Part shown: in pieces, positions 1 through 64,000 of the stretch
Numbering within the stretch: position 1 is the stretch's first letter
Layout of the letters: each line of letters begins with the position of its first letter
Source: Catellatospora citrea
Lineage (GTDB): Bacteria; Actinomycetota; Actinomycetes; Mycobacteriales; Micromonosporaceae
Direction of reading: 5' to 3'
Length of the DNA: 64,000 bases
NCBI RefSeq assembly: GCF_003610235.1
Contig: NZ_RAPR01000001.1
Location: 3,100,001-3,164,000 of the forward strand
Notes under the pieces: model-generated
The model's input: only the letters and a program-made list of their open reading frames with translations
Told to the model about the DNA's origin: nothing
Database searches by the model: none
Translations under genes and position numbers: made by a program

Positions 1-33
1 CGCTATGCGTTGAGGAAGGGCACCTTCTTAACG
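1..33 (+). repeat. Partial copy of the GAAGGGCACCTTC double-hairpin repeat
   Basis: The core AGGAAGGGCACCTTCTTAAC matches the right half of the 56-bp repeats at 21801-21856 and 22579-22634. The left half, if present, lies outside the window. The core folds as GAAGG-GCA-CCTTC. It sits about 45 bp upstream of hutH. Confidence 0.75.
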
Positions 34-79
34 CCTCGGGGCCGCACCATCCGGAATCTCCGCACAAGGGAGTGCTCTC

Positions 80-1615
80 ATGACCGTCATCGTCGAACCC
101 ACCGGCATCGCCCCCGGCGCCGTCGCCGCGGTGGCCCGCGCCGACGCGCAGGTCGCCATCAGCGAGGCCGCCATCGCCGCGATGCAGGCCAGCCGCGCCA
201 TCGTCGATGACATCGAACGCGCCGGCCGACCCGTGTACGGCGTCTCCACCGGCTTCGGGGCGCTGGCCAACACCTTCATCGCCCCCGAGCGCCGCTCCGA
301 GCTGCAGCACGCGCTGATCCGCTCGCACGCCGCCGGCATCGGCGCGCCCATGCCGCGCGAGGTGGTCCGGGCCATGATGCTGCTGCGGGTCCGCTCGCTG
401 GCGCTGGGCCACTCCGGCGTACGCCCGCTCGTCGCCCAGGCGCTGGTCGACCTGCTCAACCACGACATCACCCCGTGGGTGCCCGAGCACGGCTCGCTCG
501 GCGCGTCCGGCGACCTGGCCCCGCTCGCCCACTGCGCGCTGGTGCTGATGGGCGAGGGCTGGGTGCTGGGCAAGGACGGCGCGCGGGTGTCCGCCGAGGA
601 CGCCCTGCACGCCGCCGGGCTCACCGGGATCTCGCTGAGTTCCAAGGAGGGCCTGGCGCTGATCAACGGCACCGACGGCATGCTCGCCATGCTGCTGCTG
701 GCCTGCGACGACCTGGGCCACCTGTGCACCATGGCCGACGTGACCGCGGCGCTGTCGATCGAGGCCATGCTCGGCACCGACCGGCCGTTCCACCCGTCGA
801 TCCACGAGATCCGCCCGCACCCGGGCCAGGGCGCGAGCGCCGCCAACATGTACAAGCTGCTCCAGCAGTCGTCGATCATGGACAGTCACCGGGACGACCA
901 CGAGCACGCGGTGCAGGACGCGTACTCGATGCGCTGCGCCCCGCAGGTCGCCGGCGCGGCCCGCGACACCCTGGAGTTCGCCCGCACCGTCGCCGCCCGG
1001 GAGCTGATCAGCCTCGCCGACAACCCGGTGGTGCTGCCCGACGGCCGGGTCGAGTCGACCGGCAACTTCCACGGCGCGCCGCTCGGCTTCGCCGCGGACT
1101 TCCTCGCCATCGCCGCGGCCGAGATCGGCTCGATCAGCGAGCGCCGGGTGGACCGGCTGCTCGACATGACCCGCTCGCGGGACCTGCCGCCGTTCCTCAG
1201 CCCTGACGCCGGGGTCAACTCCGGCCTGATGATCGCGCAGTACACCGCGGCGGGCATCGTGGCCGAGAACCGCCGCCTGGCCTCGCCCGCCAGCGTCGAC
1301 ACCATCCCGACCTCGGGTATGCAGGAGGACCACGTCAGCATGGGCTGGGCCGCGGCGAAGAAGCTGAGGGTCGTCCTGGACAACCTGACCAGCCTGCTCG
1401 CGGTGGAACTGCTGGCCGCGGTACGCGGCCTGCAGCTGCGCGCCCCGCTGACCCCGTCGCCCGCCGGCCGGATCGCCATCGAGCAGCTCACCCCGGTCAT
1501 CGGCACGCCCGGCCCGGACGTCTTCATGGCCCCGATCCTGGAGCAGGTCCGCGCCGTCGTCTCCGGCCCCGACCTCCTCGACGCCATCGAAACCCAGGTA
1601 GGCCCCCTCTCCTGA
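80..1615 (+). CDS. hutH: Histidine ammonia-lyase
   Basis: Catalyses non-oxidative deamination of L-histidine to urocanate, the first step of cytosolic histidine degradation. The 511-residue length is normal for the aromatic amino acid lyase family. The tripeptide A142-S143-G144, inside GSLGASGDLAPL, is the self-cyclising sequence that forms the MIO electrophile. The N-terminal YGVSTGFGALA block is also typical and carries the catalytic tyrosine. The ATG is preceded by AAGGGAG at a suitable distance. No other hut gene is nearby, so the gene stands alone here. Related ammonia-lyases or aminomutases that act on Tyr or Phe share the fold, but overall similarity favours HutH. Confidence 0.93.
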   Translation: MTVIVEPTGIAPGAVAAVARADAQVAISEAAIAAMQASRAIVDDIERAGRPVYGVSTGFGALANTFIAPERRSELQHALIRSHAAGIGAPMPREVVRAMMLLRVRSLALGHSGVRPLVAQALVDLLNHDITPWVPEHGSLGASGDLAPLAHCALVLMGEGWVLGKDGARVSAEDALHAAGLTGISLSSKEGLALINGTDGMLAMLLLACDDLGHLCTMADVTAALSIEAMLGTDRPFHPSIHEIRPHPGQGASAANMYKLLQQSSIMDSHRDDHEHAVQDAYSMRCAPQVAGAARDTLEFARTVAARELISLADNPVVLPDGRVESTGNFHGAPLGFAADFLAIAAAEIGSISERRVDRLLDMTRSRDLPPFLSPDAGVNSGLMIAQYTAAGIVAENRRLASPASVDTIPTSGMQEDHVSMGWAAAKKLRVVLDNLTSLLAVELLAAVRGLQLRAPLTPSPAGRIAIEQLTPVIGTPGPDVFMAPILEQVRAVVSGPDLLDAIETQVGPLS

Positions 1616-1668
1616 CCAACCCCTCCCCGCCCCCCGCCCCCACGCCCCCGCTGCGCGGCGCGGCGCGG

Positions 1669-1743
1669 CGACGATCTTGCGTGAACTGTGGGTATGACAC
1701 GCCCAAAACGGGCACATCGGCAACAGTTCGCGCAAGATCGTCG
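1669..1743. repeat. Palindromic intergenic element, family A copy 1
   Basis: The arms at 1669-1689 and 1723-1743 are complementary at 20 of 21 positions and contain GATCTTGCGTGAACTGT. The loop carries a small GCCC/GGGC hairpin. Related copies are at 3197-3268 and 10351-10419. Confidence 0.8.
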
Positions 1744-1767
1744 CGATCATCGGCGGCGTGGCTCGCA

Positions 1768-1832
1768 ATGATCGTTGTTTCGTGTCACGACATGTGGTCG
1801 GAGTTCAGGTAGCGGCACGAAACAGCGATCAT
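1768..1832. repeat. Palindromic intergenic element, family C copy 1
   Basis: The arms ATGATCGTTGTTTCGTGTC (1768-1786) and GGCACGAAACAGCGATCAT (1814-1832) pair with two G-T wobbles. The related copy is at 15801-15861. With the family A copy it fills most of the 349-bp gap between hutH and the convergent monooxygenase gene, where I see no gene. Confidence 0.75.
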
Positions 1833-1964
1833 CCGTGGCGCCGTCGCGCCTGATACAGGGCAAAGCCAGAGGTAGGCGCGGCAGCCGGCCCGGTCCGGTA
1901 CTGCGTCGTGTCAGTACAGTGTGAGATCACGGACGCAGGGTCGGCGACGGAGTCGGTAACGCGG

Positions 1965-3179
1965 TCAGGAGACGTGTTCGGGGCGGATGCCGCGGCCGAC
2001 CAGGCGGGCCGGGACGGCCTGCAGGACCGGGAAACGCTGGAAGAGTTTCACCGCGCCGGGGGCCTTGATCGGGGCGTCGGCGCGGAGGACCGCGCCGACC
2101 AGGCGGCTCTGCGCGACCCGCTGGGCGCGCTGGGTCACCCGCGTCGGGAACATCCGGCGCTTGCGGACCAGATCCAGGTCCTCGGTACGCAGCCGGCCCG
2201 CCGTCAGCTTCGGCCCGAGCAGCCGGGCCGTGGCGACCGCGTCCTGCACCGCGAGGTTGATCCCGACCCCGCCCACCGGGCTCATCGCGTGGGCGGCGTC
2301 GCCGATGCACAGCGCTCCGGGCACGTGCCACTTCTCCAGCCGGTTGACCTGGACGGTCAGCAGGTGCAGCTGATCCCACGAGGTGATCTCGCCGACCCGG
2401 CGCGCCACCATGGGCGCGAGCCCGGCGACCCGCCGCCGGAACCCGTCCAGGCCCTCCGCCTGCACGCGCGCGTAGCCGCCCTTCGGGATGACGTACCCGC
2501 ACTGGTAGTAGTCGTGCCGGTCGATCATGACCAGCATCGCGCCCGGTCCGACCCGGCCCAGCAGGCCCGCCGGGTCCGCCGGCTCCCGGGAGATCCGGAA
2601 CCACAGCACGTCCATCGGCGCGCCGAAGTCCACCGGGACCAGCCCCAGCCTGTCGCGGATCACCGAGGACCGGCCGTCGCAGGCCACCGTCAGCTCCGCG
2701 TGCACCCGCACCGGGGCCCCGTCCGGCCCGACCGCGGCCACCCCGGTGACCCGCCCGGCCTCGTCACGCAGCACGTCCACCGCCTCGGTCGAACGCAGCA
2801 GCGTGAACCCGGGCAGTTTCGCGGCCTCGGCGGCGATCAGGTCCAGGAAGTCCCACTGGGGCAGGATCAGCAGATAGTTGTGCGGCTTCGGCAGCCGGGT
2901 GAAATCGCCGACCTGGTACGTGCCGTCGTCGAAGGAGACCGTGACACCCGGCTCACGGCGTCCCGGCAGCCGCGCGATCGCCTCGCCCAACCCCAGCTCG
3001 TCGAGCACGTCCAGGGTGGACGGATGGATGGTGTCCCCGCGGAAGTCCCGGAAGAAGTCGGCGTGCTTCTCCAGCAGCACGACCTCGATCCCCTGCCGCG
3101 CCAGCAGGAACGCCAGCATCAACCCCGCCGGCCCACTCCCCACGACACAGACCCGCGCCCGCATCTCCCGCTCCGCCAC
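1965..3179 (-). CDS. FAD-dependent aromatic-hydroxylase-type monooxygenase
   Basis: The 404-residue protein has the class A flavoprotein monooxygenase (PHBH fold) layout. The Rossmann motif GSGPAG is at residues 14-19, followed by an acidic end of the second strand (LLEKHADF). The second FAD contact is GDAAHAMSPVGGVGINLA near residue 290. Such enzymes use NAD(P)H and O2 to hydroxylate aromatic or polyketide substrates; the substrate cannot be read from sequence. The GTG start is preceded by GAGGAG. It runs convergent to hutH and is not in an obvious operon. A geranylgeranyl-reductase-like or tryptophan-halogenase-like role is less likely given the length. Confidence 0.85.
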   Translation of the reverse strand: MAEREMRARVCVVGSGPAGLMLAFLLARQGIEVVLLEKHADFFRDFRGDTIHPSTLDVLDELGLGEAIARLPGRREPGVTVSFDDGTYQVGDFTRLPKPHNYLLILPQWDFLDLIAAEAAKLPGFTLLRSTEAVDVLRDEAGRVTGVAAVGPDGAPVRVHAELTVACDGRSSVIRDRLGLVPVDFGAPMDVLWFRISREPADPAGLLGRVGPGAMLVMIDRHDYYQCGYVIPKGGYARVQAEGLDGFRRRVAGLAPMVARRVGEITSWDQLHLLTVQVNRLEKWHVPGALCIGDAAHAMSPVGGVGINLAVQDAVATARLLGPKLTAGRLRTEDLDLVRKRRMFPTRVTQRAQRVAQSRLVGAVLRADAPIKAPGAVKLFQRFPVLQAVPARLVGRGIRPEHVS

Positions 3180-3196
3180 GCCCCGCTCCTCGCTCG

Positions 3197-3268
3197 CGAC
3201 GATCTTGCACGAACTGTTGACGATATGCCCGGTTCGAGTGTGTCGTACTCACAGTCCACGCAAGATCG
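3197..3268. repeat. Palindromic intergenic element, family A copy 2
   Basis: CGATCTTGCACGAACTGT at about 3200-3217 pairs with ACAGTCCACGCAAGATCG at 3251-3268. It lies between the start of the monooxygenase gene and the end of rdgB. Confidence 0.75.
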
Positions 3269-3293
3269 CCGCCCGGAGGGGGCGGGCGGCGGG

Positions 3294-3917
3294 TCAGGCG
3301 AGGTTCTTGGCGATGACGGCGGCTAGGGCGCGGAAGGCTTTGCCGCGGTGGCTGATGGCGTCCTTCTCGGCGGGGTCGAGTTCGGCGGTGGTGCGGGTGT
3401 GGCCCTCGGCGACGAAGATGGGGTCGTAGCCGAAGCCGCCCTCGCCGCGCGGGGCGCGCAGGACGCGGCCGGTCATCTTGCCGCTGACCAGGTGCTCGCG
3501 GCCGTTGGTCGAGGTGCCGCCGCCGGGCAGGACCAGGGCCGCCGCGCAGACGAACGCCGCGCCGCGGTGCTCGTCGGGCACGTCGCCGATCTGGCCGAGC
3601 AGCAGTTCCAGGTTGGCCCGGTCATCGCCGTGCCGGCCGGACCAGCGGGCGCTGAAGACGCCCGGCATGCCGTTGAGCGCGTCGACGGCGAGGCCCGAAT
3701 CGTCGGCGACCGTGGGCAGGCCGGTGTGCTTGGCCCCCTCGCGCGCCTTGAGCAGGGCGTTCTCCGCGAAGGTCAGCCCGGTCTCGGGGACCTCGACATA
3801 CGGCGGGACGTCGTCGAGGCCGACCAGCTCGACCTTGAGCAGCTCGGGCGAGCCGGCCAGGATGCGGCGCAGCTCGTCGAGCTTCTTGACGTTGCGGGTG
3901 GCGAGCAGCAGCTTCAC
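3294..3917 (-). CDS. rdgB: XTP/dITP diphosphatase (RdgB/HAM1 family)
   Basis: House-cleaning pyrophosphatase that hydrolyses dITP, XTP and ITP to monophosphates, keeping deaminated purines out of DNA and RNA. The 207-residue protein starts with the hallmark [14 protein letters not shown], which matches the family ATxNxgKlxE motif. It continues with [15 protein letters not shown] and the conserved DDSGL block. The GTG start overlaps the rph stop as GTGA (3914-3917), so the two are translationally coupled. Rph-RdgB adjacency is also found in mycobacteria (Rv1340-Rv1341). Confidence 0.95.
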
Positions 3918-4690
3918 CGGCGGAACACCTCCAGCAGGCCGGCCGCGTCCAGCGTGGGCAGGCCCAGCGTCTGGCGCTGCAGCGTGGTCAGCGTCTCGCA
4001 GCCCGCCACGCCCAGGTCGAGCAGGGCGTTGAGCTGCTTGCGGTCGAAGACGCCGTCCTCGCCGGTGCCCTGCACCTCGACGAAGTCGCCGGTGCCGGTG
4101 CAGACCACGTTCATGTCGACGGCGGCCGTCACGTCCTCTTCGTAGCACAGGTCCAGGCGCGGCTCACCGGAGACGATGCCGACGCTGACCGCGGCGACCG
4201 AGCGGTGCAGCGTGGTCTCGACGGTCTGCTTGCGGGTGAGCATGTTCTTGGCGGCCAGCCAGCTCACCGCGTCGTGCAGGGCCACGTAGGACCCGGTGAT
4301 CGCGGCGGTGCGGGTGCCGCCGTCGGCCTGCAGCACGTCGCAGTCGATGACGATGGAGTTCTCGCCCAGCGCCTTCAGGTTGACGCAGGCCCGCAGCGCG
4401 CGGCCGATCAGGCGGGAGATCTCGTGCGTACGCCCGCCGATCTTGCCCTTGACGCTCTCCCGGTCGGACCGGGTCGTCGTGGCGCGCGGCAGCATCGCGT
4501 ACTCGGCGGTGACCCAGCCCTGGCCGGTGCCCTTGCGCCAGCGCGGCACGCCCTCGGTCACGCTCGCCGTGCACAGCACGCGGGTGTTGCCGAACTCCAC
4601 GAGCACGGAGCCCTCGGGATGCATGCTCCAGTTCCGCGTCAGCGTGACCGGGCGGAGCTGGTCGGCCGCACGGCCGTCAGGTCTGGTCAT
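3914..4690 (-). CDS. rph: Ribonuclease PH
   Basis: Phosphorolytic 3'-to-5' exoribonuclease that trims tRNA 3' ends, using phosphate and releasing nucleoside diphosphates. The 258-residue length matches the single RNase PH domain. Visible family blocks are [33 protein letters not shown] and the arginine-rich [14 protein letters not shown], which binds phosphate and [19 protein letters not shown] follows. It is coupled to downstream rdgB by GTGA. MurI, the MBL-fold protein, Rph and RdgB form a co-directional group. Confidence 0.96.
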
Positions 4691-4730
4691 GCCAGTTCCT
4701 CGCTACGCTCGTCACCGGCAGCGCCGGACC

Positions 4731-4760
4731 CCATGATTCGCTCGCTGCGCTCGCTCATGC
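4731..4760. repeat. Short MSERSER-type repeat
   Basis: ATTCGCTCGCTGCGCTCGCT is a short repeat in the rph-MBL gap. On the minus strand it reads as a start codon followed by SERSER codons. Better-conserved copies are at 5531-5557 and 5603-5629. Confidence 0.6.
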
Positions 4761-4775
4761 GCCCACCCTATGGGG

Positions 4776-5522
4776 TCAAACTTCGTACCGGGCACCGGGG
4801 CGGACGATCTCGACGGGTCCGGCGAACGTCGCGGCCGCGTTGTTCAGCGTCTCGGCCTCCGAGCCCCACGCGGTCACCAGATGCGTCAGCAGCAACCGGC
4901 GCACCCCCGCCTTGGTGGCGATCTCGCCCGCCTCGCCGCCGGTCAGGTGCAGGTCCGGCGGGTTGTCCACGCCGTCGAGGTAACTCGCCTCGCACAGGAA
5001 CAGGTCCGCGCCCTGGGCCAGCCGCAGCAGCGCGTCGCACGGCGCCGTGTCGCCCGAGTACGCCAGCACCCGCCCGTCGTGCTCCAGGCGCACGCCGTAG
5101 GTCTCCACCGGGTGGTTGACCCGGTCCACGCTGACCTGGAACGGTCCGATCGGGAAGCTGCCCGGCTGCAGCGCGTAGAACGTGTAGACGTCGTCCAGCG
5201 GACCCTCGTCGAGGCTGTACGCCGTCGCGATGCGCTCCGGCGCGCCCGCCGGCGCGTACACCGGGACGGGCGGGTAGGGGCCGTCCGGGGCGTAGCGGCG
5301 CACCACCACATATGAGCAGGCGTCGAGCATGTGGTCGCAGTGCAGGTGGCTGAGCAGGATCGCGTCGACCGACTTCAGGCTCGCGTAGCGCTGCAGCGCC
5401 GACAGCGAGCCGGCGCCGAAGTCCACCAGCAGCCGGAAGCCGTCCGCCTCCACCAGGTATGCCGAGCAGGCCGACTCCGGCCCGGGAAAGCTGCCCGCGC
5501 AGCCCAGCACCGTCAATCTCAT
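4776..5522 (-). CDS. MBL-fold phosphodiesterase (Rv1339-like)
   Basis: The 248-residue metallo-beta-lactamase-fold hydrolase has the dinuclear metal motif SHLHCDHMLD near residue 60 and the later ligands in HPVE, YSGDTAPC and LLTHL. This arrangement is closest to the RNase Z/ElaC and cyclic-nucleotide phosphodiesterase branch, not to beta-lactamases. The position between murI and rph copies M. tuberculosis Rv1339, whose product has been reported as a cAMP phosphodiesterase. The same activity here is inference from synteny and fold. Expected to be cytoplasmic, as there is no signal peptide. Confidence 0.85.
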   Translation of the reverse strand: MRLTVLGCAGSFPGPESACSAYLVEADGFRLLVDFGAGSLSALQRYASLKSVDAILLSHLHCDHMLDACSYVVVRRYAPDGPYPPVPVYAPAGAPERIATAYSLDEGPLDDVYTFYALQPGSFPIGPFQVSVDRVNHPVETYGVRLEHDGRVLAYSGDTAPCDALLRLAQGADLFLCEASYLDGVDNPPDLHLTGGEAGEIATKAGVRRLLLTHLVTAWGSEAETLNNAAATFAGPVEIVRPGARYEV

Positions 5523-5530
5523 GCCGCAGC

Positions 5531-5557
5531 CATTCGTTCGCTTCGCTCACTCATGCC
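5531..5557. repeat. MSERSER-type repeat, copy 2
   Basis: It contains TTCGTTCGCTTCGCTCACTC and is identical over about 26 bp to 5604-5629. Both copies occupy the gap between murI and the MBL gene and read as ATG-AGT-GAG-CGA on the minus strand. Confidence 0.7.
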
Positions 5558-5602
5558 GGTCCCCCGCTGCGCGTGGACCCGCCATGAGGCATCACCCATC
5601 AC

Positions 5603-5629
5603 GATTCGTTCGCTTCGCTCACTCATGCC
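5603..5629. repeat. MSERSER-type repeat, copy 3
   Basis: Direct repeat of 5531-5557. It lies immediately after the murI stop codon. Confidence 0.7.
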
Positions 5630-6417
5630 CGCGCTCCCGCAGGGTCCAGCGCGGATCCGAGGAACCGCTTCGCCAGCCGGTCGAAGATCTCCTGGTCGCC
5701 GGTGCACAGCAGCTCGTGGGCAGGAGCCGGGGCGTCGTCCGGGCGCAGCAGGTCGCGCTCCACGAGGACGCGATAGACGTCGCGCGCCGTCTCGTCCGCG
5801 CTCGACACCAGGGTCACCTGATCCCCCATCACGAGGCTGATCACACCGGTGAGCAGCGGATAGTGCGTGCAACCCAGGACCAGCGTGTCCACCTGGGCCC
5901 GCTGTAGCGGCTCCAGGTAAGCGCTGGCCAGGCCGAGCAGCGCCCGGCCGGACGTCACCCCTCGCTCCACCAGTCCCGCGAACTGCGGGCAGGCGGCCGC
6001 GGTCACCGCGATGTGCGGCGCGGCGGCGAACGAGTCCTGGTACGCCCCTGAGTTGATCGTAGCTGTGGTGCCGATGACACCGACCCTGCTGTTGCGCGTC
6101 GCGGCCACGGCGCGCCGCACCGCCGGCCGGATGACCTCCACCACCGGCACGTCGTAGCGCTCGCGCGCGTCGTGCAGGCAGGCGGCCGACGCCGTGTTGC
6201 AGGCGATGACCAGCATTTTCACGCCGCGTTCGACGAGCCGGTCCAGACAGCCCAGCGCGTATGAGCGCACGTCCGCGATCGGCTTCGGCCCGTAGGGCAT
6301 GTGCGCGGTGTCGGCCAGGTAGACGACCCGTTCATGTGGCAACTGGTCGAGAATGGCCCGGGCCACCGTCAGCCCACCGACCCCCGAGTCGAAGATGCCG
6401 ATCGGCGCGTCCGTCAC
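5623..6417 (-). CDS. murI: Glutamate racemase
   Basis: Interconverts L- and D-glutamate, supplying D-Glu for peptidoglycan. From the chosen GTG the protein has 264 residues and opens with [15 protein letters not shown], which contains the first substrate-binding loop. The two catalytic cysteines are in [10 protein letters not shown] and [11 protein letters not shown]. The reading frame stays open further upstream, but the family N-terminus begins a few residues before GIFDSG, so the GTG is preferred. The context (mec-cysO-cysM-murI-MBL-rph-rdgB) is an ancient actinobacterial order. Confidence 0.95.
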
Positions 6418-6584
6418 GCTGCGCAGCCTACTTGGCCAACCCCCCTTCCGGGGAACGGTCCGTTCCGAGGTGTCGCGAACGTGACACGGTAATCGGCCTG
6501 CCGTTACGGACGGTCGCCAACATCCGTTGCACTCAGTGCACGGCCCGATCAACGGGCAGGTCAGGCAGAGGATTGGCGAGCACA

Positions 6585-7073
6585 GTGCGTACTGAGTCGA
6601 ACTCCGAGCGCGACGCCGACGGCGTCCTCGCCACCGCGGTGCCGACCGGCACGGCCGGCAACCCGTCGAGCACTACCAGTGACGAGCACGCGACGATGCC
6701 GTCCGCCCGCACCGCTCCCGACGACCAGGACGGCGCGGGCCGCCTGCGTACCGCCGTGTCGTCGCGGTTCCGGCTGCCCGGCGAGGACGACCCGTCCCCC
6801 CGTACCAGCCGCTTGCTGGGCCTGTGCGTCTGGGCCGCGGCGCTGGGCTTCCTCGGCCTGATCCCCGGCGGCCGCCTGGCCGTCGCGCTGGCGGTCAACC
6901 TCGACGTGCCCACCTGGTACGCCCCCACCACCCTGACGGTCGGCGTGCTCGGCCTGTCCACGATCGCCGCGGGCTTCGCCGCGATCCACCGCTACCGCCT
7001 CCCCCTGATCCTCTTCACCATCTCCACCGCCCTCCTCCTCACCAACATCACCCTCGCCTACACCACCCTCTAA
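6585..7073 (+). CDS. Small membrane protein of unknown function
   Basis: I do not recognise the family. From the GTG chosen here ([13 protein letters not shown]) the protein is 162 residues. The first 75 are polar and rich in Ser, Thr and Asp; the rest holds about three hydrophobic segments ([34 protein letters not shown] and [16 protein letters not shown]). It is transcribed divergently from murI, so the roughly 165 bp between them should hold both promoters. The start is uncertain because the frame is open upstream and the ribosome-binding site is weak. Confidence 0.6.
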
Positions 7074-7100
7074 CCCCCACTGCCCGCCACCCACCCGGGT

Positions 7101-7157
7101 TGATCATGAACTTATGGCCAGGCTCGACGGCGTGTCCCTGACACAACTTCATGATCA
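7101..7157. repeat. Palindromic intergenic element, family B copy 1
   Basis: The arms TGATCATGAACTTATG and ACAACTTCATGATCA enclose GCCAGGCTCGACGGCGTGTC. The inverted copy at 7221-7276 and the copy at 16761-16824 share both arms and core. Confidence 0.85.
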
Positions 7158-7186
7158 CCAACAGTGCCCGAGCACACCCGCACGAC

Positions 7187-7220
7187 ACAGAGCCCGACCG
7201 GAGTTCCGGTCGGGCTCTGT
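7187..7220. terminator. Bidirectional hairpin terminator
   Basis: Perfect 16-bp stem ACAGAGCCCGACCGGA / TCCGGTCGGGCTCTGT. It lies between the convergent membrane-protein gene and cysM and could end both transcripts. Confidence 0.8.
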
Positions 7221-7276
7221 CGATCATGAGGTTGGGGCGACGACACGCCGCTCAGCCTGGCCATAAGTTCATGATC
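7221..7276. repeat. Palindromic intergenic element, family B copy 2 (inverted)
   Basis: In reverse complement it reads CGATCATGAACTTATGGCCA and continues like copy 1. Copies 1 and 2 therefore form a large inverted pair around the terminator at 7187-7220. Confidence 0.85.
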
Positions 7277-7306
7277 GGCCCGGTGGGGCGGTGGCGGCGG
7301 GGGGGG

Positions 7307-8449
<1,143 letters not shown>

Positions 8450-8764
8450 TCAGCGGCCGAGGACGGCGGCCGCGGCGGCGAGGCCGAAGGCGCCACCGGC
8501 GACGGCCGGCAGGATGGTGACGGTGTCACCGTCGCTGATCTTGGCGTCGAGCGAGCCGAGGAAGCGCACGTCCTCGTCGTTGACGTAGATGTTCACGAAG
8601 CGGTGCAGGCCGCCCTCGGGCGTGATCAGCCGGCCGCGCAGGCCCGGGTAGGTGCCGTCGAGGTTGGCCAGCAGCTCGGAGAGGTTGTCACCGGCGCCGG
8701 AGACGGCCTTCGCGCCACCCGTGTAGGAGCGCAGGATGGTGGGGATGCGAACGTCGATAGCCAT
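8450..8764 (-). CDS. cysO: Sulfur carrier protein CysO with a C-terminal extension
   Basis: Ubiquitin-like (ThiS/MoaD) carrier that holds sulfur as a C-terminal glycyl thiocarboxylate for cysteine synthesis by CysM. The 104 residues include typical blocks (IPTILRSYTGG, GLHRFVNIYVNDEDVR and DGDTVTILPAVAGG). The expected Gly-Gly terminus is not the end: AFGLAAAAAVLGR follows before the stop. These 13 residues would have to be removed before activation. The JAMM peptidase Mec next door is the obvious candidate. The start has AGGAG upstream. Confidence 0.93.
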   Translation of the reverse strand: MAIDVRIPTILRSYTGGAKAVSGAGDNLSELLANLDGTYPGLRGRLITPEGGLHRFVNIYVNDEDVRFLGSLDAKISDGDTVTILPAVAGGAFGLAAAAAVLGR

Positions 8765-8830
8765 GGCAGAGAACTCCTGAAAGAAGAAATAGTCGAACGG
8801 ACGGTCGTCGGGACTCAGGGCGAGGTCAGC

Positions 8831-9346
8831 TCAGCGCTGACACTCGTAGTCCACCGCCGCCGGGCTCTGCCCGAACATGAACGACTGCACGGCGTGCGGG
8901 TCGCCGTTCTCCTCGTAGCTCCGCATGGCGTCCATACTCTCACCAACGAGCTGGACCGGCTCCTCGGACACCTGCCCGTCCACGATGCGGAACGAACGGA
9001 TCTCCGCGGTCTGCGGGTCGCGGGTCGAGACGAGAAGGTAGTGGGCGTTCGGTTCGCCCGCGTAGGAGATGTCCGTGCGCGAGGGGTACGGCTCCGTCGC
9101 CGTGTGCGAGTGGTAGATCACCACCGGCTCCTCGTCGAGGTCGTCCATCTCCCGCCACACGCGCAGCTGCTCCGTCGAGTCGAAGCGGTAGAACGTGGTG
9201 GAACGCTCCGCGTTCTCCATCGGGATGTGCCGCTGTGGAGCGTCCGAAGCCACGGGACCGGCCACGACACCGCAGGCCTCGTCGGGGTGGTCCCGGCGGG
9301 CGTGGGCGACGATCGCCTCGATGATCTCCCTGTGGATGGTCAGCAC
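8831..9346 (-). CDS. mec: JAMM/MPN+ metallopeptidase releasing cysteine from CysO
   Basis: Zinc peptidase that in mycobacteria hydrolyses CysO-cysteine to free cysteine and CysO. The JAMM motif is clear: the sequence HSHTATEPYPSRTD gives H-x-H-x10-D, with an upstream acidic residue in DEACG. At 171 residues it carries about 25 more C-terminal residues than the roughly 146-residue M. tuberculosis protein. GTG start. It is co-directional with cysO, 66 bp upstream of it. It may also trim the CysO extension, which is inference. Confidence 0.92.
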   Translation of the reverse strand: MLTIHREIIEAIVAHARRDHPDEACGVVAGPVASDAPQRHIPMENAERSTTFYRFDSTEQLRVWREMDDLDEEPVVIYHSHTATEPYPSRTDISYAGEPNAHYLLVSTRDPQTAEIRSFRIVDGQVSEEPVQLVGESMDAMRSYEENGDPHAVQSFMFGQSPAAVDYECQR

Positions 9347-9407
9347 GGCGACCAGCCTACCGATCCTCCCCCACCCACCAACACCCTTGTGATCCGCGCC
9401 ATGACAT

Positions 9408-9454
9408 GGCGCCCGCCTCCGCGGGCGCCGGGTTCGGCCTCGGCGGCCGAACCC
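9408..9454. terminator. Tandem hairpins upstream of mec
   Basis: GGCGCCCGC/GCGGGCGCC is followed directly by GGGTTCGGCC/GGCCGAACCC. They lie just after the DUF2017 gene stop and probably end that transcript. Confidence 0.6.
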
Positions 9455-9461
9455 CGCCGCG

Positions 9462-9977
9462 CTAGCGCCGGAAGTCGGCGCCGATGACGGCTTCGAGAAG
9501 GGACTCCTGCAGGTAGCCGAGATACGAGTAGACGCTGAGCTGGAACACGCGGGCCGAGCCGGCGTCCTGCTCCAGGGCCTCCTCCAGCTCGTACTCCACC
9601 ACCGTGTCGTCGGTCAGCTCCAGCCGGATGCCGAGCGCGAGCCGGGCGTCGTTGATCGCGCGCAGCCACGCCTCGGCGGACTCCGGGTCGAGGCGCACCT
9701 CGCCCTTGCCGGCCTCCGGCAACCCGGCCAGCACCGCGCCGGCCTGGTCGATCTTGGCGGTCTTCAGGTCGCCCTCGGTGAAGCGCCGGAACTCCGCGGA
9801 GTTCTTGACGTCCTCGGGGTACACGTCGGGGAACAGCCGCTCGACGACGGGGTCCTCGCGGTCGAAGCCGTCGGTCAGCAGACCGACGACCTCTTCGGCG
9901 ACCTTGCGTAGTACCCGTACCTCGTCCTCGCGAAAGTCCGCCACGCATTCCGCGCCAACTCTGCGGAAGATCGTCAT
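9462..9977 (-). CDS. DUF2017 family protein
   Basis: Conserved actinobacterial protein of unknown function, 171 residues, corresponding by position to Rv1332. It has a hydrophilic N-terminus (VADFREDEVRVLRKVAEEV) and a predicted helical C-terminus with LELTDDTVVEYELEEA. No enzymatic motif is visible. It starts 10 bp after clpS ends, so the two are probably co-transcribed. The conserved link to ClpS suggests a proteolysis-related role, but this is only association. Confidence 0.88.
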   Translation of the reverse strand: MTIFRRVGAECVADFREDEVRVLRKVAEEVVGLLTDGFDREDPVVERLFPDVYPEDVKNSAEFRRFTEGDLKTAKIDQAGAVLAGLPEAGKGEVRLDPESAEAWLRAINDARLALGIRLELTDDTVVEYELEEALEQDAGSARVFQLSVYSYLGYLQESLLEAVIGADFRR

Positions 9978-9987
9978 GCGCGCTCGC

Positions 9988-10290
9988 TCACTGTCTGTCG
10001 ACCGTGGCCCACAGGCCGTACGTATGCAGCCTGCTGGCGTCGTGCTCCATGCGCTCGCGGGCGCCCGCCGACACGACGGCCCGGCCCTTCTGGTGCACGT
10101 CGAGCATCAGCAGTTCGGCCTTGTCCCTGCTGTAACCGAAGAGCTGCTGGAAAACCCAGGTCACGTAGCTCATCAGGTTCACCGGATCGTTGTGCACGAT
10201 GGTGACCCAGGGTCGGGCGAATTCCGACGCTTCGTCTATGTCCGGTTTATCAACCGGAACTGTCTGTGGGGCGGCGGTCACGTCCCCCAT
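9988..10290 (-). CDS. clpS: ATP-dependent Clp protease adaptor ClpS
   Basis: N-end-rule adaptor that binds N-degron substrates and delivers them to ClpC/ClpA-ClpP. From the ATG the protein has 100 residues and shows the family core [20 protein letters not shown]. The N-degron pocket residues are in HNDPVN, and HQKGRAVV and GLWATV follow. The short disordered N-terminus is normal. It is divergent from pncB and co-directional with the DUF2017 gene, the same arrangement as Rv1330c-Rv1332. Confidence 0.95.
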
Positions 10291-10350
10291 CCTACGAGTT
10301 GATTCGGGCAACACACAGGCACGAAGAAGTGCCGTCCTGGCGCGGCCGTC

Positions 10351-10419
10351 ACGATCTTGCTTGAACCGTCCCCGGCCAGGCCGCCCTCGCATGTCACGGG
10401 GGACACCTCCGCAAGATCG
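10351..10419. repeat. Palindromic intergenic element, family A copy 3 (degenerate)
   Basis: ACGATCTTGCTTGAACCGTC is partly complementary to GACACCTCCGCAAGATCG. It lies between divergent clpS and pncB, where their promoters should be. Confidence 0.65.
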
Positions 10420-10441
10420 GGCAAGGCCATAGGGTGTGGGG

Positions 10442-11734
10442 ATGCATGCTGGTGCGCCGAGTCTGCTGACGGACCACTACGAGCTGACCATGATCAGCGC
10501 AGCGCTGCGCGACGGCACGGCCCACCGCCGCAGCGTCTTCGAGGTCTTCGCGCGGCGGCTGCCGCAGGGCCGGCGCTACGGCGTGGTCGCCGGCACCGGC
10601 CGCCTGCTGGAGCAGCTCGCCGCGTTCAGATTTCACCCGGACGAGGTCGCTTTCCTGCGCGACCGGGGCATCGTCGACGAGCAGACCGCGGCCTGGCTGT
10701 CCGACTACCGCTTCCGCGGCGACCTCGACGGGTATGCCGAGGGCGAGCTCTTCTTCCCCGGCTCCCCCGTGCTGACGGTGTCCGGCACGTTCGCCGAGTG
10801 CGTGGTGCTGGAGACGCTGATCCTGTCGGTCCTCAACCACGACTGCGCGATCGCCGCGGCCGCGGCCCGCATGGTCACCGCGGCCCGGGGCCGCCCGCTG
10901 ATCGAGATGGGCTCGCGCCGGGCGCACGAGGAGGCCGCCGTGGCCTCGGCCCGTGCCGCCTACCTGGCCGGGTTCGCCTCGACCTCGAACCTGGCCGCGG
11001 GCCTGCGCTACGGCATCCCCACCGCGGGCACCGCCGCGCACGCCTTCACGCTGCTGCACGACGACGAGAAGGCGGCGTTCGCCTCGCAGGTCGCGGCGCT
11101 GGGTGAGCAGACCACGCTGCTCGTCGACACGTACGACATCAGCCAGGGCATCCGCAACGCGATCGCGGTCGCCGGCCCCGGCCTCCGCGCGGTGCGCATC
11201 GACTCGGGCGACCTGTCGGTGCTGGCCGCGCAGTCACGCGCGCTGCTCGACGAGCTGGGCGCGCCGGACGTGAAGATCGTCGTCAGCGGCGACCTGGACG
11301 AGTACGCCATCGCGGCCCTGGCCGCCGAGCCCGTCGACGTGTACGGGGCGGGCACCGCGGTGGTCACCGGCTCCGGCGCGCCGACCGCGGGCCTGGTCTA
11401 CAAGCTGGTCGAAGTGGACGGCCGCCCGGTGGTCAAGCGCTCGGAGAACAAGGCGACCGTGGGCGGGCGCAAGACGGCGTACCGCCGGCACAAGCCGACC
11501 GGCACCGCGGTCGAGGAGATCGTGCTGTCGCAGCAGGCCACGCCCCCGCCGCAGCCCGGCGACCGGCTGCTGCAGCGCCCGTTCATCCGCGACGGCGAGT
11601 TCGTCGCGGACCTGCCGACCCTGGCCGACAGCCGCGCCCACCTGCGGGACTGTCTGATCACGATCCCGTGGGAGGGTCTGAAACTGTCCGCGGGCGACCC
11701 CGCGGTGCCGGTGATGGTGACCACCGCCACGTGA
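10442..11734 (+). CDS. pncB: Nicotinate phosphoribosyltransferase
   Basis: Converts nicotinate and PRPP to nicotinate mononucleotide in the Preiss-Handler NAD salvage route. The 430-residue protein opens with [10 protein letters not shown], typical of the family. It also has [25 protein letters not shown] and VVSGDLDEY, which line the phosphoribosyl pocket. The ATG at 10442 is preferred over the GTG two codons earlier because AGGG at 10431-10434 is correctly spaced. The nicotinamidase gene follows within 80 bp. Confidence 0.95.
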
Positions 11735-11813
11735 TCGTTGCGGGACGGCCCCGACCGGAGCAGCATGGGCAGCGGTGCACAGGCACCACCGTTGTCTGTC
11801 CGGGGAGGCGGCC

Positions 11814-12389
11814 ATGGCCCGTGCACTGATCATCGTCGACGTGCAGAACGACTTCTGCGAGGGCGGCTCGCTGCCGGTGGCGGGCGGAGCGGCGGTGGCG
11901 GCCGGAGTGTCCGCGCACCTGGCCGCGGACGAGGGCGCGTCGCCGCGCCGCTGGGACCACATCGTCGCCACCAAGGACCACCACCAGGACCCGGGCGGCC
12001 ACTTCGGCAACCCGCCGGACTACTCCAGCAGCTGGCCGGTGCACTGCGTCGCGGACACCTTCGGCGAGCAGTTCCACCCCGCGCTGGACACCGACCGGAT
12101 CGAGGCCATCTTCCTCAAGGGCGAGTACGCCGCGGCGTACTCCGGGTTCGAGGGGCAGAGCAGCGGCATCGGCCTGGCGGCCTGGCTGCGCATGCGCGAC
12201 GTGACCGAGGTGGACGTGGTGGGCATCGCCACCGACCACTGTGTACGGGCGACCGCGCTGGACGCGGCCCGCGAGGGCTTCGCGACCACGGTGCTGCTCG
12301 ACCTGACCGCCGGCGTCGCTCCGGAATCGACGAAGCTGGCTCTGGCCACGCTCCGCGAGTCCGGTGTGGAGATCGCCAACGCGGACTGA
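11814..12389 (+). CDS. pncA: Nicotinamidase (isochorismatase-like hydrolase)
   Basis: Deamidates nicotinamide to nicotinate, the substrate of PncB next door. The 191-residue protein shows the catalytic triad of the family: Asp in LIIVDVQNDFCEGG, Lys in AIFLKGE and Cys in TDHCVRATA. Metal-ligand candidates are in TKDHHQDPGGHF. A GGAGG sequence precedes the ATG. In mycobacteria PncA activates pyrazinamide; whether this enzyme does so cannot be read. Probably co-transcribed with pncB. Confidence 0.94.
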   Translation: MARALIIVDVQNDFCEGGSLPVAGGAAVAAGVSAHLAADEGASPRRWDHIVATKDHHQDPGGHFGNPPDYSSSWPVHCVADTFGEQFHPALDTDRIEAIFLKGEYAAAYSGFEGQSSGIGLAAWLRMRDVTEVDVVGIATDHCVRATALDAAREGFATTVLLDLTAGVAPESTKLALATLRESGVEIANAD

Positions 12390-12439
12390 AACCGCAGCTC
12401 AGGGGCCCTTAAAGGATGTTTTAGGTAAACGCTCTTCCA

Positions 12440-12461
12440 TTTTAAGGAAAGTTAACTTAAT
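12440..12461. promoter_or_regulatory. Candidate operator upstream of the chitinase gene
   Basis: TTTTAAGGAAAGTTAACTTA contains the 10-bp palindrome AAGTTAACTT in an AT-rich stretch, 47-68 bp upstream of the chitinase start. The regulator is unknown. Confidence 0.35.
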
Positions 12462-12507
12462 GTTTGGCCGCATCGGGGGGATAGGTGTCAATCATTAAGG
12501 GAGAGCC

Positions 12508-14151
<1,644 letters not shown>

Positions 14152-14164
14152 TCCAGCAGGGCTG

Positions 14165-14209
14165 GGCGGCCCGTCGGAACCTCGGGGTTCCGGCGGGCCG
14201 CCGCCTTTT
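14165..14209 (+). terminator. Rho-independent terminator of the chitinase gene
   Basis: GGCGGCCCGTCGGAACC (14165-14181) pairs with GGTTCCGGCGGGCCGCC (14186-14202), followed by CTTTTG. Confidence 0.85.
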
Positions 14210-14311
14210 GTGCCCCCGGGGCGGTGACGGAACTAACCCCGTTGACCACCGCTGATCACTGACGCGGTGTCGGGGGGCTCGGGCAGGATGGGCGCGGAGG
14301 TAAAGACCGCA

Positions 14312-15712
14312 ATGACCATCGAGCCTTACCGCAAGATCCTCGGACTCCCCGGCGTACGCGCGCTGATGCTGGTGGGGTTGGTGGCTCGTGTCCCGGTCAT
14401 CGCCGCAGGCATCGTGCTGACGCTGCACGTCGTCAACACGATGCACCTCGGCTACGCCCAGGCCGGCCTGGTCGGCACCGCCTCCACCCTCGGCTCCGCG
14501 ATCGGCTCCCCGCTGGCCGGACGGCTGCTCGACCGGCACGGCCTGCGCCCGGTGCTGATCGTCACCACCGCCGCCCAGGCGCTGTTCTGGAGCATCGCCC
14601 CGCAGCTGAGCTATCACGTCCTGCTGGTCGGCGCCCTGATCGCGGGCGTGCTCGGCCTGCCCGTGTTCAGCCTGGTCCGACAGTGCATCGCCGCGCTCAT
14701 CCCGGCCGACCAGCGCCGCCCCGGGTTCGCCCTGGACTCCATGGCGGTCGAGCTGTCCTACATGCTCGCCCCCGCGGCCGCGGTCGCCGCGGTGACCGCC
14801 TTCGGCAGCCGCCCCACCATGTACGCCGTCGGCATCGGCGTGGTCGGCGCAGGCCTGGCCCTGATCGCGCTCAACCCGCCGACCCGCTCGGTGGCGGAGC
14901 AGGCCAACCCGCAGGCCGCGGTGCCCCGCCGGCAGTGGCTGCGGCCGCGCCTGTTCGCGCTGCTGTCGATCACCGCGGTGCTGACGTTCGTGCTCACCGC
15001 CACCGACCTGACGCTCATCGCCACGCTCAAGGGCAGCGGCCAGGAGACCTGGATCGGCCTGGTCATCGCCGTGTGGTGCGGATACTCCCTGATCGGCGGC
15101 TTCGTCTACGGCGCGCTGCACCGCAGCATCTCGCCGCTGCTGCTGGCCGGGGTCATGAGCGCGCTGACCATCCCGCTCGGCCTGGTCGGCGGCGGCTGGT
15201 GGTGGCTGCTGCTGGCGCTGATCCCGGCGGGTGTGCTGTGCGCGCCGTCGCTGTCGGCCACCATCGACACGATGAGCCAGCGGGTGCCGTCGGCCGCCCG
15301 CGGCGAGGCGATGGGCCTGCACGGCACCGCGCTGACGATCGGCGTGGCGGCGGGCGCGCCGTTCGCCGGGACGATCATCGACGGGTACGGCCCCGGCTGG
15401 GCGTTCGCCGCCACCGGCACCGCCGGCGTGCTCCTGGTCCTGATCGCACTCCCGTTCTGGCGCCTGGCCGGGGCGGGTGTCCGCACGGCACCTGCGACTG
15501 CCGAGGCAGTGCCGGCCGCAAGCGCGGCCGAGGGCACGACGCTTGCCGGAGCCGCGGCGGGCGACCCTGTGTCCGCGCGGATCGCAGACTCGGAACCGGC
15601 AGCCGCCTGGGAGGGAACCGTCCTCGCGGAGGCCGCGATCTCCGGCGCGGGCGCGACAACGCCCGCCGCCGACAGCGCGTTCGCCCAGGACACCGCCCCC
15701 TCCCACCGCTAA
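14312..15712 (+). CDS. MFS transporter
   Basis: The 466-residue integral membrane protein has about twelve hydrophobic helices, typical of the major facilitator superfamily. The loop between helices 2 and 3 has GSPLAGRLLDRHGLRPVL, matching the MFS signature G-x3-D-R-x-G. A central charged loop (NPPTRSVAEQANPQA) separates two six-helix halves. The C-terminal 70 residues are Ala-rich and probably disordered. The start is chosen at MTIEPYRKI, with GGAGG upstream. The substrate is unknown; drug or metabolite efflux is the usual annotation for this type. Confidence 0.85.
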   Translation: MTIEPYRKILGLPGVRALMLVGLVARVPVIAAGIVLTLHVVNTMHLGYAQAGLVGTASTLGSAIGSPLAGRLLDRHGLRPVLIVTTAAQALFWSIAPQLSYHVLLVGALIAGVLGLPVFSLVRQCIAALIPADQRRPGFALDSMAVELSYMLAPAAAVAAVTAFGSRPTMYAVGIGVVGAGLALIALNPPTRSVAEQANPQAAVPRRQWLRPRLFALLSITAVLTFVLTATDLTLIATLKGSGQETWIGLVIAVWCGYSLIGGFVYGALHRSISPLLLAGVMSALTIPLGLVGGGWWWLLLALIPAGVLCAPSLSATIDTMSQRVPSAARGEAMGLHGTALTIGVAAGAPFAGTIIDGYGPGWAFAATGTAGVLLVLIALPFWRLAGAGVRTAPATAEAVPAASAAEGTTLAGAAAGDPVSARIADSEPAAAWEGTVLAEAAISGAGATTPAADSAFAQDTAPSHR

Positions 15713-15800
15713 GGCCGTCCCACCAGTCCGCACGGCTCCGGCACGCCGGGCCGCCGTCCCGCGCCGCGCCGGGCCGGGCCGAGCCGAGCCGAGCCGCGGA

Positions 15801-15861
15801 GATCGGTGTTTGGTGTCACTGCGTGCGGTCGGACCGCAGATCATGGCACCAGACAGCGATC
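15801..15861. repeat. Palindromic intergenic element, family C copy 2
   Basis: GATCGGTGTTTGGTGTCA (15801-15818) pairs with TGGCACCAGACAGCGATC (15844-15861). The arms and length match family C copy 1 at 1768-1832. Confidence 0.75.
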
Positions 15862-15916
15862 ATCGCCGGGGACGGGTCCCGGAACGCGCGGCCGCGCGGC
15901 GGTGCCGGCCCGCTCG

Positions 15917-16711
15917 TCAGGTCGGCTGGGGTTGGCAGCGGGGGCACCAGTAGGTGATGCGCTCGCCGTCGCCGTCCGTCTTGGCGATCGGGCCGTTGCA
16001 GCGGCGGCAGGGCTGCGCGCGGCGGCCGTACACGTAGCTGGTCTCGCCGCGGCGCAACGAGCCGGTGGTGGACTGGGTCCAGCGGCCCCGGTTGGCCGCC
16101 AGCAGCCGCTGCCCGAGCGTCACCATGCCGGGCAGGTCCGGCACGTCGCCGACCGGGGTCCACGGCCACACGCCGCGCAGGAACAGCAGCTCGCACTTGT
16201 AGAGGTTGCCGATCCCGGCAAGATTGCGCTGGTCGAGCAGCGCCTCGGCGACGGGCCGCGCGGGATCGGCGGCCAGCCGCCGCACCGCCTCGTCGGGATC
16301 CCAGTCCGGCCCGAGCAGGTCGGGACCGAGATGTCCGACCAGTTCCGGCTCCCGCGCGGTCGGCACGAGTTTGAGATCATGCAGGTGGTAGCCGACGGCG
16401 ACGGACTTCGCGGTGCGCAGCACGACCCGGATCAGGTACGCGGGACGGCCGGTCCAGCGCTCGCCGGGGGCGTACACCCGCCAGGCGCCCTCCATGCGCA
16501 GGTGCGAGTGCAGCGTCAGCTCGCGGTGCTCCGGCGAGACCAGCCGCAGCAGCAGGTGCTTGCCCCGGCTCAGCGACTCGGCCACCCGATAACCCGCCAG
16601 GTCGACGGTGGCCAGGTGCGGCACCCGGAAGTCCGACCCGGTCAGCTCCGCATCCTCCAGCCCGTCCCGCAACACCTTGGCGGTGTTCCAGACGGTGTCC
16701 CCCTCCGGCAT
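15917..16711 (-). CDS. Fpg/Nei family DNA glycosylase (endonuclease VIII-like)
   Basis: Bifunctional base-excision repair glycosylase/AP lyase that removes oxidised bases. The 264-residue protein starts MPEGDTVW; after Met removal Pro2 is the Schiff-base nucleophile and Glu3 the proton donor. PEGD points to the Nei branch and not to MutM, which has PELPE. The helix-two-turn-helix region contains LLDQRNLAGIGNLYKCELL. The zinc finger CRRC-x16-CPRC closes the protein and holds the DNA. The frame is open far upstream, but the catalytic Pro2 fixes the start. Confidence 0.93.
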   Translation of the reverse strand: MPEGDTVWNTAKVLRDGLEDAELTGSDFRVPHLATVDLAGYRVAESLSRGKHLLLRLVSPEHRELTLHSHLRMEGAWRVYAPGERWTGRPAYLIRVVLRTAKSVAVGYHLHDLKLVPTAREPELVGHLGPDLLGPDWDPDEAVRRLAADPARPVAEALLDQRNLAGIGNLYKCELLFLRGVWPWTPVGDVPDLPGMVTLGQRLLAANRGRWTQSTTGSLRRGETSYVYGRRAQPCRRCNGPIAKTDGDGERITYWCPRCQPQPT

Positions 16712-16760
16712 GGCTCCATCCTGCCCCACCGCCGTCCGCCCCGCGCCGACCGCCCCGGCC

Positions 16761-16824
16761 GCGTGATCATGAAGTTGTGGCGATGACACACCGTCGAACC
16801 TGGCCATAAGTTCATGATCAACGC
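16761..16824. repeat. Palindromic intergenic element, family B copy 3
   Basis: GCGTGATCATGAAGTTGTGG and its partner CATAAGTTCATGATCAACGC flank a core close to that of the two copies near 7.1-7.3 kb. It lies between the Nei start and the ctaD end. Confidence 0.85.
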
Positions 16825-16833
16825 GAAAGGGAA

Positions 16834-16863
16834 GGGCCCGGGCCGCTAGGTGCGGACCGGGCC
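16834..16863 (-). terminator. Terminator downstream of ctaD
   Basis: GGGCCCGGGCCGC and GCGGACCGGGCCC form an imperfect GC-rich hairpin about 20 bp after the ctaD stop. Confidence 0.65.
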
Positions 16864-16884
16864 CCTGGGTGGGACGGGTGAGGG

Positions 16885-18609
16885 TCAGACCTCGTGGTCG
16901 CCGCCGTGGCGGCCGTGGGAGTAGCTGGGGGCCTCGATGACGGGGGCCTTGGTGCCGGTGGAGATGGCCAGGTGCGGGAACTTGGCGTCGAATGCGGGGC
17001 GCTCCGAGCGGATGCGCGGCATGCGGTCGAAGTTGCGCAGCGGCGGCGGGCAGCTGGTGGCCCACTCCAGGGAGTTGCCGTGGCCCCACGGGTCGTCGAC
17101 GGTCACCAGCGGGCCGGTGCGGTACGACTTCCACACGTTGTAGAGGAACGGCAGCGTGGAGGCGCCCAGGATGAACGCGCCGACGGTGGAGAACGCGTTC
17201 AGGAACGTGAAGCCGTCCGACGGCAGGTAGTCGGCGTACCGGCGCGGCATGCCCTCGGCGCCCAGCCAGTGCTGCACCAGGAAGGTCCAGTTGAAGCCGA
17301 TCACGGTCAGCCAGAAGTGCACCTTGCCGAGCTTCTCGTCGAGCATCCGGCCGAACATCTTCGGGAACCAGAAGTAGACGCCGGAGTACACGGCGAACAC
17401 GATGGTGCCGAAGAGCACGTAGTGGAAGTGCGCGACGACGAAGTACGAGTCCGAGACGTGGAAGTCGATCGGCGGGCTGGCCAGCAGCACGCCCGACAGG
17501 CCGCCGAAGAGGAAGATCGCGAGGAAGCCGATGGCGAACAGCATCGGTGTCTCGAACGTTATCTGCCCTCGCCACATGGTGCCGATCCAGTTGAAGAACT
17601 TCATACCGGTGGGCACGGCGATCAGGAAGCTCAGGAACGAGAAGAACGGCAGCAGCACCTGGCCGGTGGCGAACATGTGGTGCGCCCACACGCTCATCGA
17701 CAGGGCGGCGATCAGCAGGGTCGCGGCGACCAGACCGGTGTAACCGAAGATCGGCTTGCGGCTGAAGACCGGGATGACCTCGGAGATGATGCCGAAGAAC
17801 GGCAGCGCGACGATGTACACCTCAGGGTGGCCGAAGAACCAGAAGAGGTGCTGCCAGAGCATGGGGCCGCCGGTGGCGGGGTCGAACACGTGCGCGCCGA
17901 GGCGGCGGTCCGCCAGCAGGGCCAGCAGCGCGGCGGCCAGCAGCGGGAAGACCATGATCACGAGCAGGCTGGTGACCAGGATGTTCCACGTCATGATCGA
18001 CATACGGAACATCGTCATGCCGGGCGCGCGCAGGGTCAGGATCGTGGTGATCATGTTGACCGCGCCGAGGATCGTGCCCAGACCCGACAGCACCAGGCCG
18101 GCGATCCACATGTCCGCGCCGATGCCGGGCGAGTTGATGGCGTCGTTCAGCGGCGCGTACGCGAACCAGCCGAAGTCGGCCGCGCCGCCCGGCGTGATGA
18201 ACCCGGCGGTCGCCAGGCTCGCGCCGAACAGGTAGAGCCAGTAGGCGAAGGAGTTCAGTCGCGGGAACGACACGTCGGGCGCGCCGATCTGGATCGGCAC
18301 CACGAAGTTCGCGAAGGCGAACACGATCGGCGTCGCGAAGAACAGCAGCATGATCGTGCCGTGCATGGTGAACAGCTGGTTGTACTGCTCCGGGGAGAGG
18401 TACTGCATGCCCGGCGCGGCCAGCTCGGCGCGCATGAGCAGCGCCATCAGACCGCCGATCAGGAAGAACACGAAGGCGGTGACCATGTACATGATCCCGA
18501 TCTGCTTCGCATCCGTGGTGCGCAGCAGGCGCGCGATCGCGGAACCCTTGACCTGCTTGCGCACGGGGTAGGGCCGGGTCGCGATCGGCTGCGGTGCGAC
18601 GGTGGTCAC
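16885..18609 (-). CDS. ctaD: Cytochrome c oxidase subunit I
   Basis: Catalytic haem-copper subunit of the aa3-type terminal oxidase, reducing O2 to water and pumping protons at the cytoplasmic membrane. The 574-residue protein has about twelve membrane helices. The haem a ligand lies in [11 protein letters not shown]. The Cu-B and His-Tyr cross-link motif is [17 protein letters not shown] holds further Cu-B ligands, and the haem ligands are in [10 protein letters not shown]. The GTG start (VTTVAPQP) is chosen because GGAGG stands upstream. Subunits II and III are not adjacent, as is common in actinobacteria where ctaC-ctaE lie elsewhere. Confidence 0.97.
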
Positions 18610-18761
18610 GTCTGGCCTCCTGTAGCTGGCCCGGCTGCTCGCGGCGCCCCACTCTCGCGCCGCCACCCGGATTGATCATTCGAGGCGTACCTCGGAGGCA
18701 GAATAATCCTTCGCGGGCGACCCCGGAGCACGGGGTGCCCAGGCGCGCCGAGCCGTCTATA

Positions 18762-18795
18762 CGAATGGCCCGGCATCACGACGCCGGGCCATTCG
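18762..18795 (-). terminator. Terminator of the 96-residue membrane-protein gene
   Basis: Perfect 13-bp stem CGAATGGCCCGGC / GCCGGGCCATTCG, 19 bp after the stop codon of the upstream minus-strand gene. Confidence 0.8.
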
Positions 18796-18813
18796 GATAG
18801 GACGGTGCACAGC

Positions 18814-19104
18814 TCAGCGTGTTCCGGCCGACGCGCCGAGGGTGAACTGGATGGCGCCGGCCGCGACGGCGGCCAGGGCCAGCAGGATCACGCCCCAGGC
18901 GATGAGCCGGTCGGCGGCGTTGATGCGGTGCAGCCAGCGCGAGAACCTGTTGCCACTGGTGGTGGCGGTCCCGCCCAGGGGGTCCGTGCCGACCGGGGTG
19001 CCGGCCGGGTCGGGGGTGAGCGTCTTGACCACGGTGACCGTGGCTCCGGCCAGGACGAGCAGAGTGCCCAGCACGGCCAGCAGGCCGGCGATCCATTCCT
19101 TCAT
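18814..19104 (-). CDS. Small two-helix membrane protein
   Basis: A 96-residue protein of unknown function with two hydrophobic helices: IAGLLAVLGTLLVLAGATVTV at the N-terminus and LIAWGVILLALAAVAAGAIQF near the C-terminus. A polar loop with PVGTDPLGGTATTSG joins them. The ATG preceding KEWIAG is chosen because GGGGAGG is ideally spaced. It is monocistronic, with its own terminator, and divergent from the FdhF-like gene. No family recognised. Confidence 0.75.
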   Translation of the reverse strand: MKEWIAGLLAVLGTLLVLAGATVTVVKTLTPDPAGTPVGTDPLGGTATTSGNRFSRWLHRINAADRLIAWGVILLALAAVAAGAIQFTLGASAGTR

Positions 19105-19213
19105 GATCATCCTCCCCACAAAGGGACGTCGCCGGTCGGGGTGCCGGCGAACGACTCAGGTTAGACCTGCTCCGCACTCGGCGATGCATCGCCGACGTGA
19201 GATCGTTTGGGGT

Positions 19214-21540
<2,327 letters not shown>

Positions 21541-21541
<1 letters not shown>

Positions 21542-22542
21542 TGGGCCGGGCCAGCGACCGCAGGCAGGTGACCCGCATCGACCTCGGCGGGCCGTCCACC
21601 GTGCGCCGCCAGGACACCCTGGCCGCCGAGGAGCCCCTGGAGATCCGCGTCGGCCACCGTCGCGGCCCCCGCCCACCCCTGGCCGTGACCATGCGCACCC
21701 CCGGCGACGAACTCGACCTCGCCCTCGGCTTCCTCCTCACCGAAGGCGTCATCACCAGCCCCCACGACATCCTCACCGCCCAGCTCTGCGCCGGCGCAAG
21801 CGAAAGGAAGGGCACCTTCACATCGGAATACGTAGAGGAAGGGCACCTTCTTAACATCGGCCGGGCGGGAGCTGCGGCGGGAGAGGCGGTCGCGGCCGGG
21901 CTGCGGACGGCGGGGCGCATGCTCGGCGGATCCGCCGCGGGCGAGGACGCCGCGCCTGCGGCCCCGGCGAACACCTACAACGTCGTCGACGTCGTGCTCG
22001 CCGACCACGTGCCGCCGCCGGCCACCGGGACCGAGCGCAACTTCTACACCACCTCCTCGTGCGGCGTATGCGGCAAGGCCAGCATCGACGCCATCCGCAC
22101 CCGCTCCCCGCACGACGTGGCGGCCGACCCGGTCACCGTCGACGCCCGCACCCTGAGCCTGCTCCCCGACCGGCTGCGCGCCGCCCAGCGCACCTTCGAG
22201 CGCACCGGCGGGCTGCACGCGGCGGGCCTGTTCACGCCTGCGGGCGAGCTGGTCACGATCCGGGAGGACGTCGGCCGGCACAACGCGGTCGACAAGCTCA
22301 TCGGCGCGCAGTTACAGGCCGGACGGCTGCCGCTGGCCGGGCACGTGCTGCTGGTGTCGGGCCGGGCCAGCTTCGAGCTGACCCAGAAGGCCTGGATGGC
22401 GGGCATCAGCGTGATGGCGGCGGTGTCCGCGCCCAGCACGCTCGCCGTCGACCTCGCCGCCGAGGCGGGCATGACCCTGGTCGGCTTCCTGAGGGGCCAG
22501 ACCATGAACGTGTACGCGGGCCCGCACCGCGTCACCACCTGA
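21541..22542 (+). CDS. fdhD: Sulfurtransferase FdhD with an in-frame repeat insertion
   Basis: FdhD transfers sulfur from IscS-type cysteine desulfurases to the molybdenum cofactor of formate dehydrogenases. The 333-residue protein has the early block [15 protein letters not shown], then CxxC as C174-G-V-C177 ([11 protein letters not shown]). [16 protein letters not shown] and [17 protein letters not shown] follow. Between CAGAS and NTYNVVDV there are about 55 residues not expected in the family. Their first part is encoded by the repeat at 21801-21856 ([19 protein letters not shown]), and the rest is Ala/Gly-rich. The frame is kept, so the product may still be active. Coupled to the FdhF-like gene by TGATG. 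Confidence 0.92.
21801..21856 (+). repeat. 56-bp double-hairpin repeat inside fdhD
   Basis: Two GGAAGGGCACCTTC half-palindromes are separated by ACATCGGAATACGTAGA. It matches the reverse complement of 22579-22634 at about 50 of 56 positions. It is translated in frame as part of FdhD. Confidence 0.85.
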
Positions 22543-22578
22543 CGAACGCCGGATAACGCCGGCTCACGGCACGTTCAG

Positions 22579-22634
22579 CGTTAACAAGGTGCCCTTCCGC
22601 TACGTATACCGATGGGAAGGTGCCCTTCCTTTCC
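22579..22634 (-). repeat. 56-bp double-hairpin repeat, second full copy
   Basis: Inverted relative to the fdhD copy. It fills the gap between convergent fdhD and the Nudix gene. Its outer base supplies the G of the Nudix TAG stop. Confidence 0.85.
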
Positions 22635-23458
22635 TAGGGGCGCAGGGAATGGGAGTGGTGGTAGTCGCCGTCGGGGGAGATGAGCCAGCTGTGCTGGGGG
22701 GTGTCGGCGACCAGGGCCGTGGTGGCGGTGAGGCGGCACAGGCGGGTGGCGAGTTCGAGCTCGCTGACCCCGGTGGCGCGGGCCAGCGAGTCCCCGGCGC
22801 TGAGCTCGCAGCCGTATGCCGGGTCGCCGGCGTCGGGGTTGATCCAGACGGTGGCCCGCACGTCGGCCGCGCCCATCAGGTCCTCGGCGGTGCCGGTGAA
22901 GACGTCCGCCGGGTCCAGGCCGTACGCCTCGTGCAGCGCCTGCCGCAGCGCCTGCGCCGACGTCCCGGACGCGAAGGACACGCTGTAGCTCGCCCGGCCG
23001 TCCTGCGCGGCCTGCCACACCTGGTCGATCGCCGCCCGCAGGTACGCCGCGACGCCCTCGGGCTGCATGTTCAGGTCGCCGATCGCCTCCGCCGTGAACG
23101 GCACCCGCACCACGTCGTAGGTGCCCTTGGCCGGGTCGGCGAACTCCTCGCCGTAGCGGTTCGCCACGTCCATCGAGACCAGGCGGCAGGCGAAGAGGTG
23201 CTGTCGCTGCCAGAGGCCGTCCTCGCGCTGGGCGTCGACGAAGGTCAGCGGCACCGGCGCGGTGACCACCGCCCGCAGCTCCTCGTCGAGCTCCCGGTAC
23301 AGCGCCGCGAGCAGGTTGGCGTCGTGCTTGTCGACGCCGCCGCCGGGTGTCGCCCAGTAGCGCCGCGGCACGCCCGGGCGGGTCCGTTCGAACAGGATCA
23401 GGTCGTCGCCGTCGAGGAGCACAGCGCGCACACGATGACGGTCGGGCACGGCAACCAT
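22634..23458 (-). CDS. Nudix hydrolase domain protein with extra C-terminal domain
   Basis: The 274-residue protein has an N-terminal Nudix fold (about 1-140). The Nudix box is GVDKHDANLLAALYRELDEE: it keeps the catalytic REL-x-EE helix, but the first conserved Glu of G-x5-E is Ala. Substrate specificity is unknown; house-cleaning nucleotide or sugar-nucleotide pyrophosphatase is typical. The C-terminal half (about 150-274, RASYSVSFASGTSAQALRQAL onwards) resembles no family I can name. It ends in a repeat element that may have created the stop. Start chosen at MVAVPDRH. Confidence 0.8.
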   Translation of the reverse strand: MVAVPDRHRVRAVLLDGDDLILFERTRPGVPRRYWATPGGGVDKHDANLLAALYRELDEELRAVVTAPVPLTFVDAQREDGLWQRQHLFACRLVSMDVANRYGEEFADPAKGTYDVVRVPFTAEAIGDLNMQPEGVAAYLRAAIDQVWQAAQDGRASYSVSFASGTSAQALRQALHEAYGLDPADVFTGTAEDLMGAADVRATVWINPDAGDPAYGCELSAGDSLARATGVSELELATRLCRLTATTALVADTPQHSWLISPDGDYHHSHSLRP

Positions 23459-23636
23459 GTCACCAGCCTCGTCGTCCGTGACGCCTTTGTCGACCGGAAG
23501 GCCGATTCCGCCACCTCCGAGCGAGGCGCCTCCCCCGCTTATCGGGGCCCGCCGGAAACATGATTGAGTCTCGCCAAGCACGCGCTGTGCTGATATATGT
23601 GATTGCCGTAACCCCGGGTCACAGGAGGTGGTCATC

Positions 23637-24335
23637 ATGGTGAGCTCAGCCGACCCCTCTGCGGGGGAGGAAGAGACCATCAACATGCTGTTCCACCTGT
23701 CGCGGCGCTCGCAGGCGATGGTCGACCGGCTGATCAGCTGCCTGGACCGGATGGAGCAGGTCGAGGACCCGGACGCGGCCCGGATGAAGGACGTCTTCGA
23801 ACTCGACTTCCTCGCCATCCGCATGCGGCGCAACGACGAGAGCCTGCTGGTGCTGGCCGGCGGCGAGTCGGCCCGGATCCGGCGCGAGCCGGTGTCCCTG
23901 GTCGACGTGCTGCACGGGGCGCGCTCCGAGGTCGAGGACTTCCGCCGGATCGAGTTCGGGGTGATCGACGACGGCCTGGTGGTGGTCGCCCCGGCCGTGA
24001 ACGACCTGGTGCACCTGCTGGCAGAGCTGTTCGACAACGCGGCCGCGTTCTCCCCGCCGGACAGCACGGTGCTGGTCGAGGCGCGCCGGGTGGCCGACCG
24101 GGCGGTGCTGCTGATCGAGGATCGCGGCATCGGCATCGGCAAGGAGCGGCTGCGCGAGCTGAACCACCGGCTGGCCCACCCGAGCCCGGTGACCGCCGCG
24201 ACGTGCCGCCAGATGGGCATCGAGGTGGTCAGCCGCCTCGCCCAGCGCCACGAGATGCGCGTCGAGCTGGAACGCGCCGGCGACCGCGGCATCGCCGCCT
24301 CCGTCGTCCTGCCCGCCCACGCCCTCGTGAACTGA
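23637..24335 (+). CDS. Conservon-type (CvnA-like) histidine kinase core, stand-alone
   Basis: The 232-residue cytoplasmic protein has a dimerisation helix pair (MLFHLSRRSQAMVDRLISCL, then DFLAIRMRRNDESLLVLAG) and a HATPase_c domain. The N-box is ELFDNAAAFSPP, the G1 box EDRGIGIG and the G2-like region IEVVSRLAQRHEMRV. This matches the kinase end of actinobacterial nitrate-sensor-like/conservon CvnA proteins, but the sensor, membrane and HAMP parts are missing. No roadblock (CvnB), DUF742 or GTPase partner is adjacent. The ATG is preceded by AGGAGG. It may be an orphan or work with a distant conservon. Confidence 0.8.
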   Translation: MVSSADPSAGEEETINMLFHLSRRSQAMVDRLISCLDRMEQVEDPDAARMKDVFELDFLAIRMRRNDESLLVLAGGESARIRREPVSLVDVLHGARSEVEDFRRIEFGVIDDGLVVVAPAVNDLVHLLAELFDNAAAFSPPDSTVLVEARRVADRAVLLIEDRGIGIGKERLRELNHRLAHPSPVTAATCRQMGIEVVSRLAQRHEMRVELERAGDRGIAASVVLPAHALVN

Positions 24336-24356
24336 CCCACCCCGCCGAGCCGCCGA

Positions 24357-24382
24357 GCCCAGGCCCGCCACGGGCCTGGGGC
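24357..24382 (+). terminator. Probable terminator after the histidine-kinase gene
   Basis: GCCCAGGCCCG and GGGCCTGGGGC form a GC-rich hairpin about 20 bp after the stop codon. Confidence 0.5.
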
Positions 24383-24440
24383 GGGGGCGGAGTCACGGTG
24401 GGTAGGGGCGTCGCGAAACGCGCTCGACCGATCCGGGAGA

Positions 24441-26204
24441 ATGGCACCATCTCGCTTCTCATGGAAGGACGTGCCGATCGTGGCCGCAACCCCGGAGGCC
24501 GACTGGGTCTCCCGCTTCGCTGACGAGGTCATCGCCGAGGCAGAGCGTCGCGCTCCGGGCAAACCGATCGTCTGCGCGTCCGGCCTGAGCCCGTCAGGAC
24601 CGATCCACCTGGGCAACCTGCGCGAGGTGATGACCCCGCACCTGGTCGCCGACGAGATCCGGCGCCGCGGGCACGAGGTCGTGCACATCATCAGCTGGGA
24701 CGACTACGACCGCTTCCGCAAGGTGCCCGCGGGCATCGACGAGTCCTGGGCCGAGCACATCGGCAAGCCGCTGACCTCGGTCCCGGCCCCGGCCGGCAGC
24801 GCGTACCCGAACTGGGCCGAGCACTTCAAGGCCTCGATGACCGAGTCGCTGGCGCAGCTGGGCGTGGCGCACCGCGGCATCAGCCAGACCCAGATGTACA
24901 CCTCGGGGGCGTACCAGGAGCAGATCCTGCTGGCCATGCGCGAGCGCGCCAAGATCGACTTAGTGCTGGACCGCTACCGCACCAAGGGCCGCACCGGTGC
25001 GGGCGCCCCGCAGCAGGGCAAGCTCGACGAGGACGAGGCCGCCGCGGCACAGGAGGCCGCCGAGGGCTCCGGCGCGGCCGCCGAGGACGACGGCACCGGC
25101 GCGACGGGCTACTTCCCCTACAAGCCGTACTGCTCGGTCTGCGAGCGCGACCTGACCACCGTGGTGGCCTACGACGACGAGTCGACCGAGCTGACCTACA
25201 CCTGCCAGTGCGGGCACACCGAGACGGTGCTGCTGTCCGAGCACCGCCGCGGCAAGCTGGTGTGGAAGGTCGACTGGCCGATGCGCTGGGCGTACGAGGG
25301 CGTGGTGTTCGAGCCCTCGGGCGTGGACCACTCCTCCCCCGGCTCGTCGTTCCAGGTCGGCGGGCAGATCGTCGGCGAGGTGTTCGGCGCGCAGCAGCCG
25401 ATCGGCCCGATGTACGCCTTCGTCGGCATCTCCGGCATGGCGAAGATGAGCAGCTCGAAGGGCGGCGTGCCGACCCCGGCCGACGCGCTGCAGATCATGG
25501 AGCCGCCGCTGCTGCGCTGGCTCTACGCGCGCCGCCGTCCGAACCAGGCGTTCAAGGTCGCCTTCGACCAGGAGATCCAGCGCCTGTACGACGAGTGGGA
25601 CACCCTGGGCCGCAAGGTGGCCGAGGGCACCGCGAACGCCGCCGACACCGCCGCGTACAGCCGGGCCGTCGGCACCGCCGCGGGCCTGCTGCCGGTGACG
25701 CCGCATCCGCTGCCGTACCGCACGCTGGCCTCGATCGTGGACATCACCACCGGCGACCCGGAGCAGACCCTGCGCATCCTGCGCGACCTGGACCCGGCCG
25801 ACCCGGTGGCCTCGCTCGACGAGACCCGCCCGCGCCTGGACCGCGCCCAGCACTGGATCACCACCCAGGTCCCAGCGGAGCAGCGCACCCGCGTCCTGCC
25901 CGAGCCCGACGCCACCCTGCTGGCCAAGCTCGACGACGATCAGCGCGAGTCCCTGCGCCTGCTGCTGGCCGGCCTGGACGACCACTGGTCCCTGGAGGGC
26001 CTGACCACCCTGGTCTACGGCGTCCCCAAGACCCGCCTGGGCCTGCCCATGGACGTCAAGCCGACACCCGAGCTGAAGGTCGCCCAGCGCGAGTTCTTCG
26101 CCCTGCTCTACCACCTGCTGGTAGGCCGCGACACCGGCCCGCGCCTGCCCACCCTCCTGCTCGCCGTCGGCCCCGACCAGGTCCGCACCCTGCTGACCCC
26201 CTGA
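24441..26204 (+). CDS. lysS: Class I lysyl-tRNA synthetase
   Basis: Charges tRNA-Lys with lysine. This is the class I form found in archaea and several actinobacteria, unrelated to class II LysRS. The HIGH equivalent is SPSGPIHLGN near residue 55, and the KMSKS loop is MAKMSSSKGG near residue 333. Between them is a Cys-rich element (CSVCERDLTT and CQCGHTE). An acidic, Ala-rich insertion (DEDEAAAAQEAAEGSGAAAE) interrupts the connective region. The 587 residues fit the family. The ATG at 24441 is listed, but a GTG at 24480 (VAATPEADW) is a good alternative start. Confidence 0.95.
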   Translation: MAPSRFSWKDVPIVAATPEADWVSRFADEVIAEAERRAPGKPIVCASGLSPSGPIHLGNLREVMTPHLVADEIRRRGHEVVHIISWDDYDRFRKVPAGIDESWAEHIGKPLTSVPAPAGSAYPNWAEHFKASMTESLAQLGVAHRGISQTQMYTSGAYQEQILLAMRERAKIDLVLDRYRTKGRTGAGAPQQGKLDEDEAAAAQEAAEGSGAAAEDDGTGATGYFPYKPYCSVCERDLTTVVAYDDESTELTYTCQCGHTETVLLSEHRRGKLVWKVDWPMRWAYEGVVFEPSGVDHSSPGSSFQVGGQIVGEVFGAQQPIGPMYAFVGISGMAKMSSSKGGVPTPADALQIMEPPLLRWLYARRRPNQAFKVAFDQEIQRLYDEWDTLGRKVAEGTANAADTAAYSRAVGTAAGLLPVTPHPLPYRTLASIVDITTGDPEQTLRILRDLDPADPVASLDETRPRLDRAQHWITTQVPAEQRTRVLPEPDATLLAKLDDDQRESLRLLLAGLDDHWSLEGLTTLVYGVPKTRLGLPMDVKPTPELKVAQREFFALLYHLLVGRDTGPRLPTLLLAVGPDQVRTLLTP

Positions 26205-26267
26205 CCGAACCCGTCCCCGCCCGCCGGAACCGCGCCGGGCCGGGGACGGCCACCTCCCCGGTTTTTC

Positions 26268-26334
26268 ATAGACGTTGGCCTATCTGATCGAGTTTTCGTA
26301 GATCGAACTCGACCGGACAGGCCAACGTCTGCAT
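26268..26334. repeat. Nested palindromic element, family D
   Basis: The outer arms TAGACGTTGGCCTATC and GACAGGCCAACGTCTG enclose a second palindrome, TCGAGTT/GAACTCGA. It lies between convergent lysS and the phosphatase gene and could also end transcription. This is the only copy of this family seen in the window. Confidence 0.7.
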
Positions 26335-26372
26335 CAGGGGGCGGGGCCGGCCCGGTGAGCCGACGGATCCGG

Positions 26373-27101
26373 TCAGGGGTCGAGCAGGGTGGCGCGGAGG
26401 CGGGCGACGTAGGCGTCGTCGATGCCGAGTTCCTTCTCGGCGTAGCCGCGCAGCGAGCCGTGGTTCTCCCCCACCCAGGCCAGGAACAGCGTCATCACCT
26501 CGGCGGGGGCGCGTCCGTAGCCGGGCCAGGTGGGCGCGACGCCCATCCGGGCGGTCATGTCCGCGACCAGCCCGGCCGTGGCCAGTTCGGTGAGCGCGAA
26601 GTCCTCGACGATGACCTCGTCGGGCACGTCGAGCAGGGTCAGCACCAGCGCGGCGAGCAGGCCGGTGCGGTCCTTGCCGGAGGCGCAGTGGAACACCACG
26701 GGAGCGCTGTCGTCGGCGACGATCACGTCGAGCGCCTGCCGCAGCTCGACCACCCCGTCCTGCGCGACCTCGGCGTACTTGGCCGCGAGGTACGGCCCGG
26801 TCGCCACCTCCGGCCCCAGCGTCGCCTGCTGGTACGGCCGGTGCTCCACGCTGAGGTTGTGGTACGCCAGCCCGTGGTGCTCGCGTACCCGCCCGGCACG
26901 CTCGATCTCCCACGGGTACCGCAGGTCGATCACGGTCTTGACGCCCAGTTCGAGGAAACGCGCCCAGTCGGCGTCATCCATCTTGGACAGCGCGTCGGAC
27001 CGGTAGAGCCGCCCCCAGCGCACGGTGCGGCCCTCGAATCCCCGGTAGCCGCCCAGATCACGGAAGTTGCGCAGATGCCCGAAGGCGAGGTGTCTGTCCA
27101 C
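26373..27101 (-). CDS. Protein-tyrosine phosphatase, PtpB-like
   Basis: The 242-residue phosphatase has the CX5R P-loop HCASGKDRTG. The N-terminus FRDLGGYRGFEGRTVRWGRLYRS is typical of the tyrosine phosphatase family containing M. tuberculosis PtpB. Asp and Lys in the loop (GKDR) suggest dual or phosphoinositide activity, as reported for PtpB. Cytoplasmic or secreted without a classical signal. GTG start. No kinase is adjacent. It is convergent with lysS and divergent from the geosmin synthase gene. Confidence 0.88.
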   Translation of the reverse strand: MDRHLAFGHLRNFRDLGGYRGFEGRTVRWGRLYRSDALSKMDDADWARFLELGVKTVIDLRYPWEIERAGRVREHHGLAYHNLSVEHRPYQQATLGPEVATGPYLAAKYAEVAQDGVVELRQALDVIVADDSAPVVFHCASGKDRTGLLAALVLTLLDVPDEVIVEDFALTELATAGLVADMTARMGVAPTWPGYGRAPAEVMTLFLAWVGENHGSLRGYAEKELGIDDAYVARLRATLLDP

Positions 27102-27137
27102 AGCCGCACGCTAGCTCAGCCTGATCTTCCTAGCTGA

Positions 27138-29444
<2,307 letters not shown>

Positions 29445-29462
29445 GCCACCCTCGGCGCACCC

Positions 29463-29505
29463 CCGTGGCGCCGCATCCGGATCACCTCCGGATGCGGCGC
29501 CACGG
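29463..29505 (+). terminator. Strong hairpin terminator of geoA
   Basis: Perfect 19-bp stem CCGTGGCGCCGCATCCGGA / TCCGGATGCGGCGCCACGG with a five-base loop, 19 bp after the stop. Confidence 0.85.
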
Positions 29506-29549
29506 TGCGCTCGGCCCCACCGGCGAGCCTGCGAGCTGCGCCCGAAGCA

Positions 29550-29645
29550 CTCAATATATCGATGTTAATAGATTGTTTCAAGCCATCACATCGTATCGAT
29601 ATCTGACAGTCTATCGATCTATGGCCACGCTTAGTGTATCGGTGG
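29550..29645. promoter_or_regulatory. AT-rich region with repeated TATCGAT motifs
   Basis: An AT-rich stretch in otherwise very GC-rich DNA. ATATCGATG, GTATCGATATC and CTATCGATC occur within about 65 bp. It lies upstream of the secreted-protein gene and probably holds its promoter and operator sites. Confidence 0.45.
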
Positions 29646-29700
29646 TCGTCGAAGCGTGACTATCGGCGACCGTACCCGTCCCCTAGATCGGAGGCCCCTG

Positions 29701-30237
29701 GTGGTCCGACTCGTCCGTGTCGCGCTCACCGCCCTGATGGTGCTCGGCGGCACCCTGATCGCCGCCGCACCGGCGAACGCGGCGGTGCTCGACGTGCAGT
29801 GCACCTCGCCGAGCAGCACCAACACCATCACGTTCACCCCGCCGCTGACGCTGGTGAACCAGCCCACCGTGGTGTCGCGCACCACGAACTACAAGCCCTG
29901 CCGCGCCCCGCGCTGGCCCAACCTGGTCTCCGGGTTCGAGACCAAGACGATCACCATGCTCGACGACTGCACCATGGTGCTCGGCACGCTGACCGTGAAC
30001 TTCACGATCACCTGGAACACCGGCCAGACCACCACGGTCAACGCCATCCGCACCGCGTCGCTGTCCGGTTCGAACCTCGTGGTGACCTTCACCGGCACCG
30101 TCACCGCCGGGCTCTTCCTGGGCAGCAACGTCAACCAGGTGTTCGTCGGCTCCGGGGTCGACCTCATCAACTGCCTCGCCGGGCGCGGCTCGGTGAAGAG
30201 CATCGTGTCGCGGGTGAACCTGACCATCTCGCACTGA
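29701..30237 (+). CDS. Secreted protein of unknown function
   Basis: The 178-residue protein starts with a Sec signal peptide (VRLVRVALTALMVLGGTLIA, cleavage expected after ANA). The mature part is Thr/Ser/Val-rich and looks like an all-beta domain, with four cysteines (DVQCTS, YKPCRA, DDCTMV and INCLAG) that could form two disulfides. No catalytic motif is visible. The GTG at 29701 is chosen because GGAGG precedes it. I do not recognise the family; similar small secreted beta proteins are common in Streptomyces relatives. Confidence 0.78.
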   Translation: MVRLVRVALTALMVLGGTLIAAAPANAAVLDVQCTSPSSTNTITFTPPLTLVNQPTVVSRTTNYKPCRAPRWPNLVSGFETKTITMLDDCTMVLGTLTVNFTITWNTGQTTTVNAIRTASLSGSNLVVTFTGTVTAGLFLGSNVNQVFVGSGVDLINCLAGRGSVKSIVSRVNLTISH

Positions 30238-30246
30238 CACCGCACC

Positions 30247-30288
30247 GGGGCCGTGGTGGCCGCAGCCCGAAACCGCCGCCACGGCCCC
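30247..30288 (+). terminator. Terminator of the secreted-protein gene
   Basis: GGGGCCGTGGTGGC and GCCGCCACGGCCCC pair at 13 of 14 positions just after the stop codon. Confidence 0.7.
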
Positions 30289-30341
30289 ATCCGAGCCGGC
30301 ACGGGACAGCGCGCCCGGCCCGCCGCTCGTACCGTGGGCGC

Positions 30342-30872
30342 ATGCAGCACCGGGTGGTACGCAGTGGCTGGCAGAACGCCATGTTGGCGTGCTGCGCGGC
30401 ACTGATGGCCCTCGGGGGAGTGTGCGCCGTGAGCACCCTGCTCAGGACGGACTCGGGGCTGCGGCTCGCGGTGGGCGCGACGGCAGCGGTGATCTGGGCG
30501 GCCGGATCGTCCCTGCTGGCCGTCCGGGCGGCTCGGCAGGGCGTCCGCGCCGAGCCGGGAGTGCTGGTGGCGCACGGCGTGCTGAGCACCCGGCGGATAC
30601 CCGTCGCAGACCTGGTCGGCGTCGAAGTGATCGAGGCGGCCAACGGGCGGGGCGGAAGATACTTCATGCCGGTGCTCGTCCACCGGTCCCCGCCGAAGCC
30701 GGCCCGCCGCGAGCTGCTGCGGGCGGTCGGCATGCCGGGCGAACCGCGGCACGCGGTCAGGCAGCTGACGGGGCTCTCGGCGATGACGGAGCAGGGCGCG
30801 CAGCGCTACGCCGACCGGATCCGAGCCATGGCTGCCCAGGCCGCGCAGCTGCAGCTCAGGGAAAGTCCCTAG
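30342..30872 (+). CDS. Membrane protein with PH-like domain
   Basis: The 176-residue protein has two N-terminal membrane helices (AMLACCAALMALGGVCAVST and LAVGATAAVIWAAGSSLLAV). A soluble region follows with LVAHGVLSTRRIPVADLVGVEV, which resembles bacterial PH (DUF2581-like) domains. The C-terminal tail is Arg/Ala/Gln-rich. The role is unknown. It is probably monocistronic. Confidence 0.65.
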   Translation: MQHRVVRSGWQNAMLACCAALMALGGVCAVSTLLRTDSGLRLAVGATAAVIWAAGSSLLAVRAARQGVRAEPGVLVAHGVLSTRRIPVADLVGVEVIEAANGRGGRYFMPVLVHRSPPKPARRELLRAVGMPGEPRHAVRQLTGLSAMTEQGAQRYADRIRAMAAQAAQLQLRESP

Positions 30873-31006
30873 CCCGCACGCCGGTCCCGGACCCCGCGCG
30901 CATGGCGCGATGGCCCCTCGCCCGATCGGCGCCCGTCGACGGGACGATCCGTTCGGCGGTGAACTGGTAGCGTGCCGCCGGACATGACGATCCTGGGGGG
31001 ACACCA

Positions 31007-31469
31007 GTGCACCAGACGCGGCTCGTCCTGAGCGGCTTGGCCATCGCGGCGGCGATCGCGACGGCGATCGCGACGGCGGCTTGCGAAGCGCAACCCGCAG
31101 CGGAGCCGTCCGGAGCCTCGCCGGCCCCGGCGGCCACGAGCGCCGCCCCGGCCGACGACACCGCCACCGTGAAAGCCTGCGGCGACATCAAGAAAGCCAT
31201 CGAGGACAACGCGGGCAGGGTCGCCGAAGCCGAGAAGATCGGTCCGCCGGCCGGGCACATCGCGCTGAGCGCCCAGTGGATGGCGGGCTCGGCCTCGGTC
31301 ATCGCGTTCTCGATCGGCGCGAACGAGACGGTCGGCGCCGCCGCCGACAAGGTCCAGCAAGATGATGGCCCTGGGCGACGCGTACGGCAAATCCGCCACC
31401 GCCAAGCCGAGCAAGCAGCAGCTCGAAGCCGCCGTCAAGGACCTGAACGCCGCCTGTTCGGCGACCTGA
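31007..31469 (+). pseudogene. Frameshifted small exported protein (possible lipoprotein)
   Basis: From GTG 31007, with GGGGGG upstream, the product has an N-terminal export signal (LVLSGLAIAAAIATAIATAA) with a Cys that may be a lipobox. An Ala/Pro linker and a helical domain (CGDIKKAIEDNAGRVAEAEK) follow. Near 31356 the frame breaks: one extra base in GTCCAGCAAGATGATG. The other frame continues smoothly as MMALGDAYGKSATAKPSKQQ and ends LNAACSAT with a stop at 31467. The unbroken product would be about 153 residues. It could be a sequencing error, a true mutation or, less likely, programmed frameshifting. Confidence 0.75.
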
Positions 31470-31513
31470 CCACGGTGCCGCTGCCCCGCGCGGTTCGCGC
31501 TGCGGGCAAGGAA

Positions 31514-31541
31514 AACGCCCAGGTCTTTCGACCTGGGCGTT
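31514..31541. terminator. Hairpin terminator
   Basis: AACGCCCAGGT / ACCTGGGCGTT, a perfect 11-bp stem after the frameshifted gene. Confidence 0.7.
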
Positions 31542-31651
31542 CTCTCCGGTGGACCCGATGTGGCACAACCCGAACCGCATTCACGCTGTTCAGGGGCCTG
31601 CCGTGGTTGTTTCGGCGGTCCAGCGGCGCGGCGCGTAGTCCCCGCACCCGC

Positions 31652-31683
31652 AACGGCGCGACCGAGATCTCGGTCGCGCCGTT
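31652..31683 (-). terminator. Hairpin terminator
   Basis: Perfect 16-bp inverted repeat AACGGCGCGACCGAGA / TCTCGGTCGCGCCGTT, just downstream of the minus-strand gene ending at 31709. Confidence 0.8.
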
Positions 31684-31708
31684 CTCGTGGAGACACCTCC
31701 GCGCGGGC

Positions 31709-32839
31709 TCACTGATCGCGCATCTCGATGTACATGTCCGGGTACGCCTCGATCATTCCGAGTCGGCTCTCGCCGAGGGCAGGGCCGGTGGCGGCCGGAA
31801 GTGCGGTCAGGTGGTCGGTCCCGGTGGCGCCTAGAGCCGACACCGCGTTGTTCCGGATGGGGTCAGCGGCCAGCGAAAGCTCGGTGTCGCCGATGCGCAC
31901 GAAGTAGCGGTGGCCCCGTTTCACGTCCTTCCAGACCTGCAGGGACCGCTCGACCCAGGTGTTGATGAGGTTCGCGCCGCCGGACGAGGTGCCGCTGTAT
32001 CCGATCAGCTTGCCGGCATCGTCGAGGACGCGGTGAAGGATCTCGCGCTCAGAGGCGGGCACTCCAGCCTTCCGCTTGCGCACCGCCTCCTTGAAGTGAG
32101 CGTCGGCCGGACCCCAGGCCACCGAACGCCGCTCGGTGCGCCGCGTGGCGATGTCCGGCAGGAAGACGCTGTAGTTGTCCATGCCGATCGGCCGGGCCAG
32201 CATCGGCATGGGCGCATCGGTGGTGACGTCCCGGTTGGTGAACTCGGCGTACGCCCAACGAGGGATCGGTCCGTCCTTGGCGACCAACCGGGGCTCGATC
32301 CGCTCGAAGAAGTTGATCGCGTCGAACAGGGTCTCCACGACGACCCGGCCCTGGACCGCGTCGCGGTAGGCGCCCTGGGCCTCGCGGCGGGCGCGCTTCT
32401 GGTTAGCGCTCGCCGAGGAGGCGATCTCGACGTACTGCGCAGGCAGCTCTGCGTACTCGGCCCACTTGTAGACCTCACGGTAGGTGTTAGTGCCGTCGGT
32501 CAGCGGCACGCCGTACACGTGGGTCATGACGAGGAGGTCGTCGTAGGCGATCGGCGAGTGCGTCTCGCAGTTACGGATCAGCTCCAGCCCCATGACGACG
32601 CGGCCGAGCCGGTCTTTGGCGCGGTGGTCGCAGTAAGCCGGACCTGCCGAGTCCTGGAAGATCGCCTCGTCCAGGATGTTGATGGTCATCGTCGCGGCGG
32701 CGGCCTCGATCATCGCGGCCTCGCGGCCCTCCATCGTTGCGTACCAGTAGCTATAGACGCTCCGCCGAAGCGCTCGCATGTAGGTGATGGCCTTCGCGAG
32801 CTGGGCGTCCGGAAGGGTGAACACATTTGCCGTTGTCAC
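31709..32839 (-). CDS. Hypothetical protein, 376 residues
   Basis: I do not recognise this protein. From the GTG (VTTANVFTLPDAQLAK) it is soluble, without signal or membrane segments. It has a helical N-terminal part (MRALRRSVYSYWYATMEGRE) and many Arg/Lys-rich stretches. A C-terminal segment YFVRIGDTELSLAADPIRNN is likely beta-rich. No enzyme motif was seen. It stands alone between two strong terminators in an accessory region. The long continuous frame and codon pattern support it as real. Confidence 0.7.
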   Translation of the reverse strand: MTTANVFTLPDAQLAKAITYMRALRRSVYSYWYATMEGREAAMIEAAAATMTINILDEAIFQDSAGPAYCDHRAKDRLGRVVMGLELIRNCETHSPIAYDDLLVMTHVYGVPLTDGTNTYREVYKWAEYAELPAQYVEIASSASANQKRARREAQGAYRDAVQGRVVVETLFDAINFFERIEPRLVAKDGPIPRWAYAEFTNRDVTTDAPMPMLARPIGMDNYSVFLPDIATRRTERRSVAWGPADAHFKEAVRKRKAGVPASEREILHRVLDDAGKLIGYSGTSSGGANLINTWVERSLQVWKDVKRGHRYFVRIGDTELSLAADPIRNNAVSALGATGTDHLTALPAATGPALGESRLGMIEAYPDMYIEMRDQ

Positions 32840-32981
32840 CGGACAAGGCTGACAGAAGCGGACGTGCCGGGCAACCGAGTTCCGGTCGGGCACGTGGGCG
32901 GCTCGCTGTGGTCGACCGGGTCGTTGGGGCTACGCGACAGCACGGGCGGCAGTGAACCCGGGGCGCGGGATCTTGGTATCG

Positions 32982-33027
32982 ACCATGGTGGAGGTCCGCA
33001 CACCAGTGTGCGGACCTCCACCATGGT
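32982..33027 (-). terminator. Perfect 20-bp hairpin terminator
   Basis: ACCATGGTGGAGGTCCGCAC (32982-33001) pairs exactly with 33008-33027 around the loop ACCAGT. It lies just after the stop of the gene ending at 33032. Confidence 0.85.
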
Positions 33028-33031
33028 TACC

Positions 33032-33613
33032 TCAGACCGGGAGGTGGTCGCGCACCAGGTTCTCCGCAGCGTCGATCGCGGAAACCAGCTCTTCGGCCGC
33101 ATCGTGCTGATGCAGCGCGGCCAGCCCGACCTCGGCCTTCGTCCAGGACTCCGGTGCCGAGTTCGCCGCTCGCGGCCGGTCCGGCGGGAACGGCGTGGCC
33201 ATCAGCGCCTCGGCGAGCTGCGAGACACCGCCGCGGTGGCACCGGCAGAGGCTGTACTTCACCGTGTCCGGCAGGGTGGAGGAGAGCACGCCGAGCGCGG
33301 TCAGATGCTCCTTGAGGTCCAGCTCATCGATACGGCCGGCTGTCAGCAGTTCGTCACGGTTAACCACCGCGCACGCGATGACCTTGATCTCGTGCATCAG
33401 GTCGAGCGCCTTGTTCAATGAGCGCTCATGCCGGACTCCGATCTTGCGCCGGGCCAGGTCCCGAGCGCGGGCTGCTTCTTCACCAGCACGGCGCTCATCG
33501 TCCTGCTTCCGCCAGCGCCGGGCGTCGCCCAGCTGGAGAAAGCCGGCGATCCCGAAGAGCCCGATGATCGCCGCGACGACGGCGACGACCAGTTCAGCTG
33601 TGTCCACCGGCAC
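33032..33613 (-). CDS. Membrane-anchored hypothetical protein
   Basis: The 193-residue protein has one N-terminal membrane helix (LVVAVVAAIIGLFGIAGFL). A charged coiled-coil-like stretch (ARRWRKQDDERRAGEEAARA) follows, then a soluble helical domain (LDLMHEIKVIACAVVNRDEL). A CRCH motif occurs near residue 123. No family recognised. The GTG start is inferred. Single-gene unit with its own terminator in the accessory region. Confidence 0.65.
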   Translation of the reverse strand: MPVDTAELVVAVVAAIIGLFGIAGFLQLGDARRWRKQDDERRAGEEAARARDLARRKIGVRHERSLNKALDLMHEIKVIACAVVNRDELLTAGRIDELDLKEHLTALGVLSSTLPDTVKYSLCRCHRGGVSQLAEALMATPFPPDRPRAANSAPESWTKAEVGLAALHQHDAAEELVSAIDAAENLVRDHLPV

Positions 33614-34284
33614 CCCCGTCGGACACAGCGGGACCGGTCAGACTGCGGCCGGGACGACCCCAGCCGCTACATGGCGCTTGGGCCATGGCTACTCCCTGTC
33701 GTGCGCAGACACACCGCCCGGCCGATGCGGCCGTGGCGGGGGACGCCACGGTCGCGCCGACCGGGACGGTGCTCTCGCTGGTTGGCTGACTTGCGTGACT
33801 TGCTGGTGGTGCTGTCCGGTCGGGTGTGGAGGACCTGAGCGGACGTCACTCAATGAGATGTCACCGTGCCCGCGGTTGCAAGTAGATCGCCTGCGACACA
33901 CGGGTGTCCGGCGTGTCGTTCGCCTGAGCGTCCGGGCCGAGTCAGGTTCCCGACCGACGCGGCGCCACCACAAATCGCTCAAATTGACCTAATAGTCGTA
34001 TTAGCGACTCGGTGCGCCCACTGGCGTAGCGGACCAGACCACCCCACAATGGGGAAGCCGTCGACAAGTTCCTTGCGGTTTGTCGAGACGGCACTCGTGC
34101 GCTTCATGGCTGACTTGCGCGAGCTCTGTGGGGCGTCCGGGTGGAGCCGGGCGCCCCAAGGTTTGTTTTCGGGTCGGTCGTGGCGCCCACGGCGTTGGAC
34201 AGATACTCGCAGTACCGCGTCTGCGCCGGCCACGCCTGCAGTCTTCTGTGATCTCCGCCGTCCGCGAGGGGGCAAGTCAACGGA
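33614..34284. other. Gene-poor stretch with two similar relic segments
   Basis: About 670 bp without a convincing gene. Two plus-strand segments near 33783 and 34105 share GGCTGACTTGCG and translate to WLADLRDLLVVLSGR and FMADLRELCGASGW. They may be decayed starts of helix-turn-helix genes. I see no clear promoter or RNA. Confidence 0.4.
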
Positions 34285-34692
34285 TCAAGTCTGATCGCGG
34301 AGTTGCCTAAGCGTCTTCCCGGTCTTTTCGTGGACCCATCGGTGCCATCCGTCGATGGACGTTCCGACGAGCTTGGCTAGGGCTGGAGACGGTTCACGAT
34401 AGCTCCCCATCGATGTCTTCACCCACCCTTCGGCGTCAACCTCTGCCGTGAACGTCCGGTTCTTGCGAACCTGCACGTGCTTCAAGGTGTCACCCGGAGC
34501 CAAGAGACCTCTGTCGATGAGCTGCTTTAGGGCACCAGGGGCAGACGCATTCGCGCTCGCGGACGGCTCCGTAGCTGGGTCGAGTAGCAGCCGACGCAGA
34601 ACGTCATTGGGCCGCTCGAAACCCTTCACATGCTTCTCTAGCTCAGCGTATACCTCTTGGTCGATTTCAATCTGGCGCACTGGCTCGGCCAT
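34285..34692 (-). CDS. SeqA-N-like ribbon-helix-helix plus RAMA-domain protein
   Basis: The 135-residue protein has two parts. Residues about 6-38 (IEIDQEVYAELEKHVKGFER followed by PNDVLRRLLL) look like the SeqA N-terminal ribbon-helix-helix fold. Residues about 57-132 (LIDRGLLAPGDTLKHVQ through WHRWVHEKTGKTLRQLRD) match the RAMA pattern, a small domain tied to restriction-modification enzymes. It could bind DNA and read adenine methylation. It is divergent from the methyltransferase gene, with direct repeats upstream of its start, so control of the R-M locus is plausible. The domain calls are by eye. Confidence 0.7.
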   Translation of the reverse strand: MAEPVRQIEIDQEVYAELEKHVKGFERPNDVLRRLLLDPATEPSASANASAPGALKQLIDRGLLAPGDTLKHVQVRKNRTFTAEVDAEGWVKTSMGSYREPSPALAKLVGTSIDGWHRWVHEKTGKTLRQLRDQT

Positions 34693-34719
34693 CCCGTCTC
34701 TAGATCTCCTATTCTTGGG

Positions 34720-34752
34720 ATCTCGGAGATTGGAGATTAGCAGAGATTGGCA
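34720..34752. promoter_or_regulatory. Direct repeats upstream of the RAMA gene
   Basis: GAGATTGG occurs twice with GAGATTAG between, preceded by two ATCTC-containing segments that are partly complementary. It is a candidate operator for the ribbon-helix-helix protein, 28-60 bp upstream of its start. Confidence 0.4.
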
Positions 34753-34987
34753 TCCTGGCGAAAGTGGTTCGGGATGGGCGCTTGCGGTCCTTGCAACTAC
34801 GGATGCTGACGGAAGCAGCGGCCGTCCACCATAGCCACTCATGAATGATCGGGAGGATGCGCCAACGTCCTGATCATGGCCGTTTCAAGATCATGAAAAC
34901 GTGAGATCGACTAACGGGCGCGTCACTACCGCCCAGGTCGCCTGCCATATAGGGTGTGTCTAACCTATGCCCTGGAGGAGATACGTC

Positions 34988-36751
34988 GTGGTGCCTGATG
35001 TACTAGACATCGCGACTCTACCGGGCCTTGAGGTCGTACCCGCGCCAGCTCGCCCCCTGGGCTCGCGGGGATCGCGTAGTGATGTCGCAGACCCAGCCGC
35101 CAGCGAACTGACTTCGGACGCACGCGGCGTTCTAGCCCGTATCCCGTCCTGGTGGCGGGGGCAGGCCCTGGCCGCCGGGCTGGACGGCCGGTGGCTGGAC
35201 GTCGAGCAGGCGCTTGCAGCGGAGCCCCCCGTTGCTCTCGCGCCCACCCCTGAGGACCCGGAATGGTCGGCGTTGTCTGCAGAGCAGGTGGGTGCCGCAT
35301 ATGTGGAATCGCTTTCTGCCAGCACGCGGTCGCGCCACGGTCGCCACTACACACCTGCCCTGCTCGCCGCCCATCTGTGGAAGCTTGTTCGACAATCACT
35401 GGAACTCTCGCCGCGGACCAGGGTTCTGCCCGGCCTCGTATGTGATCCAGCCTGTGGAGCGGGCGCGCTTCTGCTGCCGGCGTTGCGCGAACACCTCCAT
35501 GCCTCGTACGCCGAAGCGCCAGAACTCGTACTGGAGAAGCTTCCTGCCCTGATGGAGGGCATCGACGCGGACCCGGCCGCAGTCTGGATCGCCAATGTCG
35601 TACTTGCTGCGGAAATGCTTCCAACGCTCGCTCGGGTGCCAACGGATCGCCGTCAGCCGCTACCGGCGCTCGCTCGCGTAGGCGACGGGTTGGCACCTCC
35701 CAGTAGGCGCGCTCGCATCGTCGTAATGAATCCGCCATACGGTCGAGTGCGACTGTCGCCAGCTGAACGTGATCGGTACGCGCACGTGCTTTACGGCCAT
35801 GCCAACATGTACGGCCTGTTTATGGCGGCCGGTGTGGACGCGCTCGATGACCATGGCGTGCTGGCTGCGTTAGTGCCAACAAGCTTCACCAGCGGGCGTT
35901 ACTCCGCGAATCTGCGCAGCCACCTCGGCGAGAAAGCCGCGATGACTGCCGTCACGTTCGTCGAGGACCGGAGCGGTGTTTTCGGCTCCGTCCTCCAGGA
36001 GACCTGCCTGGCAACCTTCGAGCGACGCAAGCGGCGTAAGACGCGGATCATGAGTCTGGGCAGTACAGAGACCGCCATCGCAAGCGTCAAGATCCAAAAA
36101 TCTGCCGAACCCTGGGTTTTGCCCAGAAGATCTGATGACGCCGCAATCGCAGCGGCTGCCTCAGCGATGACGGAGTCGATGTCGTCGTTCGGGTGGAGCG
36201 CCTCAACGGGGCCGCTGGTGTGGAACCGTCGAAGCGAGGACCTGCACGCATCTCCAGGCCCAAATCGATCATTCGTGGTGTGGGCGGCGGACCTCGACGG
36301 CGGTGTCCTGCACCGCGACGCTGCTCGGGACTCGATGCGATATATGGCTCTCACGAAGCCGTCAGACGGCAAGGTCATGGTGCTCGACCGCCCTGCCGTG
36401 CTGGTCCAACGCACAACTGCTCCAGAGCAGTCCCGCCGGCTGGTCGCAGCGCTGCTCTGCGAGACAGCGCTGAAAGAGCTAGGTGGACGCGTCACTGTTG
36501 AAAACCACGTCAACGTGCTGCGGTCGACGGCAAAAGACCTCGTGCTCTCCTACGAGGCCATGACCCGGTTGCTGGCCACGAAAGCACTCGACCAAGTTAT
36601 GCGATGCATATCCGGGTCCGTCGCGGTGAGCGCATATGAGCTAGAGTCGATCCCTCTACCCAGCCGCGACGTCGTGGCGACGTGGAACGCCTTGGAGGGG
36701 TCTGCGTTAGAAACGGCGGTTGCAGCGGCCTACCGGCTCAACGGGAGCTAA
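34988..36751 (+). CDS. Type II N6-adenine DNA methyltransferase (BsuBI/PstI type)
   Basis: The 587-residue amino-methyltransferase pairs with the endonuclease downstream. The motif X/I region HGRHYTPALLAAHL and VCDPACGAGALLLPAL binds S-adenosylmethionine. Motif IV is NPPYGRVRLS, the adenine-flipping motif. The C-terminal half should hold the target-recognition domain. M.BsuBI and M.PstI methylate adenine in CTGCAG. The same target here is inferred from the endonuclease family. The GTG start is chosen because GGAGGAG lies 7 bp upstream. Only one base separates its stop from the endonuclease TTG. Confidence 0.88.
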   Translation: MVPDVLDIATLPGLEVVPAPARPLGSRGSRSDVADPAASELTSDARGVLARIPSWWRGQALAAGLDGRWLDVEQALAAEPPVALAPTPEDPEWSALSAEQVGAAYVESLSASTRSRHGRHYTPALLAAHLWKLVRQSLELSPRTRVLPGLVCDPACGAGALLLPALREHLHASYAEAPELVLEKLPALMEGIDADPAAVWIANVVLAAEMLPTLARVPTDRRQPLPALARVGDGLAPPSRRARIVVMNPPYGRVRLSPAERDRYAHVLYGHANMYGLFMAAGVDALDDHGVLAALVPTSFTSGRYSANLRSHLGEKAAMTAVTFVEDRSGVFGSVLQETCLATFERRKRRKTRIMSLGSTETAIASVKIQKSAEPWVLPRRSDDAAIAAAASAMTESMSSFGWSASTGPLVWNRRSEDLHASPGPNRSFVVWAADLDGGVLHRDAARDSMRYMALTKPSDGKVMVLDRPAVLVQRTTAPEQSRRLVAALLCETALKELGGRVTVENHVNVLRSTAKDLVLSYEAMTRLLATKALDQVMRCISGSVAVSAYELESIPLPSRDVVATWNALEGSALETAVAAAYRLNGS

Positions 36752-36752
36752 C

Positions 36753-37847
36753 TTGCGGAAGCCCATCAGCCGTTCAGAAGCTGCACGACGACTTCTGATC
36801 ATCTTCCCGCGGGCCGCCTTCGACGCCGTTTTGTCGTCTCCGCTAGCCGGTACAGCCGTGGCTGCGCTCGTGCACGTAGAGGCGGTCTGCGGCAAAGACG
36901 CGCCCGCCGATGCGGTTCACTGGGCTCGGCCGTCCACGGTGATGTGGACGTCTGACGAAGTCTTCATACGCATGGACGACGACTCTCGCCGTTCGTACCG
37001 GGACGCTGCGTCTCGTGGAAGCAAGCAGGTCGACGAGCTGCACCAGGCGTGGGGTGTTCCTTACCAGCCTGTCTACAAGGAGAACTCACGGGAAACACTC
37101 CGCGACGAAACCTTCCGCGGATGGCGAGAACACGGTGCCTTGCAGATGCGTCCTGGCATCCCAACGTCGAGCAGCGCACCCAGATGGGCACTGTCCGAAG
37201 AGTTTGCGGACCTGTTCGACCCCGACCTTGAAGAAGAGGCGTTTCGCAAAGCTGCCGAACAATGGCGCGAAACTCACATGGACCCCGGTGCCAGGCTCAA
37301 AGCAGCGTTCGCGCTAGATGCCGAGACGGCCAAACATGCGGTGATCGTCGATCTTCCTGACGGAACCAAGCGGACGCTTGAGAACAGCAACTCCTCTTTG
37401 ATCATCAAGGGTGTAGTTGAGTCCTGGGCACCGGCGCGCATGGGCAAGCCCGTGGTGCTTGCGATCTCGGAACCCGGCGTCAAGGTCCACATGGGTGACG
37501 AGAGAATGCTTCAGATCTTGAAAATCAAGATCGATGTCAACAATGTGCTGCCAGATGTGCTGATGGCCGATATCGGTGCTGACCCCGTCCAGTTCTGGAT
37601 CGTGGAAGCGGTGGCGACCGATGGCCCAGTCTCGGCTGAACGCAAGAAGGCCCTCCTGGCCTGGGCGGCGAGACAGAACATCAAGGCTGACCGCTGCTCC
37701 TTCCTGACAGCGTTCCTGTCTCGAAACGCCGATGCCGCACGGAGGCGTCTAAAGGATCTCGCATCTGGCACATGGGCCTGGTACGCAGACGAGCCTGGGC
37801 ACGAACTCGCCTGGTACAGCTTGACGCCGAGCGCTGACGATCTCTAG
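36753..37847 (+). CDS. BsuBI/PstI-family restriction endonuclease
   Basis: The 364-residue type II endonuclease has an N-terminal DNA-binding/helical domain (KPISRSEAARRLL, residues about 1-190). The C-terminal catalytic domain (about 230-360) contains VLPDVLMADIGADPVQFWIV, then EAVATDGPVSAERKKALLAW. DRCSFLTAFLSRN and GTWAWYADEPGHELAWY follow. These are the hallmark blocks of the BsuBI/PstI family, whose known members cut CTGCA^G. TTG start with GGGAG upstream, one base after the methyltransferase stop. Confidence 0.9.
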   Translation: MRKPISRSEAARRLLIIFPRAAFDAVLSSPLAGTAVAALVHVEAVCGKDAPADAVHWARPSTVMWTSDEVFIRMDDDSRRSYRDAASRGSKQVDELHQAWGVPYQPVYKENSRETLRDETFRGWREHGALQMRPGIPTSSSAPRWALSEEFADLFDPDLEEEAFRKAAEQWRETHMDPGARLKAAFALDAETAKHAVIVDLPDGTKRTLENSNSSLIIKGVVESWAPARMGKPVVLAISEPGVKVHMGDERMLQILKIKIDVNNVLPDVLMADIGADPVQFWIVEAVATDGPVSAERKKALLAWAARQNIKADRCSFLTAFLSRNADAARRRLKDLASGTWAWYADEPGHELAWYSLTPSADDL

Positions 37848-37910
37848 ACGCCCTCGTGTGAGGCTCCGTTAAGCTGGCGGGCGGCCGTTCTGGCCGGACG
37901 CCAGCGGAGA

Positions 37911-38951
37911 TCATTTGCTCACGTCCCGAATCGTAGAAGCTATGAGCTTTGGAACGGCCGACAACGCTTCTTGTAGGATCTGCTCGATCGGGACAGCGTG
38001 CGGACTGCGGTCGACGTTGATGTAGGTGGCCCACTCTGCTGGCTGGTAGCGCGCCAACATCGACAGCGTGTACAGCACTGCCCACCAAGTCATGAGCGGA
38101 TGCATAGGCTTATGGTTAGATCCGACCGCAGGAACGAGATAGAAGCTGCGGTATGCGCCGCTATGTTTTGTGGCGATCGCCTCGTAGTGAGCACGTCGAG
38201 CCTGCTCGTCGACCTTACGGCCACGGTCGACCATAATGTTGAGCTCGACTTCGCCTCGTCCGTTGGTGTAGACGGTCACTGCCGGATCGGCGCCTGGACC
38301 ATCGTTGGCCTTGATGTAGGAGTAGCCGCCCAGGGTTGGGTACGACCGCAAGTACAGCGCGAGATCCTTTCCGAGAGAAGCGGATGTGGCAAGTTCTCTC
38401 GGCAGGTCGCACAGGGCGAAGGTTAAGAGCGGCAGCGCCTGCTCGTAACGGTAGTACTCAAGACGATGCGCGGTTCGTCGATCGTCGTCGTCTCGAAGTG
38501 GCCAGTCGAGTGTCTGCGGCAACGCATCCCAGAGGGCGGTCAGCTCAACGGCGTCACTCTGTTTATCCCAGGTTGGCGATCCTAGAACGTCGGAGAGACG
38601 GACGAAGCTTCCCCGTGACCCCTCCGCGAACACTCGTACGGCGGGCAACGCGACGGTGAGGGGACCGTGGTTGATCCCGTGGCCACTCAACCGCCAGTCG
38701 TCACGAACGGACTTCGCTGCGGCAACGATTGCCCTTCCAGCCTGGCTTAGCCCGTAGTACAGCATCAGCGGAGCCGTGGCAGAGCCAACGGCAGATGCCG
38801 CCTTGAACAGCTGCTCCGACTGCTCCAGAGCCGCCAGGTATGTTGCGCGCCGTTCGGAGTTGCTGAGCGTCGCGGCCGGCGGGTCCGAGCGGCTGGCTCG
38901 TAGCGCCGCCCACGTCGCAGAGTCGTCGTTCGTCGTAGACACGGAGTTCAT
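37911..38951 (-). CDS. YaaC-like protein
   Basis: The 346-residue soluble protein has the central motif APLMLYYGLSQAGRAIVAAA and LSGHGINHGP, resembling the YaaC family. The C-terminal LMTWWAVLYTLSMLARYQPAEW fits the same family. The function is unknown. Related genes often occur in defence islands, and here it lies convergent with the restriction endonuclease. The start has no strong alternative. The link to defence is contextual only. Confidence 0.65.
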   Translation of the reverse strand: MNSVSTTNDDSATWAALRASRSDPPAATLSNSERRATYLAALEQSEQLFKAASAVGSATAPLMLYYGLSQAGRAIVAAAKSVRDDWRLSGHGINHGPLTVALPAVRVFAEGSRGSFVRLSDVLGSPTWDKQSDAVELTALWDALPQTLDWPLRDDDDRRTAHRLEYYRYEQALPLLTFALCDLPRELATSASLGKDLALYLRSYPTLGGYSYIKANDGPGADPAVTVYTNGRGEVELNIMVDRGRKVDEQARRAHYEAIATKHSGAYRSFYLVPAVGSNHKPMHPLMTWWAVLYTLSMLARYQPAEWATYINVDRSPHAVPIEQILQEALSAVPKLIASTIRDVSK

Positions 38952-39042
38952 GTTCTCCTTGGCGATGCCTGCTCGCTAGCCTATTTTCATCGGACCCTGT
39001 AGGCGGCCCTCCGGCAGAGGACCGGGACTCGGGCGGGTGCGG

Positions 39043-39876
39043 TCAGGCATGGGGACGGCTCGATACGTCCAATACGTCCGTCACACACTCGCGGACTCCG
39101 GTGTAGCCGGCGCTGACGAGCAATTCCTCCAACACCGGTCGAAATACGTTGGGCAAAGGTTCGCTTGGCTTGACGCTGCGAAGCCCAGCGGCAGCGTAGC
39201 CATCCCCTGGGCAGGAGGGGTACTGACCGACCGCGCGGGCCGCAGGCGTTCGGCCGGGAGCCCGAACTCCGTTCCACGGCACTTGCCCGTCGTTGGTACT
39301 TACGGCGCGTGATAGGCCAATCCGCCAGTCCAAGCGACGGATGCCCTCGGCCAGCCGCCGAGTGTGTAGACCCTGGAACTCTGGCGATCTGGCAAAGGTA
39401 TGCATGCGATCGAACACGGCGGCCGCTTCATCGAGCGGTAGCGTCACCGCCTGCGGAAGCGTGATCGCCATGTCGAGTCCCCAGATGAGCACGACGAGAC
39501 CAGTGCGGTGCACGCTCAGGATGTGTCTGTGCCGATACATCGGCGAAGGCGTCTGGTCGGCCACCGTGAATCTGGCCAGCTCAGGACCGGAGTAGTCGCA
39601 TTCGATCGCCTCATGAGGCAGGACGACCTGGGCGCAGGCCAGGGCCTTGTCGGGGAACTCAGCGACAGGAAGCGGCTTGGCTGATCGACTGGGTGCGAGC
39701 GCAACCGTCAAGGCGAATCGGGAGCCGTCCTGGCCCAAAAGTGGGGTGCCTTGGATTGCGAGGTGGTCGCCATGCGCGACGTGGCGAAGCCTGGCCGCGG
39801 TGCCGGGCAGGACCTTCGCCAGGGGTCCCAGAACCTTCAGTAAAGCGGACTCGGCGAATCCGAGAGTCATTTGCAT
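39043..39876 (-). CDS. Hypothetical protein, 277 residues
   Basis: Unrecognised soluble protein beginning MQMTLGFAESALLKVLGPLA. It has a hydrophobic beta-rich middle (HRTGLVVLIWGLDMAITLPQ) and a proline/arginine-rich C-terminal part that ends in ECVTDVLDVSSRPHA. It lies 33 bp downstream of the next gene on the same strand and is probably co-transcribed with it. The start is uncertain because no good ribosome-binding site is visible. Confidence 0.55.
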   Translation of the reverse strand: MQMTLGFAESALLKVLGPLAKVLPGTAARLRHVAHGDHLAIQGTPLLGQDGSRFALTVALAPSRSAKPLPVAEFPDKALACAQVVLPHEAIECDYSGPELARFTVADQTPSPMYRHRHILSVHRTGLVVLIWGLDMAITLPQAVTLPLDEAAAVFDRMHTFARSPEFQGLHTRRLAEGIRRLDWRIGLSRAVSTNDGQVPWNGVRAPGRTPAARAVGQYPSCPGDGYAAAGLRSVKPSEPLPNVFRPVLEELLVSAGYTGVRECVTDVLDVSSRPHA

Positions 39877-39908
39877 TCCAGTGGGTAGGAGGGTCTGCGT
39901 CGCGTTGG

Positions 39909-40700
39909 TTAGGACGTGCCAGGTTGGTTGCGGCAGGTCGGTTGCCAGGGGGCGACCTCCATGCCGAGGGCCGCCTCTGCGGCTACCAATGCGGTCCGAA
40001 GCGGGTCGCCTGCGATCAGGCTGCTTACGGTTTGGCCCGCCTGGATGAGACACATACCGGCCTGGATGACGTGCGAATGCGTTGGCGCGACGGCACGCGA
40101 GACTAGTCCTCCGGCGTCCGCGACATACGCCATTGCGCTTTCGAGGGTGGGATGCACAAGCGCGGAAAGAAGCCGAAAGGGTACGTACAGTTGTTGCGCA
40201 TCGTAGTTGATGCAGAGCTGGGCAAAGTTTGCGAAGCTGCGTACAAGTGGCGCGAGTTCTGGGGCCGGGGCCGGTGGCTCCTCGATTACCGCCTCGGGCG
40301 GCATGGGCCAGTTGGCCTCTTCCAGGGTCCGCAGCAGTTTGCGAAGGTTGTCGTAGCCGTATTGAGCTACGGCATCGACCCCCTGCTCGCCGGTGTCCGC
40401 GAGCCATTGAAGGACGAGGCCATGCTGCAAGATCGTTCGGGCGATGGGTGCAGCCTCATGGGCAAGACCGCTTTGCCGGAGAAGAACGATCGCCTGTGCG
40501 CTCCTGGTCATGCCGATCCACCAGGCTCCTACTGTCGTGAAGACTCTCCCGCTGGCGACCCGAGCTGATCCCTCCAAGGCCAAAGCGTCGAGGGCTCCGG
40601 CGAGAATATCGATCGCGCGCTCGGCTCCCCGAGCGATCTCCTCGTCATCACGTACTTCGATCGTCGTCACGTAAGTAAGGATGCATGTCGAGTGCGACAT
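39909..40700 (-). CDS. DUF5677-like hypothetical protein
   Basis: The 263-residue, mostly helical protein contains WWIGMTRSAQAIVLLRQSGL and APIARTILQHGLVLQWLA. These match the helix pattern of DUF5677-like proteins found in accessory regions. LVHPTLESAMAYVAD follows later. No catalytic motif is evident. An alternative start is the GTG preceding TTIEVRDD. Probably an operon with the gene ending at 39043. Confidence 0.6.
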   Translation of the reverse strand: MSHSTCILTYVTTIEVRDDEEIARGAERAIDILAGALDALALEGSARVASGRVFTTVGAWWIGMTRSAQAIVLLRQSGLAHEAAPIARTILQHGLVLQWLADTGEQGVDAVAQYGYDNLRKLLRTLEEANWPMPPEAVIEEPPAPAPELAPLVRSFANFAQLCINYDAQQLYVPFRLLSALVHPTLESAMAYVADAGGLVSRAVAPTHSHVIQAGMCLIQAGQTVSSLIAGDPLRTALVAAEAALGMEVAPWQPTCRNQPGTS

Positions 40701-40730
40701 TCGGGCGCAGGTGGGCAAGGGAAACGGGGA

Positions 40731-41033
40731 TCAGGTAGTGACCGGATTCGGTTCCCAGCCCGCCGGTGTGACCGTCGTACCTTGCGGGTCGTAGTCGCTG
40801 GCCCGCTGTATGTTCCACCGCCCGAACTGTCGTCCGTACCGGTACGCGGTCTCAGTCGCCTGACGCGCCGCGGCCTCGTTGTCGAAGCTACTGTCGATGC
40901 GGCGGTTCTCCTCGCGGTCGACGACTTGGACTTGCCATGCACCGATGCCGCTTTGTCGCAGTTCCACGCGCAGCAACGCTCGATTGCCGGAGTAGCACTC
41001 ACCGATCTCGCGAAGCTGGTTCCTGAACGCCAT
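40731..41033 (-). CDS. Hypothetical protein, 100 residues
   Basis: Small soluble protein starting MAFRNQLREIGECYSG, with RVELRQSGIGAWQVQVVDRE and a helical EAAARQATETAYRYGRQFGR. It looks like a small alpha/beta protein of unknown role. An ATG seven codons upstream is possible. About 200 bp separate it from the gene cluster that begins at 41241. Confidence 0.45.
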   Translation of the reverse strand: MAFRNQLREIGECYSGNRALLRVELRQSGIGAWQVQVVDREENRRIDSSFDNEAAARQATETAYRYGRQFGRWNIQRASDYDPQGTTVTPAGWEPNPVTT

Positions 41034-41240
41034 GCCACTCAGCCTATCGAACATATGTACGAGGTCACGGATGGGTGTCGCGTGTTGGGGTCGCGCGTCG
41101 TTCCGCTGTCTCCACCGGCGGCGTGGTGGTGGTGGGCACTGGATGGTTCTTTGGGCGCTGGCCGCCCGTCCAAGTATCGCCGTCAGGCCGCGGGCAGTTG
41201 GAGCGTCGGCGGGTCCCGCCGAACCTGGGAACGGCCCTGG

Positions 41241-42494
41241 TTAGTGATCGCCTGAGGGCGAGTCCGCTGCTACAAGCGCGGGCCAGGAGATCACGATCGT
41301 GCCGTTGGTTTTGTCCATCACCTTGGCATCGGCGTGCAGGCGGGAGTGGTCGCTGCCGGTAGGCCAGTACGTGAACGTGGGTACGGTGTGCCGTCCGGCT
41401 CGGTACCACGCCTGGACTTGTTCGGTGAGCGCGGCGGCGGCCAGCTTCGCGTCCCCGCCGTAGGCGCGGACGCCGAATTCCGCTGCGTCATCTTGCGGCA
41501 CGTCGCGCAGCATGAGGTATGCGAGCCCGGCTCCGCGTACGGCCGCGAACGGCAGCCACCGCTCCTTGGCCGTCAGGTCGGTTCCCTGCTCGGCGGACAG
41601 GCGGCAGAACCCGTTGAGGAACCAGGCGAGCCACAGGTGTAGGTCGGCGAAGGAGACGCCGTGGCCGATCGTGATGCCCGACCATGACTCGGCCGTGCCG
41701 GCGGTTAACACGCCGTCGAGCTGCGCGGGGTCGCTGGGTGCGCCGGAGTCGAACGAGAGGGTTACTTTGCAGCCGGTGGCGTCGGTCAGCTCGATGTGTT
41801 TGTGGGGGCGTGAGCCCTCGCCCTGCATGGGTACGAAGCCCGCTATCTCGGTTGCGGTGCTGATGAGGTGGTCGCCGTTTCGGCGGAAGCCGATCACGCG
41901 CGTGACGTAATTCATGATCAGCGGGACTACGAGAAGGCCGTCCGGTTGCAGCTGGTGGAGCCAGGCAGGGGCGATGTTCCATGCCCCGACCGTGACGATG
42001 ATCGCGTCGAACGGGGCCTCATCCGGCACGCCGTGCTCGGCGTCGGCGACCAGGACGCGGACGCGGATGCTGTAGCCCGTCGCGTCCAGCGCGGTCGCGG
42101 CCCGGTCGATCACCTCCGGGTCGATGTCGATACTGACGACCCGCCCCTCTGGGCCGACGACCTCGGCGATGTAGGCCGCGTTGAGCCCACCGGAACCGAC
42201 CTCCAGCACTCTCATACCGGGACGCAGTTGGGCCAGCTCCAGCATCGCGGCCTGGATGTACGCCGCGGACACCGAAGACATCGCCTGGTCCTGCGCGTCA
42301 CGCTTGGTCACCACGGGTTTGTCGTAGCCGTAGACCACTGCCAGGTCGGTATCGGCGGGCATGAAGCCTTCGCGTGGCACGCGAAGAAACGCCTGCTCCA
42401 CCGTATCGGAAAGGATCTTTCCTTGGTCGCGTAGCTGCGCAACGAGCGCTTTTCGCATCTGGGCGGCGCGGTCGGTGTCCACCATCTGGACCAC
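41241..42494 (-). CDS. PCMT-like methyltransferase, FxLD-system type
   Basis: The 417-residue protein has an N-terminal SAM-dependent domain like protein-L-isoaspartate methyltransferase: QAMSSVSAAYIQAAMLELAQ, motif I VLEVGSGGLNAAYIAEVVG, then VVSIDIDPEVID and FDAIIVTVGAWNIAPAW. The C-terminal 200 residues are extra. This architecture matches methyltransferases annotated with FxLD-family lanthipeptides, but no LanB/LanC enzyme or FxLD precursor is nearby. GTG start with AGGAG upstream. It is the last gene of the minus-strand cluster, 62 bp after the PIG-L gene. The target may be a peptide, a protein or the cluster's product. Confidence 0.75.
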   Translation of the reverse strand: MVQMVDTDRAAQMRKALVAQLRDQGKILSDTVEQAFLRVPREGFMPADTDLAVVYGYDKPVVTKRDAQDQAMSSVSAAYIQAAMLELAQLRPGMRVLEVGSGGLNAAYIAEVVGPEGRVVSIDIDPEVIDRAATALDATGYSIRVRVLVADAEHGVPDEAPFDAIIVTVGAWNIAPAWLHQLQPDGLLVVPLIMNYVTRVIGFRRNGDHLISTATEIAGFVPMQGEGSRPHKHIELTDATGCKVTLSFDSGAPSDPAQLDGVLTAGTAESWSGITIGHGVSFADLHLWLAWFLNGFCRLSAEQGTDLTAKERWLPFAAVRGAGLAYLMLRDVPQDDAAEFGVRAYGGDAKLAAAALTEQVQAWYRAGRHTVPTFTYWPTGSDHSRLHADAKVMDKTNGTIVISWPALVAADSPSGDH

Positions 42495-42556
42495 TCGGAA
42501 CTCCTTTGCTCGGATCAGGTGGCGCCCTGCCCCAGGGTCACTCGTTTCTATGGGGG

Positions 42557-43174
42557 TTACAGGCCGTCGGCGGCTGGCAGTCGACCGAGGACCGGCATCG
42601 GCTGGAAGGCTTCGGCGTAAGTGGTGCCGGTGCGCATTCCGTGCAGTCGGCCGAGTGTTTCGACCATCGGCCAGAAGTGGCTGGTGATCGGTTGGGATGC
42701 ATGTGCACAGGCGGCCCGCTGCTTGAGGTCCCAGGTGGCTGAGACGTCGACGATGACAGGGAGGTGCAACGGGCGGCCGTACATGTCGAGGCCGTTGTAT
42801 CCGTCGCAGTGGTAGACGCGGGCGGGGCGTCCGTTCGCGATAACGACCTCCGGCAGTACGGCCAGCAGCGTGGTGGCGGTGGTGCGGTGTGCGGGGTGGA
42901 TGTCCTCGGGGCTGTGAGTGATCACCGCATCGGGTTGTAGACGGGTGAGTAGGTCGGCAACGGTGTGTGTGGCCAGGTCGTCGAGTAGCTCGCATTCGGC
43001 GCCGAGCAGCTTGGCACCTGCCTCGGCCTCGCCGTCCCTGGTCGCGTTGCTGCGGGGGACGGCTACGACGGTGCGGCCTCCGGCGCGGGCGTGGGCGGCC
43101 AGCGTCCCGCCCGCCCACAGTTCGGCGTCGTCGGCGTGGGCCATGAATGCGAGCAACGTGCCATGGCTCACCAT
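42557..43174 (-). CDS. PIG-L family N-acetyl-sugar deacetylase
   Basis: Zinc-dependent deacetylase of the PIG-L/LmbE/MshB family, 205 residues. The zinc motif A12-HADDAE-18 replaces the usual AHPDDAE, and the third ligand is in EDIHPAHRTT. Family members remove acetyl groups from GlcNAc-like residues, as in mycothiol or tunicamycin assembly. Here a deacetylation of a GlcNAc-type glycoside made by the nearby glycosyltransferases is plausible. Its ATG overlaps the end of the exonuclease gene by 7 bp. Confidence 0.85.
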   Translation of the reverse strand: MVSHGTLLAFMAHADDAELWAGGTLAAHARAGGRTVVAVPRSNATRDGEAEAGAKLLGAECELLDDLATHTVADLLTRLQPDAVITHSPEDIHPAHRTTATTLLAVLPEVVIANGRPARVYHCDGYNGLDMYGRPLHLPVIVDVSATWDLKQRAACAHASQPITSHFWPMVETLGRLHGMRTGTTYAEAFQPMPVLGRLPAADGL

Positions 43175-44076
43175 AAGCCGAGTTCCTCTACCAGATCTGC
43201 GGGCTTGGGCAGCAGCGGGCTGGGCTCGCCGGTTGGGGTGCACGGCACGTCGAGGTCGGTTTGCAGTCTGATCATGTTGCGCCATTTCAGCGCTAGTTCG
43301 AATTGTTCGGCGACGTGCCTGCCGCGGCCGCTGGCGAGGCGTCCTGAAGCGGGCAGTTCATCGAGGGAGAGCCCCTCGGCGAGCAGTTTCGCCGCAGTGG
43401 TGGCACCGATGCCGTGGACGCCGGGGATCTCGTCGGCCGGGTCACCGGACAGCGCTCGGAAGTCCGCCCATTGGGCGGGGGTGACGGCGTGGCGGCGGAA
43501 CACCTCGGCCGGGGTGACCAGTCGCTGGCCCGCGCGGAACTTCGTGTTGAGGACCACTACGCGGTCGTCGATGAGCTGGTAGTAGTCCTTGTCCCTGGTC
43601 ATCATGAGGATTGGTCGCGGCGGTGGGGTGCGGCTCACGATCGTGGCGATGACATCGTCGGCCTCGGCGTGTTCCATCTCGGCCCAGCTGATACCGACCA
43701 GGTTCAGGCCCCGTTTCACGTCGGGAAGGAACTGCAGCGGCAGAAGTGCGGCGTCATCGGCTGGGCGGCTGGCCTTGTAGCCCTCGTGGGTTTCCTTGCG
43801 GTCGGCGCCGCCGTGCTCGCCGTCGAACACCACGAGCACCTCGGGTTGGCCGCCGGGCACGTCTTCGCGGATCGCGACGCGCAGGAGCGCGAAGAACGCG
43901 AACAGGCCGGTGAGCAGCCGCGTCTTGTCGCGGGAGTAGATAGGTGCGGGGAATCCGAAGGTGCCGCCCCATAGAAGGTTGTGGCCGTCGACGAGCAGCA
44001 GCGGAACCATGTCGGGTGCGGCAGGCTCAGTACCGGGGATGGGAAGCATCGGCTGCAGGTGCGGTGTCCCGCCCAT
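43168..44076 (-). CDS. 5'-3' exonuclease (FEN/PIN-like domain)
   Basis: The 302-residue nuclease is of the bacteriophage-T5/Pol I 5'-exonuclease type. Acidic metal ligands occur in LLVDGHNLLW, VVFDGEHGG, EMEHAEADDVIA and TRDKDYYQL. The helix-hairpin-helix segment DEIPGVHGIGATTAAKLL binds DNA. It is separate from polymerase I. In a small-molecule pathway a nuclease would be odd, so its place in this coupled block hints at a nucleic-acid step. ATG overlaps the GT4 stop as TGATG. Confidence 0.88.
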   Translation of the reverse strand: MGGTPHLQPMLPIPGTEPAAPDMVPLLLVDGHNLLWGGTFGFPAPIYSRDKTRLLTGLFAFFALLRVAIREDVPGGQPEVLVVFDGEHGGADRKETHEGYKASRPADDAALLPLQFLPDVKRGLNLVGISWAEMEHAEADDVIATIVSRTPPPRPILMMTRDKDYYQLIDDRVVVLNTKFRAGQRLVTPAEVFRRHAVTPAQWADFRALSGDPADEIPGVHGIGATTAAKLLAEGLSLDELPASGRLASGRGRHVAEQFELALKWRNMIRLQTDLDVPCTPTGEPSPLLPKPADLVEELGLW

Positions 44077-45173
44077 CAGCTCACCGCCTTTAGCAGAAGG
44101 TCAGCAACGAGGGCGGGCCGATAGTCCCGGCTGCGGTAGTAGCCGGCCCGTGAAGTCTGTTCGTAGCGTACTGGGTCGGCCAGCAGTTCCCCAGCGGCAC
44201 GCCACAGACCTCCTGGGCCTTCGCTGATCGGCACGATGATGCCACCGTCGCCCACCAGGGCGGGCAGGTTGTCGACATCGTGTGCGACCACCGGCGTGCC
44301 AGCGGCGAGCGCTTCCAGCGCAACGAGCCCGAACGTCTCGGCCAGCGACGGCACGATCACCACGGATGCGCTGCCGAGCCAGGACGGCACCTGAGTCCAC
44401 GCCAGGCCGCTGCGCAACACGATGCCCGCCCGGTTGGCTAGTTCCCGACAGAGAGTGAGGTGCTTGTGCTGGGCGCCCGGGGCCGACTCGAATCCGGCTG
44501 CTGAGACCGCTACCTCGACCAGGCGTGACATCTGTGCCTGGCGGCCCGCTGCGAGCAGCGGCGCGATGCCTTTCTCCTCGCCGAGCCTGGCGAGCACGCG
44601 TACGGGGCCGTGCTGGCGTAGCGACCGGCGTTTGGGCTCAGACGTCGGCCCGGTGTCGACGAGCAGAGTGTTCGGCACAACTTGCCACCCGGAGATCTCG
44701 TAGCGGTGGCCGGCCGCGCGCAGCACGTGCTCGGATGGAGCTATCACCACCTCCGCACGCTGTAGTGCGGCGTCCATGTCTTCGCGGTGGCCGATCACGT
44801 GTACTGCCAGCACCGGTTTCGTGTGCCCGCCGATGGGCACGGCCCGGCCGAGTCCCCACAGCGCGTCAACGTAGACCGCAGCGGCGGCGCGGTGTCGTTG
44901 GTAGATCCGCTGGAGCTCGCGGGTCAGCCTGGAGCCTGCGGTCGAGATCGCCGCCCGTAACGTCTCGTCGCTACACGGGCGCGGGATCTGCAAGGACTCC
45001 AGGGTGCAGACGGTGGCTCCCTCGTACGCTGGTGCTTGGTCCGGCTCGGCGGTGATGATTACCGCGTCGTGACCGGCCGCGACGAGCGCGGCGGCGTGGG
45101 CGGCCACGGCTCGTTCCATCCCGGCTGCGGCGTCAGGGCGCCAGGATACGAGCACGAATGCGATGGCGCTCAT
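44076..45173 (-). CDS. Family 4 glycosyltransferase
   Basis: The 365-residue GT-B enzyme has an N-terminal acceptor domain (SAIAFVLVSWRPDAAAGMER). The C-terminal donor domain has VRVLARLGEEKGIAPLL and the E-x7-E motif in SLAETFGLVALEALAAG, then TPVVAHDVDNLPALVGDGG. Retaining GT4 enzymes use UDP-GlcNAc, GDP-Man or similar donors; MshA is a distant relative. With the PIG-L deacetylase it could form a GlcNAc-then-GlcN unit. It overlaps the phosphoribosyltransferase by ATGA. Confidence 0.88.
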   Translation of the reverse strand: MSAIAFVLVSWRPDAAAGMERAVAAHAAALVAAGHDAVIITAEPDQAPAYEGATVCTLESLQIPRPCSDETLRAAISTAGSRLTRELQRIYQRHRAAAAVYVDALWGLGRAVPIGGHTKPVLAVHVIGHREDMDAALQRAEVVIAPSEHVLRAAGHRYEISGWQVVPNTLLVDTGPTSEPKRRSLRQHGPVRVLARLGEEKGIAPLLAAGRQAQMSRLVEVAVSAAGFESAPGAQHKHLTLCRELANRAGIVLRSGLAWTQVPSWLGSASVVIVPSLAETFGLVALEALAAGTPVVAHDVDNLPALVGDGGIIVPISEGPGGLWRAAGELLADPVRYEQTSRAGYYRSRDYRPALVADLLLKAVS

Positions 45174-45727
45174 GGGTTGATCCGCCGTGGGAGTGGTAGC
45201 GGTTCCTGCGGCTGGCCGCCTGGCAGGTGCCCTTCCCAGGGGAAGCGAACCCAGTCGCCCACCGTCCACGCCCACAGGTCGGGCCGGATGGGCGATCCCT
45301 CGTTGAGGCACAGCGTGACGGTCAGCACGCGGGCGTCGGGGGCCACTAGCGGATGCAGCGATGGGCGCAGTGCGTCGAATGTAGCTCCGGTTCCGCAGAT
45401 GTCGTCAACCAGGACTACCGGCCCCGGCAATCGATGGCCTTCCAAGGCGGCGCTGAGCGTGGTGACGTCGGTGGTGACCTGTCCGGTCGCCTGACTGTAG
45501 AGGTCGTCGGTGGCGTTGTGGCGGGCGGCGACCCAGAACCTGCTGGTGACAAGTTTCGCGGCGAGTTTCTCGGCTGGGACCAGGCCGCCGTTGGCGATGC
45601 CGATGATCGCGCCGGGCTGGCCGAAGCGGGTGACCAGCGCTGAGCCCAGCATGCCGATGGCGTGGTCGACCACCTCGTCGGTCAGGGTCAGGACCCTGGT
45701 GTGGGCGAACGTGCGTTGGCTGGTCAT
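45170..45727 (-). CDS. Purine-type phosphoribosyltransferase
   Basis: The 185-residue type I phosphoribosyltransferase has the PRPP-binding motif VVLVDDICGTGATF and an N-terminal IIGIANGGLVPAEKLA loop. The fold is that of xanthine/hypoxanthine/guanine phosphoribosyltransferases. In toyocamycin-type pathways a phosphoribosyltransferase handles a 7-deazapurine base, so preQ0 or a derivative is a reasonable substrate guess. It overlaps both neighbours by 4 bp. Confidence 0.85.
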   Translation of the reverse strand: MTSQRTFAHTRVLTLTDEVVDHAIGMLGSALVTRFGQPGAIIGIANGGLVPAEKLAAKLVTSRFWVAARHNATDDLYSQATGQVTTDVTTLSAALEGHRLPGPVVLVDDICGTGATFDALRPSLHPLVAPDARVLTVTLCLNEGSPIRPDLWAWTVGDWVRFPWEGHLPGGQPQEPLPLPRRINP

Positions 45728-46653
45728 GCCGCACCGTCCGAGCCGGTCAGGGCCAGGTCGGCGGCCGATTGCAGGGGACGGAGCCCGGAGATGCTCAGCG
45801 CTTGATCGCCGTTGCGCCAGACCCGGCCGTCGGCGCGGATAACGGTGAACCCGGCCGCTGACCGGCGTGATCGCAGGCGCACCTGCATCCCGGCCGGAAC
45901 CTTCAAGGCCGACACAAGCGCGCTGGCACGCTCGTCGGTCAGCATCTCGGCGCTCAGGCTGGCACCCGCCCCAATCGGCAGCATCTGCAGCAACGTCACG
46001 CCGAGAGCGCCGAGGTCGGCAGCCAGGTCGATGACCTGCTGCGCCGCTTGGTAGTTGCGCTGCATGAGCACCGTCTGCAACTGGACGGGAATCTGGTGCG
46101 CCACGGCCGCGCGTACCCCGTCACAGCCGCGTTGGAAGCTGCCCTCGCCACGCATGCGGTCGTGGGTGTTGGCGTCGGGCCCGTCGAAGGAGACACGGAT
46201 CGCGTCCAGCCTGTCCAGCTCCTTGGCGCGCCGGGCCAGGTGCCAGCCGTTGGTGGTGACGGAGACGACGGAACGGCCGCCGGCGGCGACTCGGCCCGCT
46301 CGCGCGGGAAGGTCGCGTAGCAGCAGCGGCTCGCCTCCGGAGATGTCGACGCCGAGCAGGTCGGCTTCGGCGAGGATCCCAGCGATGCGTGCCTGGCCGG
46401 TTCGGTCGAGTTCGCGTACGGAGATGTCGTCCAGGCACTGGGGGCAGTGCAGGTTGCAGCGCACGATTGGTGACCAGCACACGCTAACGGGGGTGGAGCG
46501 TTCAAGTCGGGCGACGTCGGCCAGGGGCCATTGCGCAACCAGGGTGTCGTCCAGGGTGATCCGGCCGGGGTCCAGCTCGTGCGGGCTGAGGTGGGTCAGG
46601 CCCACGGCGGGGTCGTGCACGAGGCGACCGGCCGCGGAGAATACTCGTTTCAT
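45724..46653 (-). CDS. Radical SAM enzyme
   Basis: The 309-residue radical SAM protein has the [4Fe-4S] motif CNLHCPQC (C-x3-C-x2-C) in IVRCNLHCPQCLDD. The GGE motif is DISGGEPLLLRDLP, and TTNGWHLARRA and IRVSFDGPDANTHD are further typical strands. No SPASM cysteine cluster is visible at the C-terminus. The reaction is unknown; candidates are a C-C or C-N rearrangement on the glycan or base. It overlaps the genes on both sides by ATGA. Confidence 0.85.
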   Translation of the reverse strand: MKRVFSAAGRLVHDPAVGLTHLSPHELDPGRITLDDTLVAQWPLADVARLERSTPVSVCWSPIVRCNLHCPQCLDDISVRELDRTGQARIAGILAEADLLGVDISGGEPLLLRDLPARAGRVAAGGRSVVSVTTNGWHLARRAKELDRLDAIRVSFDGPDANTHDRMRGEGSFQRGCDGVRAAVAHQIPVQLQTVLMQRNYQAAQQVIDLAADLGALGVTLLQMLPIGAGASLSAEMLTDERASALVSALKVPAGMQVRLRSRRSAAGFTVIRADGRVWRNGDQALSISGLRPLQSAADLALTGSDGAA

Positions 46654-47690
46654 CGCAACTCCTGCGCGGTTTGTAGAAGACGCTGCGCGGTGGCGGCGAG
46701 CTGGTCGGCTCGGCCGCAGGGGGCGGGCTGCTCAAGCAGTTGCCGGAAGTAGGCGACCCTTTCGGCGGCTGTGGCGAACTTGGCCTGCCACTGTTGTTGT
46801 GCGTCGGGCGGGTCGATGTGGTAGCCGCGGACCTGCCGCAGCGGAGCTACTTTGCAGCCCGCTGCGATGAGTGCCGCGCCGAGGTGGGTGTCTTCGCTTC
46901 CCCAACCGGACGCATCGAACCCGGCGTCGAACCCGCCCACTTCGAACACCGCTGCGCGAGGGACGGCCACCAGCGCTGTGACGACCATGCGGGGCAGGTC
47001 CCAGTCGTGGTAGGCGCGCCCGAAGCCCAGCGCCACGAACTCGTCGGTGTGGTCGAGCGGATGCCCGGTGAATGGCTGGTCGTAGACCTGGCCGGTGTAG
47101 AACATGGGCACCCCGGCCGGTGCGCGCCAGCAGACACGGTGGTCGGCGCGCAGATCCGGCTCACTGCTCGGCACCACTGCCCGGCCGTGCCCGGCAGACG
47201 CGTACGGGATTCCATGGCGGAACCCGACCAGCACCAGCTCCGGATGCGCCCGCACGGCGATGTCGGCCAGCACATGGCGGGGTAGCACCATGTCGGCGTC
47301 CAGGTAGACAACCGTGTCCGCCTCGGCGAGATAGGTGCCGACGTTGCGCGCCGCCGCGCCACCTACCCGATCAGGCAGCCGCCAGGTGACATCGACGACG
47401 GGGTGGCTGGCCGCGACCGCTGTGGTGTCGTCGCTGGAGGCGTCGTCTATGACGATCACCTCGAATGTGCCGGAGGTGTCCTGCGCGCCGAGCGCATCGA
47501 GCACCGTCGCGAGGCTGTGCTCGGCGTTGCGGGCGGGGATTACCACCGACAGCGACGTCCCTGACGCCTTGGTCGCCGCGGTGACGCTGTGCCAGTCGAC
47601 TTTTCTCGCCCAGCAGATTGCCTCAGCGATCTGCCGGTAGTCGTTGTCCCGGTGAGCCAGCGCCCGGCTCAGCGTGTCTCTCACGGTCAC
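46650..47690 (-). CDS. Family 2 glycosyltransferase
   Basis: The 346-residue GT-A enzyme has LSVVIPARNAEHSLATVLDA, the nucleotide-binding VIVIDDASSDDT and the metal-binding DxD as VVYLDADMVLP. GWGSEDTHLGAAL resembles the galactosyltransferase C-terminal ED motif. Inverting GT2 enzymes transfer one sugar from a UDP-sugar. The GTG at 47690 is chosen because it makes a GTGA overlap with the previous gene, as at most other junctions of the block. Confidence 0.87.
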   Translation of the reverse strand: MTVRDTLSRALAHRDNDYRQIAEAICWARKVDWHSVTAATKASGTSLSVVIPARNAEHSLATVLDALGAQDTSGTFEVIVIDDASSDDTTAVAASHPVVDVTWRLPDRVGGAAARNVGTYLAEADTVVYLDADMVLPRHVLADIAVRAHPELVLVGFRHGIPYASAGHGRAVVPSSEPDLRADHRVCWRAPAGVPMFYTGQVYDQPFTGHPLDHTDEFVALGFGRAYHDWDLPRMVVTALVAVPRAAVFEVGGFDAGFDASGWGSEDTHLGAALIAAGCKVAPLRQVRGYHIDPPDAQQQWQAKFATAAERVAYFRQLLEQPAPCGRADQLAATAQRLLQTAQELR

Positions 47691-48175
47691 CACCCCCAAT
47701 CGGTGAGGACGGCGTGGGCTTGGGGCCAGCCGTGGGCGTGGTCGTAGATCCAGAACACGCGTGGCCGCTGCGGCAGTGCCAGAAGGTCGGCCAGCAGGGT
47801 CAGGTAAAGCGGCTCGGCCACGACGAGTAGTTCTTCGGGCATGCCGTGCGAGGTGATCTCAGCATCGACGGCCTGCTTGACGTGCGGCCTCAGCTGCTCG
47901 GCACGCGCGGTATCCAGCGGCCGGTCGTATGGCTCGAGCCGGGTTTCGGCGGTGATCCAGCCGTGCTGGGCCGACAGGAACCGCACACGGGACCGCAGCC
48001 CAGGCCGCTCGCCCAGCCATTGCCGCAGGGGCGGCACCACACCTCCGTCGTAGAGGTCTAGCGCCGGCAGGGCTCCCCGGCCGAGCGTCTTCTCTTTCGA
48101 GCAGGCGACGACGACCATGCGCTGCTGATAATCGACTCCCGGTCGGTGTTCGAGGTTGGTCATGCGTGATTTCAT
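47687..48175 (-). CDS. YaaA/DUF6884-like protein
   Basis: The 162-residue protein has the pattern VVVACSKEKTLGRG, then ALDLYDGGVVPPLRQW, VRFLSAQHGWITAETRLEPY and a C-terminal VFWIYDHAHGWP. The spacing Cys-Ser-Lys ... LYDG ... SAQHG ... PYD resembles DUF6884 and YaaA proteins, whose biochemistry is poorly known. I suspect a link to tRNA-guanine-transglycosylase-like proteins, which use 7-deazaguanines, but cannot show it. Coupled by ATGA to the FGE-like gene and by GTGA to the GT2. Confidence 0.65.
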   Translation of the reverse strand: MKSRMTNLEHRPGVDYQQRMVVVACSKEKTLGRGALPALDLYDGGVVPPLRQWLGERPGLRSRVRFLSAQHGWITAETRLEPYDRPLDTARAEQLRPHVKQAVDAEITSHGMPEELLVVAEPLYLTLLADLLALPQRPRVFWIYDHAHGWPQAHAVLTDWGW

Positions 48176-48753
48176 GCCGTTCTCACCACCCGGATGCCGA
48201 TGCCGGGCGAGCACCGCTCTGCGTGCACGGCGTTGAGGAACGTGGTCTGCCCGTACAGCGGGCGCGAGGCGTAGGAGCCGCCCCTGATCCAACGGCCACC
48301 GCCCATGACCTGCGAGGCGGTCCACTCCCACACGTTGCCCGCGAGATCCAGCACGCCCTGTGGAGTTGCGCCAGCCGGATAGGCGCCCACCGGTGCCGGG
48401 CCGTCGAACACTGCATCGTGGCGGAGCCTGGCCAGGTGCGGTGCCCAGTCCTGCTCGCCCCAGGGGAACCTGCGCCGTTGAGGCCCGGCGGCGATCCACT
48501 CCCATTCCACCGAGGTCGGCAGCCTGCCGCCGACTTCTATGGCCAGGCGGGCTGCGGCTCGGTGGTTTAGGCCGATCACCGGCATCAGCGATGGGCCGTC
48601 GAGGTTGACCTGGCTGCACGTCAACGGGGTGGCGGTCACCAGAAGGTCAGCCACCGGGCGGGGCCGGGCGGCGTCTCCGAACAAGCACGTCCCACCGGGG
48701 ATGTGAATCCAGTTCAGCGTCTCGGTGGGGGCCGTATGCGGCTTCATCAGCAT
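48172..48753 (-). CDS. FGE-sulfatase/C-lectin-fold protein without catalytic Cys pair
   Basis: The 193-residue protein matches the SUMF1/FGE domain: WIHIPGGTCLFGD, GRLPTSVEWEWIAAG, RRFPWGEQDW, DLAGNVWEWTAS, RWIRGGSY and GIGIRVVR. The copper-binding Cys pair of formylglycine-generating enzymes, near SY, is absent: SYASRPLYGQ stands there instead. It is therefore unlikely to oxidise cysteine. Such folds also serve in EgtB-like enzymes, ligand-binding proteins and diversity-generating retroelement targets. GAGGTG precedes the ATG. It starts 7 bp after the reverse-transcriptase gene. Confidence 0.8.
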   Translation of the reverse strand: MLMKPHTAPTETLNWIHIPGGTCLFGDAARPRPVADLLVTATPLTCSQVNLDGPSLMPVIGLNHRAAARLAIEVGGRLPTSVEWEWIAAGPQRRRFPWGEQDWAPHLARLRHDAVFDGPAPVGAYPAGATPQGVLDLAGNVWEWTASQVMGGGRWIRGGSYASRPLYGQTTFLNAVHAERCSPGIGIRVVRTA

Positions 48754-48760
48754 CGTCACC

Positions 48761-49549
48761 TCACCCGTCGATGAGAAACAGGTCTTCGGCCAAAGCCAGG
48801 TACGGCGGCCGGATCTGGGTCTTGCGCGCATTCGGAGCCAGCCCGACCACCGCCAGCGCCTGCGTGATGTCCGATACCGCCGTGGCGGCCTCATCGCCGC
48901 TTCGGGCGCACGCGATGTAGTTGTCGGCGAACCGCACGACTCGGAGGTGCCCGAGCCGGGCGTCAGCCTGCGCGAGGCGCAGCTGGAACAGGACCGGCCA
49001 CAGGCCGCTGCCGGGGACCAGCGGTGACGGCAGTCCCTCTACCGCCCGGCGGAACAGCGCCAGGAAAGAGCCGTCCTGCACGTACTGGGCCAGCCAGCCC
49101 GTCAGCTCCTGGGCGCTGCTGCCAGCGGACGCAGCCGCGACATCGACGTCAGCCAGCCACGCCGAGCCGCCGTGCAGGTGGGCGTCCACCTGGCGGAGCG
49201 CGGTGATCCTGTTGCGTCCGGGCCGGTATCCCGACACCCAGTCGGCAAGTACCGCCGCGTCGAGGATGGGGTCGAGGATGTGCCGCAGGGCGCGGTGGAC
49301 GATGCGGTCCTCCACGGTGGGGATCACGGCCGGGAACTGCTTTCCCGCGTAGCTGGTCAGCTGCACCGTCCGCAGCGGGCCAGGGGTCCACTGCCCGCTG
49401 TGGATCCGGGCGGCGAGGTCGGCAAGCCTGGCCCGCATGCCTTTCCGGTAGGCCGCCCAGGACATCCCGTCCGCGCCCGGAGCGCTGCTGCGGCGCATGC
49501 ACGTCCGGGCGACTGGCACGAGATGCTTCGCATCGATGAGCAACGGCAT
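48761..49549 (-). CDS. Degenerate group-II-intron-like reverse transcriptase
   Basis: The 262-residue RT-like protein has G25-ADGMSW and the block IHSGQWTPGPLRTVQL. AVIPTVEDRIVHRALRHIL (residues 74-92) and GYRPGRNRITALRQ (107-120) follow, all close to group II intron RTs. The catalytic motifs are altered. Motif A is D134-V-D136 without the following aromatic residues. The usual QG-x-x-x-SP is PGSGLWPV (179-186). Motif C is F207-A-D209-N210 and not YADD. Domain X and the endonuclease are missing. It may be inactive, RNA-binding or repurposed. No good ribosome-binding site precedes ATG 49549. Confidence 0.8.
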   Translation of the reverse strand: MPLLIDAKHLVPVARTCMRRSSAPGADGMSWAAYRKGMRARLADLAARIHSGQWTPGPLRTVQLTSYAGKQFPAVIPTVEDRIVHRALRHILDPILDAAVLADWVSGYRPGRNRITALRQVDAHLHGGSAWLADVDVAAASAGSSAQELTGWLAQYVQDGSFLALFRRAVEGLPSPLVPGSGLWPVLFQLRLAQADARLGHLRVVRFADNYIACARSGDEAATAVSDITQALAVVGLAPNARKTQIRPPYLALAEDLFLIDG

Positions 49550-49577
49550 GAGGGAGTGCGTGGGTGAGTGTCGATGC

Positions 49578-49689
49578 GCTAGGCTGTTTTCAGCCTGGAC
49601 GGCTGGAACGATCCCAACGCCTCGCATCTGAGGCCCGCTATCCAACACGCGCGGGCTAACGCGCTGGGAACGACGGCCCCGTCCAGGTC
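49578..49689 (-). ncRNA. Candidate structured RNA between queE and the RT gene
   Basis: On the minus strand CCTGGACGG pairs perfectly with CCGTCCAGG about 80 bases later. The stem continues with CGTTCCCAGCG/CGTTGGGATCG and an inner GCCCGC/GCGGGC. A second hairpin, AGGCTG-AAAA-CAGCCT, follows directly, then the RT start. It could be an RT-associated RNA, a leader or a complex terminator of the que transcript. Confidence 0.4.
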
Positions 49690-49694
49690 GTTTG

Positions 49695-50417
49695 CTATCT
49701 GCCACGGGTGTCACCCCACACCAGCACGTGCAGGCGGGTGCTCAGGTTCCAGCCGCGCTCGATCACCTCGTCGGCGATCTGCCGGGTCCGGGCGATGACC
49801 TGCTCCGGTTTGGCGCCCTCCGGCATGATCCAGATCTCGGTCAGGCCGAACTCCCGTTGAAGGCTGGCCACCTCCTGCAGGTCTGCCGGATCGGACACCA
49901 CGAACTTGAACCGCGCTTTGCCGGTGGCCTCCAGCGCCTTCAACGCGGCGCCGACGATCCGCCTAGGTTCGTCGTCGGATGGGGCGAAGCTGGCCAGCTT
50001 CGGCGAGACGTTGAACGCCGTCACCGCACCTGCCACCGCCGTGGTGGGGGCGAAGGTGCCGTTGGTCTCGATCTCCACTTCGCGGCCAGCTGCGGCCAGT
50101 GCGCGCACCACCGGATCCAGCAGCTGCTGCTGGATCAGCGGCTCACCCCCGGAGATCACGACGAGCCGGGTCGGATGTCCCAGCGCCCACGCCACCAGCT
50201 CCTCACCAGAGATCTTCTGGGTCTGCTCGGCGGCGTCGAAGCGCGACCAGTCCCAGGTGTAGGGCGTGTCGCACCGGCCACAGGTCAGGTTGCAGCGCGA
50301 CAGCCGGATGAACAGCGCCTGCCTTCCCGTGCTCGGCCCCTCGCCCTGCACGGTCGGTCCGAAAATCTCTGACACCAGCAGGGGCCGGTGCGGCATAGCA
50401 GCCAGCAGCGCGGTCAT
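49695..50417 (-). CDS. queE: 7-carboxy-7-deazaguanine synthase
   Basis: Radical SAM enzyme that contracts 6-carboxytetrahydropterin to 7-carboxy-7-deazaguanine, the third step to preQ0. The 240-residue protein has SEIFGPTVQGEGPSTG and the cluster motif CNLTCGRCDTPYTWDW. VVISGGEPLIQQ and IETNGTFAP follow. These are standard for QueE. Its ATG overlaps the queD stop side by 4 bp (50414-50417), indicating coupled translation. It ends the folE-queC-queD-queE block. Confidence 0.95.
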   Translation of the reverse strand: MTALLAAMPHRPLLVSEIFGPTVQGEGPSTGRQALFIRLSRCNLTCGRCDTPYTWDWSRFDAAEQTQKISGEELVAWALGHPTRLVVISGGEPLIQQQLLDPVVRALAAAGREVEIETNGTFAPTTAVAGAVTAFNVSPKLASFAPSDDEPRRIVGAALKALEATGKARFKFVVSDPADLQEVASLQREFGLTEIWIMPEGAKPEQVIARTRQIADEVIERGWNLSTRLHVLVWGDTRGR

Positions 50418-50791
50418 GGCCGCCTCCAGCGGTACTGGGCCCACGATGACGTCGTCTCGCTCACCCGCACCGTCACCGCGGACACCGACTCGGCAAGCGG
50501 CAGGTGCCCCACGCACCACTCGGTGAACAGCCGAGCCAGGTTTTCGCTGGTGGGCTGCACGGTGAGGACGTCGTTAAGGTGCTGGTGGTCGAACGCGATC
50601 TTGAGATAGTCGCCGAGCGGTGACAGCTGCGCGAAGTCCATCACGAAGCCCGGCGGGTCCAGGTAGTCGGCGTCCAGCTCAACCGTCACGGCGTAACTGT
50701 GGCCGTGCAGGCGGGCGCATTTGTGACCCTCGGGCAGGCCGGCCAGACGGTGCGACGCCTCAAACCGGAATGTCTTGGAGATGGTGAACAT
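50414..50791 (-). CDS. queD: 6-carboxy-5,6,7,8-tetrahydropterin synthase
   Basis: Converts dihydroneopterin triphosphate to 6-carboxytetrahydropterin. The 125-residue protein of the PTPS/QueD fold has the zinc ligands and catalytic Cys in FEASHRLAGLPEGHKCARLH, followed by GHSYAVTVEL. FVMDFAQLSPLGDYLK and FDHQHLND follow; the His-Asp-His set is normal. PTSENLARLFTEW is the conserved Glu-containing helix. The ATG forms TGATG with the queC stop. Confidence 0.95.
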   Translation of the reverse strand: MFTISKTFRFEASHRLAGLPEGHKCARLHGHSYAVTVELDADYLDPPGFVMDFAQLSPLGDYLKIAFDHQHLNDVLTVQPTSENLARLFTEWCVGHLPLAESVSAVTVRVSETTSSWAQYRWRRP

Positions 50792-51522
50792 CAGCCCACC
50801 TCGCGCGTCAGGTAGGCGGTCGGGTCCGCCACACGGGCCAGCGCGAAAGCCTCGCGCCGCTCGACGCACGTACCGCAGGTGCCGCAGTGCACGTCGCCGC
50901 CCTTGTAACACGACCAGCTGTCGCCGAACGGCACGTTGACCTGCTCGCCGATCGTCACGATGTCGCTCTTGGCCAAGCCGATGAACGGTGCCAGAACGGT
51001 GAACCCGTCCACGGCGAACCCGGCGTTGGCCAGCTGCGCCATACGGCGGTACGCGCTGACGAATGCCGGGCGGCAGTCGGGGTAAATCGGGTGGTCGCCG
51101 GAGTGCGCGCCGAACGCCACAGCACCGGCCCCGCGCGCGACGGCCACGGCGACGGCGATGTCGAGCATGAGCGCGTTGCGGTTGGGCACCACCGTGGCGC
51201 GCATCGACAAGTCCGTGTAGTGGCCATCAGGCACCGTGACGTCTCGGTCAGTCAGCGCCGACCCGGTGAGCAGACCTGTAATCGATGCCAGATCGATGAC
51301 GTGGTGTTCAGCTCCGAGACGGTGCGCGGTCCGGGACGCATATTCGAGCTCGCGGCGGTGCCGCTGGCCATAGTCGAACGACAGGGCGGTCAGCTGTGCG
51401 CCGTCGGCGCGCAGCCGGTAGGCCAGCACGGTGCTGTCCAAGCCTCCGGACAGGACCAGGACTACATGGCGGGGGATCGAATCGGCGGGGACGCTCAGCG
51501 CACCCAGGGCGGAGGTAGTCAT
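50791..51522 (-). CDS. queC: 7-cyano-7-deazaguanine (preQ0) synthase
   Basis: ATP-dependent enzyme that turns 7-carboxy-7-deazaguanine into preQ0. The 243-residue protein has the PP-loop VVLVLSGGLDSTVLAYRL, FDYGQRHRRELE and the nucleotide-binding GAHSGDHPIYPDCRP. The zinc-binding cysteines are in SWSCYKGGDVHCGTCGTC. It overlaps folE by 4 bp (ATGA). With folE, queD and queE it completes preQ0 synthesis from GTP. Confidence 0.96.
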   Translation of the reverse strand: MTTSALGALSVPADSIPRHVVLVLSGGLDSTVLAYRLRADGAQLTALSFDYGQRHRRELEYASRTAHRLGAEHHVIDLASITGLLTGSALTDRDVTVPDGHYTDLSMRATVVPNRNALMLDIAVAVAVARGAGAVAFGAHSGDHPIYPDCRPAFVSAYRRMAQLANAGFAVDGFTVLAPFIGLAKSDIVTIGEQVNVPFGDSWSCYKGGDVHCGTCGTCVERREAFALARVADPTAYLTREVG

Positions 51523-52133
51523 CGTGCGCCCTCCCCCGCCATGGCCATGAACTGGGCACGCGCGGCCGGGTCGGCCAGGCTACCCCGCCAGGTGCTGGTG
51601 GTGACAGTGCTGCCCATCGCTCCCGCTCCGCGCAGAGTCATGCACATGTGCTCGGCCGTGACGACTACCGCGGCGCCGCCTGGCTTCAGCTGTGACTCCA
51701 GCCAGTCACCGAGCTGCTGGGTCAAGACCTCCTGGATCTGAGGCCGCGCCGCTGCGGACGAGAGGAGACGGGCGAGCTTGGATAGGCCGAGAATGCGCTC
51801 GCCCGGCAGGTAGCCGAGGTGGGCCGTGCCGACGAACGGCAGCATGTGGTGGGCGCACAGCGACACGAACGGAACTTGGCGAGCCAGCACCAGCTCCCGG
51901 TAGCCCGCCTCGTTGGGAAACACGGTGGGGACGTACTCGCGCGGAGTAAGCAGCTCGGCGTATGCCTTGACCATCCGGGCCGGGGTCCGCTGAGTGGACG
52001 GGGTGTCCAGCGGTACGCCGAGCGCGGTCAGTAGTGCCGCCGCGGCCCTTTCGGCGGCGTCTTGGTCGATCATTGGTCGGAGCGACGATGCCGGCGTCAC
52101 CGGCGGAGTCTCCGTAGCGATGAGCGGGAGCAC
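51519..52133 (-). CDS. folE: GTP cyclohydrolase I, cluster copy
   Basis: Converts GTP to dihydroneopterin triphosphate, the entry step to both folate and 7-deazaguanines. The 204-residue protein has the zinc and active-site residues in SLCAHHMLPFVGTAHLGYLP and the second Cys in EHMCMTLRGAG. The closing STVTTSTWRG motif is typical. Position at the head of folE-queC-queD-queE indicates a pathway-dedicated copy; a separate folate copy is expected elsewhere. GTG start with GGAGGA upstream. Confidence 0.95.
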   Translation of the reverse strand: MLPLIATETPPVTPASSLRPMIDQDAAERAAAALLTALGVPLDTPSTQRTPARMVKAYAELLTPREYVPTVFPNEAGYRELVLARQVPFVSLCAHHMLPFVGTAHLGYLPGERILGLSKLARLLSSAAARPQIQEVLTQQLGDWLESQLKPGGAAVVVTAEHMCMTLRGAGAMGSTVTTSTWRGSLADPAARAQFMAMAGEGAR

Positions 52134-52290
52134 AGGCTTCCTCCGGAGTAAGGTCTGCTGCTCATGGCGCAGAGTCCTGCGGATAGGGGTGTAGTTCTCG
52201 GTGGCGCACCGCGAGATCTCGCGTATGAGTGCTCGCGGGTTTGCGCAGGTCCGGCGACAAGCGCGCCGAACCCGGCGCGCTTGGGGTCAG

Positions 52291-52752
52291 CTAGGACATG
52301 TGAGCTGGTGTGCGACTGTGGGGCGTGCTTGCCGGAGTTCCATGGCGTTGCGCACGTTTGCGTTGGCCGACTCCGTCCTGGATGGTCGGGTGAGCGGCGC
52401 GGGGAGCCAGATGTAAGTTGTGCACGGTCTCCAGGGACATCTCTTCACGGCCCGGTATCCGATAGGTGACCAGCACGGAGCTGCCGTCGATCTCAGCGAT
52501 CGTCGCGGGCAGCCACGCCTTGGCGATGTAGGCCCAAACGGGCAATCCCCGCCTGAACTGCTCGGCCGCTACGACAGTTCTTCGCATGTCCGTGCACGGC
52601 GCGCCGAGGGGAGCTGGCATCCAGCCCTTAGCGCGTCTTGGGTAACCAGCGGTCACGCGGCGTACCACGGCTCGCAGCCATAACAGGATCGTGATGCGCC
52701 AGCGGGCCGGTGCCACCGCAGCTCGCGTCGTCTTGGCGACGGTCGTTCTCAT
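52291..52752 (-). CDS. Hypothetical protein, 153 residues
   Basis: Unrecognised basic protein with a possible N-terminal helix (WRITILLWLRAVVRRVTAGY). A small beta-rich region follows with LPVWAYIAKAWLPATIAEID and SVLVTYRIPGREEMSLETVH, which looks like an SH3-like barrel. The C-terminus is Arg/Pro-rich. A strong GGAGGAG precedes the ATG. It lies upstream of folE on the same strand and is the first gene after a 157-bp gap. Confidence 0.6.
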   Translation of the reverse strand: MRTTVAKTTRAAVAPARWRITILLWLRAVVRRVTAGYPRRAKGWMPAPLGAPCTDMRRTVVAAEQFRRGLPVWAYIAKAWLPATIAEIDGSSVLVTYRIPGREEMSLETVHNLHLAPRAAHPTIQDGVGQRKRAQRHGTPASTPHSRTPAHMS

Positions 52753-52834
52753 CGTCTCCTCCAGGTACGCGTTCGGTTTGCCGGGTGGCCCGGCCCGCCA
52801 TGCGTGGGCCGAGCGGGGAACTAGGGGGTGGCTG

Positions 52835-53737
52835 TCACGTGCTCGCCGGAGATAGGTCGCGTCGCTCCAGCAGGTGATAGAGGCTGTAGTCGTCCAGCAC
52901 GTAGCCCGGCACGCTGCGTTCGGAGGCCAGGAGTACGCCGGTGTCCCGGTCGAACAGCAGGCAGAACCGGCCGCCGCCTTCAGCGACCGCGACTTCGACC
53001 GCCTTGCGCCCGCCGCGGTCGGTGACCTCTCCGAGGAACGCCACGCCGGGCTGAACCGCCAGCAGACGAAGCAGCGCGGCTCGCGCGGCCCGGTCGAGGT
53101 AGGTCTCGCGATACAGGCTCGTGATGGCGTCGAAGAACACGATGGGCCGAAGGGTGACGTCGCACGCCGGCGGGCACTCGGTAGCCAGCAGCGGTCCTCC
53201 GTTGTCGGAGCTGATCGCCGATGCCAGCACCACCGGGTTGCCCGAGGGCGGGCCGTGGCGCTCGACGAACGACTCCACCTCGCCCGCGCTCAGGGAGGAG
53301 CTGACCGGTGTGATGGCGTCGAAGACCTGCCGCACCCCGATCTGGGCCATGTCGAAGGACCGGGCTGGCTGACCCGGTACGCGCTTCTCAGATTTGGTGG
53401 TCGCTCCGTCGTTGGTGCGCCAGGTCTCGATGAGGAACCCGATGATCTGGTCGTCGCCACGCGACCACTGCTCGATCTGCGTGTAGTGATACCGGCCGGT
53501 GGTGGCGTCGGCCGGTGCCGACACCAACAGGTCTGCCATCGCGATCAGCGGTCCCGCAGCCTCGGTGGGCGGCGTTGGCGACGCGGGTTCCGCATGTGAT
53601 GGCAGCGACGTGCCGCCCGTGGGAGCTACCGCCACGCCTGCGGCAGACAGCGCCAGCACGACGGCGGCCGAAGCTGCGACCGGAGCCAGCCGCCTGCGGC
53701 GATTCGGCTGAGTGGGTTGCCCGGTGGATTCGGTCAT
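52835..53737 (-). CDS. CU044_5270-like membrane-anchored protein
   Basis: The 300-residue protein has an N-terminal cytoplasmic tail (TESTGQPTQPNRRRR) and one membrane helix (VAASAAVVLALSAAGVAVA). The extracytoplasmic domain has GRYHYTQIEQWSRGDD and FDAITSLYRETYLDRAARAA. VAFLGEVTDRGGRKAVEVAV and SERSVPGYVLDDYSL are also typical of CU044_5270 proteins. These are often encoded with ECF sigma factors, but no sigma factor is present here. It overlaps the acetyltransferase gene by 4 bp. Confidence 0.75.
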   Translation of the reverse strand: MTESTGQPTQPNRRRRLAPVAASAAVVLALSAAGVAVAPTGGTSLPSHAEPASPTPPTEAAGPLIAMADLLVSAPADATTGRYHYTQIEQWSRGDDQIIGFLIETWRTNDGATTKSEKRVPGQPARSFDMAQIGVRQVFDAITPVSSSLSAGEVESFVERHGPPSGNPVVLASAISSDNGGPLLATECPPACDVTLRPIVFFDAITSLYRETYLDRAARAALLRLLAVQPGVAFLGEVTDRGGRKAVEVAVAEGGGRFCLLFDRDTGVLLASERSVPGYVLDDYSLYHLLERRDLSPAST

Positions 53738-54375
53738 GACGGGCTGTCACCCTTCTGGGTCGATGTCGAGGGTTGGGGGTCGCGCCACATGGGCCACAGG
53801 GGCGGACCGTCGTCGGGCAGGTAGAACGGGTCCCGGGCGGCGTACCCGTGCCGTAGGTAGAGGTCGCGGTTGCGGGGCATGCTCGCTTCCAGGTACGCGG
53901 GGATGCCTTCGGCGTCGAGTTGGGCGTGGTGGTGCCGCAGGAGAGCCGACCCGATCCCCCTGGACTGCTCGCTCGGCAGGACGCCCAGGAACAGCAAGTG
54001 GTGGTGGAACACGCCGTGCGGGTGGTGATCGTCGAAGGTCTTGTCCAGCACCTGGAACCGGTTGGCCCAGAAGCCGGTGGCGGTGGCGAGCCGCTGGTCG
54101 TAGTTGTCCGGCCCAGGTGTGTCGTCGTCGCGTGGGAGCCAGATCGCCACACCGGTCCGGTCGGTGGTGACCTCGACGATGCCGCGCTCCAGACCGTGGT
54201 TGAGAAACACCTCGAAGTACCGCAGGTAGACCATTCGGCGCTTGCCGATCTCCGGGATGAGCCAGTCCCCGACCGGTGAGATAAGGAAGGCGTCGGTGAG
54301 CAGGACTGACAGCCACTCGGTGTCGGTGGTTCCGGCGCGGCGGACAGCGGTGGCCCGCACAGAGGTGGGGTTCAT
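53734..54375 (-). CDS. GNAT family acetyltransferase
   Basis: The 213-residue acetyl-CoA-dependent transferase has the motif A pyrophosphate loop in FLGVLPSEQSRGIGSALLRH and motif B in AYLEASMPRNRDLYLRHGY. It may acetylate an amino group on the cluster's product or on a competing metabolite; self-protection is one possibility. It overlaps both neighbours by ATGA, so it is translated together with the permease gene and the CU044_5270-like gene. Confidence 0.85.
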   Translation of the reverse strand: MNPTSVRATAVRRAGTTDTEWLSVLLTDAFLISPVGDWLIPEIGKRRMVYLRYFEVFLNHGLERGIVEVTTDRTGVAIWLPRDDDTPGPDNYDQRLATATGFWANRFQVLDKTFDDHHPHGVFHHHLLFLGVLPSEQSRGIGSALLRHHHAQLDAEGIPAYLEASMPRNRDLYLRHGYAARDPFYLPDDGPPLWPMWRDPQPSTSTQKGDSPS

Positions 54376-55889
54376 CGCGGTGCCGCCTCGGTGAGTCTCG
54401 GCACCAGGGCGAAGGGGTTGGCAGCCGGCATGGCGTTCGCGCCGAGCCCGATCGCGGCGTACACGTCGGGCCGCCATGCCTTGAGCAGGCCCGCCCACCC
54501 GAGGCCCAGCACGGCCGCGACGGCGAACGCTGCCGGGAACGCCCACCGCAGCGGCGAGGCCTGGTCGACGCCGAGGAGCACGTCGAACTGCGCGACGGTC
54601 AGGTACAGCACCCAGCCCAGCGCGACGCTGGCCAGCAGCGGCGCGGCGATCCGCCGCCAGAAGGACTCGCCGCGGCTGTCACGGCCGAAGAAGCCGATCA
54701 CGGCGGCCGAGGTCAGCGTCATGAGGATCAGGACGCCGAGACCGCCGCAGACGGTGATCCAGAAGAACAGGTGCACGATCGGGTCCGCCCCGCCCAGCGC
54801 GTAACCGACCAGCACCACGAACGCCAGCGCGCTCTGCGTGATCGACCCGGCTTTCGGCGCGCCCGTGCGACGACTGGTGCGCCCGAGCACACCGGGTAGG
54901 ACCTGCTCGCGGCCGAGGGAGAAGAAGTAGCGGCCTACGGTGTGGTGGAACGACAGCAGCGCGGCGAACAGCGAGGTCACGAACAGCATGTGGCCCAGGT
55001 CGACGAAGAACTGTCCGAGGTGCGGCTGTACCAGCGTGAAGATCAGCTCGGTGGAGTGTTCCTGCGCGGCGGCCACGATGTTGTCCGGGCCGGTGGCTAC
55101 GGTCAGCGCCCACGCCGACAGCCCGTACAGCAGGCCGGTGACCGCCACCGCGATGAACGTCGCGCGGGCCACCGTGCGTTTGGGGTCGCGGGTCTCTTCG
55201 GAAAACACCGTGGTCGCCTCGAACCCGACGAAGCCGGTCAGCGCCGTCACCAACGCCGCGCCGATGCCCGCGCTCGTCAGGAAGGTGGGCGACAGCGCCG
55301 CGAAGCTAACTCCGACTTCTGCCGGATGAGCGACCATCACCACGGCGAACACGGCGGCGACCGCGACCTCGGCCAGCAGCATGACCGCCAGGACGAGCCC
55401 GTTGAGGTCGATCCGCAGGACGCCGAGCACCGCGACGACGGCCCAGCCTGCCAGCGCGCACAGCCACCAGGTGACATCGATGCCGAACCGGTCGCCCAGC
55501 CAGCCGGACAGCACGGCCCCGAAACCGCCGTACAGGCCGATCTGCATGGCGTTGTAGGCCAGCAGCGCGACGAACGCGGCACCGACACCAGCCGGTCTGC
55601 CCAGGCCATGGCTGACGTAGCTGTAGAACGACCCGGCGTTGACCAGGTGCCGGGACATCGCCACGTAGCCGACCGCGAACAGCGCCAGGATGACCGCCAT
55701 CGCCAGGTACGCGACGGGGATGCCCTGGCTGCCGGTGATGGCGAAGCCGCTGGTCGCGCCACCTGCCGTCACGGTCAGTGGTGCGGCGGCGGCCATCACG
55801 AAGATCACGACCGAGGCGGTGCCCAGGCGGCTGCGTGCCAGTGTGTTGGCCACGTTGCTCGATGTCGCGGTTCTGCTGGAGGTACGCAT
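54372..55889 (-). CDS. APC family amino-acid/polyamine permease
   Basis: The 505-residue membrane protein has about twelve helices and the APC signatures GSFYSYVSHGLGRPAGVGAA and GFVGFEATTVFSEETRDPKRT. GRYFFSLGREQVLPGVLGRT is typical of helix 8. It probably imports or exports an amino acid, amine or related compound. It could deliver a precursor or export the product of the linked cluster. The ATG has GGGAG upstream; a longer upstream frame is not needed. Confidence 0.88.
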   Translation of the reverse strand: MRTSSRTATSSNVANTLARSRLGTASVVIFVMAAAAPLTVTAGGATSGFAITGSQGIPVAYLAMAVILALFAVGYVAMSRHLVNAGSFYSYVSHGLGRPAGVGAAFVALLAYNAMQIGLYGGFGAVLSGWLGDRFGIDVTWWLCALAGWAVVAVLGVLRIDLNGLVLAVMLLAEVAVAAVFAVVMVAHPAEVGVSFAALSPTFLTSAGIGAALVTALTGFVGFEATTVFSEETRDPKRTVARATFIAVAVTGLLYGLSAWALTVATGPDNIVAAAQEHSTELIFTLVQPHLGQFFVDLGHMLFVTSLFAALLSFHHTVGRYFFSLGREQVLPGVLGRTSRRTGAPKAGSITQSALAFVVLVGYALGGADPIVHLFFWITVCGGLGVLILMTLTSAAVIGFFGRDSRGESFWRRIAAPLLASVALGWVLYLTVAQFDVLLGVDQASPLRWAFPAAFAVAAVLGLGWAGLLKAWRPDVYAAIGLGANAMPAANPFALVPRLTEAAPR

Positions 55890-55918
55890 GTAAGAAACTC
55901 CCAAGGGATGAGGGTGGG

Positions 55919-56548
55919 TCAGGTGCGGTGCGCGAGCACCGCTTCGCCGATGGCGGCGTGGGTGTGGAACAGCAGCCAGCGCATCGGAGGCCATAGGGTG
56001 CCGACCTGGTGGTTGAGGAACTCGTACGTGGTTGTGGGGGCACCGTCCAGCAGGAACGACTCCAGCCCGGTGGCCCGCGCCAGTCCGGCCAGCGACAGCT
56101 CGTCGTAGCCGAGCGGTTCATGCCGCCGCAGCCGTAGGGACAGCAACGCCCACGGCCGGGCCGCCTCGTTCATGTCCACCGGCACGTAGATGACGCCGGT
56201 CTGGCGACCGAGCCTGCGCACTGCGGTCACGCGAACGTGCCCGCCGCGCAGGAGGCGCTGTGCGATCTGGTACGCGGCCTCTCTGCTGAGGAAGGCCAGC
56301 CACGTGCGTACGTCGTGCCGGCGGCCTTCCTCGGCGACGAGCTGGTCGAGCACGGTGTGCATCAGCGAGTCGTCGGGCGGCTTGCGGTCGGTCACGGCGA
56401 CCGCGCCTTCCTTCACCACGATGCGCCGTTCGCGGATCAGCTCAGCGAGTAGCGCGGCGGCGCAGCCGAGGTCCACGGCGGTGGGGTGCAGCCGTGGCTT
56501 GCCGGTGACGTCGTGGTGGGCGAGCCGGTAGTAGTTGTCTGCGAGCAC
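55919..56548 (-). CDS. GPP34 (GOLPH3-like) protein
   Basis: The 209-residue protein is like bacterial GPP34 proteins, with LADNYYRLAHHDVTGKPRLH, a helical AAALLAELIRERRIVVKEG and DDSLMHTVLDQLVAEE. Eukaryotic GOLPH3 binds phosphoinositides and glycosyltransferases at the Golgi; the bacterial role is unknown but these proteins are common in actinomycetes. A membrane tether for the glycosyltransferases of this cluster is speculation. GTG start with GGAGGG upstream. It is the first gene of the minus-strand series. Confidence 0.75.
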   Translation of the reverse strand: MLADNYYRLAHHDVTGKPRLHPTAVDLGCAAALLAELIRERRIVVKEGAVAVTDRKPPDDSLMHTVLDQLVAEEGRRHDVRTWLAFLSREAAYQIAQRLLRGGHVRVTAVRRLGRQTGVIYVPVDMNEAARPWALLSLRLRRHEPLGYDELSLAGLARATGLESFLLDGAPTTTYEFLNHQVGTLWPPMRWLLFHTHAAIGEAVLAHRT

Positions 56549-57000
56549 GGATCCGGCCCTCCTTCGGCAGCGGTCATGCAAGGTCGTAGTGGGTCCCGCC
56601 CGCCGCCATGCCCCTTGGCAGCAACGACGAGCGGGAAGCTGGTTGCGGCAATGCCGAGCGGGTAGGGTCGCCGGCACGGGTTGTGTAAGCCGAGTCAGGC
56701 GAGTCGCTCCCCGAGTTCGGGTTGCCTTCGCGGTCCGGGCCGGGCCTGTCGGCCGTACTGGTCCGCATGGATCGATGGATGGCTTGCGGTAGGTCCACCC
56801 TCACGGACAGTCCGCACATGCGGGAATCCCGGATTACCACCCGGTCTAGTACTCGTTCTGATACCGAGATGCGCTTTGAACTGGGCCTCGATACGGACCG
56901 TCACCACGCGCTGGGCTTGATCACCAAAATCCAGGGTTACGCTGCCCGCGTGACCGGTGAGCGATAGCCCTCCGGCGATGTCCTATACCGGAGGTGCGTT
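56549..57000. other. Divergent intergenic region
   Basis: About 450 bp between the GPP34 gene (minus) and the XRE regulator (plus). Both promoters should be here. One 32-codon reading frame (56869-56967, plus) begins MRFELGLDTDRHH, but nothing supports its expression. No repeat was recognised. Confidence 0.5.
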
Positions 57001-57873
57001 GTGATCAGCCCGCTCGTGCGCCGCCAACGGCTGGCGACTGAGCTGATCCGCCTGCGCAACGAACACGCGTACTCGTCGGCTCGCCTCGCTGCCGAGATTG
57101 GTGTTTCCCGCCAGCGCATCTCCGAACTGGAGAATGGGAACGTCGTTCCCAACCTCGATCTGCTCGGCAAGGTCCTGCGGCTGTTCGACATTACCGAGCA
57201 GCAGCAGCGGCAGATCATGACGATTGCTGATGAAGCGCGCGAACGAGGCTGGTGGGCCACGTACGCCGAGGAGATGGGAACCAGGCAAGCCCTATACGCC
57301 AACCTGGAAGCCGGTGCGAGCGAGATTCGCGAATACCAGATGGTCTACCTGCCAGGGCTGCTGCAGATCCCGTCCTACACCGAAGTGCGCGTCCTCACCG
57401 ACCGAGCCGACGGCGCCACCTACAGCCACACCCGAGCACTCGAAGCCCGCGCCGGCCGCCAACAGGTCCTGGAGCGGCCAGGCGGCCCCACATACGAAGT
57501 CGTCATCGACGAGCTCGCGATCCGCCGCTTCGCCGCACCCGCACCGGTCATCATCGACCAACTGGACCACCTCGTGCACGCCGGGCACGAACGCCAGAAC
57601 GTCACCATCCGGGTACTCCCGCTGGCAGCCAGAATCCACCAACACGCGGTCCCGCGCACGGCGTTCTTCACCTACCGGTACCCGGACCCAAACGATCCCG
57701 TCGTGGTCGCCGTCGACACCGTCACCGACGACCTCGTGCTGACGGAAGAACCAGGTGTCCGCCGCTACCTTGAGCTGTACGGCAAGCTGCAAGACGCATC
57801 GCTGTCGGCGGCCGACAGCCTCGACTTTCTCGCCGCAACGGCCGAGGAGATCAGGAGGAACCGCAATGAGTGA
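57001..57873 (+). CDS. XRE-family regulator with DUF5753
   Basis: The 290-residue protein has an N-terminal helix-turn-helix (residues about 5-60, SSARLAAEIGVSRQRISELE) and a C-terminal DUF5753 domain (EYQMVYLPGLLQIPSYTEVR and RFAAPAPVIIDQLDHLVHAG). This architecture is typical of Streptomyces-type regulators paired with DUF397 proteins. GTG start with GGAGG upstream. It overlaps the DUF397 gene by 8 bp. It may control the divergent cluster. Confidence 0.92.
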   Translation: MISPLVRRQRLATELIRLRNEHAYSSARLAAEIGVSRQRISELENGNVVPNLDLLGKVLRLFDITEQQQRQIMTIADEARERGWWATYAEEMGTRQALYANLEAGASEIREYQMVYLPGLLQIPSYTEVRVLTDRADGATYSHTRALEARAGRQQVLERPGGPTYEVVIDELAIRRFAAPAPVIIDQLDHLVHAGHERQNVTIRVLPLAARIHQHAVPRTAFFTYRYPDPNDPVVVAVDTVTDDLVLTEEPGVRRYLELYGKLQDASLSAADSLDFLAATAEEIRRNRNE

Positions 57874-58066
57874 CAGGCAGTTCGGACCGTGGCGGAAGTC
57901 CATCCGCAGCGGTGGCGCCGACAACTGCGTCGAGGTCGCCACCGCAACGGACGAGCACATCGGTGTCCGCGACTCCAAGAGCCCGAACGAGGGGGTCCTG
58001 GTATTCGGTCCCGAGGCATGGTCGGACTTCGTCGAGGGCGTACGGCGCGGCGAGTTCGATCTGTAG
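57866..58066 (+). CDS. DUF397 protein
   Basis: The 66-residue protein has the family core WRKSIRSGGADNCVEVA, then VRDSKSPNEGVLVFGPEAW and FVEGVRRGEF. DUF397 proteins are small partners of XRE-DUF5753 regulators in actinomycetes and probably modulate them. The ATG lies 8 bp before the end of the upstream gene, with AGGAGG at good spacing. Confidence 0.92.
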   Translation: MSDRQFGPWRKSIRSGGADNCVEVATATDEHIGVRDSKSPNEGVLVFGPEAWSDFVEGVRRGEFDL

Positions 58067-58082
58067 CTGACTTCCGAACGTC

Positions 58083-58115
58083 GCCGCCAGTCTCGGTTTC
58101 GGAGGCTGGCGGCCA
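58083..58115 (+). terminator. Terminator after the DUF397 gene
   Basis: GCCGCCAGTCTC and GGAGGCTGGCGGC form a hairpin 17 bp after the stop. Confidence 0.6.
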
Positions 58116-58285
58116 CCATTAGCCCCGACCGGTTCGCTGAATTCGGGCACGTCAGGTCAATGGTCGATGTACATCATTGACGCGGCTTGAACCATTTACG
58201 ACCACGCTGCAATCCTGTAAACAAGCCAGTGCCGGACGAGCAGGTACCGGCTACACGACTGTTGATCGAAATTGGGGGCAGGGCA

Positions 58286-59170
58286 GTGGGAAGGGATGTT
58301 GTCCCGAACAGCCGTATTGCAGCTGCCCGAAAGGCCCTGCTGTCCCCGTCTGGTTCCGGCCGCCCTATGTCACGCCAGGAGCTGGCTGACGCCTGCAACG
58401 CAGAACTTGCCAGAAGGTATGCGGCGCAGGGCAGACATTCGCGATGGGCAGGGTTTACCGAAAAGACCATCGGTGCCCTCGAACGCGGTGAGATACGTTG
58501 GCCTAACGACGACTACCGCACCGCTTTGTGCGAAGTGCTCAACGCAGATGGGCGCGCTCTGGGCCTCTACATCGACCGTGCTGCCGAGGCTGATCATGAA
58601 AACCAGCCCGAGGATGCGCTACGGGAGTCGCCTCGGCGAGTTCTCAGCGCAGTGAGTACCGGTCGGCTGATCCACGGCGGATCCATCGCCATCTGTGGTA
58701 GCCGCCGACCGGGGACAGATCTCAATGTGATCGACGCAGCAGTGCAGGCGCTGGGTGGGATCCTCATGAACGGAACGATCTCGGTTAGCCACGGCCCAGT
58801 GGGAGTGGGCATTGAGGTTATGACCTACATTGCGAACAACTTCCGCCCCTCGCATCTGCAGCGGGCTGTCGGCATATTCGGCCATGCCAACGTCGTACAT
58901 GGCGTCGATACCGTGATCTTCGTGGGCGGTGGTCGCGGGACGCAGGACGAGCTGGACCTCGTTCTGGCCGCAGGAACGCCGATGATTCCAATCGCCCGTA
59001 GCGGCGGGGCTGCCCGCCGGGCGTACATGCTCATGGAAGGAGACATACGCTTGCGCCAGTGGATCAGCACAGCCGACTTCACTGCTCTCGGGGCCTGTAG
59101 CGATGTCGCCACGATCACCGAAACGACACTCCGCCTCATCACCGATCGCTTACAGGGAGATGCGCCGTGA
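58286..59170 (+). CDS. HTH-SLOG domain fusion protein
   Basis: The 294-residue protein has an N-terminal XRE-like helix-turn-helix (residues about 10-100, RPMSRQELADACNAELARRY, then TEKTIGALERGEIRWPNDD). The C-terminal Rossmann-like SLOG domain (about 130-290) has GGSIAICGSRRPGTDLNVID and VIFVGGGRGTQDELDLVLAA, then GTPMIPIARSGGAARRAYML. SLOG domains bind or cleave nucleotides or NAD derivatives. A regulator that senses a nucleotide ligand is one reading, a defence effector another. The GTG start is chosen over the longer TTG frame. It overlaps the RibD-like gene as GTGA. Confidence 0.75.
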   Translation: MGRDVVPNSRIAAARKALLSPSGSGRPMSRQELADACNAELARRYAAQGRHSRWAGFTEKTIGALERGEIRWPNDDYRTALCEVLNADGRALGLYIDRAAEADHENQPEDALRESPRRVLSAVSTGRLIHGGSIAICGSRRPGTDLNVIDAAVQALGGILMNGTISVSHGPVGVGIEVMTYIANNFRPSHLQRAVGIFGHANVVHGVDTVIFVGGGRGTQDELDLVLAAGTPMIPIARSGGAARRAYMLMEGDIRLRQWISTADFTALGACSDVATITETTLRLITDRLQGDAP

Positions 59171-59856
59171 ACGACCGTCCATATGTACTGGTAAAGTGTG
59201 CTATGTCGCTCGACGGGTTTCTTGACGACTCCAGCGACCAGCGGCTCCTGTTGTCCAGCCCTGAAGATTCCGCTCGTGTGGATGAGCAGCGCGCTGCCGT
59301 AGACGCGATCCTTGTTGGCGCGACGACCATCCGTGCCGACAACCCGCGACTCATGGTCCGCTCCCCGAAACTGCGACAGCAGCGCATCATGCGGGGGCTG
59401 CCTGAGAGCCCGAAAAAGGTCACTGTCACTCGCAGCGGTGACCTGGACCCGAGTCTTCCCTTCTTCACCACTGGGGATTGCGAGAAGATCGTTTATGTCA
59501 GCGACGACGCGGCGGACAAAGCGCGGCGGATCCTCGGCTCCGTAGCTACCGTTGTCGCGTGTGGCGACCCTGTCTCGCTGCCCGCGTTGCTGGCCGACCT
59601 CTACAGCCGGGGTATCGGCCGGCTGATGGTGGAGGGAGGCAGCAGCATCCATACCCAGTTCCTGACGCAGGGGCTCGTAGACGAGATCCAGGCAGCGATT
59701 GCACCGTTCTTCGTTGGCGACAGCTCCGCGCCGCGATTTGTTACTGATGGCAAGTTTCCATTCGGCCCAGGTCGCCGCATGATCCTCGCTGACATAGAGC
59801 GTTACGGTGACTGCGCCTACCTGAGATACCGCCTGACCGAGCAGCCCAGCGAATGA
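59167..59856 (+). CDS. RibD C-terminal-domain reductase
   Basis: The 229-residue NADPH-dependent reductase is of the RibD_C/dihydrofolate-reductase fold. It has VLVKCAMSLDGFLDD, DAILVGATTIRADNPRL and the ligand loop GRLMVEGGSSIHTQFLTQGL. RibD reduces a phosphoribosylaminopyrimidine in riboflavin synthesis. The deaminase domain is absent, so it acts alone or on a related substrate. It is coupled to the HTH-SLOG gene, suggesting the ligand and substrate may be linked. GTG start. Confidence 0.85.
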   Translation: MNDRPYVLVKCAMSLDGFLDDSSDQRLLLSSPEDSARVDEQRAAVDAILVGATTIRADNPRLMVRSPKLRQQRIMRGLPESPKKVTVTRSGDLDPSLPFFTTGDCEKIVYVSDDAADKARRILGSVATVVACGDPVSLPALLADLYSRGIGRLMVEGGSSIHTQFLTQGLVDEIQAAIAPFFVGDSSAPRFVTDGKFPFGPGRRMILADIERYGDCAYLRYRLTEQPSE

Positions 59857-59948
59857 CCGATTCCGCCGTGGGCGAGATTGGCTGAAGGCGCTGTTCGCGA
59901 GCAAGCCACGGGCGCTTCTGCCCCGCCGAACACGAAAAGGATCTCTGT

Positions 59949-59988
59949 ACATGTGTGGTGGCGGGCGCACGCCCGCCACCACACATGT
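59949..59988. terminator. Perfect 18-bp bidirectional terminator
   Basis: ACATGTGTGGTGGCGGGC pairs exactly with GCCCGCCACCACACATGT around GCAC, between the convergent RibD-like gene and the zinc-ribbon gene. Confidence 0.85.
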
Positions 59989-59995
59989 CGTTGGT

Positions 59996-61297
59996 CTATT
60001 CCTTGCCGATGCCTGGTGCTCCACGTTCAGTGGTCCTGCTGCCGAGCGCCCGCACCGTCGTGCTCAGCTTGATGGGCAGGTGTACATCGCCTTTGAGGAA
60101 GGGTTGGATCTCGATCTTCCTCCGTAGAGTGCGGCCGGGGCCGTATGCCTGCTGCCGGTCGTGTACTGACACCCAGAAGCGGTGGTCTGGCTTGGCCCGG
60201 GTGCGTGGGCTGACCGGCTCGGTCGCTTCCCGCGCTTGTCGAGAGGACTGCGGACGAATCTGTACAATCCGCACATCGGGGGCGGAGCGCTGGGTGCGCC
60301 GATACGCCTTGACGGTGGCCTTGGCGAGCTTCGCCGGCACGGCTTCAGTCATACGCTGGTGGATCAGCAGCCAGGTGGTCATGAGAGGGCCGAGCGGGTG
60401 GGCACCATCTATCGCGGTGCCACGGGCGATGTACTCGCCGTGGATCGGAACGAGCCAGCCAATCTCGTGCCGCAGTGCAGGCATGAGGTCTTCGTCCAGA
60501 CTGCCGCCGACACTGCGGTAGCCGATAACGTGCCAGCCGTCAGGGGTGGAGGTCCAGGTAACGGCGGCAAGTTGTCCGGCTTGGCCGACTGGTTCCGGCC
60601 AGGCGAGCAAACCGGAGGCCGAAGGGATGATCTCGTCGGTGGTCCAGGCTGGGGGCTGCTCAGCGCCAACAGCATTGACTAGGTCGGTGAACTCCTGGTT
60701 GATCCAGTACATCGGTATGAGGTCGAGTTGGGTGGCCAGGTGCTGCCGCCGGTCGGGGTCGTTGATGGGTGCGGGCAGGTTCGCGAGGCCGCGCAGTAGG
60801 CCGCTGAGCCGATCGCGGATCTTGGGCAGCATGTCGGCGGTGATCCGAGCCGGTGGCCACGGGGTGGTGGTGAGCAGGGTTCGTCCTTCGCGACTGACGA
60901 CTATGCCTCGTTGCAGCGTGTGCAGGACGGAGTACCTGTCGCTGTTGGGGTGCCAGCGCATGAGCCCGGCGCAGTAGGCGGTTAGTGCGTCGGAGTCGTC
61001 AGCCTCGATGAACTGGGCACATCGGCAGCAGACGTGCCACTGGGTGTTGTAGGTCTCGATGATGCCGCCGCTGAGGCTGCCGATCTGGATCAGGCCGGTG
61101 CGGTAGTTCCAGACCGGCGGCGCTTCGGTGCAGGTGTGGCAGCGGTTGAAGACGCGCTCGGTTGGGCCGGCGATGACCGGGACGATCTTGTGCCCGTCTT
61201 CGTTGACCGGGTGCTGGTAGATGACCGTGTCACCGCGGCGGTCCTCGGTGAGCGCGAGGCGGCACGTCGCGCAGGCAGTCAGAGTTGCGAGGTTCAT
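59996..61297 (-). CDS. Zinc-ribbon hypothetical protein, 433 residues
   Basis: Unrecognised protein with several N-terminal Cys pairs (LTACATCRLAL, FNRCHTCTEAP and WHVCCRCAQF) that look like zinc ribbons. A central helical region follows (LPKIRDRLSGLLRGLANLPA). A C-terminal segment has TTWLLIHQRMTEAVPAKLAK. This type of protein is frequent in actinomycete integrative elements. It overlaps the GGDEF-like gene by 4 bp. Confidence 0.7.
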   Translation of the reverse strand: MNLATLTACATCRLALTEDRRGDTVIYQHPVNEDGHKIVPVIAGPTERVFNRCHTCTEAPPVWNYRTGLIQIGSLSGGIIETYNTQWHVCCRCAQFIEADDSDALTAYCAGLMRWHPNSDRYSVLHTLQRGIVVSREGRTLLTTTPWPPARITADMLPKIRDRLSGLLRGLANLPAPINDPDRRQHLATQLDLIPMYWINQEFTDLVNAVGAEQPPAWTTDEIIPSASGLLAWPEPVGQAGQLAAVTWTSTPDGWHVIGYRSVGGSLDEDLMPALRHEIGWLVPIHGEYIARGTAIDGAHPLGPLMTTWLLIHQRMTEAVPAKLAKATVKAYRRTQRSAPDVRIVQIRPQSSRQAREATEPVSPRTRAKPDHRFWVSVHDRQQAYGPGRTLRRKIEIQPFLKGDVHLPIKLSTTVRALGSRTTERGAPGIGKE

Positions 61298-62028
61298 GCG
61301 GCGCCCACCGCACGACGGCTGTGGCGGAGGTCGCGCAGACGTGAGCCTCGCCGGTGCTGCCGGTCGGGCATGGTCATGCCGGGCGTGTAGAGGATGTGCC
61401 GGTTCCCGCCCTGGTTTTTGGCGTGGTACATAGCCGTGTCGGCCTGGTGCAGGGCGGTGTCTTCCAGCGGCTCGGTGTTGCCGACGATGGCGATGCCGAT
61501 GCTGGCGGTGACGGCGACCATGACGGGGCCGGTGTCGGTGTCGACCTTGACGGGCTCGGCGAGGGCGTTCGTGAACCGGTCGGCGAGGTCGGTAATGGCC
61601 TGGTCGCGGACGGGCAGGATGGCGGCGTACTCGTCGCCCGACAGGCGAGCGGCGCTGCCGCCGTTGGCGTCGGCGAGCCGGGCCAGCCGGTCGGCGGTTT
61701 CGATCAGCAGGTCGTCGCCGGTGCCGTGCCCGTAGGCGTCGTTGACCTCTTTGAAACCGTCGAGGTCGAGCAGCATGACGATGATCGGCTGCGGCTGGCC
61801 GGTTGCGGCGGCGTGGACGGAATGAAGGCCGGTGCGGTTGAGCAGTCCGGTGAGCGGGTCGTGGGCGAGCTGCCAGACGGCGTCGACCAGCTCGGCGCGC
61901 AGCTGCGCGACGGTGGACCAGGCGGCCAGGCAGCCCAGGCCGAAGCCGACACAGGCTCCGGCAGCGAAGGTGAGCGCCGCACAGATGGTGGCGATCACCA
62001 GGATCGTGGTGAACACTGAACTCTCCAA
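61294..62028 (-). CDS. Membrane-anchored GGDEF-domain protein with altered motif
   Basis: The 244-residue protein has one N-terminal membrane helix (TFAAGACVGFGLGCLAAW). The diguanylate-cyclase domain has HDPLTGLLNRTGL, MLLDLDGFKEVNDAYGHGTG and DTAMYHAKNQGGNRHILY. The catalytic GGDEF motif is SGDEY. Loss of the first Gly may reduce cyclase activity, although some S-GDEF variants work. No EAL domain. It overlaps the zinc-ribbon gene by 4 bp, an unusual partnership. Confidence 0.85.
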   Translation of the reverse strand: MESSVFTTILVIATICAALTFAAGACVGFGLGCLAAWSTVAQLRAELVDAVWQLAHDPLTGLLNRTGLHSVHAAATGQPQPIIVMLLDLDGFKEVNDAYGHGTGDDLLIETADRLARLADANGGSAARLSGDEYAAILPVRDQAITDLADRFTNALAEPVKVDTDTGPVMVAVTASIGIAIVGNTEPLEDTALHQADTAMYHAKNQGGNRHILYTPGMTMPDRQHRRGSRLRDLRHSRRAVGAA

Positions 62029-62039
62029 TGCAAGTTGGA

Positions 62040-62083
62040 GAACCCGGAACGCGAACGTTTCGTAGGCGGTGCGTTCCGGGTTC
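62040..62083. other. 13-bp inverted repeat in the leader of the GGDEF gene
   Basis: GAACCCGGAACGC and GCGTTCCGGGTTC, perfect arms with an 18-base spacer, directly upstream of the start codon. It could be an operator or a leader hairpin. Confidence 0.5.
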
Positions 62084-62093
62084 TGAACTGACG

Positions 62094-62121
62094 ACGGCCC
62101 GCCTTCTGGCGGGCCGTTTTC
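62094..62121 (+). terminator. Hairpin with T-run
   Basis: ACGGCCCGCC / GGCGGGCCGT followed by TTTT on the plus strand, between two minus-strand genes. On the minus strand the hairpin is preceded by AAAA. Confidence 0.6.
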
Positions 62122-62239
62122 GTGCTTCTGGCGCCGCCCGCGGGCGGCGCTCGGTGCGGTGCGTGTGTGAAGGAGGTCAGCGCGCCGTCGCCGGCGTGGT
62201 AGGGCGGTCGAGGTTCAAGACGGCACCTGCTCGGGCCGG

Positions 62240-62797
62240 TCATCGCCTCGCGCTGGAGCCGCCGCCGGGGTATGGCGAGCGGTATGGGTCGTCGGTGCGA
62301 GGCCACCGGCCGCGTACCTCGGTCGGCTCAGGCGGGGTGCCGGGTGGCCGGTGCTCGTAGCGTTCGGACTGCACCTGGACGTAGTCGACGCCGGAGGCGT
62401 ACGGGATGTACCGGCCGCGCTGGATGGTGCCGCCGAGCCGGTCGCAGCAGGCCACGCTGACCGGGTACCAGCCGTTGGCGAATAGGCTGACCAGGTACCC
62501 GCAGGTCAGCGACAGCAGGAACACGCACATCCGGTGCAGCTGCCAGCCGTCCGGCGGCGGGACGTCCGGGCCAGAGCCGTTGCCGTTGCCGTTGCCAGGT
62601 GGCGCGCACGGGGCGCAGATCGGGCCTTGGTCGGGGTCGTATCCGGCGTCGCATTGCTCGCACACGATCAGCAGGCAGGAGCGGCATTCGCCGGAGGCGG
62701 TGGTCTGCAGGTCGGTGCCGCAGATTCCGCACGGGCCGCTCATGCAGGCGTCGTCGTGGTGGCCGGGCCGGTGGGTTAGGCAGGGGTGTCTACTCAT
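62240..62797 (-). CDS. Cys-rich zinc-finger protein with a membrane helix
   Basis: The 185-residue protein has CGICGTDLQTTASGECRSC and LIVCEQCDAGYDPDQ at the N-terminus, likely two zinc-binding modules. A possible membrane helix follows (HRMCVFLLSLTCGYLVSLF). The C-terminus is Pro/Arg-rich. The function is unknown; similar proteins occur in mobile elements. It overlaps the next gene by 8 bp. Confidence 0.6.
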   Translation of the reverse strand: MSRHPCLTHRPGHHDDACMSGPCGICGTDLQTTASGECRSCLLIVCEQCDAGYDPDQGPICAPCAPPGNGNGNGSGPDVPPPDGWQLHRMCVFLLSLTCGYLVSLFANGWYPVSVACCDRLGGTIQRGRYIPYASGVDYVQVQSERYEHRPPGTPPEPTEVRGRWPRTDDPYRSPYPGGGSSARR

Positions 62798-63209
62798 CGC
62801 CGCTGCCTCGGGTGCGGCGGTAGACGGCCTCGGCGGTCAGCGGCGTGCCGGTCGGGTTGGCGGGTGTGGTGATCTGCCGCCAGCCGATGGACTCGCACGC
62901 CAGCCACGTCGTGATGCCGTCGGTGGTGATAGCGAGGACGTCGCCGGTCGACAGCGACCGGTGCCGCATGAGCCGGTAGACGGAGGCGATGAGGAAGTCG
63001 GCCTCGCCCTGCCGGGTGCCGCGGCCGGACTCCAGCATGTCGAGGTCGGCGTTGAACACGTGCCAAGCCCAGTCGGCGATCTCGTACGGGTCGGTGCCGG
63101 TGGGCCAGTGCCGCCAGTGAGAGATCACCTGCCGGAGCCGGTGGCCGTCCTCATACGGGAAGAACCGCGACTCAGCGTTGTGGTACATCGCGATTACGTG
63201 CAGATTCAC
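62790..63209 (-). CDS. Hypothetical protein, 139 residues
   Basis: Small soluble protein beginning VNLHVIAMYHNAESRFFPYE, with DWAWHVFNADLDMLESGRG and EADFLIASVYRLMRHRSLST. It has a helical C-terminal part and no known motif. The GTG start is chosen because it forms a GTGA overlap with the upstream gene. It is likely to be a mobile-element cargo gene. Confidence 0.6.
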   Translation of the reverse strand: MNLHVIAMYHNAESRFFPYEDGHRLRQVISHWRHWPTGTDPYEIADWAWHVFNADLDMLESGRGTRQGEADFLIASVYRLMRHRSLSTGDVLAITTDGITTWLACESIGWRQITTPANPTGTPLTAEAVYRRTRGSGDE

Positions 63210-63760
63210 GACCCGGCCCCCTCGGTGCCGGGGGTGATCAGCCGGACCTTCAGCAGCTGCTCGGGCAGGATCAGCGCCGCGAGCTGCCGGGTGAGCGGGT
63301 GCGTGAGGAGGTGGTATCCGCTCGTCCAGGCCAGGCTCCACGGTGATGCCGGCTTGCCGAGCCGCGACTCGGTGGTGGGGTCGCCGTGGAAGGAGAGGTC
63401 GAACTTGGCCAGCTGCTCGGCGAGCGGGGTGTGCTGGTGGTGGGTCATCTGCCCGGCCAGCATGGGGCAGGCGGCGGCGGAGTATGCGGCGCACTCGGGG
63501 TGCATGCCCGGCTCGTGGCTGGTCAGCTCGCGCAGGTCCATGTCGCGCATCGCGAACACGATCCGGTTGTCCAGGTCGGTGCCGCAGGTCTGGCACAGGT
63601 TCTCGGTGAACGCCTTGGTCTGGCGGTCCGAGTCGATGGCCCCGAAGCGCCAGCGCCCGTCGGGCAGTTGCAGGGTCGTGTAGGGGACGACAAGGCCGCC
63701 CATGGTGGGGCGGTCCAGGAGCCGGGGCGGGATGCCGGGGCTCGGGTCGTTGGTGTGCAA
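63206..63760 (-). CDS. Hypothetical protein with a Cys-pair motif
   Basis: The 184-residue protein starts at a TTG with GAGGAAG upstream (LHTNDPSPGIPPR). It contains VVPYTTLQLPDGRWRFGAID and NLCQTCGTDLDNRIVFAMRD, a potential zinc-ribbon half. HPECAAYSAAACPMLAGQM follows. The C-terminal WTSGYHLLTHPLTRQLAALI is helical. Unknown role; co-transcribed with the genes downstream of it. Confidence 0.6.
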   Translation of the reverse strand: MHTNDPSPGIPPRLLDRPTMGGLVVPYTTLQLPDGRWRFGAIDSDRQTKAFTENLCQTCGTDLDNRIVFAMRDMDLRELTSHEPGMHPECAAYSAAACPMLAGQMTHHQHTPLAEQLAKFDLSFHGDPTTESRLGKPASPWSLAWTSGYHLLTHPLTRQLAALILPEQLLKVRLITPGTEGAGS

Positions 63761-63950
63761 CGGATTCTTCCTCTCGGGTTGGGTGGGAATCCGGGCACGG
63801 CTGTCGGCCGTGCCCGGATGGTGCGCGGGGTCGCGCGTTCGGCCGGGCGACGGCCGGGAAGTTGCGGTTGGTCGCGACGCGCGTAGCGCCACGGAGGAGG
63901 TCAGCGGTCAGGGACGGCTCGACGCGGTGTGCCGCCGTCTGGGTGGCTGA

Positions 63951-64000
63951 CTAGTCGTTGGTGCTCGGCTGGAGCGTGATCGTCATCGGCTCGGCGTGTA
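63951..64000 (-). CDS. C-terminal end of a gene continuing beyond the window
   Basis: One minus-strand frame ends HAEPMTITLQPSTND before a TAG at 63951. It is too short to name. The 190 bp between it and the TTG start of the next gene show no clear terminator. Confidence 0.3.
   Translation of the reverse strand, partial: HAEPMTITLQPSTND

What the first reader, a model, noticed from the sequence alone, without database searches (positions are those of the whole stretch)
41241..56548. Nineteen-gene preQ0, reverse transcriptase and glycosylation cluster
A full preQ0 pathway (folE-queC-queD-queE) shares strand and spacing with a second block: RT-like protein, FGE-like protein, YaaA/DUF6884-like protein, GT2, radical SAM, phosphoribosyltransferase, GT4, 5'-3' exonuclease, PIG-L deacetylase and PCMT-like methyltransferase. 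An APC permease, a GNAT enzyme and a GPP34 protein lie upstream. Known preQ0 outlets are queuosine in tRNA, archaeosine, DNA 7-deazaguanine modification and nucleoside antibiotics such as toyocamycin. None that I know of uses this set. The mixture of sugar chemistry and nucleic-acid enzymes suggests either a glycosylated 7-deazaguanine product or a nucleic-acid modification. I cannot tell which.
Basis: partly seen in the sequence, partly recalled or inferred. Interest (0 to 1): 0.9.

Follow-up and report, generated by a model that had tools for sequence, protein, structure and literature searches.

The report
RT-like protein in preQ0 sugar pathway
Some soil actinobacteria share a conserved gene set that appears to build a sugar-decorated 7-deazaguanine compound, and it includes a stripped-down reverse-transcriptase-like protein whose active site has been rebuilt, which may mean that an enzyme known for copying genetic material was recruited into small-molecule chemistry.

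Summary
Thirteen genes, folE to PIG-L (window 52133-42557, minus strand), form one tightly packed operon. Among 49 actinobacterial loci found through the RT-like protein, 46 have queC, 48 FGE, 48 DUF6884, 47 the phosphoribosyltransferase, 46 GT4 and 45 the 5'-3' exonuclease; most misses are contig ends. In 151 genomes (own plus 150 relatives) the RT-like and FGE-like genes occur in the same six. The outer genes (GPP34, APC, GNAT, two ORFs, PCMT) are not conserved.

The RT-like protein has a group II-type fold without a thumb. In 46 of 46 sequences compared, YxDD is xxDN, the aromatic sugar gate is Ser/Thr, and one finger Lys and the finger Arg are lost; two metal-binding Asp are kept. The DUF6884 model resembles YaaA, a family to which DpdC has been assigned.

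Best reading: a biosynthetic pathway that makes a preQ0 5'-nucleotide, reacts its nitrile and adds sugars, with variable amino-sugar tailoring. What the RT-like protein and exonuclease do is unknown; a (ribo)nucleotidyl-transfer role is inferred. No TGT match in the own genome argues against queuosine or dpd. I found no description in the papers searched.

The parts
51519..52133 (-). folE, GTP cyclohydrolase I (first preQ0 step)
   Evidence: Pfam PF01227 E 1.2e-51; hit in 19 of 49 relative loci
50791..51522 (-). queC, preQ0 synthase
   Evidence: Pfam PF06508 E 1.4e-60; 46 of 49 loci; the only QueC match in the own genome
50414..50791 (-). queD
   Evidence: Pfam PF01242 E 3e-30; 29 of 49 loci
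49695..50417 (-). queE, radical SAM
   Evidence: Pfam Radical_SAM E 1.6e-07 and position after queD; 30 of 49 loci
48761..49714 (-). RT-like protein: fingers and palm only, FADN at motif C, Ser at the sugar-gate position
48172..48759 (-). FGE-sulfatase/C-type-lectin-like protein without a conserved Cys
   Evidence: PF03781 E 7.1e-20; 48 of 49 loci; no invariant or nearly invariant Cys among 20 sequences
47687..48175 (-). DUF6884 protein (YaaA-like fold; DpdC has been assigned to this family); proposed preQ0-nitrile enzyme
46650..47684 (-). GT2 glycosyltransferase
   Evidence: PF00535 E 1.8e-17; 41 of 49 loci, missing in the seven class B loci and in the cut locus L037
45724..46653 (-). radical SAM protein (MoaA/BlsE/SkfB-like)
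   Evidence: PF04055 E 1.8e-12; matches SkfB and cytosylglucuronate decarboxylase among solved structures; 40 of 49 loci
45170..45727 (-). purine-type phosphoribosyltransferase
   Evidence: PF00156 E 2.2e-11; best solved relatives are purine phosphoribosyltransferases, with shared VDD and FPWE motifs; 47 of 49 loci
44076..45173 (-). GT4 glycosyltransferase
   Evidence: PF13692 E 3e-20; 46 of 49 loci
43168..44076 (-). 5'-3' exonuclease (5' nuclease domain of the DNA polymerase I type)
   Evidence: PF02739 E 2.1e-25 and PF01367 E 3e-16; aligned to Taq polymerase's 5' nuclease, acidic residues invariant among 21; 45 of 49 loci
42557..43144 (-). PIG-L family deacetylase
   Evidence: BshB1-type match E 6e-12, below its cut-off; same ORF cluster as an L064 protein with PF02585; 38 of 49 loci by tblastn

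Best explanation
This is a dedicated actinobacterial biosynthetic gene cluster for a glycosylated 7-deazaguanine nucleotide or nucleoside. Inferred order: FolE, QueD, QueE and QueC make preQ0; the phosphoribosyltransferase converts preQ0 to its 5'-monophosphate; the DUF6884 enzyme attacks the nitrile (water to give the carboxamide, or an amine); GT4 adds an N-acetylated sugar that PIG-L deacetylates; a second glycosyltransferase (GT2 in class A, a second GT-B in class B) extends it; the radical SAM enzyme and variable aminotransferase, Gfo/Idh, methyltransferase or WbqC genes tailor the sugar. The RT-like protein is probably not a genome-copying enzyme. It is a group II-type RT that lost its thumb, its sugar gate, one finger Lys and the base-stacking Arg but kept two metal-binding Asp and a second finger Lys, so it probably does a short (ribo)nucleotidyl transfer on, or holds, a bulky modified nucleotide, and the 5' nuclease trims or releases the product. 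Shown: gene content, conservation, co-distribution, motif losses, predicted folds. Inferred: every reaction after preQ0 and the product.
For: Conserved cassette in 49 loci; same six of 151 genomes for RT and FGE; correlated divergence; one packed operon. PRTase resembles purine PRTases. DUF6884 model matches YaaA; DpdC, assigned to DUF6884 in PMC11888242 and to DUF328, YaaA's family, in PMC12839542, turns dPreQ0 into dADG. ArcS converts preQ0 5'-monophosphate efficiently but not the base (PMC11298593 passages), which fits a PRTase-first order. Sugar tailoring differs between clusters: DegT aminotransferase, Gfo/Idh and methyltransferase (L036; families in 10, 11 and 7 loci), WbqC (L064, L067), PIG-L (L064), an aminotransferase and an MFS transporter (L067), a second GT-B (L064). 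RT motifs: xxDN 46 of 46, gate Ser/Thr 46 of 46, first finger Lys 0 of 46, finger Arg 0 of 46, second finger Lys (K125) 44 of 46, the two metal Asp 46 of 46. In G2L4 RT two finger lysines hold the triphosphate and the second Asp of the motif faces away from the active site (PMC12337344 passages), so Asn there need not abolish metal binding; MMLV RT F155V takes ribonucleotides better (PMC8857657 passage). No TGT match in the own genome.
Against: No product, expression or enzyme data. RT-like and 5' nuclease domains fit nucleic-acid chemistry better than ordinary sugar-nucleoside pathways. Loss of thumb, finger Lys and Arg and the third Asp could equally mean a catalytically dead binding protein. 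DUF6884 passes its Pfam cut-off only narrowly (31.8 vs 30 bits), and the DpdC link rests on family assignment and fold. Exporter or resistance genes were not looked for systematically. Twelve of 18 genomes with a strong QueC match lack this RT, so preQ0 synthesis itself does not need it. The 49 loci were chosen through the RT, so their counts cannot show clusters that lack it; only the FGE search tested that.
Confidence: 0.6

Rival explanations
1. A nucleic-acid modification or defence system: a glycosylated 7-deazaguanine is placed in DNA or RNA, with the RT-like protein and 5' nuclease acting on polynucleotides and DUF6884 acting as in dpd islands.
For: The RT fold and the 5' nuclease with its invariant acids and GIG motif are kept; DUF6884 is a family to which DpdC is assigned; PADLOC has related models for several of the proteins, strongest for general RTs.
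Against: No TGT-family match in the own genome, with 14 of 14 controls positive; no restriction or helicase domain among the conserved genes that were identified (not every conserved ORF was identified); PADLOC matches of PRTase and DUF6884 are weak and the rSAM is far below the viperin cut-off (37.5 vs 180 bits), although PADLOC viperin models match it at E 6e-16; amino-sugar tailoring differs between loci.
Confidence: 0.2
2. Nucleic-acid-scaffolded biosynthesis: the RT-like protein adds the deazaguanine nucleotide to an oligonucleotide, the sugars are built on that carrier, and the 5' nuclease releases the mature nucleotide.
For: Explains why RT-like protein and exonuclease are both present in classes A and B and show the highest distance correlation of the six pairs tested (0.93); the sugar gate is open for ribonucleotides and one triphosphate-type Lys remains.
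Against: No thumb, and one finger Lys and the Arg are lost, so grip on primer and nucleotide is doubtful; no Rfam family in the window and no gap over 23 bases between the 13 genes.
Confidence: 0.1
3. A diversity-generating retroelement: RT next to an FGE/C-type-lectin gene is the classic layout of RT plus variable protein (layout recalled).
For: RT and FGE are adjacent in class A; DGR RTs are among the structural neighbours and a Treponema variable protein among the sequence neighbours of FGE.
Against: No template/variable repeat pair: the 15 two-copy families found in 45500-52200 reach at most 86 % identity and none involves the FGE 3' end; that 3' region is conserved between loci; no gap over 23 bases between the 13 genes; motif C is DN.
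Confidence: 0.02
4. Chance neighbourhood of a que operon and unrelated genes.
For: Ten same-genus genomes lack it, and QueC occurs without RT.
Against: Conserved in 49 loci of many genera with correlated divergence.
Confidence: 0.01

Closest known systems
Huimycin / toyocamycin-type 7-deazapurine clusters
   Same: FolE, QueD, QueE, QueC in an actinobacterial cluster; huimycin carries N-acetylglucosamine on a preQ0-derived core (PMC7439116, passages read).
   Different: huiA-huiG hold one glycosyltransferase and one methyltransferase besides a regulator and the preQ0 genes; no RT-like, 5' nuclease, FGE-like or DUF6884 gene is in that table as shown.
dpd DNA-modification islands
   Same: DpdC is assigned to DUF6884 or DUF328; preQ0 genes are often nearby.
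   Different: No TGT-family match in the own genome; glycosyltransferases, PRTase, RT-like protein and PIG-L in the operon, no dpdD-K-type gene among its 13.
Group II intron and group II-like RTs (G2L4, CRISPR-RT, DGR RT)
   Different: Ends at the primer grip, no thumb; DN for DD, open sugar gate, one finger Lys and the Arg lost; sits in a biosynthetic operon.
Mycothiol/bacillithiol logic (GT4 then PIG-L deacetylase; logic recalled)
   Same: A GT4 in one operon with a BshB1-like deacetylase.
   Different: Far below the MshA (53.8 vs 462.5 bits) and BshB1 (45.8 vs 182.5) cut-offs; acceptor is probably a deazaguanine nucleotide (inferred).
CBASS type IV / qatABCD deazaguanylation
   Same: QueC-family chemistry used outside tRNA (PMC11996544 abstract; PMC13279940 passages).
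   Different: None of ten operon proteins matched a CBASS or Qat model in PADLOC (QueC itself was not in that scan). QueC here looks ordinary by eye; RT-like N-termini vary, N-termini of the others were not examined.

Membership tests
Group II intron / canonical reverse transcriptase | RT fingers-palm fold | tested here: met
Group II intron / canonical reverse transcriptase | Three catalytic Asp with xxDD at motif C | tested here: not met
   DN in 46 of 46 family members; DD in 27 of 27 comparators with letters there, of 33
Group II intron / canonical reverse transcriptase | Thumb domain | tested here: not met
   Model residues 54-315 match residues 2-272 of the 417-residue chain 6ar1_A, and the protein then ends; 48 of 50 RT ORFs end in Gly at the primer-grip motif, the other two are split over frames
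Group II intron / canonical reverse transcriptase | Intron RNA around the gene | tested here: not met
   No Rfam match in the 64-kb window at gathering thresholds
Diversity-generating retroelement | Template repeat and near-identical variable repeat | tested here: not met
   Direct repeats of 25+ bases in 45500-52200: best 86 % identity, none involves the FGE 3' end; the rest of the genome not searched
Queuosine tRNA modification | tRNA-guanine transglycosylase | tested here: not met
   PF01702: 0 of 1 own genome, 14 of 14 controls
dpd DNA modification | DpdA (TGT family) | tested here: not met
   Same search; a very divergent DpdA could escape
dpd DNA modification | DpdC-type nitrile enzyme | tested here: inconclusive
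7-deazapurine nucleoside biosynthetic cluster | Clustered preQ0 genes | tested here: met
   folE, queC, queD, queE contiguous
7-deazapurine nucleoside biosynthetic cluster | A 7-deazapurine metabolite made by the cluster | not testable with these tools
   Needs expression and mass spectrometry
Prokaryotic viperin | NCBIfam viperin model NF038283 above cut-off | tested here: not met
   37.5 bits vs cut-off 180; PADLOC pVip models give E 5.9e-16 without a cut-off
Copper formylglycine-generating enzyme | Paired active-site Cys near the C-terminus (recalled) | tested here: not met
   No invariant or nearly invariant Cys in 20 aligned sequences

The most novel reading that the evidence does not exclude
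A reverse-transcriptase fold has been recruited as a core enzyme of small-molecule biosynthesis: with an opened sugar gate, no thumb and rebuilt finger contacts it transfers a bulky 7-deazaguanine ribonucleotide (to a sugar phosphate, another nucleotide or a short nucleic-acid carrier), and the partner 5' nuclease processes or releases the product. It would be the first RT-derived enzyme known to me in a metabolic pathway, and the product a new class of glycosylated deazaguanine nucleotides.
Probability: 0.3. Interest if true: 0.95.

Novelty: new variant of a known kind. Interest (0 to 1): 0.8.

Why it matters
Known domesticated bacterial RTs work in defence, repair or diversification (recalled; the repair case in PMC12337344). 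A conserved RT-like protein inside a preQ0 and glycosyltransferase operon would extend the RT fold to metabolism and give a new outlet for preQ0. The set is a good genome-mining handle: RT-like, FGE-like and DUF6884 genes beside queC. The proposed order (PRTase, then nitrile chemistry on the 5'-monophosphate) can be tested with a few purified proteins.

Tried and rejected
DGR reading (RT beside FGE): rejected on repeats, conservation and lack of intergenic space. A conserved C-terminal Gly of the RT-like protein was first considered a modification or conjugation site; alignment with comparators places it at the FLG primer-grip motif, where the protein ends, so it is better read as a truncation point. 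GT4-RT fusions suggested by long ORFs in L066, L069 and L071 are overlapping frames of high-G+C DNA, not fusions. GNAT/APC as self-resistance: dropped, GNAT relatives occur in 95 of 151 genomes. The first genome-contig scan with the single RT found no relative; the alignment-based scan worked but is capped: 128 relatives, best 80 kept. Of 396 genomes sampled across the phylum, own included, only the own genome has the RT at E 1e-40, so the system is rare. The plasmid search gave one 41 % match, on a 5.7-Mb linear Embleya replicon with no annotated gene in that stretch. The DUF6884 profile found no solved structure by sequence, and Foldseek gave no match at E 0.001 for its model; YaaA came up only in the second look by VIA-align. 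GC content of the core equals the rest of the window (0.688), so no compositional sign of recent transfer. No RT tree was built.
Full report
WHAT IS THERE. The window lies in a 9.33-Mb genome. A genome of its family has an RT-bearing contig of 53,785 bases, the length of an Asanoa siamensis contig with the same match, so the host is probably Micromonosporaceae (inference; Asanoa's family recalled). The operon from folE (52133) to PIG-L (42557) is packed, with gaps from -20 to +23 bases, and PCMT follows after 62 bases.

THE CONSERVED UNIT. A profile of 26 RT-like proteins found 128 relatives in the genome collection, of which the best 80 (79 loci) were kept. L030-L074 are actinobacterial, 39-64 % identical; L075-L108 are more distant RTs (23-37 %) of other bacteria. 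With five loci from unnamed relatives (L025 is the same as L030), 49 distinct loci were compared by tblastn at E 1e-6: queC 46, queD 29, queE 30, folE 19, FGE 48, DUF6884 48, PRTase 47, GT4 46, exonuclease 45, GT2 41, rSAM 40, PIG-L 38 of 49. Contig ends explain the FGE and DUF6884 miss (L037), one of two PRTase misses (L037), two of three GT4 misses (L037, L073), three of four exonuclease misses (L037, L070, L073) and two of three queC misses (L034, L074). The others are real as far as held: L066 has no queC hit, L068 lacks PRTase, GT4 and rSAM and its exonuclease hit starts mid-protein (an apparent internal deletion), and L056 has no exonuclease or PIG-L hit. QueD is missing in 20 and queE in 19 of 49 (two of each cut off); many are of genera that I recall as Pseudonocardiaceae. 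Whether the missing genes lie elsewhere in those genomes was not tested; L051 and L054 show queD or queE near the end of the stretch. Some loci are close relatives or from one genome (L060/L061; L047, L052, L056 all Sciscionella marina), so 49 is not 49 independent cases.

TWO ARCHITECTURES. Class A (the window and most loci) runs queC-(queD-queE)-RT-FGE-DUF6884-GT2-rSAM-PRTase-GT4-exonuclease-PIG-L. A DegT aminotransferase, a Gfo/Idh/MocA oxidoreductase and a methyltransferase (domains checked in L036) recur in 10, 11 and 7 loci, mostly after PIG-L. Class B (L063, L064, L066, L067, L069, L070, L071) has no GT2 or rSAM hit; domains checked in L064 and L067 show WbqC in both, PIG-L and a second GT-B between RT and exonuclease in L064, and an aminotransferase and an MFS transporter in L067. 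L029 has a class B-like order plus a second, divergent block with queC, GT2, rSAM and PRTase. The common heart is QueC, PRTase, DUF6884, FGE, GT4, RT-like protein and 5' nuclease.

LINKAGE. In 151 genomes (own plus 150 relatives) RT matches at E 1e-60 or better occur in six and FGE matches at E 1e-20 or better in the same six; none of ten same-genus genomes has either. The other 13 genomes with RT matches (E 4e-20 or weaker, about 30 % identity) look like ordinary RTs. QueC at E 1e-40 or better occurs in 18 of 151, so 12 have it without this RT. In the stretches of 2.0-3.6 kb held around 17 non-cluster QueC matches only que genes were recognised; that is too short to exclude more distant neighbours. 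Cluster QueC is 37-43 % identical to the QueC of eleven of those loci. Distance matrices of RT against the six other core proteins correlate at 0.69-0.93 (0 of 1000 permutations, 40 loci). Shared host descent contributes to that, so it supports common inheritance rather than physical interaction. Of 396 genomes sampled over the phylum only the own one has the RT: the system is sporadic and rare.

MECHANISM. See Best explanation. Steps up to preQ0 are established biochemistry for these families. PRTase, nitrile and sugar steps are inferred from family and fold. The RT-like and exonuclease steps are guesses constrained by motif conservation.

LITERATURE. Six searches of an open-access full-text library aimed at this combination or at RT classes listed no paper that describes it; three more concerned component enzymes. 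'preQ0', 'reverse transcriptase', 'glycosyltransferase' and 'radical SAM' together gave zero papers. Passages were seen in PMC11888242, PMC7439116, PMC6884629, PMC12839542, PMC4244168, PMC13279940, PMC12337344, PMC8857657, PMC11298593 and PMC4834066, and the abstract of PMC11996544. Subscription papers are mostly not held and listings are capped, so an unseen description is possible. In the 2014 RT survey (PMC4244168) the string FADN does not occur in the main text.

VERDICT. A real, conserved and, as far as searched, undescribed system; most likely a biosynthetic pathway for a glycosylated 7-deazaguanine nucleotide; the domesticated RT-like protein is the surprising part.

Noticed in passing
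window 41241-42494 (-): FxLD-system methyltransferase (TIGR04364, 453 bits) at the end of the operon; no lanthipeptide cluster was looked for beside it.
   Followed up: no
window 57001-57873 (+): XRE/DUF5753 regulator divergent from the operon region; its ORF cluster (c18) has members in nine of the compared stretches, window included.
   Followed up: partly
L048, L051, L052, L053, L056, L064, L072: A 5-formyltetrahydrofolate cyclo-ligase-like gene (domain checked in L048) next to an HTH-family gene (c8) lies near the cluster in seven loci of several genera.
   Followed up: no
L040, L058, L067, L069, L070, L071 upstream of queC: A gene family divergent from queC in six loci; the L067 member joins an HTH domain to a peptide deformylase domain.
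   Followed up: no
L029 (orientation) about 500-3700: Second divergent block with queC, GT2, rSAM and PRTase beside a class B-like cluster: the two architectures appear to mix in one genome.
   Followed up: partly
L065, L072, L073: RT gene split over frames: sequencing error or decay; not mended.
   Followed up: no
L068: Apparent internal deletion from GT2 into the exonuclease, removing rSAM, PRTase and GT4.
   Followed up: no
L115-L125: A second QueC group (37-43 % identical to the cluster QueC) with queD in all eleven and queE in ten, in genomes without this RT; outlet unknown.
   Followed up: no
window 49565-49714 (-), RT residues 1-50: The disordered N-terminal tail of many class A RT-like proteins carries a conserved basic motif (GRGRRS ... 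GIVPAxQA), possibly a docking or RNA-binding tail.
   Followed up: no
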